The translations under genes and the position numbers were made by a program. The notes beneath the pieces are model-generated. The model had not been told where the DNA came from, did not search any database, and worked only from the letters and a program-made list of their open reading frames with translations. Shown here in pieces: positions 1 through 64,000 of a DNA stretch of 64,000 nt. This stretch comes from Pseudoalteromonas ruthenica (GTDB lineage Bacteria > Pseudomonadota > Gammaproteobacteria > Enterobacterales > Alteromonadaceae), in assembly GCF_008808095.1 (NCBI RefSeq), contig NZ_CP023397.1, forward strand, positions 248,001 to 312,000, in the 5' to 3' direction. Position 1 is the first letter of the stretch; every line of letters begins with the position of its first letter.

Positions 1-3000
1 AGCTCTTGGGGGCCTAAACTACTCAACATAGTTGAAGAGGTCGTGGCTTGCTACTTATCTGAAGTGGAAAAACTCGAGACAAAATCTTTGCTGAGTCCAC
101 AAGCCAACTTATTAGCAAATATTGGTATTGCGCAGTTTAATGATCGTGAATACATCACGCCCTATCACCCATTGACGTTAGCTTACTTTGCTCAGTTAGT
201 AACAGCGGCAAGTAGTGAAGACGATGCAAGTTTTGGCACATTACCAAGCGCCACCCTGAAAAGGCTGAATATCGAAGGTTTACTGCCTTTTGTATGGCAT
301 GCAACGCAAGGCTTTGCTTATAACCAAGCGCTAGCTGAAAATAGAATGTGGTGCGAGCTGGTGACCAACAAGGAGGCAAACCTTGATTATGTTAGGCCTC
401 TAGTTCGTCAAAAAGCCAATGAGTTCACCAAAGCCTTTGATGTGCTTTTTAACCAAGGTGCAAAAGAAACGCTCTACATCAATTCGATCAACAATGGCGA
501 TAATACGGCTCTATTCTTAGGCCTAGTAGACTACTTGAAAAAGTATTCACCTGATCAAGCCAATCGTATTCATGTCAATCTTTACGATAAGAAGCTACAA
601 CGCACTTATTTTGACGAGTTTGCCGACGCCCCAAGCTATGACGAGCTTAAAGAGATTGCACAATTAGGAAGTGAAAAAGACAAAGCCGATGCGGTTGCAG
701 ACATGCTTAAAAACCGCATTACGTACAGCAAATTTAAGTTGGGTGATGATTTAGAAAGCTTTAATTATGCTCACATTAGCTTTGTTCGCAACGACACCAA
801 AGTAGAGCCAATTCCTGTTGATGTGCAAACTGAAAAAACGGGTGTTGCTTGTCATGGTTTGCTTGCTGGTGAAACGGCGTACAACGAGCAAAATACCTAT
901 TTTACCACTTATGGCTTAAACGGTATTGCCAGCGACGATAAGCCTAGCCTTAAGCTTAGCGGCCACTTTAACAACCTAGCTAAAGCAGCATGGAGCAGCC
1001 AAAAGTACGAAACCAATAACGGACTAGCGCTCAAAGTAGCTGGTGAACTCTCGCAGTTGTTGGAACATGTATACGATAACTCAGTATGGACGGTGATCAT
1101 TGACCCTAAAGTGACGTTAGACTTTTTTAAAGCACAAAAAGACGCAGTACTGATCCACTACTCAGATAACTTTTCTAACTCAGCAAACTATGATGCCATT
1201 ACCGTAACCAAGCGTCGTGACTTATACGACCAAGTGTTATCTCAGGGCGTAAAAGGGTTAATTGACGAGTTTAATGCCTTTAACGGCGAATGGCTGCTGA
1301 AAATGATCACGTGCAACGACAATGAGCGTAAGGAAAAGAAAAGCATTATTGGAGCCTATAAATACGTGAATTGCCTGTTACACCAAAGCGATATTACTTG
1401 GGTACCCATGAGTGTGGCTGAAATGCTACGAGTAGCAGGTAATGTGGGCTTTAAAATGAGTGAAAGCGAATTCTCTCGTTTTGCTCAGGGGTTTAAGAGT
1501 GGTGCGATTTCCGATGACGTGCTATTTGTTGGTTTCAAAGAGGGCAAAATGTACTTATTGCCACTCGAAGTCAAAATTGGCCAAAAGCGCAGTCATGGTA
1601 AAGGGGTGAAACAAGCCAAAGAGCTCAAGCGCTACTTAGTCGAAAACTTGTTTGGCCGTAACGATTTAGCTGGGCATTTATATCGTGGCCTTTTTGTGCG
1701 ACAGATTTTAATGCAAGTGGATAAGTTCGAGTTATACAAAGTCTACGCACCTGGCTATTTTGATGAGCTTAAAGCAAACCGCGCGTGGTGGCTGCAAGGG
1801 GATTACCAAGTAGCCGATTTAGCCCAGTACCCCCAAGGTTTTATGATGGCCTTTTTTGAAAATGCCGACTACGCCAAAGAAGAGTTTGTTGTTGAAGATG
1901 ACATACTGCAAATAAAGCTCCCAAGCGCCAACTTAAATAAGTTCATCAGCACGGAGTTGCAGTCGCTATTTGAAAATATTACTAGCAGCTCGCTTTGTCA
2001 TATCCCCGAAGAATATATTCTCCGTGGAGACACATCCTCGGTAATTAATGACCAAAGCGAGTCACTAGAGCCAGAAGTTGCGGCCACAGAATCTACGGCT
2101 GATGATTACGAGGTTCAACAGACTGAGCTACAAAATGTAGCGGAGGTTAAGGCTCCAATTGTGGCACCTGAGGCGGCAGTTGATGAGCCACTAAAAGTAT
2201 TGGTTGGTCATGAAATTAAAGATAACTCGCAAGTGCATTGGGAGCCCACTAATACCGCCAAGTTTATGAATACCAACTCAGGTATTATTGGCACCATGGG
2301 CACGGGTAAAACTCAGTGTACTAAGTCAGTGGTAACGCAGCTTTACCGTAATCAACACCAAAATGTGGATGGTAAACCAATTGGTATTCTTATTTTCGAT
2401 TATAAGTCTGACTACGTTGACGAGAAGTTCCTAAATACCACCAAGGGCAAAAAGTTTAACCTTCATAAACTTCCCTATAACCCGCTGAGTTTATTTGGCG
2501 ATACACCCATGTTACCAGTGCACACGGCGCGAGGCTTTTCAGAAACCATGGGTAGAGCGTTTAACTTAGGCACGAAACAGCAACTTAGACTAAGAAAGCT
2601 AATTAGCGAAGCGTATGACATGGCAGGGATCCACAAAGCGGATCAATCTACGTGGAGCAAAGCTGCGCCGACCATGGCCGATTTATGGTCGTTATTCCTC
2701 GACAGCGACCCAGCTGAAGACTCCTTATACGCTGCGCTCGAAAGCGTGTGCGAACTTGAAGTATTTGAGGATGACAACACCAAGTGCATGTCACTTTATG
2801 ACCTAGTAGACGGCATTACAGTTGTAGAACTGGCTGGTTACCCGAGTGAAGTTCAAAACTTAGTGGTAGCACTCACACTCGACTTATTCTATTCACAAAT
2901 GCAAAAGCAAGGTAAGCCCGAAGTGCAAGGCGACTTTAGGCAAGTGACTAAACTGGTGCTGGTGGATGAAGCAGACAACTTTATGTCGCAAAACTTTCCA

Positions 3001-3315
3001 AGCCTGCGAAAAATTCTAAAAGAAGGGCGTGAATATGGTGTGGGTGTGATTTTATCAACCCAAGATATTACGCATTTTAAAACCGGTGAAAACGACTATT
3101 CAGCGTACATTTTAAGCTGGATTGTGCACCGTGTGGCACAAATTAAAAACCAAGATATTAAAGGTATTTTCAATGTGGATGATAAGTCAGAGCAAGAGCT
3201 ACTGATGAAAAATATCCGCGAGCTAGAAAAGCATACCAGCCTTTATATCAACGGTGAAAAGCAAATTAAGCGTATTAAAGATAAAGCGTTTTGGGAGTTA
3301 TTGAGTGACGCCTAA
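1..3315 (+). CDS. dndH: DndH-type phosphorothioation-dependent restriction ATPase, 5' partial
   Basis: The reading frame is open from base 1, so the gene begins outside the window; the GTG at 43 is only an internal codon. About 1,104 residues are visible, against roughly 1,700 for full DndH/DptH as I recall the family. The C-terminal third is a HerA/FtsK-like P-loop ATPase. Its Walker A GTMGTGKT is encoded near 2290 and its Walker B LVLVDEAD near 2961. A charged, proline-rich linker near 2040-2200 separates it from the N-terminal region. DndF, DndG and DndH together attack DNA lacking phosphorothioate marks in hosts with DndBCDE. The stop overlaps the start of the next gene by 11 bp. DndF and DndG are presumed to lie just upstream, outside the window. 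Family call is from motif layout and context; no alignment was run. Confidence 0.82.
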   Translation, partial: SSWGPKLLNIVEEVVACYLSEVEKLETKSLLSPQANLLANIGIAQFNDREYITPYHPLTLAYFAQLVTAASSEDDASFGTLPSATLKRLNIEGLLPFVWHATQGFAYNQALAENRMWCELVTNKEANLDYVRPLVRQKANEFTKAFDVLFNQGAKETLYINSINNGDNTALFLGLVDYLKKYSPDQANRIHVNLYDKKLQRTYFDEFADAPSYDELKEIAQLGSEKDKADAVADMLKNRITYSKFKLGDDLESFNYAHISFVRNDTKVEPIPVDVQTEKTGVACHGLLAGETAYNEQNTYFTTYGLNGIASDDKPSLKLSGHFNNLAKAAWSSQKYETNNGLALKVAGELSQLLEHVYDNSVWTVIIDPKVTLDFFKAQKDAVLIHYSDNFSNSANYDAITVTKRRDLYDQVLSQGVKGLIDEFNAFNGEWLLKMITCNDNERKEKKSIIGAYKYVNCLLHQSDITWVPMSVAEMLRVAGNVGFKMSESEFSRFAQGFKSGAISDDVLFVGFKEGKMYLLPLEVKIGQKRSHGKGVKQAKELKRYLVENLFGRNDLAGHLYRGLFVRQILMQVDKFELYKVYAPGYFDELKANRAWWLQGDYQVADLAQYPQGFMMAFFENADYAKEEFVVEDDILQIKLPSANLNKFISTELQSLFENITSSSLCHIPEEYILRGDTSSVINDQSESLEPEVAATESTADDYEVQQTELQNVAEVKAPIVAPEAAVDEPLKVLVGHEIKDNSQVHWEPTNTAKFMNTNSGIIGTMGTGKTQCTKSVVTQLYRNQHQNVDGKPIGILIFDYKSDYVDEKFLNTTKGKKFNLHKLPYNPLSLFGDTPMLPVHTARGFSETMGRAFNLGTKQQLRLRKLISEAYDMAGIHKADQSTWSKAAPTMADLWSLFLDSDPAEDSLYAALESVCELEVFEDDNTKCMSLYDLVDGITVVELAGYPSEVQNLVVALTLDLFYSQMQKQGKPEVQGDFRQVTKLVLVDEADNFMSQNFPSLRKILKEGREYGVGVILSTQDITHFKTGENDYSAYILSWIVHRVAQIKNQDIKGIFNVDDKSEQELLMKNIRELEKHTSLYINGEKQIKRIKDKAFWELLSDA

Positions 3316-4188
3316 TGAATTACGTGCAGCAATATTAGGCGTTAAGCGTTGGAGCCGTGCTGATCAGCGTGCGCCTAATAAACCATTAATGATGGCTTAT
3401 GCACTCGCTAAATATATTCAAGGGCACGGTCAAATGTTTAGCTATGAAGGTGAGGTTGATAGAGACGTTTACCTTTTGCTAAAGCGTTTTGGCCCTTCTC
3501 GAAAGGCCTATCATCCTGAATATCCTTTTTGGCGTTTGGTCAATGATGGTATATGGCGTATAGACAACGCAGAAGAGTGTATCCCAAGAAGTAGTAATAC
3601 TGACGCTAAAAAATCCGAGTTAATAAAGCACCAAGTAACAGGTGGCTTTAGCGATGAGATTTTTATCAGCTACTAAAAAACGATACGCAACTAGCTACAG
3701 AGCTGTTAGAAACAATACTTTCCGAGAGTTTTCCTGAAAGTATTGTGCCTGAAATTACAACTCAACTTGGTTTAGAGTTTACTTTTAAGCAAGTTCAAAA
3801 ACGCGATCCCAATTTTAGGCGTGAGGTGCTAAATGCCTATAACGGCAAATGTGCAATTTGTGGTTTTGATGCTCGGTTGAATGATGACTTATTTGCAATA
3901 GAAGCTGCACATATAAAATGGAAACAATTTTATGGGCCATGCTCAGTAAATAATGGGTTAGCTCTTTGCTCTATTCATCATAAAGCTTTAGATAAGGGGG
4001 TTATCACAATTACACCAGAAATGATGGTTAAAGTATCAAATGCTTTAAATGGAAGTGGAGTGGTTGAAAAATTGTTCTGGGGTTTTGATAGTAAACAAAT
4101 TCAATTGCCTCGTCAGTCTAAATTTTTACCGTTAGGGTCTTATTTTGAATGGCATAGAGATAATGTTTTCAAACAAGCCAAAGCTTGA
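3305..4188 (+). pseudogene. SBD-HNH phosphorothioated-DNA-binding endonuclease, frameshifted
   Basis: Two frames together make one protein of about 293 aa. The first part (GTG at 3305, stop at 3676) is a sulfur-binding domain of the ScoMcrA/EcoWI type, with the KKSELIKH segment and the YHPEYPFWRL motif that forms the sulfur pocket region in known SBDs. The second part (open from about 3667, ending 4188) is an HNH nuclease: CxxC (CAIC), AAHI, then NNGLALCSIHH and a following Asp. The frames join at the five-T run 3660-3664. Removing two T gives an uninterrupted EIYQLL junction, which fits relatives as I remember them, and a total length divisible by three. Such enzymes cleave near phosphorothioate sites in foreign DNA, so the intact protein would be odd beside Dnd modification. 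As read, SBD and HNH would be separate peptides at best. A sequencing error is possible. Confidence 0.8.
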
Positions 4189-4235
4189 GTAGGTTTTACC
4201 AGTTAGTGTAATAATAGTTAAAAAAGGAGAACTAT

Positions 4236-4403
4236 ATGTCACCTGAGGAAATTCTTGATTCTGCCTCTCCTGAGGTTAGAGAAGTAATAATGGAAATCAT
4301 TAAAATAGAAAAAGGCTACAGGCACTATCAAAACACAATAGAAGAAAAGGAAAGGCGGATTGCTTCACAAATTCAAAAGTGTATAGAAGGTAAGGCCAAA
4401 TGA
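4236..4403 (+). CDS. 55-aa charged helical protein, first gene of the Pbe-like operon
   Basis: An ATG at 4236 follows a strong ribosome site AAGGAGA at 4224-4230. The 55-aa product begins MSPEEILDSASPEV and is rich in Glu, Lys and Ile, probably one or two amphipathic helices or a short coiled coil. Its TGA overlaps the ATG of the SMC-like gene (ATGA, 4400-4403), a sign of translational coupling. I do not recognise the family. Position suggests a small partner or regulator of the ATPase. The good ribosome site, the coupling and codon use like its neighbours make it a likely real gene. Confidence 0.72.
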   Translation: MSPEEILDSASPEVREVIMEIIKIEKGYRHYQNTIEEKERRIASQIQKCIEGKAK

Positions 4404-6442
4404 AACTAAAAACACTTACGCTTACTAACTATAGGCAATTTAACAGCGTAAATGCATTGCAATTCTCTATAGACCCTCAAAAGAACATTACTGTAATTCA
4501 CGGTGAAAATGGTGCTGGTAAAACTTCAATTCTAAATGCTTTTAAGTGGTGCTTTTACGGTGAAGTAGACTTTGACTCAGGGACGGAAAATTTACTTAAT
4601 GAGCAGTCAATAGCAGAAGCTAGTCCTGGTGACGAAGTACCGTGTGAAGTTTCTGTTAAATTTATTCATGAGAACACCCTTTATACTGCTAAACGAAAGC
4701 AACTGCATAAAAAGTATGAAGATGACAACATTGAAAAATTAGGTAGTTCATTTTTTACTTTGGAGTGGATTGATAAAGACTCTGGCGAAAAGAAAGCATC
4801 TAATAATCCTGAAACGCATATAAATCAGATTTTACCTAAATCACTTCACAGTTACTTTTTCTTCAATGGTGAAAGGATAGAAAAATTGGCTAGCTCATCT
4901 TCGTCAGGAGATATTAAACATGCGATAAAATCAATTATGGGACTTCAAATAATTGAGAGAGGCAAAAAGCATCTTGATGAATATGTGATTAATTCTTTTA
5001 GAAAAGAAATGAAATCTCATGCAAGTGAATCTGAGTTGGCTAAGGCAATGGAAATAGAAGAGAGCCTAATTGCAAAGCTGAGCAGCAAAAATGTTGAGCT
5101 GGAAAACTTGGAAAAAACACATTTGCAGTTACAAAAATCAATAAAGGAAATAGGAAACCGCCTAGAAGAAATTAAAGAATCTGCACTGCTGCAAAAAAGG
5201 CGAGATGAAATAGAAGAAAGAATTACAACAATAAGAAAAGAACTTGAAGACAACAAAGCGTCTCTTAGCCTCGAAATATCAAAGAAAGGCTTTTTAGGCT
5301 TTTTTGATAAGACTGCACAGTCTGTAAAAGATGTTCTAGACGAGAAGAGAGAAAAAGGTGAATTGCCTTATAGGATAAGAGAGCAATTTATTGATGACTT
5401 ACTAGAAGATGGATATTGCATTTGCGGAACTGATATTTCAGAAGGAACTGAAGCATCATCAATGCTTAGACGATATAAATCAAAAGCTTCTTCAAAGTCT
5501 ATGGAGGATGCATTTATAGAGCTTTCAGGAAGTCTGCAACACATAGAGCCGCAAAGAAAATCTCTATTTGATGCTATTAAGACACTGCAAGTAAAAAGGA
5601 AAAACTTAGATGCTGAAAGACATAAATTAATAGGTGAATTGGATACTATTTCGAATGATGTCGGAGTTATTGAACAAGCAGCGCATCTGGAAGAGCGAAG
5701 AAAAGGACTAGATCTACAAAAATATAAAACTATTGAATCTATTGGTGAAGTTAAGAGTGAAATTAAGAAGCTTGATGAGGAGCTAAAGGGAGCTGAAAAA
5801 TCGAGAAAAAAATTAGCTGATAGTGAACAAGTAAAGTCTGTTGTTAAAAAGAGGTTCGACATAGCAGAAGAAAGTTCAATAGTATTAGGTAAACTCTTAG
5901 AGTCATTATCCGATAGCATAAAAACTAAATTGTCTGAACGTGTTAATGAAGTATTTCAAAGCATAATCAGAAAAAACTATTGGGCCGAAATTGACGACAA
6001 CTATGCATTGCAAATATTTAAAGATATCTCTGGCAGAGGTAAACAAGTTGTAACTGAAAAGTCTACTGGCGAGAGCCAAATAACTAGTTTGGCTTTTATA
6101 TCGTGTATTGTTAGCTTGGCTAAAGAAAATGAAGAAAAGTCTAATGGCCTGGCCCAAGGTGGAATTTTTCCTATCGTAATGGACTCTCCCTTCGGTTCTT
6201 TAGATGATGATTACAGAACGCTTATAGCTAAGTACGTACCGGAGTTAGCTGAGCAAATAATCGTATTTGTATCTTCTTCACAATGGAAAGGATCTGTGGA
6301 AAATGAGTTTTCAGGGGCCGTAAACTTGCACAACAGTCTGATTTATTACTCTCCTAAACTAGAGGGAGAAGAAACAGAGTTTTTAAAAAGAAGCGAGACC
6401 TTTGAAAGGACTGAAATTAGCGAGGGATACTATGACCGATAG
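4400..6442 (+). CDS. SMC/Rad50-like ATPase of Dnd-associated restriction module
   Basis: This 680-aa protein starts MKLKTLTLTNYRQF, with Walker A GENGAGKTS near residue 35. Long coiled coils occupy roughly residues 200-290 and 370-530. A short Cys-x-Cys hinge (YCICG, about 340) lies between them and is reminiscent of, but shorter than, a zinc hook. An ABC signature-like STGESQ lies near 555 and Walker B IVMDSPFGSLDDD near 592. It resembles DndD in plan but is a separate paralogue; the locus has its own dndD at 12276-14267. It overlaps the 55-aa gene upstream by 4 bp and the next gene by 11 bp. Inference: it is the DNA-sensing or motor part of a Pbe-like exclusion module. Base composition is clearly AT-rich compared with genes after 20 kb, consistent with transfer. 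Confidence 0.78.
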   Translation: MKLKTLTLTNYRQFNSVNALQFSIDPQKNITVIHGENGAGKTSILNAFKWCFYGEVDFDSGTENLLNEQSIAEASPGDEVPCEVSVKFIHENTLYTAKRKQLHKKYEDDNIEKLGSSFFTLEWIDKDSGEKKASNNPETHINQILPKSLHSYFFFNGERIEKLASSSSSGDIKHAIKSIMGLQIIERGKKHLDEYVINSFRKEMKSHASESELAKAMEIEESLIAKLSSKNVELENLEKTHLQLQKSIKEIGNRLEEIKESALLQKRRDEIEERITTIRKELEDNKASLSLEISKKGFLGFFDKTAQSVKDVLDEKREKGELPYRIREQFIDDLLEDGYCICGTDISEGTEASSMLRRYKSKASSKSMEDAFIELSGSLQHIEPQRKSLFDAIKTLQVKRKNLDAERHKLIGELDTISNDVGVIEQAAHLEERRKGLDLQKYKTIESIGEVKSEIKKLDEELKGAEKSRKKLADSEQVKSVVKKRFDIAEESSIVLGKLLESLSDSIKTKLSERVNEVFQSIIRKNYWAEIDDNYALQIFKDISGRGKQVVTEKSTGESQITSLAFISCIVSLAKENEEKSNGLAQGGIFPIVMDSPFGSLDDDYRTLIAKYVPELAEQIIVFVSSSQWKGSVENEFSGAVNLHNSLIYYSPKLEGEETEFLKRSETFERTEISEGYYDR

Positions 6443-6872
6443 AGTAAGAAAGCCAGAAAAATATGACTCGTTACTTAAGCTACTTAAAGATGAAGAAAAG
6501 GTATTTTCCTCGTACAAAGATATTTTAGTTTTTGCAGCATGTTTAGCTAAATCTAGAGGACAAATAAGAGAGCAATTTTCTAAATCGTCAGAGCCGATTC
6601 CAATTCATGTGTTTAATGGTGAATTTGATATAGCGGTAATGAACAGTATTGCTATAACAGAGCCAGATGAGTGCGAAGTACATTTTTTGTCAGATGACAA
6701 TCACGATAGAAAAGTCCTAATCTTTGAAGAATATGCGGCAGCAGGGTTAAAAATTATTAGTGAAGAAGTTTTAGATAGAGGAAAGAGCATTCTAGACTCT
6801 TTCGTCGAGCTACTAGCTGATGAAGAAGCTGATAGCAGCGTTATCGATGATATATCCTCTTTAACACTGTAG
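6432..6872 (+). CDS. DNA phosphorothioation-associated protein 4 homologue
   Basis: The chosen start is ATG 6432 (MTDRVRKPEKY), inside the end of the SMC-like gene (11-bp overlap). The open frame reaches back to 6402 but without a better start. The 146-aa product is soluble and has no recognised catalytic motif. Its length, the opening RVRKPEKY and the segment LVFAACLAKSRG match my memory of the family named 'DNA phosphorothioation-associated protein 4', seen only next to dnd genes. It sits 8 bp before the sigma/alpha-CTD-like gene, in one operon. Role unknown; position between two large DNA-binding proteins suggests a complex subunit. Confidence 0.7.
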   Translation: MTDRVRKPEKYDSLLKLLKDEEKVFSSYKDILVFAACLAKSRGQIREQFSKSSEPIPIHVFNGEFDIAVMNSIAITEPDECEVHFLSDDNHDRKVLIFEEYAAAGLKIISEEVLDRGKSILDSFVELLADEEADSSVIDDISSLTL

Positions 6873-6880
6873 GCGGAAGT

Positions 6881-9664
6881 ATGAGAAAAACATTTAAATT
6901 TTCTCCAGCAATTATTCATGTAGATAGAAGAGGTAACGAAGTAAACGGACGTATTGTTTACAATATTCCTTTTCAAGAAGCACTCTCACTGTTTCCTTTT
7001 ACATTCCGTAAAAATGAAGGCTACTTTGTTACGGAAGAGGAATTCCAGAATTTTGAGAAAAATAATCCCACGGATGCAATTGAGTTTTGCATTCAGGAAT
7101 TAAATGTGGATGATGTATGCACTCCTCAAGAATCAGCTACCAATAATAATCAAAAACAAAATACCTGCGTTCAGAGCCATAATCCTGAATCCATAAGGGA
7201 AGATCTTATTCCTAAACTCAAGGAACTATTAGACTCTAACTTAGTGTCATGCTCTGTCAGAACGGCAAACATCATTAAAATAGCATTTGCCAACCAAACT
7301 ACGCTTTATAGTGACGAGCTTACCCAAAACATTAGAACAAAGTTTGCTAACTGTGGTGAAAAGTCAGAAAAAGAAATCAGGGCATTAATTTCAGAATATG
7401 ACTTAAAACAGGATCTTATTGGAAATCATCAAACATACGATGAACTTGATGATGACATGGATTTGATGCCCAAACTACTAAACCTCATAGAACAAAAAAA
7501 AGCTACTTGCTCGGTAAGAACGTCAAATATCATTAAAAATGCCGTAGAAGCCCATAACACGTTATTTAAGTCAGACCTAAGCGGTAGTTTCAAATACAAG
7601 TTTGCTCATTGCGGAAGAAAGTCGGAAGAAGAAATAAGAAACTTAATAGACGAGCACATTACTTCAGGCATTGAAAATGATGGTTCATCTTTTATTTCAG
7701 GTTGCTTTACCCAGGACTTATTAAACCTAAAGCCTGTGAAGGATGATAGGTTTTTAGCCTCTCTTTTTAGACTCTACCCCTCGGATCTGCGTTTACCTAA
7801 ACTTATAGAAGAAATAATTTCTAACGCCTTTAATAGTGCTCCGAATTTGGCTTATTGCCAATATTTAGTCCTTAAAGACCTAATTTTGAGTGATTCAAAA
7901 TTTATAAATATAAATTCTGAAGAGATCACTGTTAATACTTTTAGAGAAGCTTTAGAAGACATATACAAGCTAAACTCTGCTGAAGAAATCAAATTGGAAT
8001 TGTCAGACCTGTTAAATGGTGTGTGCATACAAGATTCGACATATAAACAGATCGAGGCCATATATCTAGCTCAACTAGACACAATCCGTAACTGCGACAT
8101 TTCAGACTACCAAGCGTTGAGAAAGCTCATACCAGAGGCAGTTTTTAAAAATGAAAGAGGAGTTGGTTGTATTGTAGGACGATTATTAGCCACAGAAAAA
8201 TTGACTCTTGAGGAGTTAGGTGAGATTTACGGAGTAACCAGAGAAAGAATTAGGCAAATTGAAAAAGCCACAACAAGCAAATTACTCCTATCAAAAACAG
8301 CGTATTGCTGGCTTTTACTTGAAATGTTTTTGTCCAGGCAAAGTGAATATTTAAAGAAGTCATTAGCAATAAAATCTGGAATCATTCATAAAAATCAAGT
8401 TGAAGACCTATTTGAATCATTTCCTAGCTGGGTTAAAAACCTATTAAGAATAAAGGATGGCTATCAAAGTGCCTTAAGTGCAGTTAGCACACGTCGTAAT
8501 GATTTCTTCGTTTTAGAGAACTTCTTTGAGTATTACGAAAGCAAAATAGAAAATTCAGCTTGGTTTAAACATATTTGTGAAGTTCTATCATTAACTCATA
8601 CAACTAATGCTGAAATAAAAAGTTTAGCGCCTTTTTTAAGCGAAGAAGCAATTACTTTTTTTAAATCTAATAAGCAGACGTTATCTATAGAAAAGTCTAT
8701 AGAAGATATTTGTGCTAGCGTTGTTAACTTTCACGGATATCCGATGAAAATGGAAGAGGTCTATTCTAAGTATAGTGATGAAGTCCGTGACCCCAGAGAT
8801 ATGCGGACTGTGGCTAATATTATTATGGACTCAGAGCAGTTTTTGATAATGGATCGTGGGACGTACGGAACATATGATATTTTACCTTTTAAAGGTGATG
8901 TCGTTAAAAGGATTCGTGATTTATCTTTTAGTCATCTTAGCTCAAACCTTGAAAAGAAATATATTTCAGCGGCCGACTTGCATAAGATATTATCTAGTCG
9001 TGTTGCTATAGATAAAGTGTCCCGATATGCCATATATGGCATATTACAAGACGATAAGAGGTTTTATTGTCATCGATATGGACTGAAAATTGGCCTAAGC
9101 AGTAACTTCTCAGAAAGTGATTTGATCGCATTCGGAGAAATTTTAACTAACTCTTTGTTGAAGTGTGGGCCTTTGTCTGTAAAAGACATGCAAATTCAAG
9201 CGAATCAAATAGGAGATTATCACGACCAAACTATAGTTACAGAGCTTGCGCGAAGTAACCATATTGTAAGGTTAGAACGTGGTTTATATGGCTTAATTGG
9301 TAAGCATATAAGTATCTTAGACTTAGCCTGTGCTGAATATATTAGCTTGTTTTATTTACAGAAAAAGAATAGAACAATTCATTTTATATTGGAAAAAATA
9401 GAAAAGTTCCACAAAAAGTTAGAGTACGAAACTCTATTAGACTACCTAAGAAAGAATTCAGTTAACATTGAAGTTTCCGATGACTTTTTGAAAATAACTA
9501 GTCCTATTGAATTAAGCTCTTGGACTCCATCTTTCCACGCAATTTCAAACCTATCAGAAATTCAAAGTCGCATTAGAGAAATCCATAGAGAATTGACGCT
9601 ACAAGACGATCAGGAAGACGAAGGATTAAACTCTTCAGCAATAATTAAGGAGTTAGGGTTTTAA
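6881..9664 (+). CDS. 927-aa Dnd-associated protein with alpha-CTD-like repeats and sigma region 4-like HTH
   Basis: Two tandem internal repeats of about 64 residues are visible, roughly 109-172 and 195-258. Each has CSVRT(A/S)NIIK, a spacer and then CG(E/R)KSE(K/E)EIR(A/N)LI. The pattern matches the C-terminal domain of RNA polymerase alpha (LSVRSAN ... GKKS-x-x-EI), a DNA-binding fold. Near 441-470 lies LEELGEIYGVTRERIRQIEK, typical of sigma-70 region 4, which reads -35 elements. The rest is helical and not recognised. It starts 8 bp after the previous gene and its TAA overlaps the next ATG by one base. The domain reading is by eye. Inference: it recognises DNA for the restriction module rather than directing transcription, since no sigma region 2 is seen. 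Confidence 0.72.
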   Translation: MRKTFKFSPAIIHVDRRGNEVNGRIVYNIPFQEALSLFPFTFRKNEGYFVTEEEFQNFEKNNPTDAIEFCIQELNVDDVCTPQESATNNNQKQNTCVQSHNPESIREDLIPKLKELLDSNLVSCSVRTANIIKIAFANQTTLYSDELTQNIRTKFANCGEKSEKEIRALISEYDLKQDLIGNHQTYDELDDDMDLMPKLLNLIEQKKATCSVRTSNIIKNAVEAHNTLFKSDLSGSFKYKFAHCGRKSEEEIRNLIDEHITSGIENDGSSFISGCFTQDLLNLKPVKDDRFLASLFRLYPSDLRLPKLIEEIISNAFNSAPNLAYCQYLVLKDLILSDSKFININSEEITVNTFREALEDIYKLNSAEEIKLELSDLLNGVCIQDSTYKQIEAIYLAQLDTIRNCDISDYQALRKLIPEAVFKNERGVGCIVGRLLATEKLTLEELGEIYGVTRERIRQIEKATTSKLLLSKTAYCWLLLEMFLSRQSEYLKKSLAIKSGIIHKNQVEDLFESFPSWVKNLLRIKDGYQSALSAVSTRRNDFFVLENFFEYYESKIENSAWFKHICEVLSLTHTTNAEIKSLAPFLSEEAITFFKSNKQTLSIEKSIEDICASVVNFHGYPMKMEEVYSKYSDEVRDPRDMRTVANIIMDSEQFLIMDRGTYGTYDILPFKGDVVKRIRDLSFSHLSSNLEKKYISAADLHKILSSRVAIDKVSRYAIYGILQDDKRFYCHRYGLKIGLSSNFSESDLIAFGEILTNSLLKCGPLSVKDMQIQANQIGDYHDQTIVTELARSNHIVRLERGLYGLIGKHISILDLACAEYISLFYLQKKNRTIHFILEKIEKFHKKLEYETLLDYLRKNSVNIEVSDDFLKITSPIELSSWTPSFHAISNLSEIQSRIREIHRELTLQDDQEDEGLNSSAIIKELGF

Positions 9665-11733
9665 TGAGTTTTAAAAAACTAAAACTGCCTTATTCAATTA
9701 AAACGACTAAAGAAAACCCTAACGATTCGCTTTTTGAACCTCTTTTAAGCAATTCATTATCTTACAAGGTTGCTGTAGGTTACTTTTCATCGAAGTGGAT
9801 AAAGGATGTAGCAGAAGGAATCGCCAACTTAGCTTCGAATGGAGGTAAAGCATACTGGCTTATATCTCCACAACTTTCTAAATCCGACTATGAAGCCCTA
9901 ATCTCAGGAAGTAATAGTGACTCATATAGAGAACGAATTTTTAAGCAGAGTTTTCAAGAGCTATATTCGTCTTTAAAAGATGATACTTTAGCTGCTATTA
10001 GCTGGTTAATTGCTGATGGAATTCTAAATTTTAAAATAGCAATACCATGCAATAATCTAGACGGTATCATGCACGCCAAAATGGGGGTTTTTGAAGACGA
10101 AAATGGTAATAAAGTTGCCTTTTCAGGATCGTACAACTTAACTGGAGCTTCAAAAGGAAATTGGGAACGAATTGATATCTTTACCTCTTATTCCAGTGAA
10201 GAATCTGAAGCCAGACTCAAAGATATAGAAGTTGACTTTGATGAAATGTGGGAGGGAAAAGATAGCAACCTAAAAGTATATACGCCTTCGGATGCGTCGT
10301 TAGCACCTTACATAGAGTTTACTCAGTTGAACCCCAGGCCCTACCGCTTAAAGATGAAGTATTCAATTCCCAAGCATTTTCTAGACGATAATGGGGAGCT
10401 GAGAAGCTATCAAACAGACGCTGTAAACAGATGGTTTAAGGCGAATGGGAGAGGTATATTTTGTATGGCTACAGGAGCGGGAAAAACGGTGACCGCTCTC
10501 TCCGCCGTGACGAAACTCGCAGCACACACAAACAGTAAAAATAGCACTTTATTCGTTTTAATCGTTGTTCCTTATACCCACCTCGCAAAGCAATGGTGTA
10601 CAGAAGCAGAAGCATTTGGATTTAGCCCAATTAGATGTTTTGGTGGAGTTACAAAGTGGGAAGGGCAACTTGTACAAAGTTTAACTTCTTCAATTATTCA
10701 GCATTCTGGCGTCACCTTAGCTATATGCACTAATGCCACCTTTACCTCTAATTCATTTAGGCGGTTTGATACGTATTTCAGCAAAATGCCGTCCTTATTG
10801 GTTGCAGATGAGATGCATAACTTAGGTTCATCTGAAGGATTAAAAAGGCTACCAAATACTAGTCATTATAGGCTTGGATTATCCGCAACTCCCCATAGAC
10901 ATAATGACGAAGAAGGCACAGATGCACTATATAAATACTTCGGAGATGAGGTTATAAACTTTACTCTTGAGGACGCAATAAATAATAAATGTTTAACGAA
11001 ATACTTTTATTGCCCAACACTCATCGAATTTACAGATGAAGAATGGGAAGACTATAAAGAACTTTCACGTCAAATTTCAAGGTTGATTAATTTCGGAAAA
11101 AATGGAGAGGTGAAAGTTTCAGAATTAGCTAAAACTCTTCTTTTAAAACGAGCTAGATTAATTAACTCAATGGAAAATAAATACAAAATTTTTTTTCAGC
11201 AAGTACGAGACGTTGGTTTAAAAAAGCACACTCTAATTTATGTAGGTGATACTAGTGAGGGAGATCTAAGAGCTGTTGAATACGTGGTAAAAGAATTAGG
11301 CACAACCTATGGTGTTCCATGTAATAAGTTTACAGCAGAAACGGACTTAGACGAGAGAAGTGCCTTATTAGACAACTTTGATAAAGGGGAAACCGACGTC
11401 ATTGTTGCGATTAAGTGCTTAGATGAAGGTGTAGATGTTCCATCAACCCAACATGCCCATATATTAGCTTCTTCAACAAATCCTAGAGAATATATTCAAA
11501 GAAGAGGCAGGGTATTAAGAAAATCCCCAAATAAAGAGTTCGCTTATATACATGACTATATTGCAGTTCCTCCAAATTTTGATATGGATGGCTTCTCACC
11601 GGAAGATTTAAAAATATTTAAGAATTTATTTAGAAGAGAGTTGGCTAGAATCGAAGAGTTTGCTCAGCTAGCTATGAATTATGGGGATACCTTAGAGCTT
11701 TTTTCCAGCATTAGGAAGAAATTTGATATTTAA
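9664..11733 (+). CDS. PLD-nuclease/SF2-helicase fusion, Dnd-system restriction enzyme
   Basis: The 689-aa product has an N-terminal phospholipase D-like nuclease domain with HAKMGVFEDENG at about residue 137 and a following SGSYNLTGAS, the HxK...GS-N pattern. A superfamily 2 helicase follows, with motif I MATGAGKT (about 267-274), motif II DEMH (about 382), motif III LSATPH and motif VI QRRGRVLR (about 615). This layout matches the database family called 'DNA phosphorothioation system restriction enzyme' and many type III/DISARM-like helicase-nucleases. It is the last gene of the + strand operon, with TAATG overlap to the gene before. Inference: it unwinds and cuts DNA without the expected phosphorothioate marks. 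The catalytic residues all look intact. Confidence 0.82.
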   Translation: MSFKKLKLPYSIKTTKENPNDSLFEPLLSNSLSYKVAVGYFSSKWIKDVAEGIANLASNGGKAYWLISPQLSKSDYEALISGSNSDSYRERIFKQSFQELYSSLKDDTLAAISWLIADGILNFKIAIPCNNLDGIMHAKMGVFEDENGNKVAFSGSYNLTGASKGNWERIDIFTSYSSEESEARLKDIEVDFDEMWEGKDSNLKVYTPSDASLAPYIEFTQLNPRPYRLKMKYSIPKHFLDDNGELRSYQTDAVNRWFKANGRGIFCMATGAGKTVTALSAVTKLAAHTNSKNSTLFVLIVVPYTHLAKQWCTEAEAFGFSPIRCFGGVTKWEGQLVQSLTSSIIQHSGVTLAICTNATFTSNSFRRFDTYFSKMPSLLVADEMHNLGSSEGLKRLPNTSHYRLGLSATPHRHNDEEGTDALYKYFGDEVINFTLEDAINNKCLTKYFYCPTLIEFTDEEWEDYKELSRQISRLINFGKNGEVKVSELAKTLLLKRARLINSMENKYKIFFQQVRDVGLKKHTLIYVGDTSEGDLRAVEYVVKELGTTYGVPCNKFTAETDLDERSALLDNFDKGETDVIVAIKCLDEGVDVPSTQHAHILASSTNPREYIQRRGRVLRKSPNKEFAYIHDYIAVPPNFDMDGFSPEDLKIFKNLFRRELARIEEFAQLAMNYGDTLELFSSIRKKFDI

Positions 11734-11882
11734 ATCAGTGCGGCTACAAGTCATAAAGGGAGTTGTATGCAACATGCGAAGAACGACTCGCAACACCTAG
11801 CCCAAATTAAACTGGTAGTGACAGCTCGAAACGGGTAACTGCCAGACAAAATCTGAGCTGGTACAACTTAAAAGTCACATAC

Positions 11883-11908
11883 TCACCTGTGAGGTGGTTA
11901 AATTTTTT
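11883..11908 (+). terminator. possible weak terminator between converging Dnd operons
   Basis: CACCT and AGGTG pair across a 3-nt loop, with a run of six T shortly after. The stem is short and the T run is not adjacent, so this is weak. The 192-bp gap separates the helicase gene and dndE, which converge; I see no gene in it. Confidence 0.3.
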
Positions 11909-11925
11909 GTTATGACTAATCTATT

Positions 11926-12276
11926 CTAGAGTGCGTTAATTAATGTTCTAAGCTCACTTTGATTTCTTAAAGCAGATACCCCATCCTCAACATGCGCTGC
12001 CCAAGCGGTTTGTAATTCTTTATCAGAGTACTCAGGGTAGCGCTGTTTTAGGAGCAATTCAGTCACTTTCTGGGTCTTACCCAGCCAAGTGTGTTTATCA
12101 AGTTTTAGGCTACCAGAGAGTTTATAGTCACTTTCTTTATCAAACATAAAGCCTTTCTCTACAGAGCGGAAAAAGGCAATGCGGGCCGCAATATTGGGAG
12201 TCACCCCAGTTTTGGCTTTTAAGTTGTGTAGCTGATCTTCAACTGACTTTTTAAGCCACATGGTCTGTGGGAGCAT
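11926..12276 (-). CDS. dndE: DNA phosphorothioation protein DndE
   Basis: The 116-aa product begins MLPQTMWLKKS and contains TPNIAARIAFFRSVEKG, LDKHTWLGKT and QTAWAAHVEDGVSALRN, all strongly conserved in DndE. DndE works with DndC and DndD to install sulfur in the DNA backbone; it binds nicked DNA in the studied enzymes. The start ATG overlaps the dndD stop by one base, so it is translationally coupled as the last gene of dndBCDE. Length is normal for the family. Confidence 0.93.
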   Translation of the reverse strand: MLPQTMWLKKSVEDQLHNLKAKTGVTPNIAARIAFFRSVEKGFMFDKESDYKLSGSLKLDKHTWLGKTQKVTELLLKQRYPEYSDKELQTAWAAHVEDGVSALRNQSELRTLINAL

Positions 12277-14267
12277 TATACTGCCTCCTTTGCTAACTCA
12301 GCCCAAAAGTACCCTTCCCGCAAGGTTGAGCAGCTGGTTGCCTGGTTAAATTCGATTTCAAACGCGTGTGACACTTGGTGCTCAATGGCATTGTAAAAGT
12401 CTTGGTCTACTTCGGTGTCGGTTGAAAGCAGTATCACCTGCTCACTGGCTTCTGGGAAGTAGTGTTTAATTAACTTATCGCGGTGCTTAGAATCGAGCCT
12501 TCCGAGTGGAGTATCCACAACCACAGGCAGTACTTTTCCAGAGAGCTTACCGAGGGCTTCAAGAATAGCAAAGGCAAAGATTTGCTTTTCACCCGCCGAC
12601 ATCGATTTGCGATTAATCACCGCGCCTTGGGCGTCTACCAAGTTTACATCAAAGTTTTGCGGGTCAATTTTAGCCGATAGTTTAAGATCTTCTTTGCGGG
12701 CAAGCTTTCGGTATGCGGTTACAAAAAGCTCTTCTAATTGAGTAACCCTAAGCTTGGTTAACGCGGTTTTAAAGTCATCCAGCACATATTGGCTTTGCTG
12801 TACGCGATGTACGGCTTTATCGGCTGAGTGGTTATTTTTGAGCTTGGCATAGAATTTTTCTAAGCGCTTGGCTAACTCTAGCTCTTTGGTTTTAAGCGTT
12901 TTAGCCTTAAGCAGCTCGCTGATATATTCTTTGCTCACGGTATCACGTTCTTTTTCCAGTGCACGCAGGCCTTCGTACAGCTCTTTTAAATCGGCGGCAT
13001 CCGGTGCACGCTCAATATTAATAGACAGTGAACTAAGTTTATCTTGTACTTGCTCAAGTGCTGTCGATAGCTCTTTCAGTAAACGCTGCGACTGTTGGCC
13101 TTCTTTAAATTGTGCTTGGATTAAAGCAAACTCTGAGTCAGAAATATCAAGCTCTGGGCTAGCCATGCCATATTCGGCGGTTAGTTGGCCAAAGTAGCTA
13201 TTGATGGTGGCCATAATATCGCTAGATTGTTCATCAAAGTCAGCTGCAATTTTATCCTGTAGTGCAGGCAGCGCTTGGTTAAGCTCGCTGCCAAAAGCCT
13301 TCGCTTGCTTAATCTTTTGATCTTCACTGAGCTGATCAATTAACCCTTGCATGGCATTAGGTGCAAGCGCCATCGGCAAAGTACCGCTGAGCTCATGACG
13401 AATTTTGCTAGTGAGCTCTTTTTCTAGCTCGTACAAGTCGTTAATTTTTGCTTGCTCTTGCTCTTTGGTTTCAGCCCACGCGCCACCTTGGGATTGTATT
13501 TCAGCTTCTTTATTAGCGATTTTACTCTTAATATCAGTAAGAATACTGCCAAGTTCGTCGATTTTTACCCGGGTTGCCTCAACATCACGGGTAATGGTGC
13601 GTTTTTCATCTTCGGCAGCCTGGATTTTTTTACGGGTATCTTTGTCTGCTGCTTCTGCGCCTAAGCCTTTGAGGTAGATATCTAAATCGGTATTTAAGCG
13701 ATTAATGATGTCGATACCCAGTAGCTTTTGCACCGCCTCTTTAAGGTAGGTGCCGGTGTCATCCTCAGCAAGCTCTGCGATTTTCTCACCATCGAAGAAA
13801 AATAGGTCACCAATTCCAGGGGGAACTAACTCATGCAAGAACGCTTGAACTTGGTCGTTTGTTAGTGCTTCATCTACCACACCATTCACTTTAAGCGTTA
13901 GCTTTTCTTCGCTCTCGGCCTGCCACGTACGAGTGATTTCGTATAGCTTATGCTCACCTTGATGGGTATGAGTGAAGCTGAGCTTGATAGCGGCCTCGGC
14001 ATTTGGGTCTTCTTTTGTTGCAGCGTTATTGGTTTGCTCATTTAAATACGCTTGGTAATCTTTTTTGGTGATCACCGTGCCTAAGGCTCGTCTGCCTAAT
14101 AATGCCAAGCGAATGGCCGTTAAAATTGAGGTTTTGCCAGCACCATTTAAGCCACCAAACAAAATAATAGGGCGTTCAAACACCCCTTGTTTACGGGGCG
14201 TCAACTCAATGGTGGTTTCGCCATTAAAAACACGGAAGTTATTTAGGGTGAGTGTTTTGAATATCAT
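12276..14267 (-). CDS. dndD: DNA phosphorothioation ATPase DndD
   Basis: A 663-aa SMC-like ATPase with start MIFKTLTLNNFRVFNG, Walker A GGLNGAGKTS near residue 40, central coiled coils (about 200-300 and 380-500), signature region KSMSAGEKQIFAFAI, and Walker B PVVVDTPLGRLD. DndD is thought to supply ATP-driven DNA opening or nicking for sulfur insertion. It overlaps dndC by 4 bp and dndE by 1 bp. It differs clearly from the second SMC-like gene at 4400-6442, so the locus carries two members of this superfamily with separate jobs. Composition is less AT-rich than the facing operon. Confidence 0.93.
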   Translation of the reverse strand: MIFKTLTLNNFRVFNGETTIELTPRKQGVFERPIILFGGLNGAGKTSILTAIRLALLGRRALGTVITKKDYQAYLNEQTNNAATKEDPNAEAAIKLSFTHTHQGEHKLYEITRTWQAESEEKLTLKVNGVVDEALTNDQVQAFLHELVPPGIGDLFFFDGEKIAELAEDDTGTYLKEAVQKLLGIDIINRLNTDLDIYLKGLGAEAADKDTRKKIQAAEDEKRTITRDVEATRVKIDELGSILTDIKSKIANKEAEIQSQGGAWAETKEQEQAKINDLYELEKELTSKIRHELSGTLPMALAPNAMQGLIDQLSEDQKIKQAKAFGSELNQALPALQDKIAADFDEQSSDIMATINSYFGQLTAEYGMASPELDISDSEFALIQAQFKEGQQSQRLLKELSTALEQVQDKLSSLSINIERAPDAADLKELYEGLRALEKERDTVSKEYISELLKAKTLKTKELELAKRLEKFYAKLKNNHSADKAVHRVQQSQYVLDDFKTALTKLRVTQLEELFVTAYRKLARKEDLKLSAKIDPQNFDVNLVDAQGAVINRKSMSAGEKQIFAFAILEALGKLSGKVLPVVVDTPLGRLDSKHRDKLIKHYFPEASEQVILLSTDTEVDQDFYNAIEHQVSHAFEIEFNQATSCSTLREGYFWAELAKEAV

Positions 14268-15889
14268 GATATCCCCTCCATGTTCAATAGCTTATTAAGC
14301 TGTTTGAGTTCGTCCTCTAGGGCCTTAACTTCATTACTTTGGCGCATTTGGCTTTGCCTGATCTCTAAGTTGGAGGCGATGATTGCTTCGGCACTTTCCC
14401 AGTCTTGCTGGATCAGGCGACCGATACGGCCAAAAATACCGGTACGGCGGGCGAGGCCACTCATCTCACGCTCCACATCAATCAGCTTTCTGATCATATG
14501 TGCAGAAACACCATATTGTGGCGCAAGCTTATTTATCAGCTCGCCTTCTGTTAGACTGAACTGGTTGGCATCATCAATGGTCCAGTCTAGTTCAATGCCG
14601 AGCACCTCTCTTACGATGTTTGGCAAAGAGTCTTCCCAGTCGGGTTCGTTCGGGTCGTTTAACCACTCATGCCTCACCGCATGAAGCTCGGGCACGGTAA
14701 TGAGCTCCATATTATGGCCTTGGTCATTAAAGCGTTTTTGCATTGTTAGCAACATGCGCATTGCTAGCTTTCGGTACTCTAAAAGATACGGGCCCGTAGT
14801 GTAGTCGTCTGTAAGTACACGCTCTTTATCTTCTTTAAGAGTTTTAAACGCTAAGCGGCCGTCACGGCGAATATGGTTCCGGTATTTCTTTTTTAACTTT
14901 GGCGATGTGCTGCGAGAAAGAATATTTCTAAACTTGAGTAGCGGCTCCATCCATTGTTCACCGTTCTGGATTAGGCTTTCCATTGCTCTATCTTTGGTGA
15001 CTACAGTACATGTCCAACACCCAAAGCGTGAGTTGCCACATGACGGTGTGGTTTCGTCTATGACCAGCGGACACTCGCCTTGGCCTGATGAATCCTTATA
15101 TAAATTCCATAATGTTAGGTTCTTGCCACCCCATGGCGCTTCCCACTCTAGGTCGTACTTATCGAACCACTTGTTACGCGTGCCATACGGGCCTTCTTGA
15201 GTTTGAAGGTGGCAAAGGCGTAGTATTTTCCATACATCATCAACGCTCCAGGTATCGATAGGCGTATAAATGAAAGCGTTGGCGAGTGTGGTATGCACAG
15301 CTAAATCTGAACCATCAATTTTGTGCTTTTTTATCACTTGAGCACGTGAGGCACTCTCTTGCGAGCGAGACCCAAGCACCACAATGACTTCATCATATTC
15401 GCTAACGCGCTCTTTGATAAACGTGCTTACAGGGTCTATTTTCATGCGCTCTGTACACCAACGGAAATTACGAGTTGGCGCGGGATAGCCTTTGCCTAGC
15501 AAGTTAGCCCAGAAGGTATTGTTAGATTTAGGTACAACTTTGTGCGATGTGATCGGTAAGCCTTCGCGTTTTGCACCCTCTTCTATAAGTTTAAGAGACT
15601 TATTTACATGGTCGACGACCATAGGAGTCTCTACCAGGGTGTCTGATGCCACAACAAACACCGGCTTATGGCGATCTTCTGGCTTTAGACCAAGCAATGC
15701 GAAATAGACTAAGGTCATGACTGCTGATGAGTCTTTACCACCACTGTAACCTATTACCCATGGGCGTTTATCGGCCATATACACACGTTGTGTGTCGGCG
15801 ACAAATTCACTTAGTTGGCGTCCTGAAAATTTCTCTTCTTCGATAAAGTCGATGTAATCATCTAAATCGAACTGGTTTAATAATGTCAT
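14264..15889 (-). CDS. dndC: DNA phosphorothioation sulfurtransferase DndC
   Basis: The 541-aa product has the PP-loop ATP pyrophosphatase motif YSGGKDSS (residues 48-55), as in PAPS reductase-type enzymes. Cysteines at about 273, 284, 291 and 294 (the latter three in SCGNSRFGCWTC) are candidates for the iron-sulfur cluster reported for DndC. DndC activates and transfers sulfur to the DNA backbone. It overlaps dndB and dndD by 4 bp each. No cysteine desulfurase gene (dndA) is adjacent; many bacteria with dndBCDE use a chromosomal IscS instead. Confidence 0.94.
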   Translation of the reverse strand: MTLLNQFDLDDYIDFIEEEKFSGRQLSEFVADTQRVYMADKRPWVIGYSGGKDSSAVMTLVYFALLGLKPEDRHKPVFVVASDTLVETPMVVDHVNKSLKLIEEGAKREGLPITSHKVVPKSNNTFWANLLGKGYPAPTRNFRWCTERMKIDPVSTFIKERVSEYDEVIVVLGSRSQESASRAQVIKKHKIDGSDLAVHTTLANAFIYTPIDTWSVDDVWKILRLCHLQTQEGPYGTRNKWFDKYDLEWEAPWGGKNLTLWNLYKDSSGQGECPLVIDETTPSCGNSRFGCWTCTVVTKDRAMESLIQNGEQWMEPLLKFRNILSRSTSPKLKKKYRNHIRRDGRLAFKTLKEDKERVLTDDYTTGPYLLEYRKLAMRMLLTMQKRFNDQGHNMELITVPELHAVRHEWLNDPNEPDWEDSLPNIVREVLGIELDWTIDDANQFSLTEGELINKLAPQYGVSAHMIRKLIDVEREMSGLARRTGIFGRIGRLIQQDWESAEAIIASNLEIRQSQMRQSNEVKALEDELKQLNKLLNMEGIS

Positions 15890-16971
15890 GTGTTCAGCAA
15901 TTCTTTTTCTTTAGCCAGCTCTTCAGCTGAGGGCGTTAAGCCTATTTGTTTTTTTATTTCTATGGCTGTCAAAAATATGTTTGATACCGCTTTGGAGAGT
16001 CTGCCGTGATTCATTGCACGGTTTTTCCAAGCAGGATTCGCTTTACGCCAGTCTATTGTCTGCAGCTGATTGTAACATTTACTTTGGTGCGACTCACTGA
16101 GTTTCAATAAGTCATGCCCCACTATGGCTAGTGCTTGCAGGCCGATACCATGTGCGCAGATGTATTCTTGACGAAGCTCAGCTGCTGAAAGCTGTTTGTT
16201 TTGTACTTGCAGCCACTCCGGCATATATTGATTGAGTTTACGCCAAAACGAGACGGCAACTTTCCTTTCTGTTTCACTAAACCCTTCTTTGGTGCCTTTA
16301 CCAAACAGTGCTTTATTAGCTTGTTTAATACCGCTCAGTGTAAATAACTTACTACTTTTTGAGGCTATTGTAGAACGCTCAAATTCGGTGAAGCCGATGA
16401 ATGGCTCACATTCGAGGGCCAAGTATCGTGCTAATTCCGCTGCTTGATCTCGATGATCATAGAGAGTGGATAATGAAGCGCTCGGTCTTACTGCATATTT
16501 ATTTAAATCAGCAAACATTTGCTGGCTTCGCTTTAAACCTTCATCAACAAAGAATAAAACGGCGATATTATCCTGGCATAGCTCGGGGCGCTCTTTAATC
16601 GCCTCTTCGATGGCCGCTCGACGATGTTGACCATCATTAATTAGTATTTGAGCATCCATGGGCACTTTGAGCATACCCAAATTACTGCTGGAGTCGGCAG
16701 CGACAAAGCTCACCTCGGCACCTACTGAGGCGGTAATAGCCGAAAAAACATAATCTTTTGGTGAATCGACCAGGTATTTGGCCATCTCCGGAATACGATT
16801 TTTATTTAAAGTACGTTGTGCGCGAAGCTCTACAGGCACTTCTTCCTCATCATAAACAAAGATTCTAGGGATTAATCGTAGAGGGCAGGTAGCTATATAG
16901 AAGGGCTTACCAGCTTGCTGTCCACGCACAGCTGGAAAGCTATAACTGTAGTTATTATCGAGATCACTCAT
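15886..16971 (-). CDS. dndB: DndB, DGQHR-domain regulator of phosphorothioation
   Basis: The 361-aa protein carries the defining DGQHR motif at residues 113-117 within ILINDGQHRRAA. DndB is dispensable for modification in studied systems and acts as a negative regulator that binds its own promoter region. It is the first gene of dndBCDE, overlapping dndC by 4 bp. The 100 bp before its ATG contain stacked ATTAC/GTAAT palindromes, a natural place for autoregulation. Confidence 0.93.
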   Translation of the reverse strand: MSDLDNNYSYSFPAVRGQQAGKPFYIATCPLRLIPRIFVYDEEEVPVELRAQRTLNKNRIPEMAKYLVDSPKDYVFSAITASVGAEVSFVAADSSSNLGMLKVPMDAQILINDGQHRRAAIEEAIKERPELCQDNIAVLFFVDEGLKRSQQMFADLNKYAVRPSASLSTLYDHRDQAAELARYLALECEPFIGFTEFERSTIASKSSKLFTLSGIKQANKALFGKGTKEGFSETERKVAVSFWRKLNQYMPEWLQVQNKQLSAAELRQEYICAHGIGLQALAIVGHDLLKLSESHQSKCYNQLQTIDWRKANPAWKNRAMNHGRLSKAVSNIFLTAIEIKKQIGLTPSAEELAKEKELLNT

Positions 16972-16994
16972 GTTGATGAACTCTATTATTGCAA

Positions 16995-17026
16995 ATTACG
17001 TAATATTATTACGGTAATTACGTAAT
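16995..17026. promoter_or_regulatory. palindromic operator cluster in front of dndB
   Basis: The 10-bp perfect palindrome ATTACGTAAT occurs at 16995-17004 and 17017-17026, with centres 22 bp apart, about two helical turns. Between them 17008-17018 has the same arms with one extra central base (ATTAC-G-GTAAT). The cluster lies 24-55 bp before the dndB start, where a promoter is expected. DndB is known to bind its promoter, and the TACG/CGTA half-sites resemble the reported Salmonella motif, but the spacing differs. Binding by DndB is inference. Confidence 0.6.
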
Positions 17027-17071
17027 AACTCCAGTCTTTTTTGTTGTTCGCGTGAAATAAAATAGGGGCAC

Positions 17072-19117
17072 TTAATCTTTAATTTTCACAAACCTTGAAC
17101 CTTGTAATTTCACACCCCAGTAAGCAAATACTTTTTGCAGCACATTCCAGTCTGGCCACTGCTCTTTGGGCACTCCTTTTAACATATCAGCGAGTTTCGC
17201 ATCGAAGCGCAGCTGCGCTTTATGCTCTTTTGAATTAGGTGTTAGGTAAGGCAGCTTGGAATACAATGGCTGCAGCGGGTACTCGTCTCCATAAAAGAAG
17301 TAATCAATATCCTGCTCAACAAGCTTTACTTTTATACGTTGGGTTAGGAGCGGCAACTTTTTATTAAAATCGTCGTATTTTAACAAGGTTACCTTGCCCG
17401 AACGCATATGTATTTTTACTAGATCAACATCATCGATATCGCCATAAAGTTGTGCGGCACAGCCGATGTAAACGCGCAAAATGGCAGGTAGCTGATTCAG
17501 CTTATGGCTTGGTAATATGTAAGAGTGGTTGTCAAATAGCTCGCCAATTTCTAGCTGTGCGAAAGCTGCATAGCAGGCATCACCGATATTTTGTGGCGAA
17601 GAAATAGAAAATAATAACGCAGTTGCCTCCTCAAGAGCCTGCTGATAGCCAGTAAAATGGGCTTTTAAATCACGTAATAAACGTGCTGGCATATGGCTTT
17701 TTGGCTTACGCTTGCCAAATTGGCTTAGTGCGAGGTAGACCAATAAGTCATTACGACGCTTTTTTTGTGCTTGCGCAAACTCAGTTTGGTCATAGTAGTT
17801 TTGTAAAAGTGAAAAAGCTTTGTTGTGGCTGCTTAAAGCTCGTCGCAATACATTACTTTGTTCAAACTCATCGTTAGCAGGTATACGCCCAAGGTGTAGG
17901 CAATGGTGCCAAAAATTATCGAGCAATTCTTGATGCTTTTCGTACAAGGATTGTTGTTGACGTTGTGGTAGCGTTTTAGGTTTTGGCCTGTGGGTAACAT
18001 GGCGCCAATTATAGTTTTTAAACTGCAACTCTAAATGGTGCGCTTCTTCCAGCTGAGAGCACTTAAATACTGCAATAATACCTTGGCCAAAAGGGGTAGT
18101 CTTAACGTTTAAAACTTGCTCTATATAATGCCTTATTTGCGCTTGGCTGAAGTACTTTTGAAAGGTATTTCGGTGCGTTATTACTCCGTCTCTGTATGGC
18201 TTAAAATGCTCCTGTTTAGCCTCATTAGCCAGCATAACCGAAACCAACAATAGCTTATGCGCATGGGTAAAGGCTTGTTTAAGCGTTTCTGCGCGCTCGC
18301 TTTCATCTTCAATTACATTTAGTACAAAACCCAAGTTAACAATATCGCTGTTTACCTTGTTGCCTCCGGGTCGGTGTACTGGATCCCATGCGTTTATATT
18401 TAAGCCGTGCGCTTCAAGCTCGGTTGCATCATCACCTAGGCCACAACCGTAATCTAAAATAGAGTAATCGCCATCAAGGTATCCGTACTTCGCTAACTTT
18501 TGAAAGGGAGCTGATAGCCTATCCCTGGTAATGGCGGTTAAATGCCGTTGAATATCATTTATTGTGCAAGAGGCTTGAGGCGCTACGCTATGTGCTTCTT
18601 GATAAAGATGCAAGCGGCCTTGCTCGTCTAACTGATAGCCTTTTTCTTTAATAAGTTTCAGCCACTGTTTTTTAAATCCAATGCGACGCGTGTTTTCATA
18701 TAAACCTGCTTTTAATCCCTCCTCGGTAATAGCGCAGAACTCCGCATATTTTGGGTATAAATCGCCGACAAACGTCTCTTTACGATGTAATATAGGTGGA
18801 TTATCAGAATCTTGGTATTGAGTGCAGTGGCTATGTCCATCAAGCAAATCAATGGTTAAGCTCTGCGCTAGAGCAGGGTAGGCATAGGTATCAAAATCAG
18901 GATAGTGAAGAAAAGATAACTTAAAGTCACGCTTAAATAGCTTTATAACATTCCACTGGTGTGCTGTAGCGACACTGTCAGCGGTCAGTTCGATAAAAGC
19001 GAGTAATTCGTTAGGTAATGCGCTTTGCAAAGCACTGCGATGTAGGTAGATTGCCGTCGGCAACCTTTTCCCAATTCCTAGGTCTTTTAAAAGGCTTTTA
19101 TAGTGATGAAATTCCAT
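17072..19117 (-). CDS. DNA phosphorothioation-associated putative methyltransferase
   Basis: The 681-aa product has a Rossmann methyltransferase motif I, ILDYGCGLGDDA, near residue 220, with NAWDP after it as the acidic loop. It begins MEFHHYKSLLKDLGIGKRLP and has a long C-terminal region (about 400-680) of unknown fold. This arrangement matches the database family 'DNA phosphorothioation-associated putative methyltransferase', found beside dnd genes. The substrate is unknown. It lies 100 bp upstream of dndB and 41 bp after a 55-aa HTH gene, same strand. It may be cotranscribed with dgt, while dndB has its own promoter region. Confidence 0.85.
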   Translation of the reverse strand: MEFHHYKSLLKDLGIGKRLPTAIYLHRSALQSALPNELLAFIELTADSVATAHQWNVIKLFKRDFKLSFLHYPDFDTYAYPALAQSLTIDLLDGHSHCTQYQDSDNPPILHRKETFVGDLYPKYAEFCAITEEGLKAGLYENTRRIGFKKQWLKLIKEKGYQLDEQGRLHLYQEAHSVAPQASCTINDIQRHLTAITRDRLSAPFQKLAKYGYLDGDYSILDYGCGLGDDATELEAHGLNINAWDPVHRPGGNKVNSDIVNLGFVLNVIEDESERAETLKQAFTHAHKLLLVSVMLANEAKQEHFKPYRDGVITHRNTFQKYFSQAQIRHYIEQVLNVKTTPFGQGIIAVFKCSQLEEAHHLELQFKNYNWRHVTHRPKPKTLPQRQQQSLYEKHQELLDNFWHHCLHLGRIPANDEFEQSNVLRRALSSHNKAFSLLQNYYDQTEFAQAQKKRRNDLLVYLALSQFGKRKPKSHMPARLLRDLKAHFTGYQQALEEATALLFSISSPQNIGDACYAAFAQLEIGELFDNHSYILPSHKLNQLPAILRVYIGCAAQLYGDIDDVDLVKIHMRSGKVTLLKYDDFNKKLPLLTQRIKVKLVEQDIDYFFYGDEYPLQPLYSKLPYLTPNSKEHKAQLRFDAKLADMLKGVPKEQWPDWNVLQKVFAYWGVKLQGSRFVKIKD

Positions 19118-19158
19118 TTCAACCCCGGATAAGTTAAAGGTCAGTGTGAACGCTGAGA

Positions 19159-19326
19159 CTATTTATGAGATATACGTGTAGGTAACCGATAAAAATAGGC
19201 GTTGCCGCGTTTTTCGAATGTAAACTCACCTCTTTCCCTGCGGTGCATTAGCTCACAGGCACTGATTTTTAAAGCTTTTTGAGCCTCTTTGCTGCTAAGC
19301 CATTGTTCGTTTTTTCGGTCACTCAT
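19159..19326 (-). CDS. 55-aa HTH protein (excisionase/MerR-like)
   Basis: An ATG at 19326 opens a 55-codon frame ending TAG at 19159. The product contains WLSSKEAQKALKISACELMH followed by RGEFTFEKRGNAYFYRLP. That is a helix-turn-helix plus wing of the excisionase/MerR type (ScsKEAaxxLgIs ... rrGeiphxkxGrxyrf). Its start lies 2 bp beyond the dgt stop, and the methyltransferase starts 41 bp later. Likely a small DNA-binding protein; whether it controls the dnd genes is unknown. Confidence 0.65.
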   Translation of the reverse strand: MSDRKNEQWLSSKEAQKALKISACELMHRRERGEFTFEKRGNAYFYRLPTRISHK

Positions 19327-19328
19327 TT

Positions 19329-20783
19329 TTATTCCACCACCTTTAAGGTACGGTACTCGTCGTAGGCGAATTGGTCGGTCATGCCGCTGATGTGGTCTTG
19401 AATGAGCCGACAGCGGTGGTAAAACTCGTACAGGTGAAAGTGTTCGGCGTTTTTATCCAGTGCGGCAACGGCTTTTTCATAAACGTTGAGGTATTTCCCC
19501 GAGAGTTTCTTCACCATGCGTGTGGCAATTAAAAAGTCTTTATGGTGGCTAAGTACTTGGGTGAATTGCTCGTGCTCTAAATCGAGTAGCACTTGGTATT
19601 CATCGAGCAGACCAGAGATGATTTTATAGCCTTGTAGCTCGAGCTTTTCAACTTCGGGATGACAAAATACGCGTTCACGAGCGACTGTTTTCAAAGCATC
19701 GGTAATGGCTTGGTGGTGGCTGCCATCTTCGATTAATGAGGCGTTGAGGGTGCCGGCGTACACCTGCTCTATGTTGTCTTTAAAGCGCGTTGCCGCATGC
19801 TCAACCAACGGGTGTAAGAGTTTTACACGCAGATATATGAAAAAGGTGTTGTTGTAGTTGAACTCGGCCTCATCTGCTTTTTGTCGGGCAAACTCGCAGG
19901 CTTTGGCCACCAGGTCGCTGTAACCTTGCTCTGCGGTATCCAGTGCTCCCAGCCTTTGGCGATAAGCGTCATCTAAGTAGTGCACCAATTTTTCCACCGA
20001 GAGTATGCCTTTTTCTACCGCGTCTTCCATATCGGCTAAGCAATAAGCGATGTCGTCGGCGGCTTCCATAATGTAGCTGGCGGGGTGACGACAGCCATTA
20101 TCCATTTCTAAGGCATCACCCAATTGAGCGATGAACGCGGCCTCGCTGTGGTAAAAGCCGACTTTTTTCATAAGGTAGCTTTTATCTTCAGGCCGCGCGT
20201 CTTTCGCCATAGTGCCGGGGCGAGTGTATTTAAGAATGGCCGCTATTTGGCTGTAACTTAAGTTCAGCGCTAACAGCGAGTGAACTGCGCGGATCGCTTG
20301 TGCGTTGCCTTCGAAGCTTTGTAAATCAAGCAGTAGTTCGTGCTTTAGCGGGTGTGTTTGCGCAAGCGTCGGCAACGGGCCAAAGCGTTGCTGCAGGTAG
20401 CGGCTAAACCAGTGGTTGATGGCGGCCTCACCAAAATGGCCAAAGGCCGGATTACCTATATCGTGCATCAAACAAGCCATTTCCACCAAGGTCTCAAAGG
20501 GCCGCTCCATGTCGGTGAGGCCATAGTGTGCACGCTCTTGTGCATTGAGCTTAGAAAACAGTTTTTGCACAATAAAGCGGCCGTTTTGCTGTACCTCAAG
20601 GGAGTGGGTGAGGCGCGAGCGCACGGCAGCATTGCGCTCTAATGGAAATACCTGAGTCTTTTGCTGCAACCGACGTATGCCGGAGGAGTTGATGATGCGG
20701 CCGCGATCGCTCTCTAAGCTGGTATGCAAAGTTTTCAGCGGGTTCACTTGGCGTGCGGTGTTTATTTTTGTAGTAAAATCCAT
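19329..20783 (-). CDS. dgt: deoxyguanosinetriphosphate triphosphohydrolase
   Basis: A 484-aa HD-domain enzyme closely like E. coli Dgt: SDRGRIINS, RRLQQKTQVFPLERNAAVRSRLTHSLEVQQ (an uninterrupted match by memory, residues 25-65) and the HD pair H107/D108 in CLMHDIGNPAFGHFG. It hydrolyses dGTP to deoxyguanosine and triphosphate. In many species it is a housekeeping gene, but dGTPases also act as antiviral nucleotide-depleting enzymes. Here it is first in a co-directional run: dgt, HTH gene, Dnd-associated methyltransferase. That may be an island edge or a functional link. Start ATG 20783 is supported by the conserved N-terminus. Confidence 0.92.
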   Translation of the reverse strand: MDFTTKINTARQVNPLKTLHTSLESDRGRIINSSGIRRLQQKTQVFPLERNAAVRSRLTHSLEVQQNGRFIVQKLFSKLNAQERAHYGLTDMERPFETLVEMACLMHDIGNPAFGHFGEAAINHWFSRYLQQRFGPLPTLAQTHPLKHELLLDLQSFEGNAQAIRAVHSLLALNLSYSQIAAILKYTRPGTMAKDARPEDKSYLMKKVGFYHSEAAFIAQLGDALEMDNGCRHPASYIMEAADDIAYCLADMEDAVEKGILSVEKLVHYLDDAYRQRLGALDTAEQGYSDLVAKACEFARQKADEAEFNYNNTFFIYLRVKLLHPLVEHAATRFKDNIEQVYAGTLNASLIEDGSHHQAITDALKTVARERVFCHPEVEKLELQGYKIISGLLDEYQVLLDLEHEQFTQVLSHHKDFLIATRMVKKLSGKYLNVYEKAVAALDKNAEHFHLYEFYHRCRLIQDHISGMTDQFAYDEYRTLKVVE

Positions 20784-20875
20784 ACGTCCGCCTCAGTAGT
20801 CAATTGATTTCTATAGTATGCTTTCTGATATCACATTGACATATGTTGTTTTATATTTCTAACCTGCGGCACTAA

Positions 20876-20902
20876 TTGATAGCAAGAGCCACAATCTATA
20901 AT
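20876..20902 (+). promoter_or_regulatory. sigma-70-like promoter for the papain-fold/HDAC operon
   Basis: TTGATA at 20876-20881 and a perfect -10 TATAAT at 20897-20902, separated by 15 bp (short of the usual 17). The ATG at 20939 follows with AAAAAGGA as ribosome site. The 155-bp gap is shared with the divergent dgt gene. Confidence 0.5.
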
Positions 20903-20938
20903 ATTGTACCTTCAAAAGGAATTTAAAAAGGATTTTAT

Positions 20939-21403
20939 ATGTTAAAGGTACATGTTTGGTTACCACACGGAGAAATGGTGGGCCATGCTTCACTTTCATT
21001 TGGTACAACCTATGTTAGTTTTTGGCCAGCAGAAGGGGCTGGGAAAAAGGACTTGAAGGTGAAACGAAGACAGCCGGGTCACTTTATGGATGCAATAGAT
21101 GAGGACATCCGCAGTGAAGGCGGGCGAAAACCACATACCATTACTCTTCACAACGTGGACACTCAATCTTTAGCTAAATATGTTCTGCAACTCCAGCAAG
21201 AAGTACCTCAATACCAACTCGCACGTTTCAATTGCTCGCATTTAGTAGCGGATTGCTTGAAGGTCGCTTGTGGCAAAGAGCCTTCATTTAAGCCCTCGGC
21301 GCAAGGGTATGGACGACTGGCGGGTACTCTTGGACGAGGCATCTGGACTCCCCATGAAATTCTGCGATATGCTAGCGAGCTTGCAAGTGACAAGGTAGCT
21401 TAA
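20939..21403 (+). CDS. permuted papain-fold (NlpC/P60-like) hydrolase candidate
   Basis: The 154-aa product has an early histidine in MVGHASLSF (H16) and a late cysteine in FNCSHLVADCL (C99). That order (His before Cys) is typical of circularly permuted papain-fold enzymes such as the LRAT/YiiX groups and several amidase or peptidase families. No signal peptide is seen, so it probably acts in the cytoplasm unless exported by another route. The TAA at 21401-21403 is directly followed by the ATG of the HDAC-like gene, which indicates translational coupling. The exact family and substrate are unknown; a toxin-like or deacylase role is possible. Confidence 0.6.
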   Translation: MLKVHVWLPHGEMVGHASLSFGTTYVSFWPAEGAGKKDLKVKRRQPGHFMDAIDEDIRSEGGRKPHTITLHNVDTQSLAKYVLQLQQEVPQYQLARFNCSHLVADCLKVACGKEPSFKPSAQGYGRLAGTLGRGIWTPHEILRYASELASDKVA

Positions 21404-22321
21404 ATGCAGTTAATTTACGATAAAGACTACAATTATAGATTAGGCTTATTGCAGTACTTGCACCCCTTTGAAGGAGAAAAGTTCTCTCAGGTCTTGTCGA
21501 TGGTTAATGACTTAGGGTTAAGTGTTATAAGTCCCAACTCTATGGTTTCGGAGGAGACGATTGATGAGTACTTGAATGAATTAATGCGATTAAAAGTTCG
21601 AAATAAAGAGTTTGTTTTTCGTGCTTTAGAAGTTCCTAAAATTCCGTTTATTAGCTTCAATTACCTACACAAAAAAATACTTAAGCCTATGCGATTGGCG
21701 GTAGCCGGAACACTTCTCGGTGCCGAGCAAGCGTTAGAATCGGGTGGGGTAATGTGGAATTTGTCCGGTGGTTTCCATCATGCCAGCTATCAGTTTATGC
21801 AAGGCTTTTGTATTTATAATGATATTGCTATAGCCCACCAACAGTTAATCAAAAATGGTCGACTAAGCACTGATGACAAGGTGCTTATTATTGATGTTGA
21901 TGCCCATCATGGAAACGGGAACGCGTTTAGCTTCCGTGAGCAGACTAATGTGCATTTGCTCGATGTTTATAACGAAGACATTTATCCCTTATCTGGTTTC
22001 ACGCGGGAACAAGTGGATTTTCCAGTTCCTCTAACCAGTGGCACTTTGGGGGAGGAATATTTAGCAAGGCTGTCGAGTGCCCTAGAGATTACCGACAGTG
22101 ATTATGCGCTGGCATTTATTGTGGCGGGGACAGATGTACTTGCAGAAGATAAGCTGGGGGGATTAGGACTCAGTGTTGAAGATGTTGCTGCCCGGGAAAA
22201 AATGATTTTAGAGCACTTGCAAAAGCATAAAATCCCAGCAGTTGTAACTGGAGGGGGTGGGTACTCCAAACAAAGCGCAAAAGCCGTGAGTGCAGCCATC
22301 AGGGCGTGCGCATCGTTGTAA
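21404..22321 (+). CDS. histone deacetylase-family amidohydrolase
   Basis: The 305-aa protein carries the HDAC-fold signature: GGFHHAS (H125, H126), VDAHHGNG (D166, H168, H169), AGTDVLAEDKLGGL (D244) and GGGGY (284-287). These supply the zinc ligands and catalytic tyrosine of class IV/bacterial HDAC-like enzymes, which remove acyl groups from lysines, polyamines or small molecules. It follows the papain-fold gene with no gap. All catalytic positions look intact. The pairing with a papain-fold protein is not one I recognise as a described system. Confidence 0.85.
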   Translation: MQLIYDKDYNYRLGLLQYLHPFEGEKFSQVLSMVNDLGLSVISPNSMVSEETIDEYLNELMRLKVRNKEFVFRALEVPKIPFISFNYLHKKILKPMRLAVAGTLLGAEQALESGGVMWNLSGGFHHASYQFMQGFCIYNDIAIAHQQLIKNGRLSTDDKVLIIDVDAHHGNGNAFSFREQTNVHLLDVYNEDIYPLSGFTREQVDFPVPLTSGTLGEEYLARLSSALEITDSDYALAFIVAGTDVLAEDKLGGLGLSVEDVAAREKMILEHLQKHKIPAVVTGGGGYSKQSAKAVSAAIRACASL

Positions 22322-22368
22322 AATATCGCAAACGTATCTCTTTATTCAGAAACTAGTGTGCACTCAAC

Positions 22369-22881
22369 CTAGCCCACGGCACGTTGGTACGTGGGCAAAT
22401 CGAAAAACAGCGAGCTCATATTGGCAATGCGCTTCAATGCTGCTTTTTCTTGGTCCTGCCATTGCGGCACTTGCGTGCGGCTTTCACAGCAAAGCATCCC
22501 TCTTGGCTCGAAGTTATCGTGCAGCACGTAATCAAGCAAAGAGTAAAAGCCACATGGCTCAAAGTAGCCTGCGACCATGTGTTTGGTAAACGGGTGGTGA
22601 CGCACATCCTCAATGGCAAGGAAATCATGGCTGAATAGCGCAGAAAAATAAGCCTGGGCTGTATCTTGGCCAATAACCCCGCCGTCAGAATAGGCGCCGG
22701 TGTGTTTATCAAATTTAGCGATGCACACAATACTTGAGGTGTTTTCATTGGCCACCCACAGGCTTACTACATCGGCTTGGGGAACATGCTCTGCTGCAGT
22801 ATGAACTATCTTTTGCAGCTTTTCTATGTGGCTTAAACCTGGGTTAGTTAAAGCCAAGTTAAGTTGAAATAAATCAACCAT
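22369..22881 (-). CDS. GAF-domain protein
   Basis: The 170-aa soluble product is essentially one GAF domain: an N-terminal helix, SLWVANENTSSIVCIAKFD, YFSALFSHDFLAIEDVRHHPF and a C-terminal GMLCCESRTQVPQWQDQEK. The ligand is unknown. Paired cysteines (CC near 144) could be redox-active, but this is only a possibility. It is monocistronic, converges with the HDAC-like gene and has its own ribosome site (GAGAG). It may act as a free sensor for one of the many signalling proteins nearby. Confidence 0.7.
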   Translation of the reverse strand: MVDLFQLNLALTNPGLSHIEKLQKIVHTAAEHVPQADVVSLWVANENTSSIVCIAKFDKHTGAYSDGGVIGQDTAQAYFSALFSHDFLAIEDVRHHPFTKHMVAGYFEPCGFYSLLDYVLHDNFEPRGMLCCESRTQVPQWQDQEKAALKRIANMSSLFFDLPTYQRAVG

Positions 22882-23076
22882 TTACCACTCTCCTCACAAC
22901 AAAAACGTTGTGACTATGCCCTATCTTGCTCCGCACGCTAGATGCGTAACTGGAACTTTACTGCGCCAGTGTGAGTCACTGACAATTATTTAGTATAGGC
23001 ACCACACGGCGTTGTAGCCTGACTATTTTTGCACATTCGCTCAATACCACGCGCACCAGTGAATAATACGCAGGCA

Positions 23077-25245
<2,169 letters not shown>

Positions 25246-25373
25246 TTTATAAACATGGGTAAACAAGGTGTTATCTACACGTAGTCTAAAGCTTGTGGCC
25301 ACATTTAGCTATAGCCAAAAAGCGCGATTCGCAATCATACTGAATAGTTGATGAATTTTTCGCCTTTTTCAGG

Positions 25374-25769
25374 TCAGTGAATAGGGGATTCCAACCAATG
25401 CTGAATGATGGTTGGATTGTTTTGATACTTCTCAGGGTGCTGAATAATGGACTCCAATAGCGCCAGCTCTTTGGCATAATGCGTTTCTACATCAGGCACT
25501 TTTGATAACAGGCAAAATAGATAATCCGCAAACCCAGGCTTTGCCGGGCGCTGCTCTGTGGCCATGCCTTTGTGCATAAGTTGCCTGTAAACATCCTCAC
25601 GCCAACGCTGCGCCATGGTTTGCGGCGATAAAAAAGCGCTGCCAAGCATGGGTTGTAATTGTGCCAAAACCTGTTCTTTGCTTTTGTCTGCATGCAGACA
25701 AAGCCATAAGGTAAACAGTTCCAGCTCAGTGAGTTCGGCTAAATCTAAATGTGCGCTTGGTTGATTCAT
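25374..25769 (-). CDS. hypothetical protein, 131 aa
   Basis: ATG 25769 (MNQPSAHLDLAEL) is preferred over an upstream TTG at 25808. The product is soluble, helical and has no motif I recognise; it contains LELFTLWLCLHADKS and ends QHWLESPIH. It precedes the NERD-like gene on the same strand (128-bp gap), so the two could share regulation. The coding call rests on an uninterrupted frame, codon use typical of the region, and the lack of a better frame opposite. Confidence 0.55.
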   Translation of the reverse strand: MNQPSAHLDLAELTELELFTLWLCLHADKSKEQVLAQLQPMLGSAFLSPQTMAQRWREDVYRQLMHKGMATEQRPAKPGFADYLFCLLSKVPDVETHYAKELALLESIIQHPEKYQNNPTIIQHWLESPIH

Positions 25770-25967
25770 AGTTACAGCCGTGTCAGCAATAGCATTGTTG
25801 TTCGACAACCGTAGTTAAACGATTGCACCTAAGGTGATACATCATTCTCTACCGAGCAGTACGGGGCATCGCAGTAGGAAGATCATTTGATGTAGCACAA
25901 GCTTGATGATTAGTGCTATTGTTATACTCATAAAGTAGTAGGTAGTGCTTGTAGTTGGGCTGTGTAT

Positions 25968-27512
25968 ATGAAGTTTTCCCGTTTTGGTGTGATTGACTTA
26001 CGCCAAGTTATTCTCGGGTTTGCAGTGTTGTGTGTGATGGTTACCTTGGGTAATCAGTTCATTATTAACTACCGAGTACACGGCCAGCAAATGGTGGCCC
26101 ATACCCTGGCATCCAATCAGGCTTATGCCAGTAAGCTCTCTGATATTACCGAACAATTCCTCAACTCTTTACAAATGCAGTTGCGCTATAGCGCTGCGCA
26201 ATTAGCCGATAACAACACCCCAAAGTCACAGCAGCAAGAAACGCTGCGCTTATTAGAGCAAACCGCGTCTTTTAATTCCGTGGTGGTGGTGAACGAGCAA
26301 GGCGTGATCACCAGCACTGCGCCGTTAACCTTAGGTGTTAAAGGTGTGAGATTACAAAGCGACAGTGCCAAACAATCTTTGCGCGCACAAGCACCCACCA
26401 TTCCTCAACCGTTTGTATCGCCGGCTAGTAATTTAATTGTGAGCCCCTCACACCCCATTTTTAGCGCCGATGAGCAATATCAAGGCTATATTGCTGGCAC
26501 TATTTATTTGCATGGCGACAATATTCTCTCGCGGCTACTCGGGCAGCATTTTCACAACGATAAAGCCAATATTATAGTGCTCAGTGAAAATGGCAGTGTT
26601 ATTTATCATTCTCAACGCCAGCGCGTGGGCGCTAAAATAACGCCCGCTTCGCCATTGTGGCATGCGTTTGCTAATGCGCAAATGCAAAGTGGCAGCGAAG
26701 GTGTTGGCGCTATGTTAGTGGGCTATGCACCTGTGCGCACAGCGAATTGGGTGGTGTTAGTGGGGACTGAGCGCGACCAAGTCGTTGAGAGTGTCGGCAA
26801 TACCATTATGAATGTGCTTGCCAAAGCTGCACCGGTGACAGTGATCACCTTGTTGGTGATTTGGTATTTGGCGAATTTAATCAGTGCTCCGCTGCGACAG
26901 CTAGCGCAACGCGTGGCCGATTCAAGTAAAGAATATGATGATGTGCCAACCTGGTTTTTTGAAGCGAAAATACTACGCAACGCACTGAGAACTTACAGTA
27001 ATGAACAGCACCAGCGTATTAACGACCTGAATAAAGCAAGCTTAACCGATCCGCTTACCGGCATTGGCAACCGGCGTTATATGGAAGTGTTTATTCAATC
27101 TATGGTTGCTGATGAACAAGCCTTTACGGTGATCACCTTGGATATTGACCACTTTAAGCGTGTCAATGATAACTATGGCCACGATGTGGGTGATGACGTT
27201 ATACAAGGGTTAGGGCAGCTATTGCAGAGCAGTTGTCGAGAATACGATGGCGTGTGTCGCAGTGGCGGCGAAGAGTTCCTACTTATTCTCCCTGGCATAG
27301 GTAAAGACATTGCGTTAGAGCTGGCAGAGCGCTTGCGAGTGACTATCCAGGCTCATGATTTTACACCAGTACCCCAAGTGACGGTGTCTCTAGGCGTGAG
27401 TTTGTGGCAGCCTGGTTGCTCGGTGGATGCGGTACTCAAAGCCGCTGATAATGCGCTGTATCGGGCGAAACAACGAGGCCGCAACCGCTGTGAAGTGGAG
27501 TTGCTGGGTTAG
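25968..27512 (+). CDS. membrane diguanylate cyclase with periplasmic sensor
   Basis: ATG 25968 (MKFSRFGVIDL) is chosen over GTG 25962. A transmembrane helix near 12-30, a periplasmic dCache-like sensor (about 35-275), a second helix (near 285-305) and a short HAMP-like linker lead to a GGDEF domain. The active site GGEEF is at 433-437, with an RxxD product-inhibition site (REYD) exactly five residues before it. It should make c-di-GMP in response to an external ligand. Pel synthesis, 8 kb away, depends on a c-di-GMP receptor (PelD), so this is a plausible but unproven input. Confidence 0.88.
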   Translation: MKFSRFGVIDLRQVILGFAVLCVMVTLGNQFIINYRVHGQQMVAHTLASNQAYASKLSDITEQFLNSLQMQLRYSAAQLADNNTPKSQQQETLRLLEQTASFNSVVVVNEQGVITSTAPLTLGVKGVRLQSDSAKQSLRAQAPTIPQPFVSPASNLIVSPSHPIFSADEQYQGYIAGTIYLHGDNILSRLLGQHFHNDKANIIVLSENGSVIYHSQRQRVGAKITPASPLWHAFANAQMQSGSEGVGAMLVGYAPVRTANWVVLVGTERDQVVESVGNTIMNVLAKAAPVTVITLLVIWYLANLISAPLRQLAQRVADSSKEYDDVPTWFFEAKILRNALRTYSNEQHQRINDLNKASLTDPLTGIGNRRYMEVFIQSMVADEQAFTVITLDIDHFKRVNDNYGHDVGDDVIQGLGQLLQSSCREYDGVCRSGGEEFLLILPGIGKDIALELAERLRVTIQAHDFTPVPQVTVSLGVSLWQPGCSVDAVLKAADNALYRAKQRGRNRCEVELLG

Positions 27513-27514
27513 GG

Positions 27515-27715
27515 TTATTTGCGTGGTTGCTGTTTATCCCAAAGCGACAATAGGCGCTGCGCAATGCCCCATACTAACAGCAAAATCATCAGCAGTGTGA
27601 TCACCAGTAGTAGCGCCGAGTCATTAATAAACAACCAGCTTAGGCTCAGCACAATGCAACAAAACACACAAATGCTCAGTAAAGTATTTTTGCGTTTATT
27701 CGCCTGTTTAGTCAT
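27515..27715 (-). CDS. small two-helix membrane protein
   Basis: A 66-aa product (MTKQANKRK...) with two hydrophobic stretches: LLSICVFCCIVLSLSWLF and LLLVITLLMILLLVWGI. The basic N-terminus suggests it starts in the cytoplasm. The stop lies 2 bp from the stop of the convergent cyclase gene. No family recognised; function unknown. Confidence 0.5.
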   Translation of the reverse strand: MTKQANKRKNTLLSICVFCCIVLSLSWLFINDSALLLVITLLMILLLVWGIAQRLLSLWDKQQPRK

Positions 27716-28011
27716 GCACACCTACCGTTTTAGAAACTGCCGATAGTATATCAACTTCTGGGCGCTGATCATCCTTCACTTTGTAACTTAGCAACGTAAT
27801 TCAAGATGCAATGAGCAAAGTTTCACCACCGGCTAGCTGGCGCGCCGATCACAGCTGTTAAACTGTTGGAAAGTAACAATTAAACTCTTGTAATTTATTG
27901 ATTTGAATCATACATTCGCCAGCTAACCAATAACCAGAATTTCCCTCAAAGCCTGTTCCTGATACTGTGCTAAGCTTCTTATGAAATGGTATACAAAATT
28001 ACAAGAATCAT

Positions 28012-30174
28012 ATGACATCGTCTTTTAACGCGCTTTACCAATGTAGCTGCAGCGAGCAAGCCTATGAGCTGGCACTGAGTATGATTGATGAAGCTTTTGG
28101 CGCAGCCCATTGCTTTGTTGGTAAGTTATGCGCCAACGCGACAGAAGTACAGACTGTGGCCTACCATCAAGACGGTGCCGTACGCGCAAATTTCCAATAT
28201 CCTCTGGCTGGCTCTCCGTGCGCCGATGCATTACAGAGCGTCGATGTGTGCGCTTTTGGCGATAATGTGGCTGATTTATTTCCCGATGATACCATGCTTG
28301 CGGAGCTGGGGATTGAAGCCTACATCGGTGTGACGCTACGCGATGTATCACGCCAACCCATTGGTATTTTGGTGGCGCTATTTGAACAACAGCGAACGTT
28401 TGACCAAGTTGATGAGCAGTGGTTTAAGGACTTGGCATTTATCGTAGCTGCTCAAGCCCGCCATGATGCCGATTTGGCGCGAAAGGATAAGCTGTTAGCT
28501 GAGCTATCACTGCGTAATATCGTGTTTGAGCAAAGCAAAGAAGCCATCATGATCACCGATAACAATAACCGTATCCTACGGGTTAACCCTGCCTTTGAGT
28601 TGTATACCGGTTATCGTGAAAGTGAACTAAAAGGGCGTTCACCCGCAGTGCTTTCCTCAGGTCAGCATAGCCCAGAGTTCTATCATGAAATGTGGCGGCA
28701 GCTCGAGCAGATGGGCCATTGGCGAGGCGAGATTTATAATCGTCGTAAAAATGGTGAAATTTACCCAGAAGAGCTGTCGATCACTGTTAACCGTGGTGCT
28801 AATGGGCAAATTACCCATTATATTGGTTTGTTTCGTGACATTAGTGAATGGAAAGAAAGTGAGCGCCAACTACGGTTTTACGCCAGTCAAGAACCCTTAA
28901 CTGGGCTTTTAAATCGTCGCAGTTTCTTAGAGAAAGTGGAGCAACATATTTCGTTGTTTCGCGCTCAGGAGCAGCACGCGTCAGTGCTGTTTTTAAACCT
29001 CGATCGTTTTAAAGATATCAACGATTTATATGGTCCAGAAATTGGCGATAAGGTACTGATTGCGGTGGCGTTGCGGCTGCAAAATTGTGTGCGTAATCAT
29101 GATGTGATCAGCCGCTATGGCGGTGACGAATTCACTATTTTAATTGCCGATGCCAAACCTGGGCACGCGCACCGCTGTGCCGAGAAAGTGTTGGAGCGAA
29201 TCCACCAGCCCATACGCTTGGGTGATTTAAGCATTGAACTAAGTTGCAGTATTGGCATTGCTCACATGCATAGCGATACCGATAGCGCCACGGTGCTCGT
29301 TCGCAACGCCAATCATGCCATGTTGAGTGTTAAGCGCGCTCAGTCTCACAGCATTGCCGTACACAGCCAAGAGATTGAAGCCATTTACCTGCGTAAACTT
29401 AAACTGCGCGACAAACTCCATAAGCTACTGCGCTTTGATGGCCTAGATGTGGCCTACCAACCGGTTATCGATAACCAAAGCGGGCGTATTGTTAAGTTTG
29501 AAGCCCTAGCACGCTGGCGCGATGAAGAGCTTGGGGTGATCCGTCCCGATGAGTTTATTGCCATCGCTGAGGAGTTTGGCCTTGTGGCCATTTTGGGCCA
29601 GTTTGTGCTGCGCAAAGCGCTGGCCGATTTGGCATGGATCCATAGTCAAGGCTACAACGACATCAGCATGGCAGTGAATCGTTCAGCCTCAGAATTTAAC
29701 CATGTATTGCATCCCGTTGACACAGTGCTCGATACCTTGGCTGACTATAATTTAAAGCCCAGCTGTTTGACCATTGAGGTGACCGAATCGGTGGCCATTC
29801 ATGCCCGAAAGCAAGCCGAAGGGGTGCTTAATGAATTACGCAGCAAAGGAGTTATGGTGGCCTTGGATGACTTTTGTACAGGGTATTCATCATTGAGTCA
29901 CCTTATCGACCTACATGCTGATTATATTAAAATCGATAAGAGCTTTACCCAGCAAATGCTCAGCGAACACAAGCACCAAGTGGTGATTGCCAGCGTTATT
30001 CGTATTGCCTCAGAGCTGGATATGGAAGTGATTGCCGAAGGCGTGGAAACACAGCAGCAACAGCAACAATTGCGTGAGTATGGTTGTCACTTTAGCCAAG
30101 GTTATTATTACTCCCCTGCAGTTCCTTTAAAAGAGGCAATGGTGCTGTTAGCCAAGCATAATGGGAATGAATAG
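28012..30174 (+). CDS. GAF-PAS-GGDEF-EAL c-di-GMP signalling protein
   Basis: The 720-aa soluble protein has an N-terminal GAF domain (about 1-160), a PAS/PAC domain (about 175-290), a GGDEF domain with intact GGDEF and an RxxD inhibitory site (RNHD) five residues before it, and an EAL domain. EAL residues appear complete: FEALARWR, EVTES, LDDFCTGYSS, YIKIDKSF and AEGVETQ. It may both make and break c-di-GMP. It stands alone, 125 bp before a chemoreceptor. The 290-bp gap upstream (27722-28011) shows nothing I can call. Confidence 0.9.
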   Translation: MTSSFNALYQCSCSEQAYELALSMIDEAFGAAHCFVGKLCANATEVQTVAYHQDGAVRANFQYPLAGSPCADALQSVDVCAFGDNVADLFPDDTMLAELGIEAYIGVTLRDVSRQPIGILVALFEQQRTFDQVDEQWFKDLAFIVAAQARHDADLARKDKLLAELSLRNIVFEQSKEAIMITDNNNRILRVNPAFELYTGYRESELKGRSPAVLSSGQHSPEFYHEMWRQLEQMGHWRGEIYNRRKNGEIYPEELSITVNRGANGQITHYIGLFRDISEWKESERQLRFYASQEPLTGLLNRRSFLEKVEQHISLFRAQEQHASVLFLNLDRFKDINDLYGPEIGDKVLIAVALRLQNCVRNHDVISRYGGDEFTILIADAKPGHAHRCAEKVLERIHQPIRLGDLSIELSCSIGIAHMHSDTDSATVLVRNANHAMLSVKRAQSHSIAVHSQEIEAIYLRKLKLRDKLHKLLRFDGLDVAYQPVIDNQSGRIVKFEALARWRDEELGVIRPDEFIAIAEEFGLVAILGQFVLRKALADLAWIHSQGYNDISMAVNRSASEFNHVLHPVDTVLDTLADYNLKPSCLTIEVTESVAIHARKQAEGVLNELRSKGVMVALDDFCTGYSSLSHLIDLHADYIKIDKSFTQQMLSEHKHQVVIASVIRIASELDMEVIAEGVETQQQQQQLREYGCHFSQGYYYSPAVPLKEAMVLLAKHNGNE

Positions 30175-30299
30175 CGACCCAATTAATTTTCCAATATAGG
30201 TTCAAAAAGTGTTTAAAATGAAGCGATTAGCAGCGTTTTAATCGCAATTTAACAATCTTGTGCCATAGTGAATAAGACCGATGTTTTAGGAGCTACACC

Positions 30300-32234
30300 A
30301 TGCAGAACCTCACCCTCAAAACCATTTTCATTGGTTTTGTGTTTGTCGCCCTGTTTGTGGTTACGTTAGTGACCGCACTCATTAATACTGGGCAGTTTTC
30401 CAGCCTTTATTATCGGCAAACTGAAACGCAGTTATTACCAGATACTGTTGGGCGAGTAGCGAATGAAATTAGAGCCGAGCTAATGTATCCCATTACGGTT
30501 TCAAAAACGCTGTCGCAAAACGCGATGTTGCATCAATGGGTGCGTGATGGCGAGCAAGGGAGTGCTCAGCATGGACTGGTGCTTGATTACTTTCGCGACT
30601 TACAGCAAAAATCCGGTGCTACATCGGTATTTTGGGTGAGCCGAGAAAGCCTGAATTATTACACCGAGAGCGGGCTGTTTAAGCAGGTATCGCGCAGTGA
30701 ATCACGGGATAGCTGGTTCTTTGATTTCATTTCCAGCAGTGCCCAGCAGCAGTTGGCGCTGGATGCCAGTGAACAAGGTGGGCAACTGACTTTATACGTT
30801 AATACCTTAGTGAGTATTGATGGCCAGCGCGCAGGGGTTGCGGGACTGGGTTATGATGTGTCGAAAATTGCCAATATGGTGACCTCACGTAAAGTCGGCG
30901 AGCAAGGGTATCTGTTTTTGGTCGATGACACCCAGCGCATTATTGCTCATGAAAACAGCCGCTTTATTGGCAAAACGGTGGCCGATGTTAACCAGTTAGC
31001 ACCAATGAGCTCGGCTCTTACTAGCAATGGCGGCGGTTTTGTACTCAATGAAACTGAGCTCGATGATGAAGCTGTCTATGGTGCGGTGATGCCCATTGAA
31101 GGCACCGAGTTGAAGCTGGTCGCGGTGTTGCCAGAGCATGAGATCTCCGGTGCGATTAACTCGGTTATTTGGACTTCGGTGCTTGCCAGTGTGGTACTTG
31201 CAGTGGTGTTCTTGGTGCTAACCATGTATTTTGCCAACTGGCTAAGCAGCCGCATTCGCACCGTGGGTGATGACCTCCTTGCCATGTCTGGGCAAGGAGG
31301 TGATTTAAGTACGCGCCTTGATGATAGCGTTGATAATGAGTTGGGGCATCTGGCCAAGGGCTTTAACGCCATTATTACTAAAGTCGCAGAGCTGGTGGAT
31401 GAAATCAGTGTCACCGAACAAGCGATGCGCGAGGGCATTGCTGAGCTGGCTGATTTTTCCGATAAAACCTTCAGCGCCACAGAAAGCCAGCGCTCACAGA
31501 CGGATCAGGTCGCGACAGCGATCACCGAAATGGGGCAAACGATTACCGAGGTATCCGATATTGCCCATCGTACCGCCAGTGATACCGAAGAAGCGGTGCG
31601 TGAAACGACCACCACCAACGACAATATGACGCTCACCGCGCAAACCATGCAAGAGCTCAACGATATTCTCAATAATGTGGATAGCAGCGTGGGTGAGTTT
31701 GCTAATCAGGCGGCAGAAATTAACTCGGTGGTGGAAGTGATCAATGCCATTTCCGAACAAACGAATTTATTAGCCCTGAACGCCGCTATCGAAGCTGCTC
31801 GCGCCGGTGAGCAAGGGCGTGGTTTTGCTGTGGTTGCGGATGAGGTGCGTTCACTGGCGCAGCGTACGCAAAAGTCTACCTCGGAGATCCGCGATCAAGT
31901 GGCGCGCTTGCAAAGCACTTCGACGCAATCACAAGAGGCCATCGCACGAGGCACAGAAAGTAGCCGCCAAGTCACTGAACACACGCAAACGGCGGTGGCG
32001 TCGCTGCGCGCGATTCAGCAAAAGTTTGAGGAAATCAGTCAGGGCAATCATCAGGTTGCCGCCGCCACCGAAGAGCAGGGCACCGTGGTTGAGCACATCA
32101 ACCAGTCGGCCCATGAAATATCAGACAGTGCTGGCAGTATTCACTCTTATGCCGAGCAGCAGCAAAGCGCAACGCAAAGTTTATTAGCGCGGGCGCAGCA
32201 CCTGCGCGATTTAGTGAGTCAATTTAAGGTTTAG
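30300..32234 (+). CDS. methyl-accepting chemotaxis protein with dCache sensor
   Basis: The 644-aa product has a transmembrane helix at 8-30, a periplasmic dCache-type domain (about 35-275, with GYLFLVDD and GGGFVLNE), a second helix (about 285-310), HAMP, and a cytoplasmic signalling domain. The hairpin tip [32 protein letters not shown] is conserved (shown in family form; it spans 31755-31850). A ribosome site GGAG precedes the ATG. It couples an unknown ligand to CheA. It overlaps the convergent glutaminase gene by 4 bp at their stops. Confidence 0.92.
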
Positions 32235-33151
32235 AACAGATGCAGCGAAAGTCTGTCGGCGAATTGCTCCAGCGCATAAAGACCGGCGCTGGAGTTGCCA
32301 AAGGCATTGAGTTTGGGTGACCACACCGAGACTGCAAACTGCCCTGGGACAACGGCAACAATGGCGCCGCCTACTCCAGATTTACCGGGCATGCCGACGC
32401 GATATGCAAAATCGCCAGCGGCGTCATAAAGGCCACTGGTAAAGAGCAGCGAGTTCAATTGCGAGTTTTGTTTGCTGGTCAGAATGCGCTCGCCTGAGGC
32501 GATGTCGACACCACGATTAGCGAGATAGCCAAAGGTGCGCGCCAGTTCTTGGCAGTTCATTTCGATGGCGCAAAAGCCAAAATAAACCTTGAGCACTTCT
32601 TCCACATCATTTTCAAAATTGCCAAACGAGGTCATTAAGTGCGCCATGGCAGCGTTACGATGGCGGTGTTGAAACTCTGAGCGGGATACTGTTTGGTTGA
32701 TACACACCCGAGGATTACCGCTGAGCCAACGCACCGTTTCTAACATATGGTGAGTGGGCGCGCTTAAGCGGGAGTAAAGTGCATCGCAGGTAACAATCGC
32801 GCCGGCGTTAATAAACGGGTTGCGCGGAATGCCTTGTTCAAATTCAAGCTGGGTAAGCGAGTTAAACGCGGTGCCTGAAGGCTCTTTGCCGACGCGGTGC
32901 CACAACGAGTTGCCATAGCGTTGCAATGCTAAAGTGAGAGTGAGTACTTTGGAGACCGATTGAATGGTAAAAGGCACTTCCACATCGCCGGTACTGAAGG
33001 TTTGCCCATCCACGGTATGCACCGCCATCGCAAACTGCTCACTATCGACCTCAGCCAAAGCCGGAATATAACTGGCCACCGCGCCCTCGAACTGCGACAA
33101 TCGTGAACGTACATCGGCGTTAATGTCGTCAATAACCTGTTGAATATTCAT
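32231..33151 (-). CDS. glsA: glutaminase
   Basis: The 306-aa product begins [17 protein letters not shown] and has the serine-dependent beta-lactamase-like motif SVSK (S65, K68), then [21 protein letters not shown] and [15 protein letters not shown] residues near 240. It turns glutamine into glutamate and ammonia. Length and motifs are normal. It is monocistronic and cytoplasmic. Confidence 0.93.
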
Positions 33152-33342
33152 CCGCTTCTTTCACTTGACTAAAACCCAATGATACGGAATATAACACCTA
33201 TACGAAAGCGTAGCATTGCCCCAAATGATGGCCGCTTTTAGATAACCAATTGCTTTGGCCTCAAGGTATGGGCTCATGAGGCACACAATTAATAAACAAT
33301 AACAGCGCAATGGACTGCTAAGCAGAGAAAAGAGAGTCATCA

Positions 33343-34165
33343 ATGATAAGACGGTTAAGTAGTGCATTGCTGCTAAGTATGAGTATGTTGGTGGGCTGCG
33401 GTGGGTCAAGTTCCGACTCACAAGCGCCTGAAGGGCCGCCGCCCTATCCACCGCAAGGTAGTACATGGCAATGGCAATTATTGGGGGCGCTCAATAGCGA
33501 GTACGATGTATTCGCTTATGACATTGATTTGTTTAATACCGCTGCCGAGACCATTGCCAGCCTCCAACAGCAAGGGCGCTTCGTCATCTGTTATTTTTCA
33601 GCCGGAAGTTATGAATCTTACCGTGAGGATGCCGGCGAGTTTTTAGACTCCGAGCTTGGCAATACCTTGGCGAACTTTGCTAACGAACGTTGGTTGGACA
33701 CGCGCAGTAGCAATGTCCGCGCTATCATGCGCGCGCATGGATTTGGCCGCTGCCAAAGGGTGTGATGCGGTGGAGCCGGATAATGTTGATGGTCACATTA
33801 ATGACACCGGCTTTGCACTCACTCGTGAGAACAGCATTAATTGCAGCCAGTTTATCGCTGAATATGCGCGCTCGCTCGGCTTGTATGTGGGTCTCAAAAA
33901 CAATGTTGGCCTGGCGCAAACCTTGGAGCCTTACTTTGATTTTGCGGTTAATGAATCGTGCTTTCGCTTTAATGAGTGTGCACGCCTAGCCCCTTTTGTT
34001 GATGCTAAAAAGGCGGTTTTTCATGTGGAATATTTGTCGGTGGCTGAGGTCGGCAGCGGTGAACTGCAACGAGTCTGTGCACAAACCGAGCCGCTGGGCT
34101 TTTCCACCTTGGTGCTGCCCACGGCATTGAATGACGCGTATCGCTTTAGCTGTCGCGAGCAATGA
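33343..34165 (+). pseudogene. GH114 endo-alpha-1,4-polygalactosaminidase lipoprotein, frameshifted
   Basis: Two frames join into one lipoprotein of about 274 aa. Frame one starts MIRRLSSALLLSM with lipobox LVGC and reads WQWQLLG, YDIDLFNT and VICYFSAGSYE up to about 33736. Frame two continues MDLAAAKGCDAVEPDNVDG, GLKNN and FAVNESCFRFNEC to 34165. All are GH114 motifs, with the catalytic acids expected in YDID and VEPDN. The break lies in a (GC)4 tract at 33729-33736; one more GC unit restores a single 275-codon frame. GH114 enzymes cut galactosamine polymers. The gene converges on pelG at the end of a complete pel operon, so it probably trimmed or released Pel. Either a real (possibly phase-variable) lesion or a sequence error. 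Confidence 0.82.
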
Positions 34166-34177
34166 GCGCTTTACTTA

Positions 34178-35545
34178 TTAGCGTTGCAGCATAAAGGTCT
34201 CATATTCGAGGCGGTTAAACTGACGATTTAGCATCACTAATCCCAAGACGGTGCTGATCAGCATGGCTAAAGCAAAGCCGTAGCCATAGACCTCAGGCCC
34301 AAGCTGAATGGAGAGCTCGGTGAGCATCAAGTTAGCGAGGGTCATCACCGTCACTAGGGCCGTGGCCTGATAACGTTTATCTAAATAAAACATAACGTTG
34401 AGTATGGCCATTAGAATAACTTGCAAAGACACGCCGACTAAATCGACATACAGCAAGTGTAGATACGCGAGGTCTATTTTCAGCAGTGTGAGAATTTCTT
34501 CACTCCACAACAGCAGCAATGCGAGGGTGATCCCTTGCACTTTAAAAATTTGATATAAGCTGTCTTTGCAGTGCAATACCATTTGGTCTTTAAGTAAGTA
34601 CACCGACTCCAAGGTGCCGCCTTCGCGCACCGTTTGGTAAAACCGCTCGTTCGAGGCGGCAAAGTCGGTCTCCATGTGCAGCATAAACACCGCCATGCCA
34701 GGAATAATGGCGAGGTATGCGATAAAAATTGGCAAATCATAAATATATGAGGCGCGGAACATATCGATAACGGCAAAAGACACCTCGGGGTGTAGCCAAA
34801 ATACAAACTTATCTACCCACACCCCCAAGTTATAAAGCAACCCACATAAGGCGAGCGAGTAAAAAGCTTGCTTGCGATTTAAAAACTGAAAGGCGATAAG
34901 CGAACCGGCGCTGTAATTGCGTAAAATAAAAAAGAGTAAAACAAAGGTGATCAGCCCCTGACACGCGGCAAAGATCATCAATAGCCCCAAAATACCGTAA
35001 GGTGGCAGTAACCATGAAGCCAGCACCATCAGGGTGTAGCCAATCGCTAAGGTGGCGACAATCCGATAATACTGCTTCATACCGCTTAGGAATACGATGA
35101 TTAACCACAGGTTGCACAGCACCACAAAGCCGCATAACAACGCCATTTTCACTGCTGCATCTAACGATGTATTGGCCAGTACCGCAATACCAATGGCTGT
35201 GCCAAGCGCCGAAACAATTAACATGCAGCCTAATAAATTTGGCGTTACCTTGTGATCTTTGCCTTCAAATAGCCGGTCGGAGATAAACCGTGTGAGTAGC
35301 AGTTGGAACATACCACTGAGGATCAGGGAGCCAGCCATCATGTAAGTGACTAGCACTAGGTACTGTATGATCAGAATGTTAGGGAACACTCGACCGATGC
35401 TTATCATACCGATGATCATCAGCGCTAAAATGGATAGCACCCAGGGCCCTGAGCCCACAACTGCCGCCAAGCCGTATGCTTCGAGGTAAGAGAGCAGGGT
35501 GTTTTTCTTTAATATTCGGCGTAGCTCAAAGCCTATTCCTGCCAT
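34178..35545 (-). CDS. pelG: Pel exopolysaccharide membrane transporter PelG
   Basis: The 455-aa polytopic protein (about 12 predicted helices) opens MAGIGFELRRILKKNTLLSY, a hallmark of PelG. It belongs to the MOP/PST flippase-like group and forms the inner-membrane synthase with PelD, PelE and PelF. It is the last gene of pelABCDEFG and overlaps pelF by 13 bp. No defect seen. Confidence 0.93.
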   Translation of the reverse strand: MAGIGFELRRILKKNTLLSYLEAYGLAAVVGSGPWVLSILALMIIGMISIGRVFPNILIIQYLVLVTYMMAGSLILSGMFQLLLTRFISDRLFEGKDHKVTPNLLGCMLIVSALGTAIGIAVLANTSLDAAVKMALLCGFVVLCNLWLIIVFLSGMKQYYRIVATLAIGYTLMVLASWLLPPYGILGLLMIFAACQGLITFVLLFFILRNYSAGSLIAFQFLNRKQAFYSLALCGLLYNLGVWVDKFVFWLHPEVSFAVIDMFRASYIYDLPIFIAYLAIIPGMAVFMLHMETDFAASNERFYQTVREGGTLESVYLLKDQMVLHCKDSLYQIFKVQGITLALLLLWSEEILTLLKIDLAYLHLLYVDLVGVSLQVILMAILNVMFYLDKRYQATALVTVMTLANLMLTELSIQLGPEVYGYGFALAMLISTVLGLVMLNRQFNRLEYETFMLQR

Positions 35546-37038
35546 GTCAAATGCTCCTCATACAGTGCTTGGTAGCGCTCATACATCGTATGTTCTTGAT
35601 AATATGCTTGCACTCGGCGATAACCGTTATCACCCATTTGTCGCCAGCGCTGGTCATCTTCCAATAGCGCCAGCAAGGCCTCACTGGCTTGGTTGGGGTC
35701 GGCTATATTTGTTACATAGCCACAGCGTCCAAGTTGTTGGTCGTGTTCGTTCATACCTTCAAGAATTTCGCGGCATGAGCCAACTTCTGAGGCCACACAA
35801 GGGATACCTGCGGCCATGGCTTCAAGTAGCACCAGGGGTTGCGCCTCACTGATGGAGGTGAGCATACACACGCCAAGTTTGGGAAGAATTTCGGCAACAT
35901 TTTGCATGCCCAAGAACAGCACGTTGTCTTGCAGCCCCAAGCTATTAACCAGCAGTTCGCACTCGCGAACATAGCTTGGATCTTCCTCGGTGGGACCAAT
36001 GATCCACCCTTGTAGTTCTGGTTCGCTATTAAGGGCCACACGAATAGCACGAATAAACGTTTTAATATCCTTAATGGGCACCACGCGACCAATTAACCCC
36101 GCGACTTTAGGCGCCTGTTGCGGTCGCTTGGCGTAAGCCTCACTGAAGCGCTCCATACTGATACCGTTGACAATTACCCCGGTTTTATCGGCCGGTGCGC
36201 CGTCTTTTATTTGCCGCTGTCTATTGCCTTCATACAAAGCGACAATGCTATCTGCTTGGTCGTAGGCGGTACGCCCTAATTGCTCAAAAAAATCTATCCA
36301 GGTTTGCCGTGTTTGCTCCATTTTTTTATGGATACTGGTGTCCAGTGCACTGTGGCGGTCTTTGATCCAGCTTGCTTGAGTGAGATCGATTTTGCGCTCT
36401 TTGGTATAAATGCCGTGCTCGGTTAATAAATAAGGCACCTGCTGTTTTTGTTTTGCCAAGGCGCCGAGAAACCCCGCATAACCGGTCGAAATACTGTGAA
36501 ATAGCCGCGCAGGGGGCAGGTTTTCAGCCACTTTGACTAAGGTGAATAGGGGGCTGTAAATGTTGCGAAAGGTCCAAAAGTAATCCACAAACGATTGGTT
36601 TTGCGCGTGTTGGAAATACAAATCAACAATCACATCCCAAGAGCGCTCGCTGTATAAAAAGTCATCATAACTTAGGCCATGCTTTTTACCCAAGTTAGCC
36701 AACAAGCCTTGTAAATGCTCACCATCTAAGGTTTGCTCTGGGTTTTTAAAACGTGAGATGACATTTTGCCAAAGGCTGAAGGCGGATTTTTTCCCGCGTC
36801 GAGCGCGCGGTGCCAGCAAGCCGTCTTTATCCATCAAGTAATGGGTCTCCATGCCGACCACATTGTCGGGCAAGGTGTAATGTTGCTGTTGATAAAAAGA
36901 GCGGCTCCCGCCTATAAATACAAGGTAAAAGTTAAGGTGGCTAAGGCCACTGATCAGCTGATGCACCCAGCTTGATACACCGCCGCGCACGTAAGGGTAC
37001 GTGCCCTCTAACAATAAACACACATCAATACGCTTCAC
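35533..37038 (-). CDS. pelF: Pel glycosyltransferase PelF
   Basis: The 501-aa GT4-family enzyme begins MKRIDVCLLLEGTYPYVRGG. Its C-terminal half has the sugar-nucleotide E-x7-E motif (EAQPLVLLE) followed by AMAAGIPCVASEVGSC. PelF polymerises N-acetylgalactosamine/galactosamine-type sugars from UDP donors in the cytoplasm. It overlaps both pelE and pelG, as expected of a coupled operon. Confidence 0.95.
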   Translation of the reverse strand: MKRIDVCLLLEGTYPYVRGGVSSWVHQLISGLSHLNFYLVFIGGSRSFYQQQHYTLPDNVVGMETHYLMDKDGLLAPRARRGKKSAFSLWQNVISRFKNPEQTLDGEHLQGLLANLGKKHGLSYDDFLYSERSWDVIVDLYFQHAQNQSFVDYFWTFRNIYSPLFTLVKVAENLPPARLFHSISTGYAGFLGALAKQKQQVPYLLTEHGIYTKERKIDLTQASWIKDRHSALDTSIHKKMEQTRQTWIDFFEQLGRTAYDQADSIVALYEGNRQRQIKDGAPADKTGVIVNGISMERFSEAYAKRPQQAPKVAGLIGRVVPIKDIKTFIRAIRVALNSEPELQGWIIGPTEEDPSYVRECELLVNSLGLQDNVLFLGMQNVAEILPKLGVCMLTSISEAQPLVLLEAMAAGIPCVASEVGSCREILEGMNEHDQQLGRCGYVTNIADPNQASEALLALLEDDQRWRQMGDNGYRRVQAYYQEHTMYERYQALYEEHLTWQE

Positions 37039-38005
37039 GACGCCAAAACTCCCTTAATTCATTTAGCGCGTCACCGGGTTCGGTGGGCAGGTGACTGACT
37101 AATAAAGCGGCATGATCGTAATCGCCCTGAGCAAAAGCGGCCTCGGCTAAATAGGGCGCCACTTGTTTTAATAACAGGCCGCGATGACGCGCTTTTTCTA
37201 GATACTGCGTGGCTAAATCATATTCTTGTAATTCCAGCAGCACCCGGCCGAGTTGTAACTCACTGCGCGGTGAAGGGGTGAGGGCTTCGGCTTGCAGTAG
37301 GTAACTTTTCGCTTGCTCTAAGTAGTGATTGCGCAGCGGCCCTTCAGCGATGCCAAGGTAGCATAGCTCCCAATACAGCTCAGCAATTTGAAAGTGCAAT
37401 GAGGCTTGTGCGCCTTCGCTTAGTTTGTTTTTCAATGCGTCAATGTTGCGGTTGATACCAAATTCTATTTTTTCGATGGCGGCGTAGGCAAGTAAACGCA
37501 CGTCATCGACCTTATCAGTCAGCGCTAACTTAAGCAGTGGCACCGCCACGCGCTCTGGTAAAAAGCGACAGGCATTGACCGCAATCAGGCGACGCTCATC
37601 GGAGGGATTAAACAACAAAATATCTTTCAGTGCGGCGGCACCAAATTGGCTTTGTTCTAATTGCTCTGGGTGCAGAGGTAATTCCAAGCTTTCGGAGCGC
37701 TCCCATAGTGCTGGCTGCTTTTTCTTCGGAAAATACAAGGCGACGATAAAAATCGTCGCCAACCCCAGCATACCGACCATGGGCATACTAAACGCAATGA
37801 CAAAAATAAAGGTAATAGCACCGATAACGGGTTGTTTATAACGTCGCGGCAGCGCCAGCCAACACACTAAGGTGAAGGTTCCCGCAGCGGCGCCGTGGCT
37901 GGCAGCATAACTTAACCAGCCGAGCAGGCTAAGGTCTTGCTCGCCGAGTAGGTAAAGGCTTGCCGACTCAAAGAGAATCGTTTGAAGAATCAGCCAAATC
38001 TTCAT
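37025..38005 (-). CDS. pelE: Pel biosynthesis protein PelE
   Basis: The 326-aa protein has two N-terminal transmembrane segments (about 1-60 and 65-90) and then helical, TPR-like repeats to the C-terminus (e.g. LGRVLLELQEYDLATQYLEK, within 245-270). That layout and its slot between pelD and pelF identify PelE, an inner-membrane scaffold of the synthase complex. It overlaps pelD by 38 bp and pelF by 14 bp. Confidence 0.88.
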   Translation of the reverse strand: MKIWLILQTILFESASLYLLGEQDLSLLGWLSYAASHGAAAGTFTLVCWLALPRRYKQPVIGAITFIFVIAFSMPMVGMLGLATIFIVALYFPKKKQPALWERSESLELPLHPEQLEQSQFGAAALKDILLFNPSDERRLIAVNACRFLPERVAVPLLKLALTDKVDDVRLLAYAAIEKIEFGINRNIDALKNKLSEGAQASLHFQIAELYWELCYLGIAEGPLRNHYLEQAKSYLLQAEALTPSPRSELQLGRVLLELQEYDLATQYLEKARHRGLLLKQVAPYLAEAAFAQGDYDHAALLVSHLPTEPGDALNELREFWRREAY

Positions 38006-39335
38006 CGAACGCTCCTAAGTCTTCGAGCAAGGTATTTACCTGCTGGTATTGCTCAAATACCAACAGCGGACCAAATACGTCTAAATCGCCTTCGGCAATG
38101 GGAGCATTATTGGCAAGGATACTGCGGATCCGCTGCACAAATTGCTCTGCTTCCATCACTGTGGTCATCGGTAACAGCACGCACAATGCTTGGCGGCCAT
38201 CTTCTCGCTCGCAAGACCAGTAAATATCGGCACCACGGCGAAAATCGGTAACATGTTCTAAATCGAGATGTTGCCCTTCACTGTTGTCGTAAAACACCAC
38301 CATGGCGCTATCTGCACCGTAATGGCGCTTATACCACAGTTGGTTTTCCAAATACTGGCGGAACAGTTGGCGTTGTTCGGGTTTGAGAATGGGTGCGAAC
38401 AACTGGTGTGACATAAAGTTGGCAATATAACCGGCCAGTAATGCAATCAGGGCAATATTACTTTGCGTGAGGGACACAAACTTGACCTTCTCTGCAAGCA
38501 CCACCCCTTGTAGCTCGCCGCTGACATCAACCAGGGGGATCACCAACTGATAATTGAGATTATACTCATCGCTGTCGATAAAGTTCGCCGGAGAAAGTAC
38601 AGCCTTGGAGGTGTACACATCTTGCAGCATTAAATCATCTGCGATAAGGGCGTGTTCACTGCCAATGGTGGCCAGGGCGCCGGGCACCAGCTTGCCGTCA
38701 CGTATTTCGTATAAGCCTGCTTGATACATGGTAATCACATCAGCAAATACTTGGAGGCTCTTTTGGGCCAAGTTGGCAAGGCGATTTTCCGCATGGCCGG
38801 AGGCCGCTTGTTGGAGTAGTTGAATGCCAGTACGTAGGCTCATTTGTTTACCGGCGGCGCGCTGCTCAAGCTGGTCGTGGGATATCTTCAATAAATGGTA
38901 ATTTTGCGTAAAGCTTTTTAGCTTTTGTTCCATATAGCGGTGGTTTAGCTCAAAGCGCTGGTTGATATCATGCCAGTGATCGCGAAATTCGCCCACCAAC
39001 ATGGTCACCACTGCTGTGCCCACAGACACAGATAGGCTAATTGATACTTCGGTGGCGATAAAATTATCGACCACACCGACACTCACAAGTAACAGCACGA
39101 AGCTCATCATTCCGCGACCAAACCCGTAGCGCAGGGCGATGACAAGGGGCCCCAACATCGGCCAATAAAAGTAATCAGTGGCGTGTTCATGAGCGAGGCT
39201 GGCTTGATACACCCAGATGCTCAGGGCAATAAAGGTGATAAAGACCAGTTCAAACCAGGCGATAGGCTGGTGGTCACTGCCAAAAAGCAGGCGCCTGATA
39301 ACGGCATTGAGGCCACGACGTTTACTGTGAGGCAT
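37968..39335 (-). CDS. pelD: c-di-GMP receptor PelD
   Basis: The 455-aa protein has four N-terminal membrane helices (about 25-115), a coiled segment, a GAF domain (about 170-310) and a degenerate GGDEF domain. The RxxD site that binds c-di-GMP in Pseudomonas aeruginosa is present as RGAD (R367, D370 by my count), and R402 is also present. Binding of c-di-GMP to PelD switches on Pel polymerisation. The enzyme site itself is degenerate, so this is a receptor, not a cyclase. It lies 7 bp after pelC. Confidence 0.94.
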   Translation of the reverse strand: MPHSKRRGLNAVIRRLLFGSDHQPIAWFELVFITFIALSIWVYQASLAHEHATDYFYWPMLGPLVIALRYGFGRGMMSFVLLLVSVGVVDNFIATEVSISLSVSVGTAVVTMLVGEFRDHWHDINQRFELNHRYMEQKLKSFTQNYHLLKISHDQLEQRAAGKQMSLRTGIQLLQQAASGHAENRLANLAQKSLQVFADVITMYQAGLYEIRDGKLVPGALATIGSEHALIADDLMLQDVYTSKAVLSPANFIDSDEYNLNYQLVIPLVDVSGELQGVVLAEKVKFVSLTQSNIALIALLAGYIANFMSHQLFAPILKPEQRQLFRQYLENQLWYKRHYGADSAMVVFYDNSEGQHLDLEHVTDFRRGADIYWSCEREDGRQALCVLLPMTTVMEAEQFVQRIRSILANNAPIAEGDLDVFGPLLVFEQYQQVNTLLEDLGAFDEDLADSSNDSL

Positions 39336-39342
39336 AGCGCGA

Positions 39343-39855
39343 CTAATCCCAGTCTAATTCATCAATCAGGGTATCGATGGCCTCAAGTGCGACCTGCGAG
39401 AGCGACTCACGGCCCCATCCTGTTTTTGATGTGGAACCACGCCAAAGTTCATTGCCACTGCTATCTGCAAGGGTCAGTGTCAGCCCCACAGCTGGCTCAC
39501 CATCCAAGCCATACTTATATTGCCATTCTTGTACTGAACCAGACATCACATAGCCCGGCTGTTGTTCACTCAGCCACCGCTGTGCCTCTTGATTACGCTG
39601 GGCAGGCTCAAGGCTCGCCTGTAAATCACCCACTTGTTGCTTGGGGTAGAGTGTTACCTTCAACCCTTGCTCAGCAAGTGCAGATGCCAGCAGTTGCTCG
39701 GCCTGAGCCTGCGCCATGGGCATATTTGACTGATTTGCCAAGGGCATAATATAAACCTGTTGATTGGCGCTGAGCGTCGGGCTTTCACCGGCATAGTGCG
39801 TTGCGCAACCACTGAGTATGAAGGCCAAAGCCAATGCCATTATTGTTTTCATCAT
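39343..39855 (-). CDS. pelC: Pel outer-membrane lipoprotein PelC
   Basis: The 170-aa product has a lipoprotein signal with lipobox LSGC (Cys17) after MMKTIMALALAFI. The rest fits the small alpha/beta PelC fold that forms a ring under the PelB barrel in the periplasm. It sits between pelB (12-bp gap) and pelD. Its sequence is less conserved than that of its neighbours, so position is important evidence. Confidence 0.87.
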   Translation of the reverse strand: MMKTIMALALAFILSGCATHYAGESPTLSANQQVYIMPLANQSNMPMAQAQAEQLLASALAEQGLKVTLYPKQQVGDLQASLEPAQRNQEAQRWLSEQQPGYVMSGSVQEWQYKYGLDGEPAVGLTLTLADSSGNELWRGSTSKTGWGRESLSQVALEAIDTLIDELDWD

Positions 39856-39867
39856 TTTATCCTCACA

Positions 39868-42800
39868 TCAAAAGTCGATAAAGTATCCCACGTTGAGTGT
39901 TAAGCTCTCACGGCCATTTTGGTCGGCACTTTGCCACACACCCTTTATGAAAAATTCATCATTGCCAAATGCTTGCACACCCAGCCCTACGTTAGCCGAA
40001 TAATCGACGCGTTGCTCAATAAAGTTATAACCCACGGCAGTATCAAGCCAATAGCGCATACCTGGGGTGTTTCGTCCAGGCTGTGAGACTTCACCACGCA
40101 GCAACGATTGGCCCAACGCTAAACGTCGGTATTTAGGGGTTAGAAAATCCACAGCTCTAACTGGCTCTGGGCGCTGCAAGTGTGCTGTTAATCGCTGTAA
40201 TGGCCGCTCGTCCAAGGTATTCTCCTGGTGGTCATATTGCGCAAACACCTGCCAACTTGGAGTAAAGTTGAATTGCTCACTCAGACGCACGCTGCTTTGC
40301 CATTGTTGACCGATAGGCTCACCAAAATCGGAATGAAATAGCGCCCGCGAAATATTTATATTTACTTGCTCGTAGCGCGTTGGCTGCCAGCTCAGTTGAT
40401 AGGCGAGCCTATCCTCATTGCCGAACATGTAGAGATTTTCACTTTGCTGCGAGGGCATGCTGTGACGCACACTCAAGGTGTGGCTTAGACGTCTATCTGA
40501 TTGCCACGTTGCGCTTGCATGCTGACCAAATACCGTGTTGGTATCGCGCTCGCTAATGGCAATACCAAAGTGCAGGTCTTGCCAACTCGGTCGAGCGCGT
40601 ATCCGCCAATCTAGATTCACACTCTGGTCTTGGTAATGATCGATTAGGGTTGAGGCGGGGTCGCCGCTATCATGTTGATAAGAGAGCGCCATATGACCAT
40701 CGCCTAAAGGACGATAATAGCTAAGCTGCTCTGTGCTTAGCTGCCACGTATCAAGCAGACTATGTTCAAAACGCACACCATGAGCATGGCGGTCGTGTTG
40801 GGCTGCTAAAAAGCGTTGCAATGGTGCTAAATCTTGTTTGGCGACACCACCATTAAGGGCTTGTTGGCCCAGTTGCCATGCGGCAAAATTATCACCTAAT
40901 AGCGAGAGTGCTGTGGCCCGCTCAGTGGCGGTCAGTGTTGTTGATTGGTAAGCCAAAGTACGCGCTTGCGAGTGGTTGCGCTGTGCCAGCGCTAAAGACA
41001 ATAAAATGCTGTCATTGAACTGCTCGGAAGCGATGACTTGATGGGCTTGTAACAAGGCTATCTTTTGTAAGGCTCCAAGCGTTGGGTCGCTAAACAAGGC
41101 ATTGATATCAGCGCCACCGTTGCCTTGGTGCAGATGCCAATTGAGCTGTGCGCTGGCATAGGCGGGCGATACTAAGGTGCGCAGCAATGATACGTAGCTA
41201 ATTTCGCCGTCCTGGAGGGCGCGAAGCTCAGCACTTAATTGTGTGAGCACTTGCACGCGCAAGCGTTGAGCCTGCGCTAAAGCACCTTGGTTTTGCAACA
41301 GCGAAGCCCAGGCTAATTTATCAGCGGCGGTGCTTAACTTGGCGTTATCTAACTTGCGATACCAGCTATCAGCATGAGTATATTCGCCCAGTTGCTGCGC
41401 CGCATAAGCTAACGCTTGATACATGGACGCAGTTTGCTGGTTGTGTGGTGCTAAATACCAGTACAACTCACGCAGCCATGGGGTGTCTTGACTGTCTATC
41501 GCCAGCCACAATGCACTTTGTTGCACGTTCGGGTTATGCGGGTACTGGGTGAGTAATGTACTTAGCAGCTCTTTGGCGCGAGTATGGTGTTTTTTATACA
41601 TGGCTAAACGCACGCGCAATAGCTGCACGGATAAGCGTTTATCGCCACTGTGATCGGCTGTTAAGGCGTCGCTGGCACGTTTTATCAGTGCTGCATTTTG
41701 CTCGCTGAGGCCATATTCTAGGAGATGATTGAGCACCACAATGCTTTTTGTTTGCGCATAATAAAGCCACAAGGTATCTAGGCTTTGTTGGTCTAGCTTA
41801 TTGTGGGTGGCAATCAGTAAGTAGGGGTCCAAACTGGTATCGCCTCGATGCACACGAGCACGCTGAAAACGCTGTTGTAATGGCCTGTTTGCGATATAGG
41901 TCGCCAGCTCTTGTAAGTTGGTAAGCTGCTCTACATCTAAGGCTTCTTCATCGCTGTATCGATAAAGTAGCATCAGTGCCTTATCTACCTCGCCAATCGC
42001 GACAAAGCTTTGCGCAAAGTAATTCAAGTTGATGTAGTCGTATGTCGGCTCAAGCGGCAAAGTTGCCCACAAGGCCGTGGCTTGCTTTGGTGCGCCGACA
42101 AAATTATAAAAACGCGCGAGTTGGAACCAATAAAACTCTCGAGCTGGAAAGCGCTGATGCAGCGTTTGCAAATGCGTGAGGGTCGTTTGTGCGCCTAGGG
42201 CTTTGTCACTGAAGTCGACCCATTGTTTAAGGGTGCTATCATCGAGCTCGTCTTTGAGTGCTAGCTGATAGTAAAAGTCGCTCAAAGCAAATAGGTCACT
42301 CTCTGCTAAAGCTTCACTGACACCTTGCCACAGAAGGGCTTTGTCAGGTTGCGTGGCAATAATTTGCTTTGCAAGTACCAGCGCACTGGCGGTATCGCCC
42401 AGCCAAAGATAGTAATCATGAAGTTGGCGCTTATCGGCTAAAGTAGGTGCAACACTCAAAACTTTAGCAAGCCACACTGCGGCTTGTTCAATATCACCCA
42501 CCTCAGCAAAGCGTTCACTGGCCTGGCGCCAATCAGCGGGATCAGTACTTTGTTTGGCCTTACTCGCACTTATTTGGGCTGCTAACGTTGGCTTGTTGGC
42601 GGCCCGTAAAAAATTAATACTCAACTGCAAACAGGTGTTGTCACACTGATGCTGATGGCGGCGAATAAGCGCCTCACCTTGTTGCCAGTGTTGTTGGGCG
42701 CTATATAACCCAAGTAACTGCTCAAAGTGCGCATCTGAGGGTTGTTGCTCGTACAAGGCTTGGCTGTGAAAAATAGCCCGCTCTTTAAGCCCCGCCTGCA

Positions 42801-43362
42801 ACGCTAAAGACAATAAAGCCTGATGTTCACCTTGTTGTTGACTTAGCAACTGATAAGCAAGGCGAGGCTCGCCTATTTGCAAGGCATAGCTGGCAAAGTG
42901 TTGGCGTTGTGATGAGTTGAGCTCTGGCACTAGGGCGTTTAAATAATCGATTAATTGTCTGCGCGCCGTTGGGTCTTGGCGCTGTATCAGTCGCAGTAGG
43001 CTGTCGGCGTAGAGCGTTTGCGCTTGCGCAAGTAAAGCGGAGTCGGCAAATTTAGTTAGCGGTGTTAGCTGGGCCAAGCTTTGATGATATTGATCGAGCT
43101 TGAAATGCTGCTTTGCGAGGGTTAAATCCAGTTTTAAACTCGGTACTTGGTTGCTTTTAAGCACGTTCAAGAAGGCGATGGCCACAGTGGGGTCTTGCGC
43201 GTCTTCAAGCATGTCAATCAGCAGAGCGCGATTGGGTTGCAGTATCCACAACAGCGCCAACGTTACCGTTGCAAGGGTGATCAGCGCACGACGACTCATC
43301 AACACGATACGCTTGTCGCCGCGAGGGTCGCCCTTGGTGTGAATACGCGCTGGCGGGTTCAT
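39868..43362 (-). CDS. pelB: Pel TPR/outer-membrane porin PelB
   Basis: ATG 43362 (MNPPARIHTKG) is preferred; an in-frame TTG 24 bp earlier is also possible. The product of about 1,164 aa has one N-terminal membrane helix (ALITLATVTLALLWIL), about 800 residues of TPR-type helical repeats, and a C-terminal 16-strand-type beta-barrel. It ends in an aromatic residue (GYFIDF), as outer-membrane porins do. PelB brings PelA to the export pore. The start lies 2 bp after the pelA stop. Confidence 0.92.
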   Translation of the reverse strand: MNPPARIHTKGDPRGDKRIVLMSRRALITLATVTLALLWILQPNRALLIDMLEDAQDPTVAIAFLNVLKSNQVPSLKLDLTLAKQHFKLDQYHQSLAQLTPLTKFADSALLAQAQTLYADSLLRLIQRQDPTARRQLIDYLNALVPELNSSQRQHFASYALQIGEPRLAYQLLSQQQGEHQALLSLALQAGLKERAIFHSQALYEQQPSDAHFEQLLGLYSAQQHWQQGEALIRRHQHQCDNTCLQLSINFLRAANKPTLAAQISASKAKQSTDPADWRQASERFAEVGDIEQAAVWLAKVLSVAPTLADKRQLHDYYLWLGDTASALVLAKQIIATQPDKALLWQGVSEALAESDLFALSDFYYQLALKDELDDSTLKQWVDFSDKALGAQTTLTHLQTLHQRFPAREFYWFQLARFYNFVGAPKQATALWATLPLEPTYDYINLNYFAQSFVAIGEVDKALMLLYRYSDEEALDVEQLTNLQELATYIANRPLQQRFQRARVHRGDTSLDPYLLIATHNKLDQQSLDTLWLYYAQTKSIVVLNHLLEYGLSEQNAALIKRASDALTADHSGDKRLSVQLLRVRLAMYKKHHTRAKELLSTLLTQYPHNPNVQQSALWLAIDSQDTPWLRELYWYLAPHNQQTASMYQALAYAAQQLGEYTHADSWYRKLDNAKLSTAADKLAWASLLQNQGALAQAQRLRVQVLTQLSAELRALQDGEISYVSLLRTLVSPAYASAQLNWHLHQGNGGADINALFSDPTLGALQKIALLQAHQVIASEQFNDSILLSLALAQRNHSQARTLAYQSTTLTATERATALSLLGDNFAAWQLGQQALNGGVAKQDLAPLQRFLAAQHDRHAHGVRFEHSLLDTWQLSTEQLSYYRPLGDGHMALSYQHDSGDPASTLIDHYQDQSVNLDWRIRARPSWQDLHFGIAISERDTNTVFGQHASATWQSDRRLSHTLSVRHSMPSQQSENLYMFGNEDRLAYQLSWQPTRYEQVNINISRALFHSDFGEPIGQQWQSSVRLSEQFNFTPSWQVFAQYDHQENTLDERPLQRLTAHLQRPEPVRAVDFLTPKYRRLALGQSLLRGEVSQPGRNTPGMRYWLDTAVGYNFIEQRVDYSANVGLGVQAFGNDEFFIKGVWQSADQNGRESLTLNVGYFIDF

Positions 43363-43364
43363 CG

Positions 43365-46133
43365 TTATTGACCCTGCCCCGGGCAATGGAGCTCAACATG
43401 GTAGCGTCCACGCTTAGAGCTGCGAATTGTCCATTGATTAGCTGCTTTATCAAGTGTAAGCGCGGGGTCGCTGAGCTTGTTTACTTGGCATGAAACGACA
43501 TTATCTAACGTTAGTTGCAAATCACGATGAGCCAGCACCGTAAAGCGTAACCTCTCTCCTTGCCATTGCCAGTGCTCAATCACCGCGTTGGCTTTAGCTA
43601 AATAGGCACGGTTAGAAAACGCCGCCGTATCGCCTTGGCTAAGCGATAAAGTTGAGCGTGGCTGTACTAAGGTGATGTAGTTGCCATCCGGGCCTGGGGT
43701 GACCCCCGCGATGCCTTCACTGTCACCATCTGGCAGTTGATTGCTAGCGATACGCAACGATTTTACGCCGGTACTGGTAATATGCCAGTTATCATCATCA
43801 ATGGCGCGAGCCACCCCAGTTTCATAAAGCGTGCGCGCACGGTGGGCGTATTCGCTTAAGTACAGTGGTGTTAATTCGTGCTTCTCTACCCAATCATAGA
43901 GGTGATCTAATGCGCCTAAAGAAGCAGGATAAACCCCGGAATACATATGGTAGTAAATGCTCACAGGCTTTAAGCGTCGTGGCGCACCGAGTAATTCAAA
44001 GGTTTCACTAGCACGGGCAAAGCCTCGGTAGTTTTCAGTCCACAGCTCTGTGTAGAGGTTTTCGTTCATCACCGCAGCGTAGACTTGAATGCCGTCTTTA
44101 TACCAGTTTAGGTGTGGGTATACTTGGGCAATAGAGTAGTTGTCGTTGAGTACATAGGTGTTGCCGCCATTGACGTTGTATAAATCGAGTTGCCTGGTTT
44201 TAGCAATGACATCGGCGGTTGGGTCGGCCATGCCAGACCACAAGAACACCTCCACTTGCTTATGTTTAGGGGCTAGATGCTCGTTGATATAACGCACACT
44301 GCCAAACACTTCACGGTCATAATCAAGGGTGTAATTGGGGACCGGTAAGGAATCACCATAGAGCTTTTCTTTCGCATCAATACGGTCGTCCCAAAAGAAA
44401 GGGTGGCTAAAGGTGTGCGAAGCAATTTCAACGTTATCAAGCGCGAAGGTTTGCCGCGCTATTTCCTCTAGCTCATTGGCAATGTCAGGGTATAAGCCAT
44501 GAGGAGCAACTTCCGCTTCAACCACTGAAACCGTATGGGGGAGGGGCGATTTTTTCAGCACATTATTGAGTATTGATGCGCCAGCATAGGGGCGCCCAGG
44601 AAGCCAAGCGACTGAGGGGAAACCATCGCCATCGATGTGCGCGGTAACGATGCGCAGCCCGGATTCTGTGGTGACATCGGGCACCGGAATAGCAGCAAGA
44701 GAAAACAGTGGCATTAGGTGCGCAAATGGCTCTAGTGGCCAACGGTTGCGATCGCCTATTAACTCTTGGACCGTCAGAGGTTCAAGAAACAGCCCACCCC
44801 AGGGCATACGCGCTACGCCCACGCCCGTATTGCCTTGGCTATCATTAATGCTCACTAACGCCGGTGTGCGTGAATCAGTTAACTGATATCGAGGAAATTG
44901 TTTGGGCGCAGCATGGGGCATGGGGTAGGTGAGCTTGGCTCCGCTACTTTCAAGCGCGCCGATGTAACTGCCGTTTTCACGTATCCCTAAACGCGCTAGC
45001 AAGGCTTCATCATCGGGAAGCTCACCGATAATGACTGTTGGCCGCTGAGAAATACTGCGCAGTAGCAGCTGTTGAGCATCTAAATGCTGATAACTGGCTT
45101 GGGGGAGCCAAAACGCGACGCCGGCGAACCGATTCAAGTCAAGTTGTGAAAGGCGACCATCACGAATATCAACGCATTGGGGAACATAGCCTTGATACTC
45201 AATTAAGGTGGCTAAATATTTATGACACGCAGACTGTTTTTTTAGCACTACGCTCGAGTCATAGACCCCCAGTACTCGCCGACGAACAGGGTAGTGCAAA
45301 GAGACCCCAAACTGCTGTAATAAGCCGTCGCTGACATAGGGGGTGAAGCCTAAAGCAGCGATTTCTTTTGCTGCCGCGACTCTGGCTTCTACACCCGCTG
45401 GCAGGTAGTCAATCACAATGGCCTCAATGCCCAAGCCCTCAATGTGCTCAAGCTTGGCGCGAAGCCACTGGATATCGCTATCGCTTTGGCGAGTATAGTC
45501 ATTCTTGGTTATATCAAAGCCGTACATCAGTGATTCGGCGACCACCGCTTGCGGCGGCTGGGCCAGCTTGTCGACCAATTCAAAGCCGCGATTGAGCATC
45601 ACCGGCAGTGATGTGGCGATATTATCGACGAGCGAGACAAGCGCTTGTTGTTGCGAGGCATGCTGTTCGCGAGGCAGTGCAAGTTGATAACTATCTAAGG
45701 TATCGAGAAAAACACCGCTGAATCCTTGACGCTGATAGCGCTCAGTTTGCTGTTGCAGATGTTGACGCCACACAGGTGATGCCGCATCCATAATTTCGGC
45801 TTGCCAGGCGCTGTTACGGCCCATGCTTGCGGCGTCTAAAAGCCGGGTATCTGCGCCTAGGTATTCCCCCACACTGAGATATGCATACACTTGCGTATTG
45901 GCATTTTTTAATTGCTGTAACTGGCGTTTTGACAGCTGCTCCGGTGACACCACAACCCGCTGATAGCTTATAAGCTCGCGCACGGAGTCAACTTCGCCGT
46001 AATAAAAAGCGATTGACTGTTCGTAGTGGGTGGATGCAACTGCTCTTGTAGGCTGCGCTATTAAACCCGAGACAACCAGAGCAACAACCACAGTGAAAAC
46101 AAATTTACATTTAGTCAATAGTAATACTGCCAA
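43365..46133 (-). CDS. pelA: Pel hydrolase/deacetylase PelA
   Basis: The 922-aa periplasmic protein has a signal peptide (FVFTVVVALVVSGLIA), an N-terminal GH114-like glycoside hydrolase domain (about 40-290; IAFYYGEVD, YLSVGEYLG, GVFLDTLDSY), a middle domain, a polysaccharide deacetylase domain (metal motif HIDGDG at 499-504 and HTFSH at 573-577) and a C-terminal beta domain. PelA partly deacetylates Pel and can cleave it. No ATG is available near the 5' end; TTG 46133 or TTG 46118 must serve. It is the first gene of the operon. Confidence 0.93.
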   Translation of the reverse strand: MAVLLLTKCKFVFTVVVALVVSGLIAQPTRAVASTHYEQSIAFYYGEVDSVRELISYQRVVVSPEQLSKRQLQQLKNANTQVYAYLSVGEYLGADTRLLDAASMGRNSAWQAEIMDAASPVWRQHLQQQTERYQRQGFSGVFLDTLDSYQLALPREQHASQQQALVSLVDNIATSLPVMLNRGFELVDKLAQPPQAVVAESLMYGFDITKNDYTRQSDSDIQWLRAKLEHIEGLGIEAIVIDYLPAGVEARVAAAKEIAALGFTPYVSDGLLQQFGVSLHYPVRRRVLGVYDSSVVLKKQSACHKYLATLIEYQGYVPQCVDIRDGRLSQLDLNRFAGVAFWLPQASYQHLDAQQLLLRSISQRPTVIIGELPDDEALLARLGIRENGSYIGALESSGAKLTYPMPHAAPKQFPRYQLTDSRTPALVSINDSQGNTGVGVARMPWGGLFLEPLTVQELIGDRNRWPLEPFAHLMPLFSLAAIPVPDVTTESGLRIVTAHIDGDGFPSVAWLPGRPYAGASILNNVLKKSPLPHTVSVVEAEVAPHGLYPDIANELEEIARQTFALDNVEIASHTFSHPFFWDDRIDAKEKLYGDSLPVPNYTLDYDREVFGSVRYINEHLAPKHKQVEVFLWSGMADPTADVIAKTRQLDLYNVNGGNTYVLNDNYSIAQVYPHLNWYKDGIQVYAAVMNENLYTELWTENYRGFARASETFELLGAPRRLKPVSIYYHMYSGVYPASLGALDHLYDWVEKHELTPLYLSEYAHRARTLYETGVARAIDDDNWHITSTGVKSLRIASNQLPDGDSEGIAGVTPGPDGNYITLVQPRSTLSLSQGDTAAFSNRAYLAKANAVIEHWQWQGERLRFTVLAHRDLQLTLDNVVSCQVNKLSDPALTLDKAANQWTIRSSKRGRYHVELHCPGQGQ

Positions 46134-46556
46134 TTAACTTAAACCAAGTGACGATGTGCGGCTGGGTAAGCCCTTTAATAGGTTGCTACAAACTGCTGCT
46201 GTTGAAACTAATTCTTTAGGGTGAGTTTGTCGCTATTATGTCACATTCCTGGGTAATGCGTCTACGCAATAATTTACCTAGGGTGAACAAAGGTAAACAA
46301 CTTACCGATAAGATGTATTGTTTATGCAAAACTGACCGACAACGGCTCTGTACCCAGCGAATTCTTTGCAATTTCGCGCAGAGCTTAACTAGACTGAACT
46401 AAGTAATAAATTACAGCAGCTTACAACACCATCACTGTTTAGTATCGCAGCTGCTATTTTTTTGCCAAGCAAATGCTATCTATGAAGTATAAGTTTTTGT
46501 TAATATAGAGTTTTATACGTGCAGCATGGCACGGGCGTCGTAACAGGGAATCATTA
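46134..46556. promoter_or_regulatory. divergent regulatory region between pelA and a PAS chemoreceptor
   Basis: This 423-bp gap must hold the pel promoter. An inverted repeat TTTACC (46273-46278) / GGTAAA (46292-46297) with a 13-bp spacer is the clearest operator-like feature. It is AT-rich near 46480-46520, ahead of the chemoreceptor. I see no gene, no riboswitch fold and no site I can assign to a named regulator. Confidence 0.4.
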
Positions 46557-48032
46557 ATGAGAAATAACCAACCCATCACCGCTAGTGAAAAGCGTTTTCC
46601 TCCCGAGCAAAAGCTCATTTCCGTCACTGATTTAAACGGCACTATCCTTGATTGTAACCAAGCGTTTGTCGATATCAGTGGCTTTAGCCGCGACGAATTG
46701 GTTGGCCAACCTCACAATATTGTCCGCCATCCCGATATGCCACCTGCGGCGTTTAAAACAATGTGGGGTTACCTAAAGCAAGGTAAAGCGTGGATGGGGC
46801 TAGTAAAAAACCGCTGTAAGAATGGTGACTACTACTGGGTTGATGCTCATGTTTCGCCCATTACCGAACAAGGTAAAGTGGTAGGGTATGAATCGGTACG
46901 CACCAGCCCACAACGTGAGGATGTTGCCCGCGCTGAGGCACTTTACGCGCGCATCAGAGACAATAAAAGCACGTTCACGCTGCCTAACAATACTGAATTT
47001 TATGCCTTGGGTCTTGCCCTCGCAGTCGCTTTTATTATCTTCCTAAGTGGCAACACTGTCGCCGCCGAGGCGGTGGCCTTAGTGAGTGTATTAGTGTTTG
47101 CCGGATTTAATACCTTTTCTCGGGTGCGTTTGAAAAAACGCCTAGACACACTCATAGGCGATCGCTTCTGCGACCCACTCGCGGTGCAAAGCTACTGCGA
47201 TCATGGTGGCCCTTTGGGGCGTTTAAGCGTAGCGGTGAAATCAGACAGGGCGCATTTAAATACCATCTTAACGCGTATCGATAATGCCGCGAACCGTGTT
47301 GCTGCAGATGCCAGCAGCAGCTATTCCATGTCGGTCGATGCGAGAGAGAAAATAGACGCTCAGCATCAGCAAACCGAGCAAGTCGCCACGGCAATGAACG
47401 AAATGACGGCCACCATTGGCGAAGTATCACAAAATGTACAGCTGACCTCTGAGCAAGCCAGCGAGGCCAATGATTTGGCCTCAGAAGGAGCCGCAGTGGC
47501 AGATAAGACTCGTCAATCTATTGAAACCTTAGGGCACACGGTGCAGCAAATAGGTGACTCGGTACAAGGGGTCTCAGAGCAGTCAGCCTTGATTGCGCAA
47601 GCGGCGCAAATGATTGAACAAATTGCTGAGCAAACCAACCTATTGGCACTCAATGCGGCGATTGAAGCGGCGCGTGCTGGTGAGCAAGGCCGAGGCTTTG
47701 CGGTGGTAGCTGATGAGGTAAGGCAACTTGCACAACGCACACAGAAATCGACCGGGGAGATCCAGGGGATCATTAGCGAGCTCAATAGCCGCAGTGAGCA
47801 GGCGGTCACTATTGCTGAGCAAGGGCGTAAAGAGTCGCAACAAGGCCTTGATGAAGTGCAACTAAGCACCGAAAAACTCAGTGGTATTGCTCAGGCGGTG
47901 GCCAATATTAACGACATGGCGAATCAAATGGCTGCGGCTGTTGAAGAGCAGGCTCATGTGGCTGAGGATATTAACCAGCAAGTGGTCAGTATTGCCGGCC
48001 TGGCTGATGATAGTCAGCAAAGCTCGGATTAA
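46557..48032 (+). CDS. PAS-domain chemoreceptor (Aer-like), prematurely stopped
   Basis: The 491-aa product has an N-terminal PAS domain (about 20-125; [22 protein letters not shown]), two close hydrophobic segments (about 145-190) and an MCP signalling domain with the conserved tip near 355-390 ([13 protein letters not shown]...). It resembles Aer-type redox or energy taxis receptors. The frame stops at TAA 48030-48032, but the same frame continues for 27 codons (AQQAITRLTTVSDEL...) to TAA at 48114-48116. That tail reads as the normal MCP C-terminal helix. One base change from CAA, GAA or AAA explains the stop. The signalling tip is kept, so the truncated protein may still work. Confidence 0.88.
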
Positions 48033-48116
48033 GCGCAACAAGCTATTACTCGCTTAACAACTGTATCAGATGAACTCTGTGAGCTGGTGGTGCGCTTCTC
48101 TCGCTCACATGATTAA
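48033..48116 (+). pseudogene. in-frame C-terminal remnant of the PAS chemoreceptor
   Basis: Twenty-seven codons in the same frame as the receptor, directly after its TAA. They read as the expected last amphipathic helix of an MCP (AQQAITRLTTVSDEL ... VVRFSRSHD), followed by a second TAA. Not separately translated as far as can be seen. Confidence 0.75.
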
Positions 48117-48686
48117 TACCTAAACTGTCAGCGCGCTGAGCGTGCTGACTAGGCCTATCACCGCCTGAGTAACGCTTATGGCGGTGAACCTGCTTGCACA
48201 CGTGTCACTCTTAACTCCCCCGTCAACCCTTTTCCCAGTGCTTGTGAACGGCAAGTAAAAACCACCAACATGTGCAGGGATATTAACGTTGACGTTAATG
48301 TCATATTTCTAAATAGCATAACTCTTTGCATTTTCTATCATCAAAGCTATTAAAAAACTGTTTTGGTTATAAACTAGACGAAATAAATATGTACCCAATA
48401 TAACTCTAATTGTTTACCAAAGGTTAATCTTTTGTTCATTTTGTGATTGCTAGACTCCACGCGGCTTTGAGGTACAAACTTACAAAAAACTGAATGAATA
48501 AAGTGGCATGCTTACCCCAGTTTTTAGCAATTTATTCGAATAAACAAACGGTTCTTCTAGAACTAAAACGTCTAAAAAGTGGTCGACTATTGCTTGAAGA
48601 GCCGGATAGGTGTGATAAGTTTTAAAAGCATTGTAAATATATTGTTATAAAAATAACGCAACAAACCTTACGTCGTGGAGAACAAA
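48117..48686. promoter_or_regulatory. 570-bp regulatory gap before the chitin cluster
   Basis: No gene is seen. Two adjacent hairpins lie at 48127-48149 (10-bp stem, TGA loop) and 48159-48186 (CACCGCC/GGCGGTG stem). They lack a T run but may end or protect the receptor mRNA. A perfect 18-bp inverted repeat ATTAACGT-TG-ACGTTAAT spans 48282-48299, an operator-like site. The last 250 bp are AT-rich and probably contain the chitinase promoter, though no clear -35/-10 pair stands out. A GGAG ribosome site precedes ATG 48687. Confidence 0.5.
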
Positions 48687-51600
48687 ATGAGTAAACAAAG
48701 TATGCGCGAAAGCGGCTTTAAACGCAGCGCCCTGGCGATGTGTTTTGCCAGCTTAGGTATGAGCAGCGCCAGTGCTTTTGCTGTTGATTGCAGCAATTTA
48801 GCCCAATGGCAAAGTGGTGACGCTTACGTTGGCGGAAGCCAAGTCCAGGCCCAAAACAGTGCCTATGAGGCGAACTGGTGGACGCAAACGAACCCTGTGG
48901 AGAATTCTGGACAATGGCAAGACTGGACTCTTTTGGGTGTTTGTGACAGCGCTGTCAACCAGGCGCCAGAGGTCACCTCGTTGAGCCCCGCTGCAGGCAG
49001 TCAATTTGCTGAAAATGACAGCGTTATCATCGAGGCATCAGCCAGTGATAGTGATGGTCAAGTTAGCCAGGTAGAATTCTTCGTTAATAATCAATCTATC
49101 GCGATTGATGCCACCGCGCCCTTTAGCACTACGTGGCAAGCTGTAGCCGGCGACGCGACCATAAGCGCTGTGGCTACAGACGATCAGGGCGCGCTATCTA
49201 CAGCTCTTGCTAATGCTGTTAGCGTAAGCGGCGGCACCCCCGTGAATGAAGCACCAAGCGCAAGCATTCAAATTGCTAATCTGCCCACGCAAGTGATGGT
49301 GGGAGATAGCTTGAACTTTACCCTCAGCGGCGCAGACAGCGATGGCCAAATCACCGCGCTGACATTCAGTGAGAATGGCACCCAAGTGCTGAGTTCAGCA
49401 AACGCCAGTGAAGCTTACACTTGGCAGGCTCCAGCAACGGGGCAATTTGAATTCGTACTCAATGTGACTGACGATCAAGGGGCCACGGGGACGGCCACTC
49501 AAGTGATCAATGTGGTAGATGTGTCTGAGCCAGGAACTGGCGTTGACGCTTGTCGCCCAGCAGGTTTATACCAAACGCCGGGAGTGAACACGCCGTATTG
49601 TACTATTTATGATCAAGACGGCCGTGAGCTAATGGGCCCAGATCACCCACGTCGTATCATTGGTTACTTTACCAGTTGGCGTAATGGCGCCAATGAGCAA
49701 CCTAGTTATTTAGTTGACGATATTCCATGGGATAAAATTACCCATATTAACTATGCCTTCGCACACGTTGATGCCAACAATAAGTTGTCCATTGGTAACC
49801 CCAGTGCCCCAGGCAACCCAGCAACCAACATGGAATGGCCAGGTGAACCGGGCGCTGAAATGGACCCAAGCCTGCCGTACAAAGGTCACTTCAACCTACT
49901 TAATAAGTACAAGAAACAATACCCAGACGTGAAGACGCTGATCTCTGTTGGTGGCTGGGCTGAAACTGGCGGCTATTTTGACGAAAATGGCAATCGCGTC
50001 AATAGCGGTGGCTTCTACACCATGACCACCAATGCTGATGGCTCAATTAATCACGCAGGTATTGCCGCGTTCGCACAAAGTGCGGTTGAATTTATTCGTA
50101 CCTACGATTTCGATGGTGTGGATATTGACTACGAATACCCATCGTCAATGAAGGACTCTGGTCACCCAGATGACTTTGCTATCTCCAACCCTTTGCGCGC
50201 TAGTCTCAATGCATCTTACAAAGAATTGATGAAGGTGCTACGTGAAGAGCTTGATAAAGCGGGTGAACAAGATGGTCAGCACTATATGCTCACGATTGCT
50301 TCACCGTCATCGGGCTACCTACTGCGGGGTATGGAGACCTTCCAGGTCACTAAATACCTCGATTATGTCAACATTATGTCTTACGACTTGCACGGCGCGT
50401 GGAACTCTCATGTCGGGCACAATGCGGCATTGTACGACACCGGTGAAGACTCGGAGTTGGCGCAATGGAATGTATACAGCACCAAGGAGTTCGAAGGCAT
50501 TGGCTATTTGAACACCGATTGGGCGGTACGCTATTTCCGTGGCGCGCTAGCGGCAGGGCGTATCAATATTGGTATTCCTTATTACACCCGTGGTTTTAAA
50601 GACGTACAAGGTGGCACCAATGGATTGTGGGGCCAGGCGGCGCTGCCGAACCAAAGCGAGTGTCCAGCAGGCACGGGCGTTGGCGAGCAAAACAAATGCG
50701 GTAACGGTGCCATTGGCATTGATAACCTTTGGCACGATAAAGATGCCAATGGCGAAGAAATGCCAGCAGGCTCTAACCCTCTTTGGCATGCCAAGAACTT
50801 AGAAAACGGCATTTACCCAAGCTATGGCGCAACCTATGGCCTAACGCCACAAACCGATCCAGACGATCAGCTGATTGGCACCTACACGCGTCATTATGAC
50901 AACGTGGCCGTTGCGCCATGGTTATGGAATGCCGATAAGAATGTGTTCTTGTCTATGGAAGACGAGGAATCAATGGCCACTAAAGTGCAATACGTTATCG
51001 ACCAAGGCATTGGTGGCATTATGTTCTGGGAATTGGCGGGTGACTATGATTATGACCAGGCCAAGGGCGAGTACTTCATGGGCTCAACGCTCACTACCCT
51101 TGCTTATAATCAGTTTAATCAAAGCGGCGTGCCGTACAGCATTGACCAAGGCAATACTAATTTTGTAGTGCCAACAGAAGCGGTTGATGTGAGCTTTGAA
51201 GCCAAGGACTTCCCAGTCGGTGATGACAACTACCCGATTGCTCCAACCTTTGCTTTCACTAACAACTCAAACATTGATTTAAGTGGTGCCAAGATTTCTT
51301 TCGATGTGCCAGTGGCGACCTCTGCCATTTTCAAGTCTAACTGGAACGCACAAGAGAAATTGGGCATGGCGGTCGACGTCAATGGCTCGAATGCAGCAGG
51401 TAACAATATCGGTGGTTTTGAGAATGAGTTCCACCGTTTCTCAATCACGTTGACAAACGAATGGGGCGGACAAGAGAAAGCCTTTGCTCCAGGTGACACG
51501 GTGAATGCGCAGGTAATGTATTACATGCCTATTACCGGTCCTGCAAACTTTACTATCGAGAAAAATGGCAAAACCTATGCCTTTAAATCGCAATACCCGC

Positions 51601-51860
51601 ACCTTCCTGATGCCCAGCCTGGAACAGGCGGCGGCGACACTGGCGGTGGCAATGGCAGCGGCGATGGTACGTGTGAAGGCACCGCGATTGCCGATATCCC
51701 CGTTTATCCTAACTGGCCACAAAGTGACTACGCCGGCAACCCTAGCCATGCTGCGGGTGGCGACTTAATGGTCAACGGTAATGCTGTCTATAAGGCGAAG
51801 TGGTGGACATCTGCTGAGCCGGGTAGCAGCGCCGATTGGGATCAGGTCTGTAGCCTGTAA
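48687..51860 (+). CDS. GH18 chitinase with N- and C-terminal CBM5/12
   Basis: ATG 48687 (MSKQSMRESG) has a GGAG site; the GTG at 48675 overlaps that site. The product of about 1,057 aa has a signal peptide ending near ASAFA, a CBM5/12 chitin-binding module (WQSGDAYVGGSQV, YEANWWTQ), two Ig/PKD-like domains (about 95-280) and a GH18 catalytic domain. Catalytic motif DGVDIDYEYP has its acid at about Glu483. An immunoglobulin-like region follows, then a Gly-rich linker and a second CBM5/12 (YKAKWWTSAEPG). It is secreted and cuts chitin. First gene of a three-gene cluster also found, in differing order, in Pseudoalteromonas. Confidence 0.94.
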   Translation: MSKQSMRESGFKRSALAMCFASLGMSSASAFAVDCSNLAQWQSGDAYVGGSQVQAQNSAYEANWWTQTNPVENSGQWQDWTLLGVCDSAVNQAPEVTSLSPAAGSQFAENDSVIIEASASDSDGQVSQVEFFVNNQSIAIDATAPFSTTWQAVAGDATISAVATDDQGALSTALANAVSVSGGTPVNEAPSASIQIANLPTQVMVGDSLNFTLSGADSDGQITALTFSENGTQVLSSANASEAYTWQAPATGQFEFVLNVTDDQGATGTATQVINVVDVSEPGTGVDACRPAGLYQTPGVNTPYCTIYDQDGRELMGPDHPRRIIGYFTSWRNGANEQPSYLVDDIPWDKITHINYAFAHVDANNKLSIGNPSAPGNPATNMEWPGEPGAEMDPSLPYKGHFNLLNKYKKQYPDVKTLISVGGWAETGGYFDENGNRVNSGGFYTMTTNADGSINHAGIAAFAQSAVEFIRTYDFDGVDIDYEYPSSMKDSGHPDDFAISNPLRASLNASYKELMKVLREELDKAGEQDGQHYMLTIASPSSGYLLRGMETFQVTKYLDYVNIMSYDLHGAWNSHVGHNAALYDTGEDSELAQWNVYSTKEFEGIGYLNTDWAVRYFRGALAAGRINIGIPYYTRGFKDVQGGTNGLWGQAALPNQSECPAGTGVGEQNKCGNGAIGIDNLWHDKDANGEEMPAGSNPLWHAKNLENGIYPSYGATYGLTPQTDPDDQLIGTYTRHYDNVAVAPWLWNADKNVFLSMEDEESMATKVQYVIDQGIGGIMFWELAGDYDYDQAKGEYFMGSTLTTLAYNQFNQSGVPYSIDQGNTNFVVPTEAVDVSFEAKDFPVGDDNYPIAPTFAFTNNSNIDLSGAKISFDVPVATSAIFKSNWNAQEKLGMAVDVNGSNAAGNNIGGFENEFHRFSITLTNEWGGQEKAFAPGDTVNAQVMYYMPITGPANFTIEKNGKTYAFKSQYPHLPDAQPGTGGGDTGGGNGSGDGTCEGTAIADIPVYPNWPQSDYAGNPSHAAGGDLMVNGNAVYKAKWWTSAEPGSSADWDQVCSL

Positions 51861-51942
51861 CTCGCCATCTTAGACTTGAGGCGGCCCCATGCCCTCCCTG
51901 CAAGGGCTGCCTCGGGTCTCTTTTGTCAACGAGGACATTGAT

Positions 51943-53541
51943 ATGAGAACACCACAAGCGAAATTATTATCACTGGCTGTGTCAGCGCTAGCCGTTGGTG
52001 CTGCGCTCAGCGCCAGCCAAGCTTATGCCCATGGTTATATGGATAGCCCGAAGGCCCGCCAAGCTATTTGTCAGGCTCAGGGCGGTTATTGGTGGCCAGA
52101 AGATGGTTCCAACATTCCTAACTTGGCGTGTCGCGCAGCCTATTTGGAATCAGGGCACTTTCAGTTTATTCAAGAACATGAATTTGCCGTTAACACCGCT
52201 GATTACTACAACCAAGCAGCGGTTGAGGCCAGCGTTCCCGATGGCACCTTGTGCGCCGCTGGAGACACCAACAAGCGCGGTATGAATTTACCTTCAGCGC
52301 ATTGGCAACGCAGTGACGTGACCCCCAATGCTAATGGCGAGATTAAGGTGCGCTTTCGTGCGACCACTCCACATAACCCCAGCTTTTGGAAGTTTTACCT
52401 AAGCAAACCCGGGTTTGATGGCGCCACGCAAACACTTGCCTGGAGCGATCTAGAGCTGGTGCAAGAAGTGGGCAATATCGACTTTATCAAGGACGCTGAG
52501 GGTCATCGCTACTATGAAATGAATGTCGCTATTCCCGCTGAGCGCCAAGGTGATGCCATCTTGTACACACGCTGGCAGCGTGATGACGCAGCTGGAGAGG
52601 GGTTTTACAACTGTAGTGACATCACCATAGTGCGTGATGGCGGGCCTAGTGATCCCAGCCAGTGGCAAAGCATTGGTTACTACTTGCAACAAGGTCAAAC
52701 ACCGGCGGTGGGTGATTCTATTTGGGTGCGGCTATTTGACGAGAGCGGTCAAGAGCTAGTTAACCAAATGTTTGCCGTCAGCGCCGATAACCAAGCAAGC
52801 TGGCAGCAAGACCTCGCGGTTATGCTTAATCTCGACTACAGCCAATATATGCAAATTGGTTTGCAAGACCAGCAAGGTCAAGTGGTCTATCAAAGCGGCG
52901 ACCCGCTGGTAAATCAGGTATACACCACCAATGCCAACTACAGCTATAGCTTAAGTGTGCAACAAGCACCAGGTAATAGTGCGCCCACTGTGGTTAAGCC
53001 TGATGACATTACCTTGGCTGAAGGACAATCCAGTGTCGTTCATGTGCATGCTTTTGACGATGAGCAAAGTACTCTGAATTATAGCTGGGATGTGCCAGCA
53101 CCACTGACTATGAGCAGTGAGGGTGCCAACCTAACGATCACCGCTGCCAATGTCGATACCGATACCCCGTACACCATTACAGTCACTGTCTCAGATGGTG
53201 AACTCAGTACCAGCCAAAGCTTTGTTGTCACCGTTACCGATACCAGCACTAACCCTGACCCAAGTTACCCTGCGTGGCAGGCCAGTGCTACTTATGTAGC
53301 GGGCGACAAGGTGAGCTACAACGCCAGCGACTATGAGGCGAAGTGGTGGAATCAAGGTGAACAACCTGATCAATCCTCGGCATGGCAAACGCTGAGTAAA
53401 GATGCTGGCAGCGCACAATGGGATAGTCAGCGCGCTTATGAAAGTGGCGCGACGGTGCTCTATCAAGGGCAACAATACCAAGCTAAGTGGTGGACTCAAG
53501 GGGATATCCCGGGTCAGGCCTCCGTTTGGCAAGCACTTTAA
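51943..53541 (+). CDS. AA10 chitin-active lytic polysaccharide monooxygenase with two CBM5/12
   Basis: ATG 51943 (MRTPQAKLLS) is chosen because it gives a signal peptide ending QAYA and a mature N-terminal His (HGYMDSP, H30), the first ligand of the copper histidine brace. The second ligand is probably the His in TTPHNPSFWK. The order is AA10 domain (about 30-215), a GbpA-like/other beta domain (about 225-345), a PKD/cadherin-like domain (about 355-440) and two CBM5/12 modules (EAKWWNQGEQP and QAKWWTQGDIP). It oxidatively breaks crystalline chitin for the flanking chitinases. The longer reading frame from 51889 lacks a signal peptide at its start. Confidence 0.94.
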   Translation: MRTPQAKLLSLAVSALAVGAALSASQAYAHGYMDSPKARQAICQAQGGYWWPEDGSNIPNLACRAAYLESGHFQFIQEHEFAVNTADYYNQAAVEASVPDGTLCAAGDTNKRGMNLPSAHWQRSDVTPNANGEIKVRFRATTPHNPSFWKFYLSKPGFDGATQTLAWSDLELVQEVGNIDFIKDAEGHRYYEMNVAIPAERQGDAILYTRWQRDDAAGEGFYNCSDITIVRDGGPSDPSQWQSIGYYLQQGQTPAVGDSIWVRLFDESGQELVNQMFAVSADNQASWQQDLAVMLNLDYSQYMQIGLQDQQGQVVYQSGDPLVNQVYTTNANYSYSLSVQQAPGNSAPTVVKPDDITLAEGQSSVVHVHAFDDEQSTLNYSWDVPAPLTMSSEGANLTITAANVDTDTPYTITVTVSDGELSTSQSFVVTVTDTSTNPDPSYPAWQASATYVAGDKVSYNASDYEAKWWNQGEQPDQSSAWQTLSKDAGSAQWDSQRAYESGATVLYQGQQYQAKWWTQGDIPGQASVWQAL

Positions 53542-53652
53542 GCAGTAAACAATGGCGATGATGGACACACGGAGGCGCCTAAATTGCCGCTAGTCGGGCA
53601 AGTACCTATGCGTCGTGCTTAGCCTTTAATAAGACAACAAGAAGAGAAAGAT

Positions 53653-56268
53653 ATGAAATTAACTCAATTAACCGCAGCGATTACGCTGGCCATGGCATCG
53701 GGTGTCGCCGTTGCCGCGCCTTCGACACCGAGCTTAAACTGGGAGCCACAAGAGTACTCCTTTGTTGAAGTAGATTTAGAAGGCACAGGTGGCTATAAAT
53801 CCTTGGTACGTCGCCAAGACCAAGTCAACATCAACATCGAGTGGAATGCCTGGAGTGGTGATGGCGGTGACAACTATAAAGTGTATTTTGATGACCAAGT
53901 TGTAAACTCTGGCGCTCTGCCTGCGGGCACTAAAAGTGGCGTGATCACTTTCCCGTATGACAAGGCTGGCCGTCATACCTTGTATGTTGAATTGTGTGAA
54001 GGCACCGTGTGTGCGCGCAGTGATGGCAAGCCCATCGTCATTGCCGATACCGATGGCGCGCATCTAGCACCGTTACCGATGGATTATGATCCTAACAACA
54101 AAGACTATGGCTTAAAGCAAGGCATGGTTACAGGGGCCTACTTTGTAGAGTGGGGCATTTATGGTCGTGACTATGATGTCACTAACATGCCAGCACAAAA
54201 CCTTAGCCACATTTTATACGGCTTTATTCCGATTTGTGGCCCGAATGACTCACTGACTGGCGGGCCAAAGCGTGCGCTTGATACCGCTTGTCAGGGTTCA
54301 CAAGACTTTGAAGTGGTTATTCACGATCCGTGGGCGGCAGTGCAAAAAGCCCTACCGGGTGTCAGTGCAGATGACCCTATTCGTGGTACTTATGCACAGT
54401 TAATGGCGCTGAAGCAGCGTTATCCAGATCTGAAAATCGTGCCTTCAGTGGGGGGATGGACACTCTCTGATCCGTTCTACTATTTTACCGATAAAGCCAA
54501 CCGCGATACCTTCGTAGCGTCGATGAAAGAGTTCCTTAAAACATGGAAGTTCTATGACGGGGTTGATATTGATTGGGAATTCCCAGGGGGCGATGGTGCT
54601 AACCCGAACCTTGGCGACCCAACCACCGATGGCGCTACTTACATTGCGTTGATGCGTGAGTTACGCGTCATGCTCGATGAGCTGGAAGCGGAAACAGGCC
54701 GCCAGTATGAGCTGACTTCAGCCATCGGTGCTGGTTACGACAAGATTGAAGATGTTGACTATGCTACCGCAGCGCAGTACATGGATTACATCTTTGCCAT
54801 GACCTATGACTTCTATGGGGCTTGGAGCAATGTGACCGGACACCAAACAGCCGTTTATTGTGGCGAACACTTCCGCCCGGGTCAATGTGACGGCTCCGGC
54901 ACTGATGAAAACGGCCAGCCTTATAAAGGCCCGGCTTACACCATGGATAACGCCATTCAGCTGTTGCTAGCGCAAAACGTGCCATCGCAAAAAATAGTGG
55001 CGGGTGTGGCTATGTATGGTCGTGGTTGGGAAGGCGTGTATCCTGAAAACGCGAGTACTGCAGGCAACCCGATGACCGCATCTGGTAATGGGCCGCTTAA
55101 AGGCACCACAGCACAAGGTGTATGGGAAGATGGAGTCATTGATTATAAAGGCGTAAAAGCCAATATGCTCGGTGCTAACTTCCAAGGTATTAATGGTTTT
55201 GAAGCGGGTTATGATGCGCAAGCACAAGCGGCTTATGTGTGGAACCGCAGCAGCGGTAAGCTGATCACTTTAGACACCCCGCAAACAGTCATGGCCAAAG
55301 GTCAATACGTGCAACAGCATAACCTCGGTGGTTTGTTCGCATGGGAAATTGATGCCGATAATGGCGATATTCTTAATGCTATGCATGAAGGTTTAGGTGA
55401 TGTACCGCCGGCTAACCAACGCCCTGTGCTCAGTGTAGACAGCAGTGTCACAGTACAAAGTGGTGGCTCAGTGTCAGTTACTGCCTCAGCCACTGATGGT
55501 GATAATGACCCTCTCAGCTTTAGCTGGCAGGCTGATAGCGCGCTCAGTGTGAGCGGTGCAAACTCAGCGACCTTAGTGATCAATGCGCCGCAAGTAAGCC
55601 AAGACACGCAGTACAGTGCGACTGTTTCGGTTTCTGATGGCAAAGACACGGTCAGTAAAGTGGTTAGTGTTAATGTTGTAGCGGATGGCAGCGGCAGCAA
55701 CACAGCACCTGTGGTTGATGCTATCGCTGATGCCAGTATGGAAGAGGGCGCAAGCCTAGCCGTTAACGTGGTTGCCAGCGATGCTGACAATGACGCTTTA
55801 ACCTACAGCTGGGACGTACCAGCCGGGTTGACGCTTTCTGGTAGCGGTGCCAGTGCGACACTGAGTGCGGACCCTGTGGATGCGGATACTAGCTATACCG
55901 TCACGGTGACAGTCAGTGATGGCCAAGCCAGCAGCAGCCAGAGCTTTGTTGTTACGGTGACCGATTCAGGCGCGACCACTCCGGGTGACACCTGGGATGC
56001 ACAAGCTGTGTATACCGGTGGTGATACCGTGATCTATGGCGGTGTTGAGTACCGTGCTAAATGGTGGACTCAAGGCGACCAACCTGACTTGGGTGGTCCT
56101 TGGGAGCCAGTATCAGCACCCACAGACGGTAACGGCGACCTAGTTTGGAGTGCCTCGTCTATCTACAACACCGGTGATGTTGTGTCTTATAACGGTGCAC
56201 GTTTTGAAGCTAAGTGGTGGACAAAAGGTGAAGAGCCTGGCGTTGCCGCTGTGTGGAACCAGCTATAA
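53653..56268 (+). CDS. chiA: GH18 chitinase A with two C-terminal CBM5/12
   Basis: The 871-aa product has a signal peptide (MKLTQLTAAITLAMASGVAVA), an N-terminal ChiN fibronectin-like domain (about 24-135), a GH18 catalytic domain of the Serratia ChiA type (DGVDIDWEFPGGDG; acid at Glu309), two PKD/cadherin-like domains (about 590-780) and two CBM5/12 modules (RAKWWTQGDQP and EAKWWTKGEEP). It is a secreted, probably processive chitinase. The second PKD-like domain is very close in sequence to that of the LPMO upstream. Spacing from the LPMO gene is 111 bp with an AAGAGAAAG ribosome site. Confidence 0.94.
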   Translation: MKLTQLTAAITLAMASGVAVAAPSTPSLNWEPQEYSFVEVDLEGTGGYKSLVRRQDQVNINIEWNAWSGDGGDNYKVYFDDQVVNSGALPAGTKSGVITFPYDKAGRHTLYVELCEGTVCARSDGKPIVIADTDGAHLAPLPMDYDPNNKDYGLKQGMVTGAYFVEWGIYGRDYDVTNMPAQNLSHILYGFIPICGPNDSLTGGPKRALDTACQGSQDFEVVIHDPWAAVQKALPGVSADDPIRGTYAQLMALKQRYPDLKIVPSVGGWTLSDPFYYFTDKANRDTFVASMKEFLKTWKFYDGVDIDWEFPGGDGANPNLGDPTTDGATYIALMRELRVMLDELEAETGRQYELTSAIGAGYDKIEDVDYATAAQYMDYIFAMTYDFYGAWSNVTGHQTAVYCGEHFRPGQCDGSGTDENGQPYKGPAYTMDNAIQLLLAQNVPSQKIVAGVAMYGRGWEGVYPENASTAGNPMTASGNGPLKGTTAQGVWEDGVIDYKGVKANMLGANFQGINGFEAGYDAQAQAAYVWNRSSGKLITLDTPQTVMAKGQYVQQHNLGGLFAWEIDADNGDILNAMHEGLGDVPPANQRPVLSVDSSVTVQSGGSVSVTASATDGDNDPLSFSWQADSALSVSGANSATLVINAPQVSQDTQYSATVSVSDGKDTVSKVVSVNVVADGSGSNTAPVVDAIADASMEEGASLAVNVVASDADNDALTYSWDVPAGLTLSGSGASATLSADPVDADTSYTVTVTVSDGQASSSQSFVVTVTDSGATTPGDTWDAQAVYTGGDTVIYGGVEYRAKWWTQGDQPDLGGPWEPVSAPTDGNGDLVWSASSIYNTGDVVSYNGARFEAKWWTKGEEPGVAAVWNQL

Positions 56269-56293
56269 ATAAGATTCCTACTTGAGAGACCAA

Positions 56294-56316
56294 GGGCAAC
56301 GAAAGTTGCCCTTTTT
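56294..56316 (+). terminator. rho-independent terminator after chiA
   Basis: GGGCAAC and GTTGCCC form a perfect 7-bp stem with a GAAA tetraloop, followed directly by five T. It lies 26 bp after the chiA stop and closes the chitin cluster. Confidence 0.9.
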
Positions 56317-56363
56317 CATGTTCGCCACCATACTCAAGGATACTTAAGGTTGTTTCCACAGAG

Positions 56364-57128
56364 ATGTGCGTGGGCAAATTTCTGCTTATTATTTTACTTT
56401 TCTCTAGCACCGCGTTTGGCCAGTGCACAAATCCTATTCGAGTTGGCGTAAACAGCGAGTGGCCACCTTATATTTCGATTGAGAATGACCATATCAGCGG
56501 CTTAGATATGACCATCATTACTTTATTGCTTGAAAGTATGGGTCGTTGTTTTGACTACGTGCGTTTGCCCAGTGCCGGGCGGTCTATGAACGAGCTGCGC
56601 GCTGGGCGAATTGACTTGCTTAGTGGGGTGAGTTTCGCCGCTTATCGCCAAGATATCGGCCAATTTAGCGCACCTTATCGGCAAGAAATCGTGCGTTTGG
56701 TTGTGAGCGAGCGAGTGCAAGCATCTGCTTTGGCCGATTTACAGGCTATGCTGCAAAGTGGCCTAACGCTGGTGTATACGCCTGGCGCTTATTATGGTGA
56801 AGAAGTGGAAACGCTGGTGCAACAAAGCCGTTATCAACAGCAAATTCAAACCGTGAGTGAGCCGGTGAAGCGTTACTTAATGCTTAAAGCGGGCCGTGCT
56901 GATGTCACCATAGAGGATGAGCAAGTCGCCAAGCATCTATTGAGCGAGTATGGCGGCGCGCAACTGATGCTGCACCCCAAGGTAGTCTCGGCACAACCCA
57001 TTCATTTTCTGATTAGCCATCAGCTGAGTAACACAGGCTTTATGCGCGAGCTCAACCAAGCCATTGAAGCGCAGCAACAGGCTATCACGGTGTTATTGCA
57101 AAACCAGCTTGGTGCCGCGCACCCCTAA
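56364..57128 (+). CDS. periplasmic family 3 solute-binding protein
   Basis: The 254-aa product has a signal peptide (FLLIILLFSSTAFG) and the SBP_bac_3 pattern IRVGVNSEWPPY ... GLDMTIITLLLESMG ... GRIDLLSGVSF. These proteins bind amino acids or other small molecules. No permease is nearby, which suits the orphan members common in Alteromonadales that act in sensing. The start ATG 56364 lacks a clear ribosome site. It follows the chiA terminator by 48 bp and is probably independent. Confidence 0.78.
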   Translation: MCVGKFLLIILLFSSTAFGQCTNPIRVGVNSEWPPYISIENDHISGLDMTIITLLLESMGRCFDYVRLPSAGRSMNELRAGRIDLLSGVSFAAYRQDIGQFSAPYRQEIVRLVVSERVQASALADLQAMLQSGLTLVYTPGAYYGEEVETLVQQSRYQQQIQTVSEPVKRYLMLKAGRADVTIEDEQVAKHLLSEYGGAQLMLHPKVVSAQPIHFLISHQLSNTGFMRELNQAIEAQQQAITVLLQNQLGAAHP

Positions 57129-57138
57129 ACTTGATGCC

Positions 57139-58440
57139 TCAGTGCAACTTCATCTTCGGTCGTACCACTCGCGTTATTTTTTCACTTATCCATAAGGCCA
57201 TCATTTTTAATGTGCCATGCACTGCTTGTTGATGCATGCGATACAAGCTCATGTACATCCATCTCGCCAGTTTACCTTCGATAAACACATTGCTATTTAA
57301 ATTACCCATGAGGTTCCCGACCGCGCTAAAGCGCGCTAAATTGACCAGTGAACCATGGTCTTTATAGTGAAATGGACGCAGCGCCTGACCTTTATATTGA
57401 CGTTTAATATTAGCAAGTACATTGCTGGCCATTTGGTGCGCAGACTGTGCTCGCGGCGGCACAAAACTGCCATCTGGCTGCTCAAAGGCGCAACTATCGC
57501 CAATCACAAAAAGCGTGTCATCGCCGCGCACCTGTAAGTACTGATTAACCAAAATTTGGTTGTTTTTATTAAGCTCAAAAGTATTTAAGTCGCGTAAGAA
57601 GTCGGGCGCTTTTACACCGGCGGCCCATACCTTTATATCGCAATCCAAACGTTCATCGCCGACATCAATACCGTGTTCGTCGATGCCTTTTACCATTTGT
57701 CCAAGGTGCAACTGTACGCCAATTTTTTGCAGCTCTTTGCTGGCTTTAATTGCGATTTTATCTGGCAGAGCCGGTAAGATGCGTGGGCTTGCTTCCAATA
57801 AATGAATTTTTAAACGTTCTTTGGAGACTTTATTAAGACCATAGGCTTTGAGCAAGTTGGTAACATGGTAAAGCTCGGCGGAGAGTTCTACACCGGTTGC
57901 GCCAGCGCCGATAATCGCCACATTAAGCGCACTTTTATCGCTTTCGCCTTGCTGTAAACGGGTAAAACTGTCTAATAAGGTATGTTGAAAGTGCTCCGCG
58001 CCTTTGACCGAGTCCAAAAAGAAGCAATGCTCTTGCGCCCCAGGGGTATTAAAATCGTTACTGACACTGCCAATGGCAATTACCAGCTTGTCGTAGCTGA
58101 GAGTACGCTCGGGGAGAATAGCGTTGCCGCGCTCGTCGCGAAGCGGGGCTAAGGTAATGTGTTTACTATCGCGGTCTAGGCCGCAGAAGGTGCCAAGCTG
58201 GAATTGAAAATGGTGCTTGGCGGCATGGGCGGAGTACACCACGCCATCTAAACTGGCGTCAAGAGAGCCCGTCGCGACTTCGTGCAGCAGCGGCTTCCAT
58301 ATATGGGTGCGATTTCTATCAATGAGTACAATTTCAGCGCGGCCTTTTTTGCCTAGAGACTTTCCTAGACCGGTTGCCAGCTCGAGTCCGCCAGCACCAC
58401 CGCCAATAACAATTATACGCTCCACAGAGTCTTGGTTCAT
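57139..58440 (-). CDS. ndh: type II NADH dehydrogenase
   Basis: The 433-aa flavoprotein has an FAD-binding Rossmann motif IIVIGGGAGGLELATGLG near residue 10, the NADH-binding GAGATGVELSAEL near 175, and a C-terminal region that associates with the membrane. It passes electrons from NADH to quinone without pumping protons. Length and motifs are typical. Monocistronic, with a repeat-rich upstream region at 58462-58505. Confidence 0.94.
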   Translation of the reverse strand: MNQDSVERIIVIGGGAGGLELATGLGKSLGKKGRAEIVLIDRNRTHIWKPLLHEVATGSLDASLDGVVYSAHAAKHHFQFQLGTFCGLDRDSKHITLAPLRDERGNAILPERTLSYDKLVIAIGSVSNDFNTPGAQEHCFFLDSVKGAEHFQHTLLDSFTRLQQGESDKSALNVAIIGAGATGVELSAELYHVTNLLKAYGLNKVSKERLKIHLLEASPRILPALPDKIAIKASKELQKIGVQLHLGQMVKGIDEHGIDVGDERLDCDIKVWAAGVKAPDFLRDLNTFELNKNNQILVNQYLQVRGDDTLFVIGDSCAFEQPDGSFVPPRAQSAHQMASNVLANIKRQYKGQALRPFHYKDHGSLVNLARFSAVGNLMGNLNSNVFIEGKLARWMYMSLYRMHQQAVHGTLKMMALWISEKITRVVRPKMKLH

Positions 58441-58461
58441 GGTTTATTCCTCAAAAATTGC

Positions 58462-58505
58462 ATACCCAAATGCACGCCCAGTACCGCTTAAATGCACTTG
58501 GGTAT
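58462..58505. promoter_or_regulatory. nested inverted and direct repeats upstream of ndh
   Basis: ATACCCAA (58462-58469) and TTGGGTAT (58498-58505) form an inverted repeat around a 28-bp spacer. AAATGCAC is repeated directly at 58468-58475 and 58490-58497, exactly 22 bp apart. The site begins 22 bp before the ndh start codon and lies in the gap shared with anmK. It could be an operator or a hairpin in the ndh leader; the binding protein is unknown. Confidence 0.45.
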
Positions 58506-58653
58506 CATTAACCCAGGGGCTAACCGCTTGTTTTTGAGGATTTCCGATTCATAGCTTACGCCTATCGCGCGGCAATGTCATCCGCAGCGTAAAGATTGAA
58601 TGATGATAATAAACAGGCTATTTTGTTTTCATAAATTATTCCATGGAGCCCCT

Positions 58654-59856
58654 ATGCATCCACACATTCATGCCCTATATGAGCTCAGTGCCAAGCCGCA
58701 GCGTACGATTGTCGGCCTGATGAGTGGCACATCAATGGATGGGTTGGATGTGGCATTGTGCCGGGTCAGCGGAGCGGGTCGTGATACCCGTATTGAGGTT
58801 GAGCACTTCACCACCTGTGCCTACCCGAAAGAGTATTCGCAGCGGCTGCGTCAAGTGTTCGCCAAGCGCGATATCGATTTACAACACCTCACCTTATTAA
58901 ATGCGTGGGTGGGGCGCTTGCACGGCCAGTTGGTCAAGCAATGTTTAGCACAGTGGCAGGTCAATGCGGATGAGGTCGATGCCATTGCCAGTCACGGGCA
59001 AACCGTGTACCACTGCCCTAAAGCTCAGCATGGTTTGGATGGTTACCCTAATGCCACCTTACAAATTGGCGATGGCTGCCATGTTGCCTGCACCAGCGGT
59101 ATTTTGACTATCAGTGATTTTCGCCAAAAGCATATCGCCGCAGGCGGCGAAGGCGCGCCTTTGGCCGCGTATGGCGATTACCTATACTTTGCTAGCACCG
59201 ATGAGCATCGGGTGTTGTTAAATTTAGGAGGCATTGCCAATATTACTTTGCTGCCCAAGGCCGGGGAGCTGAGCGACACGCTATGTGCTGATCTTGGCCC
59301 TGGCAATACCATGCTCGATGCCTATGTGCAGCGCTACTTTGCGCCACGACAATTCGATGAAAATAGCACCCTGGCGCGGCAGGGGCAGGTGCATGAGCCT
59401 CTTTTAGCGAAGCTCTCAAAGCACCCTTTTTTGCACGTCGCCATGCCCAAAACCACAGGGCCGGAAGTGTTTAACCTTGCCTATTTAGCACAGTGCCAAG
59501 CTGCACTCGGAGAAACGCACCTAGCTCATGAAGATGTGCTGGCAACCTTATGTGAGTTTGCGGCTTATCAAGTAGGAACGCAGTTAGCACGGTTGGCGAA
59601 ATCCCACGGCCCACTGCATGTCTATGCCAGTGGTGGCGGTGTGCACAACCCTTTGCTAATGGCGCGCATTGCCTATTTCAGCGGTGAACAGGTGCAGCTA
59701 GATTCCCTGACACAGCTGGGCATGAACCCCGACGCCAAAGAGGCGGTGTTGTTTGCCTTACTCGCCAATGAAACCCTTGTCGGTCAGCCAGCGAAAGCAG
59801 CGGCCATAGAGGGGATGCCGCAAATCTCTATGGGTAAATTAAGCTTTCCCGACTGA
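58654..59856 (+). CDS. anmK: anhydro-N-acetylmuramic acid kinase
   Basis: ATG 58654 (MHPHIHALYEL) follows GGAG at 58645-58648; the frame opens earlier, at 58600, without a good site. The product of about 400 aa has the family signature GLMSGTSMDGLDVALC, then FRQKHIAAGGEGAPL and GGIANIT. It phosphorylates anhydroMurNAc to MurNAc-6-phosphate in cell-wall recycling. Its 3' end overlaps the convergent hypothetical gene by 18 bp. Confidence 0.94.
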   Translation: MHPHIHALYELSAKPQRTIVGLMSGTSMDGLDVALCRVSGAGRDTRIEVEHFTTCAYPKEYSQRLRQVFAKRDIDLQHLTLLNAWVGRLHGQLVKQCLAQWQVNADEVDAIASHGQTVYHCPKAQHGLDGYPNATLQIGDGCHVACTSGILTISDFRQKHIAAGGEGAPLAAYGDYLYFASTDEHRVLLNLGGIANITLLPKAGELSDTLCADLGPGNTMLDAYVQRYFAPRQFDENSTLARQGQVHEPLLAKLSKHPFLHVAMPKTTGPEVFNLAYLAQCQAALGETHLAHEDVLATLCEFAAYQVGTQLARLAKSHGPLHVYASGGGVHNPLLMARIAYFSGEQVQLDSLTQLGMNPDAKEAVLFALLANETLVGQPAKAAAIEGMPQISMGKLSFPD

Positions 59857-60336
59857 CGCCGTGCTGCGCCATAGGCGTTGACAATACTGGCCGAGGCGTT
59901 GGCGCAGGCCGGTGCAATTCACCATTGGTGGCGAGCTTAACTGCGCTTGCGGATGAATATGCACGGTGTATTGCGCGCTTTCTTTTACGGTGTTGTGCAG
60001 GCCATGCAGCGTAAGTTGCAACTGTGCATGTTCATACTCACACTCACCCTGCATCGTGCTATGCGCGCAGAGGGTTAATGCCACCATACCGCTGTCGATA
60101 TCTTTGTAATGCAATGACTGATGCGCCAAAAGTTGGGCATCACGTTGCTGTGCAAAGGTGATACTGGCCTGCAGCGCATCGCCTTGCTGCGCACTGCTGG
60201 GCAATCGACACAGCAATTGCACAGGCACACCCACACCGCCCAGAGTGGTTGGCCGGGCAGCCAAAGTTTCGAAATCTGATAATAACCCTTCGCATCGCAA
60301 TGCGAACACAGCGAGAGGGGAGCGATACTGCGCCAT
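59839..60336 (-). CDS. hypothetical protein, 165 aa
   Basis: Starts MAQYRSPLAVFALRCEG. It appears rich in beta-strands (QLQLTLHGLHN, AQYTVHIHP), with no signal peptide or membrane segment, and I do not recognise the family. It converges on and overlaps the end of anmK by 18 bp. The 295-bp region after it (60337-60631) shows nothing I can call apart from AT-rich sequence and the ribosome site of the next gene. Confidence 0.55.
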   Translation of the reverse strand: MAQYRSPLAVFALRCEGLLSDFETLAARPTTLGGVGVPVQLLCRLPSSAQQGDALQASITFAQQRDAQLLAHQSLHYKDIDSGMVALTLCAHSTMQGECEYEHAQLQLTLHGLHNTVKESAQYTVHIHPQAQLSSPPMVNCTGLRQRLGQYCQRLWRSTASVGKA

Positions 60337-60631
60337 ATCCTGCTTAATATTGATAATTTGCGCACAATTATGCCGCAGTTAAATGACAGTTTTATGACTT
60401 AGTGGAAAGTGATGGCGATTTTTTCTACACCGCTTGATAAGAGCAGGCTCTTTGTTTTTATTGCTCTTTGCGATATGTTTATCGCGTATTAACATGCAAA
60501 GGGAAGACAGCTAAGTGAGCTGTCACTCAATGGAATGACCCCTTCTCAGCCAGCAATATGTGCTAGGTCAATGACTTACGCTCGATCCATTGTTATTTCC
60601 GCAAAAATATAATTAAAAAACAAGGAAGATT

Positions 60632-61492
60632 ATGAGTTGGTACCCAGACGATAAAGAATGGCTTACAAAGCGTAAAGCACAGTGGAAAGAAGTGAAAAAG
60701 TCACTAAAGGAAATGGGTTTTTATTCGCCGCAAGATATTAAGTTAATAAAAGAGTATTTCCTTTACGGGCCAGATAAAGAACCCCTGAGAACGGTGGATA
60801 ACGATGGGGATATTCAACGAAAAATATCCTATATGGGTATGGTTGCTATATGGCTATACCCATCATTCGATAAAGAATCTATTATTAGAGAATTGCATAA
60901 TTTTAGGTCAACCGTCCAATATCAAGATGGTTCCATTATGCAATATGACACTGGGGCTAACCGTGTATTAGAACTTTGCGATAATGATTTTGAAGCTCAT
61001 AAAAGCGCCATGGATGGTAATGAAACCAGTTTTTTTCAAGGTAAAGAGCAATTATTAGCCGAGCTATTATTACCTCATTCGGTAGAAGAGGAATCTTGGT
61101 ATAAGTCTTGTGTAAAACATGAAGATTTGGAGAGGCTTAGTGAGGAATGCAGTGAAGAATTTGCTCTAGCTATTAATAGGCTGACGTTATTTTTCGATAA
61201 ATATATGGCTGCTCCAAACCCGAACTATATTTATAGGTATCGCCTTTCTTATTGTATTAGTGCGCTAAAATATATAAAGCATTCAGAATTTAAGTCAAAA
61301 CTGATGAAGAGGAATTTAGTGAGCCTGTTTACTTATCTTGATAAGTTCACTGATTGTCCGGACAAATATCCGAAATGTGTTGTGGAAACAGCGCAAGAGT
61401 TTACTCGTTTATTCAATGAAGCAGACTTGCCTGATTCAGTGCATGCTTTACTTGCCCCCTATATTAAAGCCGCCAAGGAGGGGGCTGACTAA
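60632..61492 (+). CDS. hypothetical protein, 286 aa, first of a coupled pair
   Basis: ATG 60632 follows AAGGAAG. The soluble, helical, charged product begins MSWYPDDKEWLTKRKAQW and has no motif I can name. It is more AT-rich than its surroundings, as recently acquired genes often are. Its TAA overlaps the next ATG by one base, so the two are translationally coupled. Small paired cytoplasmic proteins in such a setting can be polymorphic-toxin immunity genes, but no toxin is visible here. Confidence 0.6.
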   Translation: MSWYPDDKEWLTKRKAQWKEVKKSLKEMGFYSPQDIKLIKEYFLYGPDKEPLRTVDNDGDIQRKISYMGMVAIWLYPSFDKESIIRELHNFRSTVQYQDGSIMQYDTGANRVLELCDNDFEAHKSAMDGNETSFFQGKEQLLAELLLPHSVEEESWYKSCVKHEDLERLSEECSEEFALAINRLTLFFDKYMAAPNPNYIYRYRLSYCISALKYIKHSEFKSKLMKRNLVSLFTYLDKFTDCPDKYPKCVVETAQEFTRLFNEADLPDSVHALLAPYIKAAKEGAD

Positions 61493-61947
61493 TGGAAAAT
61501 GTCGTAGTGGTTGTTGCAAGCTTCGCTAATGAAGCGGACTTAGCACGGTTTTGTTTTTATATCGACTTTGAAACACGCCCTGATTTTGAGGACGAGGTGC
61601 CAGAACACGAGCAGACATTATTTGCATTGTGTGAAGAGTTATCAATGCCGTACGAGAAAATATCTCAAGGCCTGCAAATTCAGTATGATTTTTTAAACAT
61701 GCCTGAGCCTAATGAGCAGCTAGTAGCCATGGGCGCTCTTGCCACAGCGCTGAATGCTAAAGCGTTTGCGTGCACCTGGCGAGATGAATATGACGTCGGT
61801 GCCGGGGTATTAAAGGCAGGAGCATACGAGCCTGTAGCCGGTGAGCCAACCGATAATCAAGATAAAAACATTGCTAAGCGCTTAAAAAAACAAAGCCTGG
61901 ATGAGGTGGTTGCTTACCTAATAGAGCAGCAGCTAAAAAACACCTAA
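61492..61947 (+). CDS. hypothetical protein, 151 aa, possibly Imm22-like
   Basis: The acidic product begins MENVVVVVASFANEADLARFCFY, with an early beta-strand then helix, and contains CEELSMPYEKISQGLQIQYDF. The pattern of a leading hydrophobic strand followed by a long acidic region recalls immunity protein 22, but I cannot confirm it. It is coupled to the 286-aa gene by a TAATG overlap and is followed by a terminator at 62017. Confidence 0.55.
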   Translation: MENVVVVVASFANEADLARFCFYIDFETRPDFEDEVPEHEQTLFALCEELSMPYEKISQGLQIQYDFLNMPEPNEQLVAMGALATALNAKAFACTWRDEYDVGAGVLKAGAYEPVAGEPTDNQDKNIAKRLKKQSLDEVVAYLIEQQLKNT

Positions 61948-62016
61948 CCCCAAGCACATCATCATAAACGCAGTGGGTGTCAACTGACAGCGTTTTTTGC
62001 TGTGTGAACCATAAAA

Positions 62017-62039
62017 AAAAGCCGAACGAGTCGGCTTTT
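62017..62039. terminator. bidirectional rho-independent terminator
   Basis: AAAAGCCGA and TCGGCTTTT pair in a 9-bp stem around ACGAG. With A and T runs on both sides it can serve both the 286/151-aa pair and the opposing secreted-protein gene. Confidence 0.88.
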
Positions 62040-62103
62040 GCACATTCACGAAGTGTCCATTCAATGAACGAGGTACCTGCAACCGTGTGACGGTTGCTGT
62101 TAA

Positions 62104-62466
62104 CTATCGGCCGTCTTCAAATGACGCCGTAGCTGAAACTTTGCTCCACGAGCCGTTACTGTAAAGAATGGTTGCTTCGGCTGTATATGGGCGGAAAGCA
62201 CGAATTTCAAAAGAGCACGACGTGCCCGAGGTGCCGCACGATGAGGCCGCATTAGACCAAATAACACTGTCGATTTGTGAACCGTTCCCTACCACGCGAA
62301 AAACTGCGGTGCTTGTTGTCGCACCATAAACCAGTGCGAAACAACGGTTAGGTGTAAATTGATCGTATGCCTGAGTGTCGACATAACATTCCATGCTGTC
62401 GGCGCTTGCTTGTGCGCTAAATAGTCCACCAATCAGTAGAGCGGCTGATGCAATAAGTGTTTTCAT
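62104..62466 (-). CDS. small secreted protein with four cysteines
   Basis: ATG 62466 (MKTLIASAALL) gives a clear signal peptide ending SASA; the frame opens 60 bp earlier. The mature part of about 95 aa has four cysteines (ECYVD, RCFAL, SCGTSGTSC), likely two disulfides, and strands such as AVFRVVGNG. No named family is recognised. It is monocistronic, with GGAGAGAA as ribosome site. Confidence 0.65.
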   Translation of the reverse strand: MKTLIASAALLIGGLFSAQASADSMECYVDTQAYDQFTPNRCFALVYGATTSTAVFRVVGNGSQIDSVIWSNAASSCGTSGTSCSFEIRAFRPYTAEATILYSNGSWSKVSATASFEDGR

Positions 62467-62658
62467 TGTTCTCTCCATTTGAATCATTCCACGGGCTCTA
62501 CAACTGCTTATACTCCTGTAAGCCATCGATATTGCCTTTTTTGATTAAGGCAGTGGAATTACCCTATAAGAGAACAAACAAAAAATAAACACCAAATTAA
62601 CATTTGTTTCTAAATTAAGTAAAAAGTAGGAGGCCCTGATGTTCCAAGGGCCGAGTGA

Positions 62659-63735
62659 TTAGCCTATTTTGAAATCAAGCTGGACCGAGGTTTTTGCTTT
62701 AACAGCTTGATTATTTTCAAACTTTGGTGCGTATCGCCATTGTTTTACGGCATTAACAGCCGCTCTTTCAAATGCCGCACTGCCATCGGAGTCCAATACA
62801 CTGACATCTTCAACGAAGCCGCTCTCGTTCACGGTGAACTCCATTTGTACCCAGCCTTCGCGGCGTTGGCGCACGGCGATAGCGGGGTAGCGCGGAGGAG
62901 TGCGATACAATGGGGTTTGCTCTTGATTCTTCGTCCACGGACGCATTTTTGCGATGGCAACACAATGCTTAGTGGCTTGCTCGGATTCACCTCCTTGCTC
63001 ATACAGCGCGACGAGCTGCGAGTGAGCTTGTAGCTCAGCAGGGTGGTCAAAACTAAAGTTATCATCAAAAATATTGACCACTTTGTTAAAACGTTCAATG
63101 GCCGTATGTCGACGCCCTCGGGCTTTGTCTACCGCACCTAACAGCATGGTGACATTAATCATTTCGACCGTGTCATCGGCGATATGCGCTTGATAGTATG
63201 CTTCGGCTTCATTGAGGTAGACTACCGCCGCACGGCCTTTATCAAAGTCCAAGCGGCGAAAGTAAATTTCGGCACCGTCTACTTTTAAATCGGCGACCAA
63301 TTTAGCTTTTTGTTGCTGCTTTGCAATATCTATCGCACGTTCGATGGCCTTCTCAACGGTGTGTGCCTTATCCGCGCTTTTGGCGATGCCCATTAACGGG
63401 TCGATAAGGCTTAGCGGGTCTGAGTTAGGCTGCTGCTCTAATATCGTCAACGCCTGTTTATAAAGGGTCGCGCGTTGCTGCGCATTAGTGTGTGAAGGGG
63501 CCATCGCGTTGGCGTAGTTAATGGCTAACTTAGCAACAGCTGGCGATGTTTCACCAAAGGTGTTCAGGCCAACCTCATAGGCGGTTTGTGCATGTTGCTG
63601 CACATTCTCGCCAGTGTGCAGTGCTTGCTCAAAGGCGTCATAGGCGGCATCGAAATCAGGTGTGGGTGCGGCGGCACTCATCCAAGGTGAGCCTAGTAAA
63701 GCCAATAGGCCGATATTGAGAGATTTTTTTAACAT
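62659..63735 (-). CDS. TPR protein with C-terminal TonB domain
   Basis: The 358-aa product has a signal peptide (LNIGLLALLGSPWMSAAA), helical TPR-like repeats (about 25-265) and a TonB C-terminal domain (about 270-358; PPRYPAIAVRQRREGWVQMEF, FVEDVSVLDSDG, AAVNAVKQWRYAP). It lacks an N-terminal membrane anchor or the usual Pro-rich linker, so it is a periplasmic TonB-like protein rather than a classical energy transducer. Such proteins are frequent in Alteromonadales. Ribosome site GGAGTG before ATG 63735. Confidence 0.82.
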   Translation of the reverse strand: MLKKSLNIGLLALLGSPWMSAAAPTPDFDAAYDAFEQALHTGENVQQHAQTAYEVGLNTFGETSPAVAKLAINYANAMAPSHTNAQQRATLYKQALTILEQQPNSDPLSLIDPLMGIAKSADKAHTVEKAIERAIDIAKQQQKAKLVADLKVDGAEIYFRRLDFDKGRAAVVYLNEAEAYYQAHIADDTVEMINVTMLLGAVDKARGRRHTAIERFNKVVNIFDDNFSFDHPAELQAHSQLVALYEQGGESEQATKHCVAIAKMRPWTKNQEQTPLYRTPPRYPAIAVRQRREGWVQMEFTVNESGFVEDVSVLDSDGSAAFERAAVNAVKQWRYAPKFENNQAVKAKTSVQLDFKIG

Positions 63736-63974
63736 CTTACACTCCTTTGTTTTGAGGCTATTTTATCTGACCCTATTTTTAGTGCAACAAAAGATAGGCT
63801 CAGCATTGCTTAAGCGCGCTTTTGAAAAATCTTCACTGAGTGTGTGTAGTGCTTGCTGGTACAGAGCCATTTATTTTTACTGCTTCAGCTTAATTTGTTG
63901 ATTTTTAAAGGCTTAAATAGTTGGTGCTGTTTTTGCTCCCATAAGCTCGACGATTAAATTTAAAGGAGAAGGTT

Positions 63975-64000
63975 ATGGCAAAGACGGTAACAACCGTAAA
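63975..64000 (+). CDS. start of a gene running off the window
   Basis: AAAGGAGAAGG at 63963-63972 is a strong ribosome site 3 bp before ATG 63975, which reads MAKTVTTV in an open frame to the window edge. Product not identifiable. The 239-bp gap before it (63736-63974) is AT-rich and must hold divergent promoters. Confidence 0.6.

Follow-up and report, generated by a model that had tools for sequence, protein, structure and literature searches.

Organization of the Locus

The window, which is the whole stretch of 64,000 nucleotides that was analysed, is part of the smaller contig of a Pseudoalteromonas genome. It contains a locus in which dndBCDE is convergent with dndFGH, an SBD-HNH gene and a Pbe operon. 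The first-pass annotation had described dndBCDE as facing dndH, an SBD-HNH gene and a five-gene operon, and had counted three phosphorothioate (PT)-linked modules; this layout was confirmed, and every named gene is present.

The modification genes form a single cluster on the minus strand, and all four products exceed their curated cut-offs: dndE (11926..12276; TIGR03184 90, cut-off 72), dndD (12276..14267; TIGR03185 500, cut-off 246), dndC (14264..15889; TIGR03183 514, cut-off 290) and dndB (15886..16971; TIGR03233 457, cut-off 328). No dndA was found among the open reading frames of this cluster. A gene for a Dnd-associated putative methyltransferase (17072..19117, minus strand; TIGR04096 599, cut-off 150) lies past the span of the first-pass annotation (1..16971) and adjoins dndB in relatives too.

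The first gene of the window, on the plus strand, is dndH, as the same annotation had held (C-terminal part, 1..3315; TIGR03237 804 bits, cut-off 621). Of this protein, 1104 C-terminal residues are encoded in the window, and the start lies upstream in the same contig, within 1770 bases before the window; when the frame is read across the window edge, the full protein has 1694 aa and no internal stop. Since dndF and dndG are located upstream of dndH, just outside the window (DptF 549 against a cut-off of 50; DptG 309 against 20), DndFGH is complete, in order and with intact frames. Systems of the DndFGH family carry out PT-controlled nicking of unmarked DNA. Like known DndFGH/DptFGH systems, this one has all three subunits beside dndBCDE, above curated cut-offs; it differs in that an SBD-HNH gene overlaps the end of dndH and is followed by Pbe.

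This SBD-HNH gene is divided between two frames on the plus strand. Its SBD half (3305..3676; NF045808 positions 2-115) overlaps dndH by 11 bp, and its HNH half (3745..4188; NF045808 positions 145-284, PF13391) is read in another frame. The relatives G018, G033 and G064 carry it as one single frame of 290-291 aa, and in an intact relative both the SBD and the HNH fold are found within one protein.

The Pbe Cassette and the Sigma-Like Protein SigX

Systems of the PbeABCD family exert a PT-dependent block of virus replication. The operon at 4236-11733, with the gene order PbeB-PbeC-PbeD-SigX-PbeA, has a GC content of 0.34-0.40 (0.43-0.46 in the dnd genes), and the view that it is an AT-rich, Pbe-like operon is borne out by PADLOC matches to PbeC (874 bits) and PbeA (733 bits). 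Its first gene (4236..4403, plus strand, as are all five) encodes 55 aa and has no profile match in PADLOC or the curated models; it is called pbeB-like from its position directly 5' of pbeC, where an open reading frame of 55-63 aa occurs in 11/11 PbeC copies. The pbeC gene (4400..6442) encodes a CxC ABC ATPase of 680 aa, with a CIC zinc-hook motif that is present in 11/11 PbeC rows and absent from the DndD of the window. The pbeD-like gene (6402..6872; 156 aa) has no PADLOC match, though it scores 90 with TIGR04062 (cut-off 74); a profile comparison of PbeD with DndE, based on shallow alignments, gave a probability of 0.14%. Lastly, pbeA (9664..11733) encodes a fusion of an HKD nuclease and an SF2 helicase with the motifs H-A-K-x5-D and GSxN, although its TIGR04095 score of 517 bits is under the cut-off of 600.

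The cassette resembles PbeABCD of Haloterrigena jeotgali A29 (PMC6459918) in its HKD-helicase PbeA, CxC ATPase PbeC, small putative PbeB, candidate PbeD of about 150 aa and location by dnd genes; that system has since been re-annotated as a CxC ABC ATPase system (PMC10853773). The described order is A-B-C-D, whereas the window has B-C-D-X-A, with an added sigma-like gene X beside A. Additionally, the Pbe genes of the window co-reside with a complete DndFGH, unlike those of PMC6459918, and such co-residence has already been reported. The association with dnd genes holds elsewhere, as 7/9 related Pbe loci in fetched DNA carry dnd modification genes.

The added gene (6881..9664; 927 aa), for which the name SigX is coined here, encodes alpha-CTD-like repeats, a sigma-70 region 4 (PF04545) and tandem winged helices. 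A structure model likewise contains sigma4 and winged helices, and in the homologue L021 PF03118 is also above its cut-off. SigX adjoins PbeA in 5/9 related Pbe loci; in L019-L023 it stands directly 5' of PbeA, with A either before or after BCD. A related arrangement is known from a DndH variant with a sigma-type helix-turn-helix (PMC10853773; G064 here), where a sigma-region-4 module is likewise part of a PT restriction protein. The module of the G064 DndH matches SigX 324-472, but there it is inserted in DndH, whereas in the window it belongs to a separate, Pbe-linked protein. SigX is a putative sigma-like partner of PbeA, of which no description was found in the literature and models searched.

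The sigma-region-4, alpha-CTD-like and winged-helix domains are DNA binders of the transcription type, which would also suit a mere transcription regulator of the pbe operon, outside the effector. This is the less likely role, though one of some weight: SigX abuts or overlaps pbeA and keeps that partner in both gene orders, other loci have a TerB-like gene at precisely this position, and one protein of Thalassomonas sp. M1454 combines an SBD with SigX-like stretches.

Evidence for Exchange of Cassettes at a Fixed Slot

The arrangement in which dndFGH is followed by a slot and then by the facing dndEDCB is found in the window, in G018, G033, G064, G068, G070 and G097, and in 13/14 further fetched loci. 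In most marine relatives this slot, which extends from dndH to dndE, contains SBD-HNH, often joined by a membrane protein and another DGQHR protein. The comparison of related dnd loci revealed a Pbe block 95-99% identical to that of P. shioyasakiensis between flanks of 59-83% identity. In detail, each 250-base bin between 4500 and 12000 shows an identity of 0.95-0.99, compared with 0.59-0.83 for the part of dndFGH that precedes 2750 and 0.66-0.82 for dndE-B; the left boundary of this block is not sharp, because the end of dndH is conserved anyway. The SBD-HNH gene of P. shioyasakiensis bears a different lesion, a deletion of about 620-630 bp that leaves 40 SBD codons.

SBD-HNH is not intact in 4/4 loci with Pbe nearby and in 2/16 without it (p 0.003), counts that come from loci that are not independent: two of the four Pbe-positive loci have one cassette in common, in G1174 Pbe lies beyond dndB, outside the slot, and the three broken genes from the Vibrionaceae (family f21) are one related group. 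Pbe absence refers to the whole genome in G018, G033 and G064, and to 16.5-20 kb on each side in the other loci (one side in G1193). These comparisons of sequence support an exchange of effector cassettes at a fixed slot of the Dnd locus. The earlier idea that such loci gain, swap and silence readers therefore holds for Pbe as a moving cassette, but not for silencing as a need of SBD-HNH beside Dnd.

SBD-HNH beside Dnd Modification Genes

The first-pass annotation had considered SBD-HNH beside Dnd self-destructive unless sequence contexts differ or one partner is off. That it must be silenced there was not supported. SBD-HNH is a regular gene after dndH in the marine Gammaproteobacteria sampled, and 14/20 Dnd-side loci have it intact. 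Broken copies are not commoner with Dnd (5/19) than without it (5/18), and dN/dS is low on the Dnd side.

Genomic context divides the family. Among Vibrionaceae, 10/246 genomes have SBD-HNH at E 1e-30, and DndC is present in 10/10; in the window's own family DndC occurs in 7/7 genomes with SBD-HNH above cut-off. For the order-level matches in families f18 and f207, DndC is above cut-off in 0/18, with two weak hits of 25-28 bits. A tree separates Dnd-side from Dnd-free proteins with support of 95/87, and a sulphur-pocket residue is Tyr in 18/18 Dnd-side proteins and Met/Leu in 17/18 readable Dnd-free rows; G150 has a Tyr pocket without DndC. Because the two sides are one phylogenetic split, the pocket difference counts as about one event. 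Context, tree and pocket residues show that marine Dnd-side SBD-HNH belongs to a lineage of its own, which appears to be compatible with Dnd.

The intact relative has the SBD, the HNH fold and most pocket residues of ScoMcrA, SprMcrA and EcoWI (NF045808). Unlike these, the protein belongs to the Dnd-side lineage, has no room for an SRA domain and is split in the window. With reference to H116, R/K117, Y164 and P165, the window retains K, Y and P and has N for H, as do 8/18 DndC-positive relatives. Part of the Dnd-side lineage thus differs from PT-dependent SBD-HNH enzymes by Asn in place of His, and the lineage has Tyr where Dnd-free proteins have Met/Leu. SprMcrA binds PT with the pocket residues Tyr31-Gln32 (PMC7470945).

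An ordinary PT-dependent restriction enzyme that arrived by chance and was frameshifted off for attacking its host would account for the split gene in the window and the large deletion in P. shioyasakiensis, and assayed relatives cut PT DNA (PMC7461809, PMC6224610). The 14 intact copies, the similar breakage with and without Dnd, the low dN/dS and the separate lineage make this improbable. The premise of cutting at marked DNA derives from assayed enzymes, and PMC7461809 reports that, of its nine enzymes, the one near dnd clusters had low activity irrespective of PT. An enzyme that truly cuts PT but is aimed at foreign PT, coexisting with Dnd through differing contexts, is a better candidate, if still an unlikely one. 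The SBD fold and the pocket Lys, Tyr and mostly Pro are retained, and the position of Tyr164, which distinguishes the two groups, also touches bases in ScoMcrA (PMC6224610). Against it, SBD-HNH regularly occurs in the locus and stays with the modification genes when the accompanying DndFGH is of a different type: in G064, DndFGH has only 29-31% identity, yet the neighbouring SBD-HNH is 89% identical to the G018 copy. This suggests cooperation with the resident mark.

The reported frameshift is visible as a gene split over two frames, but it could be an assembly error, because a GH114 gene of the window (33343-34165) is split likewise. In that case the window gene would be intact, with three live readers, and both halves do keep the inspected pocket and HNH residues and give no sign of relaxed selection. 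Nevertheless, the P. shioyasakiensis locus, which shares the Pbe block, lacks about 620-630 bp of this gene, which a single-base error cannot explain, though this is a different genome; an assembly error is judged unlikely.

Proposed Model

The reading favoured here, given a probability of about 0.5, is that the Dnd locus combines fixed DndBCDE and DndFGH with a swappable slot, in which Pbe supplants SBD-HNH and SigX docks PbeA. In the fixed part, DndBCDE would mark host DNA with PT, served by a host cysteine desulfurase, which is proposed because the cluster lacks dndA, and DndFGH would nick unmarked DNA. Dnd-side SBD-HNH may read PT in another way or context than PT-cutting orphans do, and would most likely be a PT-sensing helper nuclease in the role of the unrelated DndI of Salmonella. 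Like DndI of IscS-DndBCDE-DndI (PMC11662687), it would be a PT-sensing HNH nuclease whose gene is added to the dndFGH operon, a likeness in position and probable logic; DndI is DUF262-DUF1524, unlike SBD-HNH, and sequence kinship is not claimed.

In the window and P. shioyasakiensis, a mobile Pbe cassette would fill the slot, with SBD-HNH decayed. PbeBCD may scan DNA, and SigX, paired with PbeA, could be the DNA-docking subunit that brings this helicase-nuclease to invader DNA, a role suggested by its domains. Pbe would thereby supplant SBD-HNH, while DndFGH stays. The supposed paradox of a PT-cutter beside PT-making genes then becomes a testable split inside one protein family, which would contribute to understanding how defences based on PT are combined without host killing.

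A far more speculative variant, to which we give low odds, is that Pbe loci shed HNH and keep the SBD or a fused form, and that SigX, made up of modules for promoter recognition, docks PbeA on promoter-like DNA or a transcribing polymerase. If true, PT defence would find invaders via their promoters and spare self via sulphur. Although P. shioyasakiensis retains only 40 SBD codons, SBDs do occur in Pbe loci, as an SBD-only protein in Psychromonas marina, as the fusion to SigX-like stretches in Thalassomonas sp. M1454 and as the free SBD frame in the window.

The Dnd locus and its Pbe cassette

The window derives from the smaller (848 kb) of the host genome's two contigs, and a Dnd locus with two converging arms occupies its bases 1-19117. 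The plus-strand dndH runs to position 3315 and begins in the 4.6 kb preceding the window, which also contain complete dndF and dndG, with all frames open. On the minus strand, dndE, D, C and B (11926-16971) encode four proteins above curated cut-offs, followed by a Dnd-associated methyltransferase gene (17072-19117). A dGTPase-like HD gene borders several dnd loci on varying sides (window 19329-20783; L122 3-1295; L123 65-484; L036 14781-16223). Another Pseudoalteromonas genome, G023 (L035-L037), carries two dnd loci, with DndF or DndH matches in several pieces.

Between the two arms, the five-gene cassette (4236-11733) encodes a 55-aa PbeB-like protein, PbeC with its CxC hook, a TIGR04062 protein taken as PbeD from its size and place, a sigma-like protein of 927 aa with sigma-70 region 4 (here SigX), and PbeA, which carries HKD and helicase motifs. 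A genome scan with PbeC gave 10 loci, the closest in Pseudoalteromonas shioyasakiensis JCM 18891, of the same genus; one, a 55-residue match, was left out. Within the 12.7-17.7 kb fetched per locus, dnd modification genes are present in seven of the nine kept (L019, L022-L027). In L021, no dnd genes were found in this span, and in L020 (MAG NORP105) the only dnd sequence is a dndF-like frame of the first 64 residues (5276-5467), directly before pbeB, which may be left over from a dndFGH that was lost. A small ORF precedes PbeC in all 11 copies, the window's included. In Thalassomonas sp. M1454 (L026 6716-14794), two Pbe B-C-D sets stand in tandem round a single TerB-PbeA pair, an arrangement resembling a rearrangement intermediate.

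SBD-HNH genes as regular neighbours of Dnd

SBD-HNH next to Dnd is not anomalous here: among the sampled relatives, the gene recurs after dndH or in genomes with DndC. NF045808 scores above cut-off in 4 of 108 Pseudoalteromonas genomes, always after dndH, and the 295 genomes of the window's family add three (G510, G773 and G678) in the same position, with a gap of ~1.2 kb in G510. Among 246 Vibrionaceae genomes, SBD-HNH occurs in 10 at E 1e-30 or better, each with DndC. At order level, 22 of 394 genomes matched; DndC is present in the window's genome, G872, G907 and Psychromonas marina (G978), and its search in the other 18 gave only weak hits in G863 (28 bits) and G982 (25 bits).

Fourteen DndC-positive SBD-HNH loci were fetched with flanks, and the layout in 13 is DndFGH, the SBD gene, then convergent dndEDCB. 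No DndFGH was seen in G1193, where the contig ends, or in the 22 kb examined of P. marina; in G1121 the SBD piece lies ~2.7 kb from dndH. DGQHR genes occupy several of the slots between dndH and the facing dndE, in some cases together with membrane genes. In DndC-positive G177 (L092), SBD-HNH stands in three tandem copies, and in P. marina (L027 12555-16655) the stretch from Pbe to a DGQHR-like gene contains two genes, one for an HSP90-like ATPase and one that is SBD-only.

PMC10853773 reports HNH proteins with an SBD-type domain in Dnd loci of 698 taxa, there with an additional SRA domain, as well as Pbe and DndFGH within the same genomes, and PMC6459918 lists 25 strains with pbeAC, dndFGH and PT genes. 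Stacking of these modules, as such, is therefore already known. SBD-HNH near dnd is rated rare (under 3.6%) in PMC7461809.

Two kinds of SBD-HNH

In a maximum-likelihood tree of 33 proteins, a single branch (95/87) separates 15 Dnd-side rows from the 18 others. The position of ScoMcrA Tyr164 holds Tyr in 18/18 DndC-positive rows, as against Met or Leu in 17 of the 18 readable Dnd-free rows (one further row is unreadable), the exception with Tyr being the distant G150. The His116 position is Asn in 8/18 DndC-positive and 0/18 Dnd-free rows. According to PMC6224610, these two residues line the sulphur pocket, and binding falls by 94% with H116I and 89% with Y164I, isoleucine mutations rather than the natural replacements. 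Among seven intact Dnd-side genes, dN/dS is 0.08-0.19 (10 of 21 pairs with finite dS), values that are rough because dS is high.

Breakage and exchange at the slot

SBD-HNH is broken or cut in 5 of 19 DndC-positive genomes (the window's, G978, G1121, G1174 and G1193) and in 5 of the 18 DndC-negative genomes from the order-level set. Where the Dnd-side gene is intact, in 14 cases, its uninterrupted frame spans 289-324 aa. Across 20 Dnd-side loci (the 19 plus that of P. shioyasakiensis), the gene is not intact in 4/4 with Pbe nearby and in 2/16 without it (G1121, G1193), giving a one-sided p of 0.003, or 0.010 with the two Pseudoalteromonas counted once and 0.022 under the harshest merging tried. 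The four comprise the window, P. shioyasakiensis, where about 620-630 bp of the gene are deleted, a Photobacterium MAG (G1174) with its Pbe beyond dndB, and P. marina, where only the SBD is left.

The window's own split is recent or an error, since selection on its two halves shows no relaxation (dN/dS of 0.04-0.12 in 5 out of 6 comparisons with finite dS) and a second split gene occurs in the window. This second case, a GH114 glycoside hydrolase gene (33343-34165) over two frames, bears on assembly quality.

Identity between the window and P. shioyasakiensis jumps along the locus: 0.59-0.83 over dndFGH, to about 2750; 0.89-0.94 from there to the SBD start; 0.93-0.99 from 4250 to about 12000; and 0.66-0.82 in dndE-B. 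This profile suggests that the dndH end, the SBD-HNH remnant and Pbe were recently shared as a single block. Its left edge is blurred because the dndH end is similar in loci without Pbe too (0.69-0.89 in the last 0.5 kb around it, against G018, G033, G068 and G070). G064 presents the reverse case: DndFGH is at 29-31% identity, the adjoining SBD-HNH shares 89% identity with the G018 protein, and dndBCDE belongs to the common type.

Possible mechanism

PT marking, the action of DndFGH and the PT-dependence of archaeal Pbe are established for these families. By analogy with DndI, the Dnd-side SBD-HNH may act as a PT-sensing helper nuclease; the two proteins are unrelated and alike in the proposed role. 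DndI works from the dndFGH operon, as described in PMC11662687. Pbe may have supplanted SBD-HNH, and SigX would dock PbeA on DNA. The 2451-aa DndH of G064 (L120 5117-12472) carries a sigma-region-4 insertion matching SigX 324-472.
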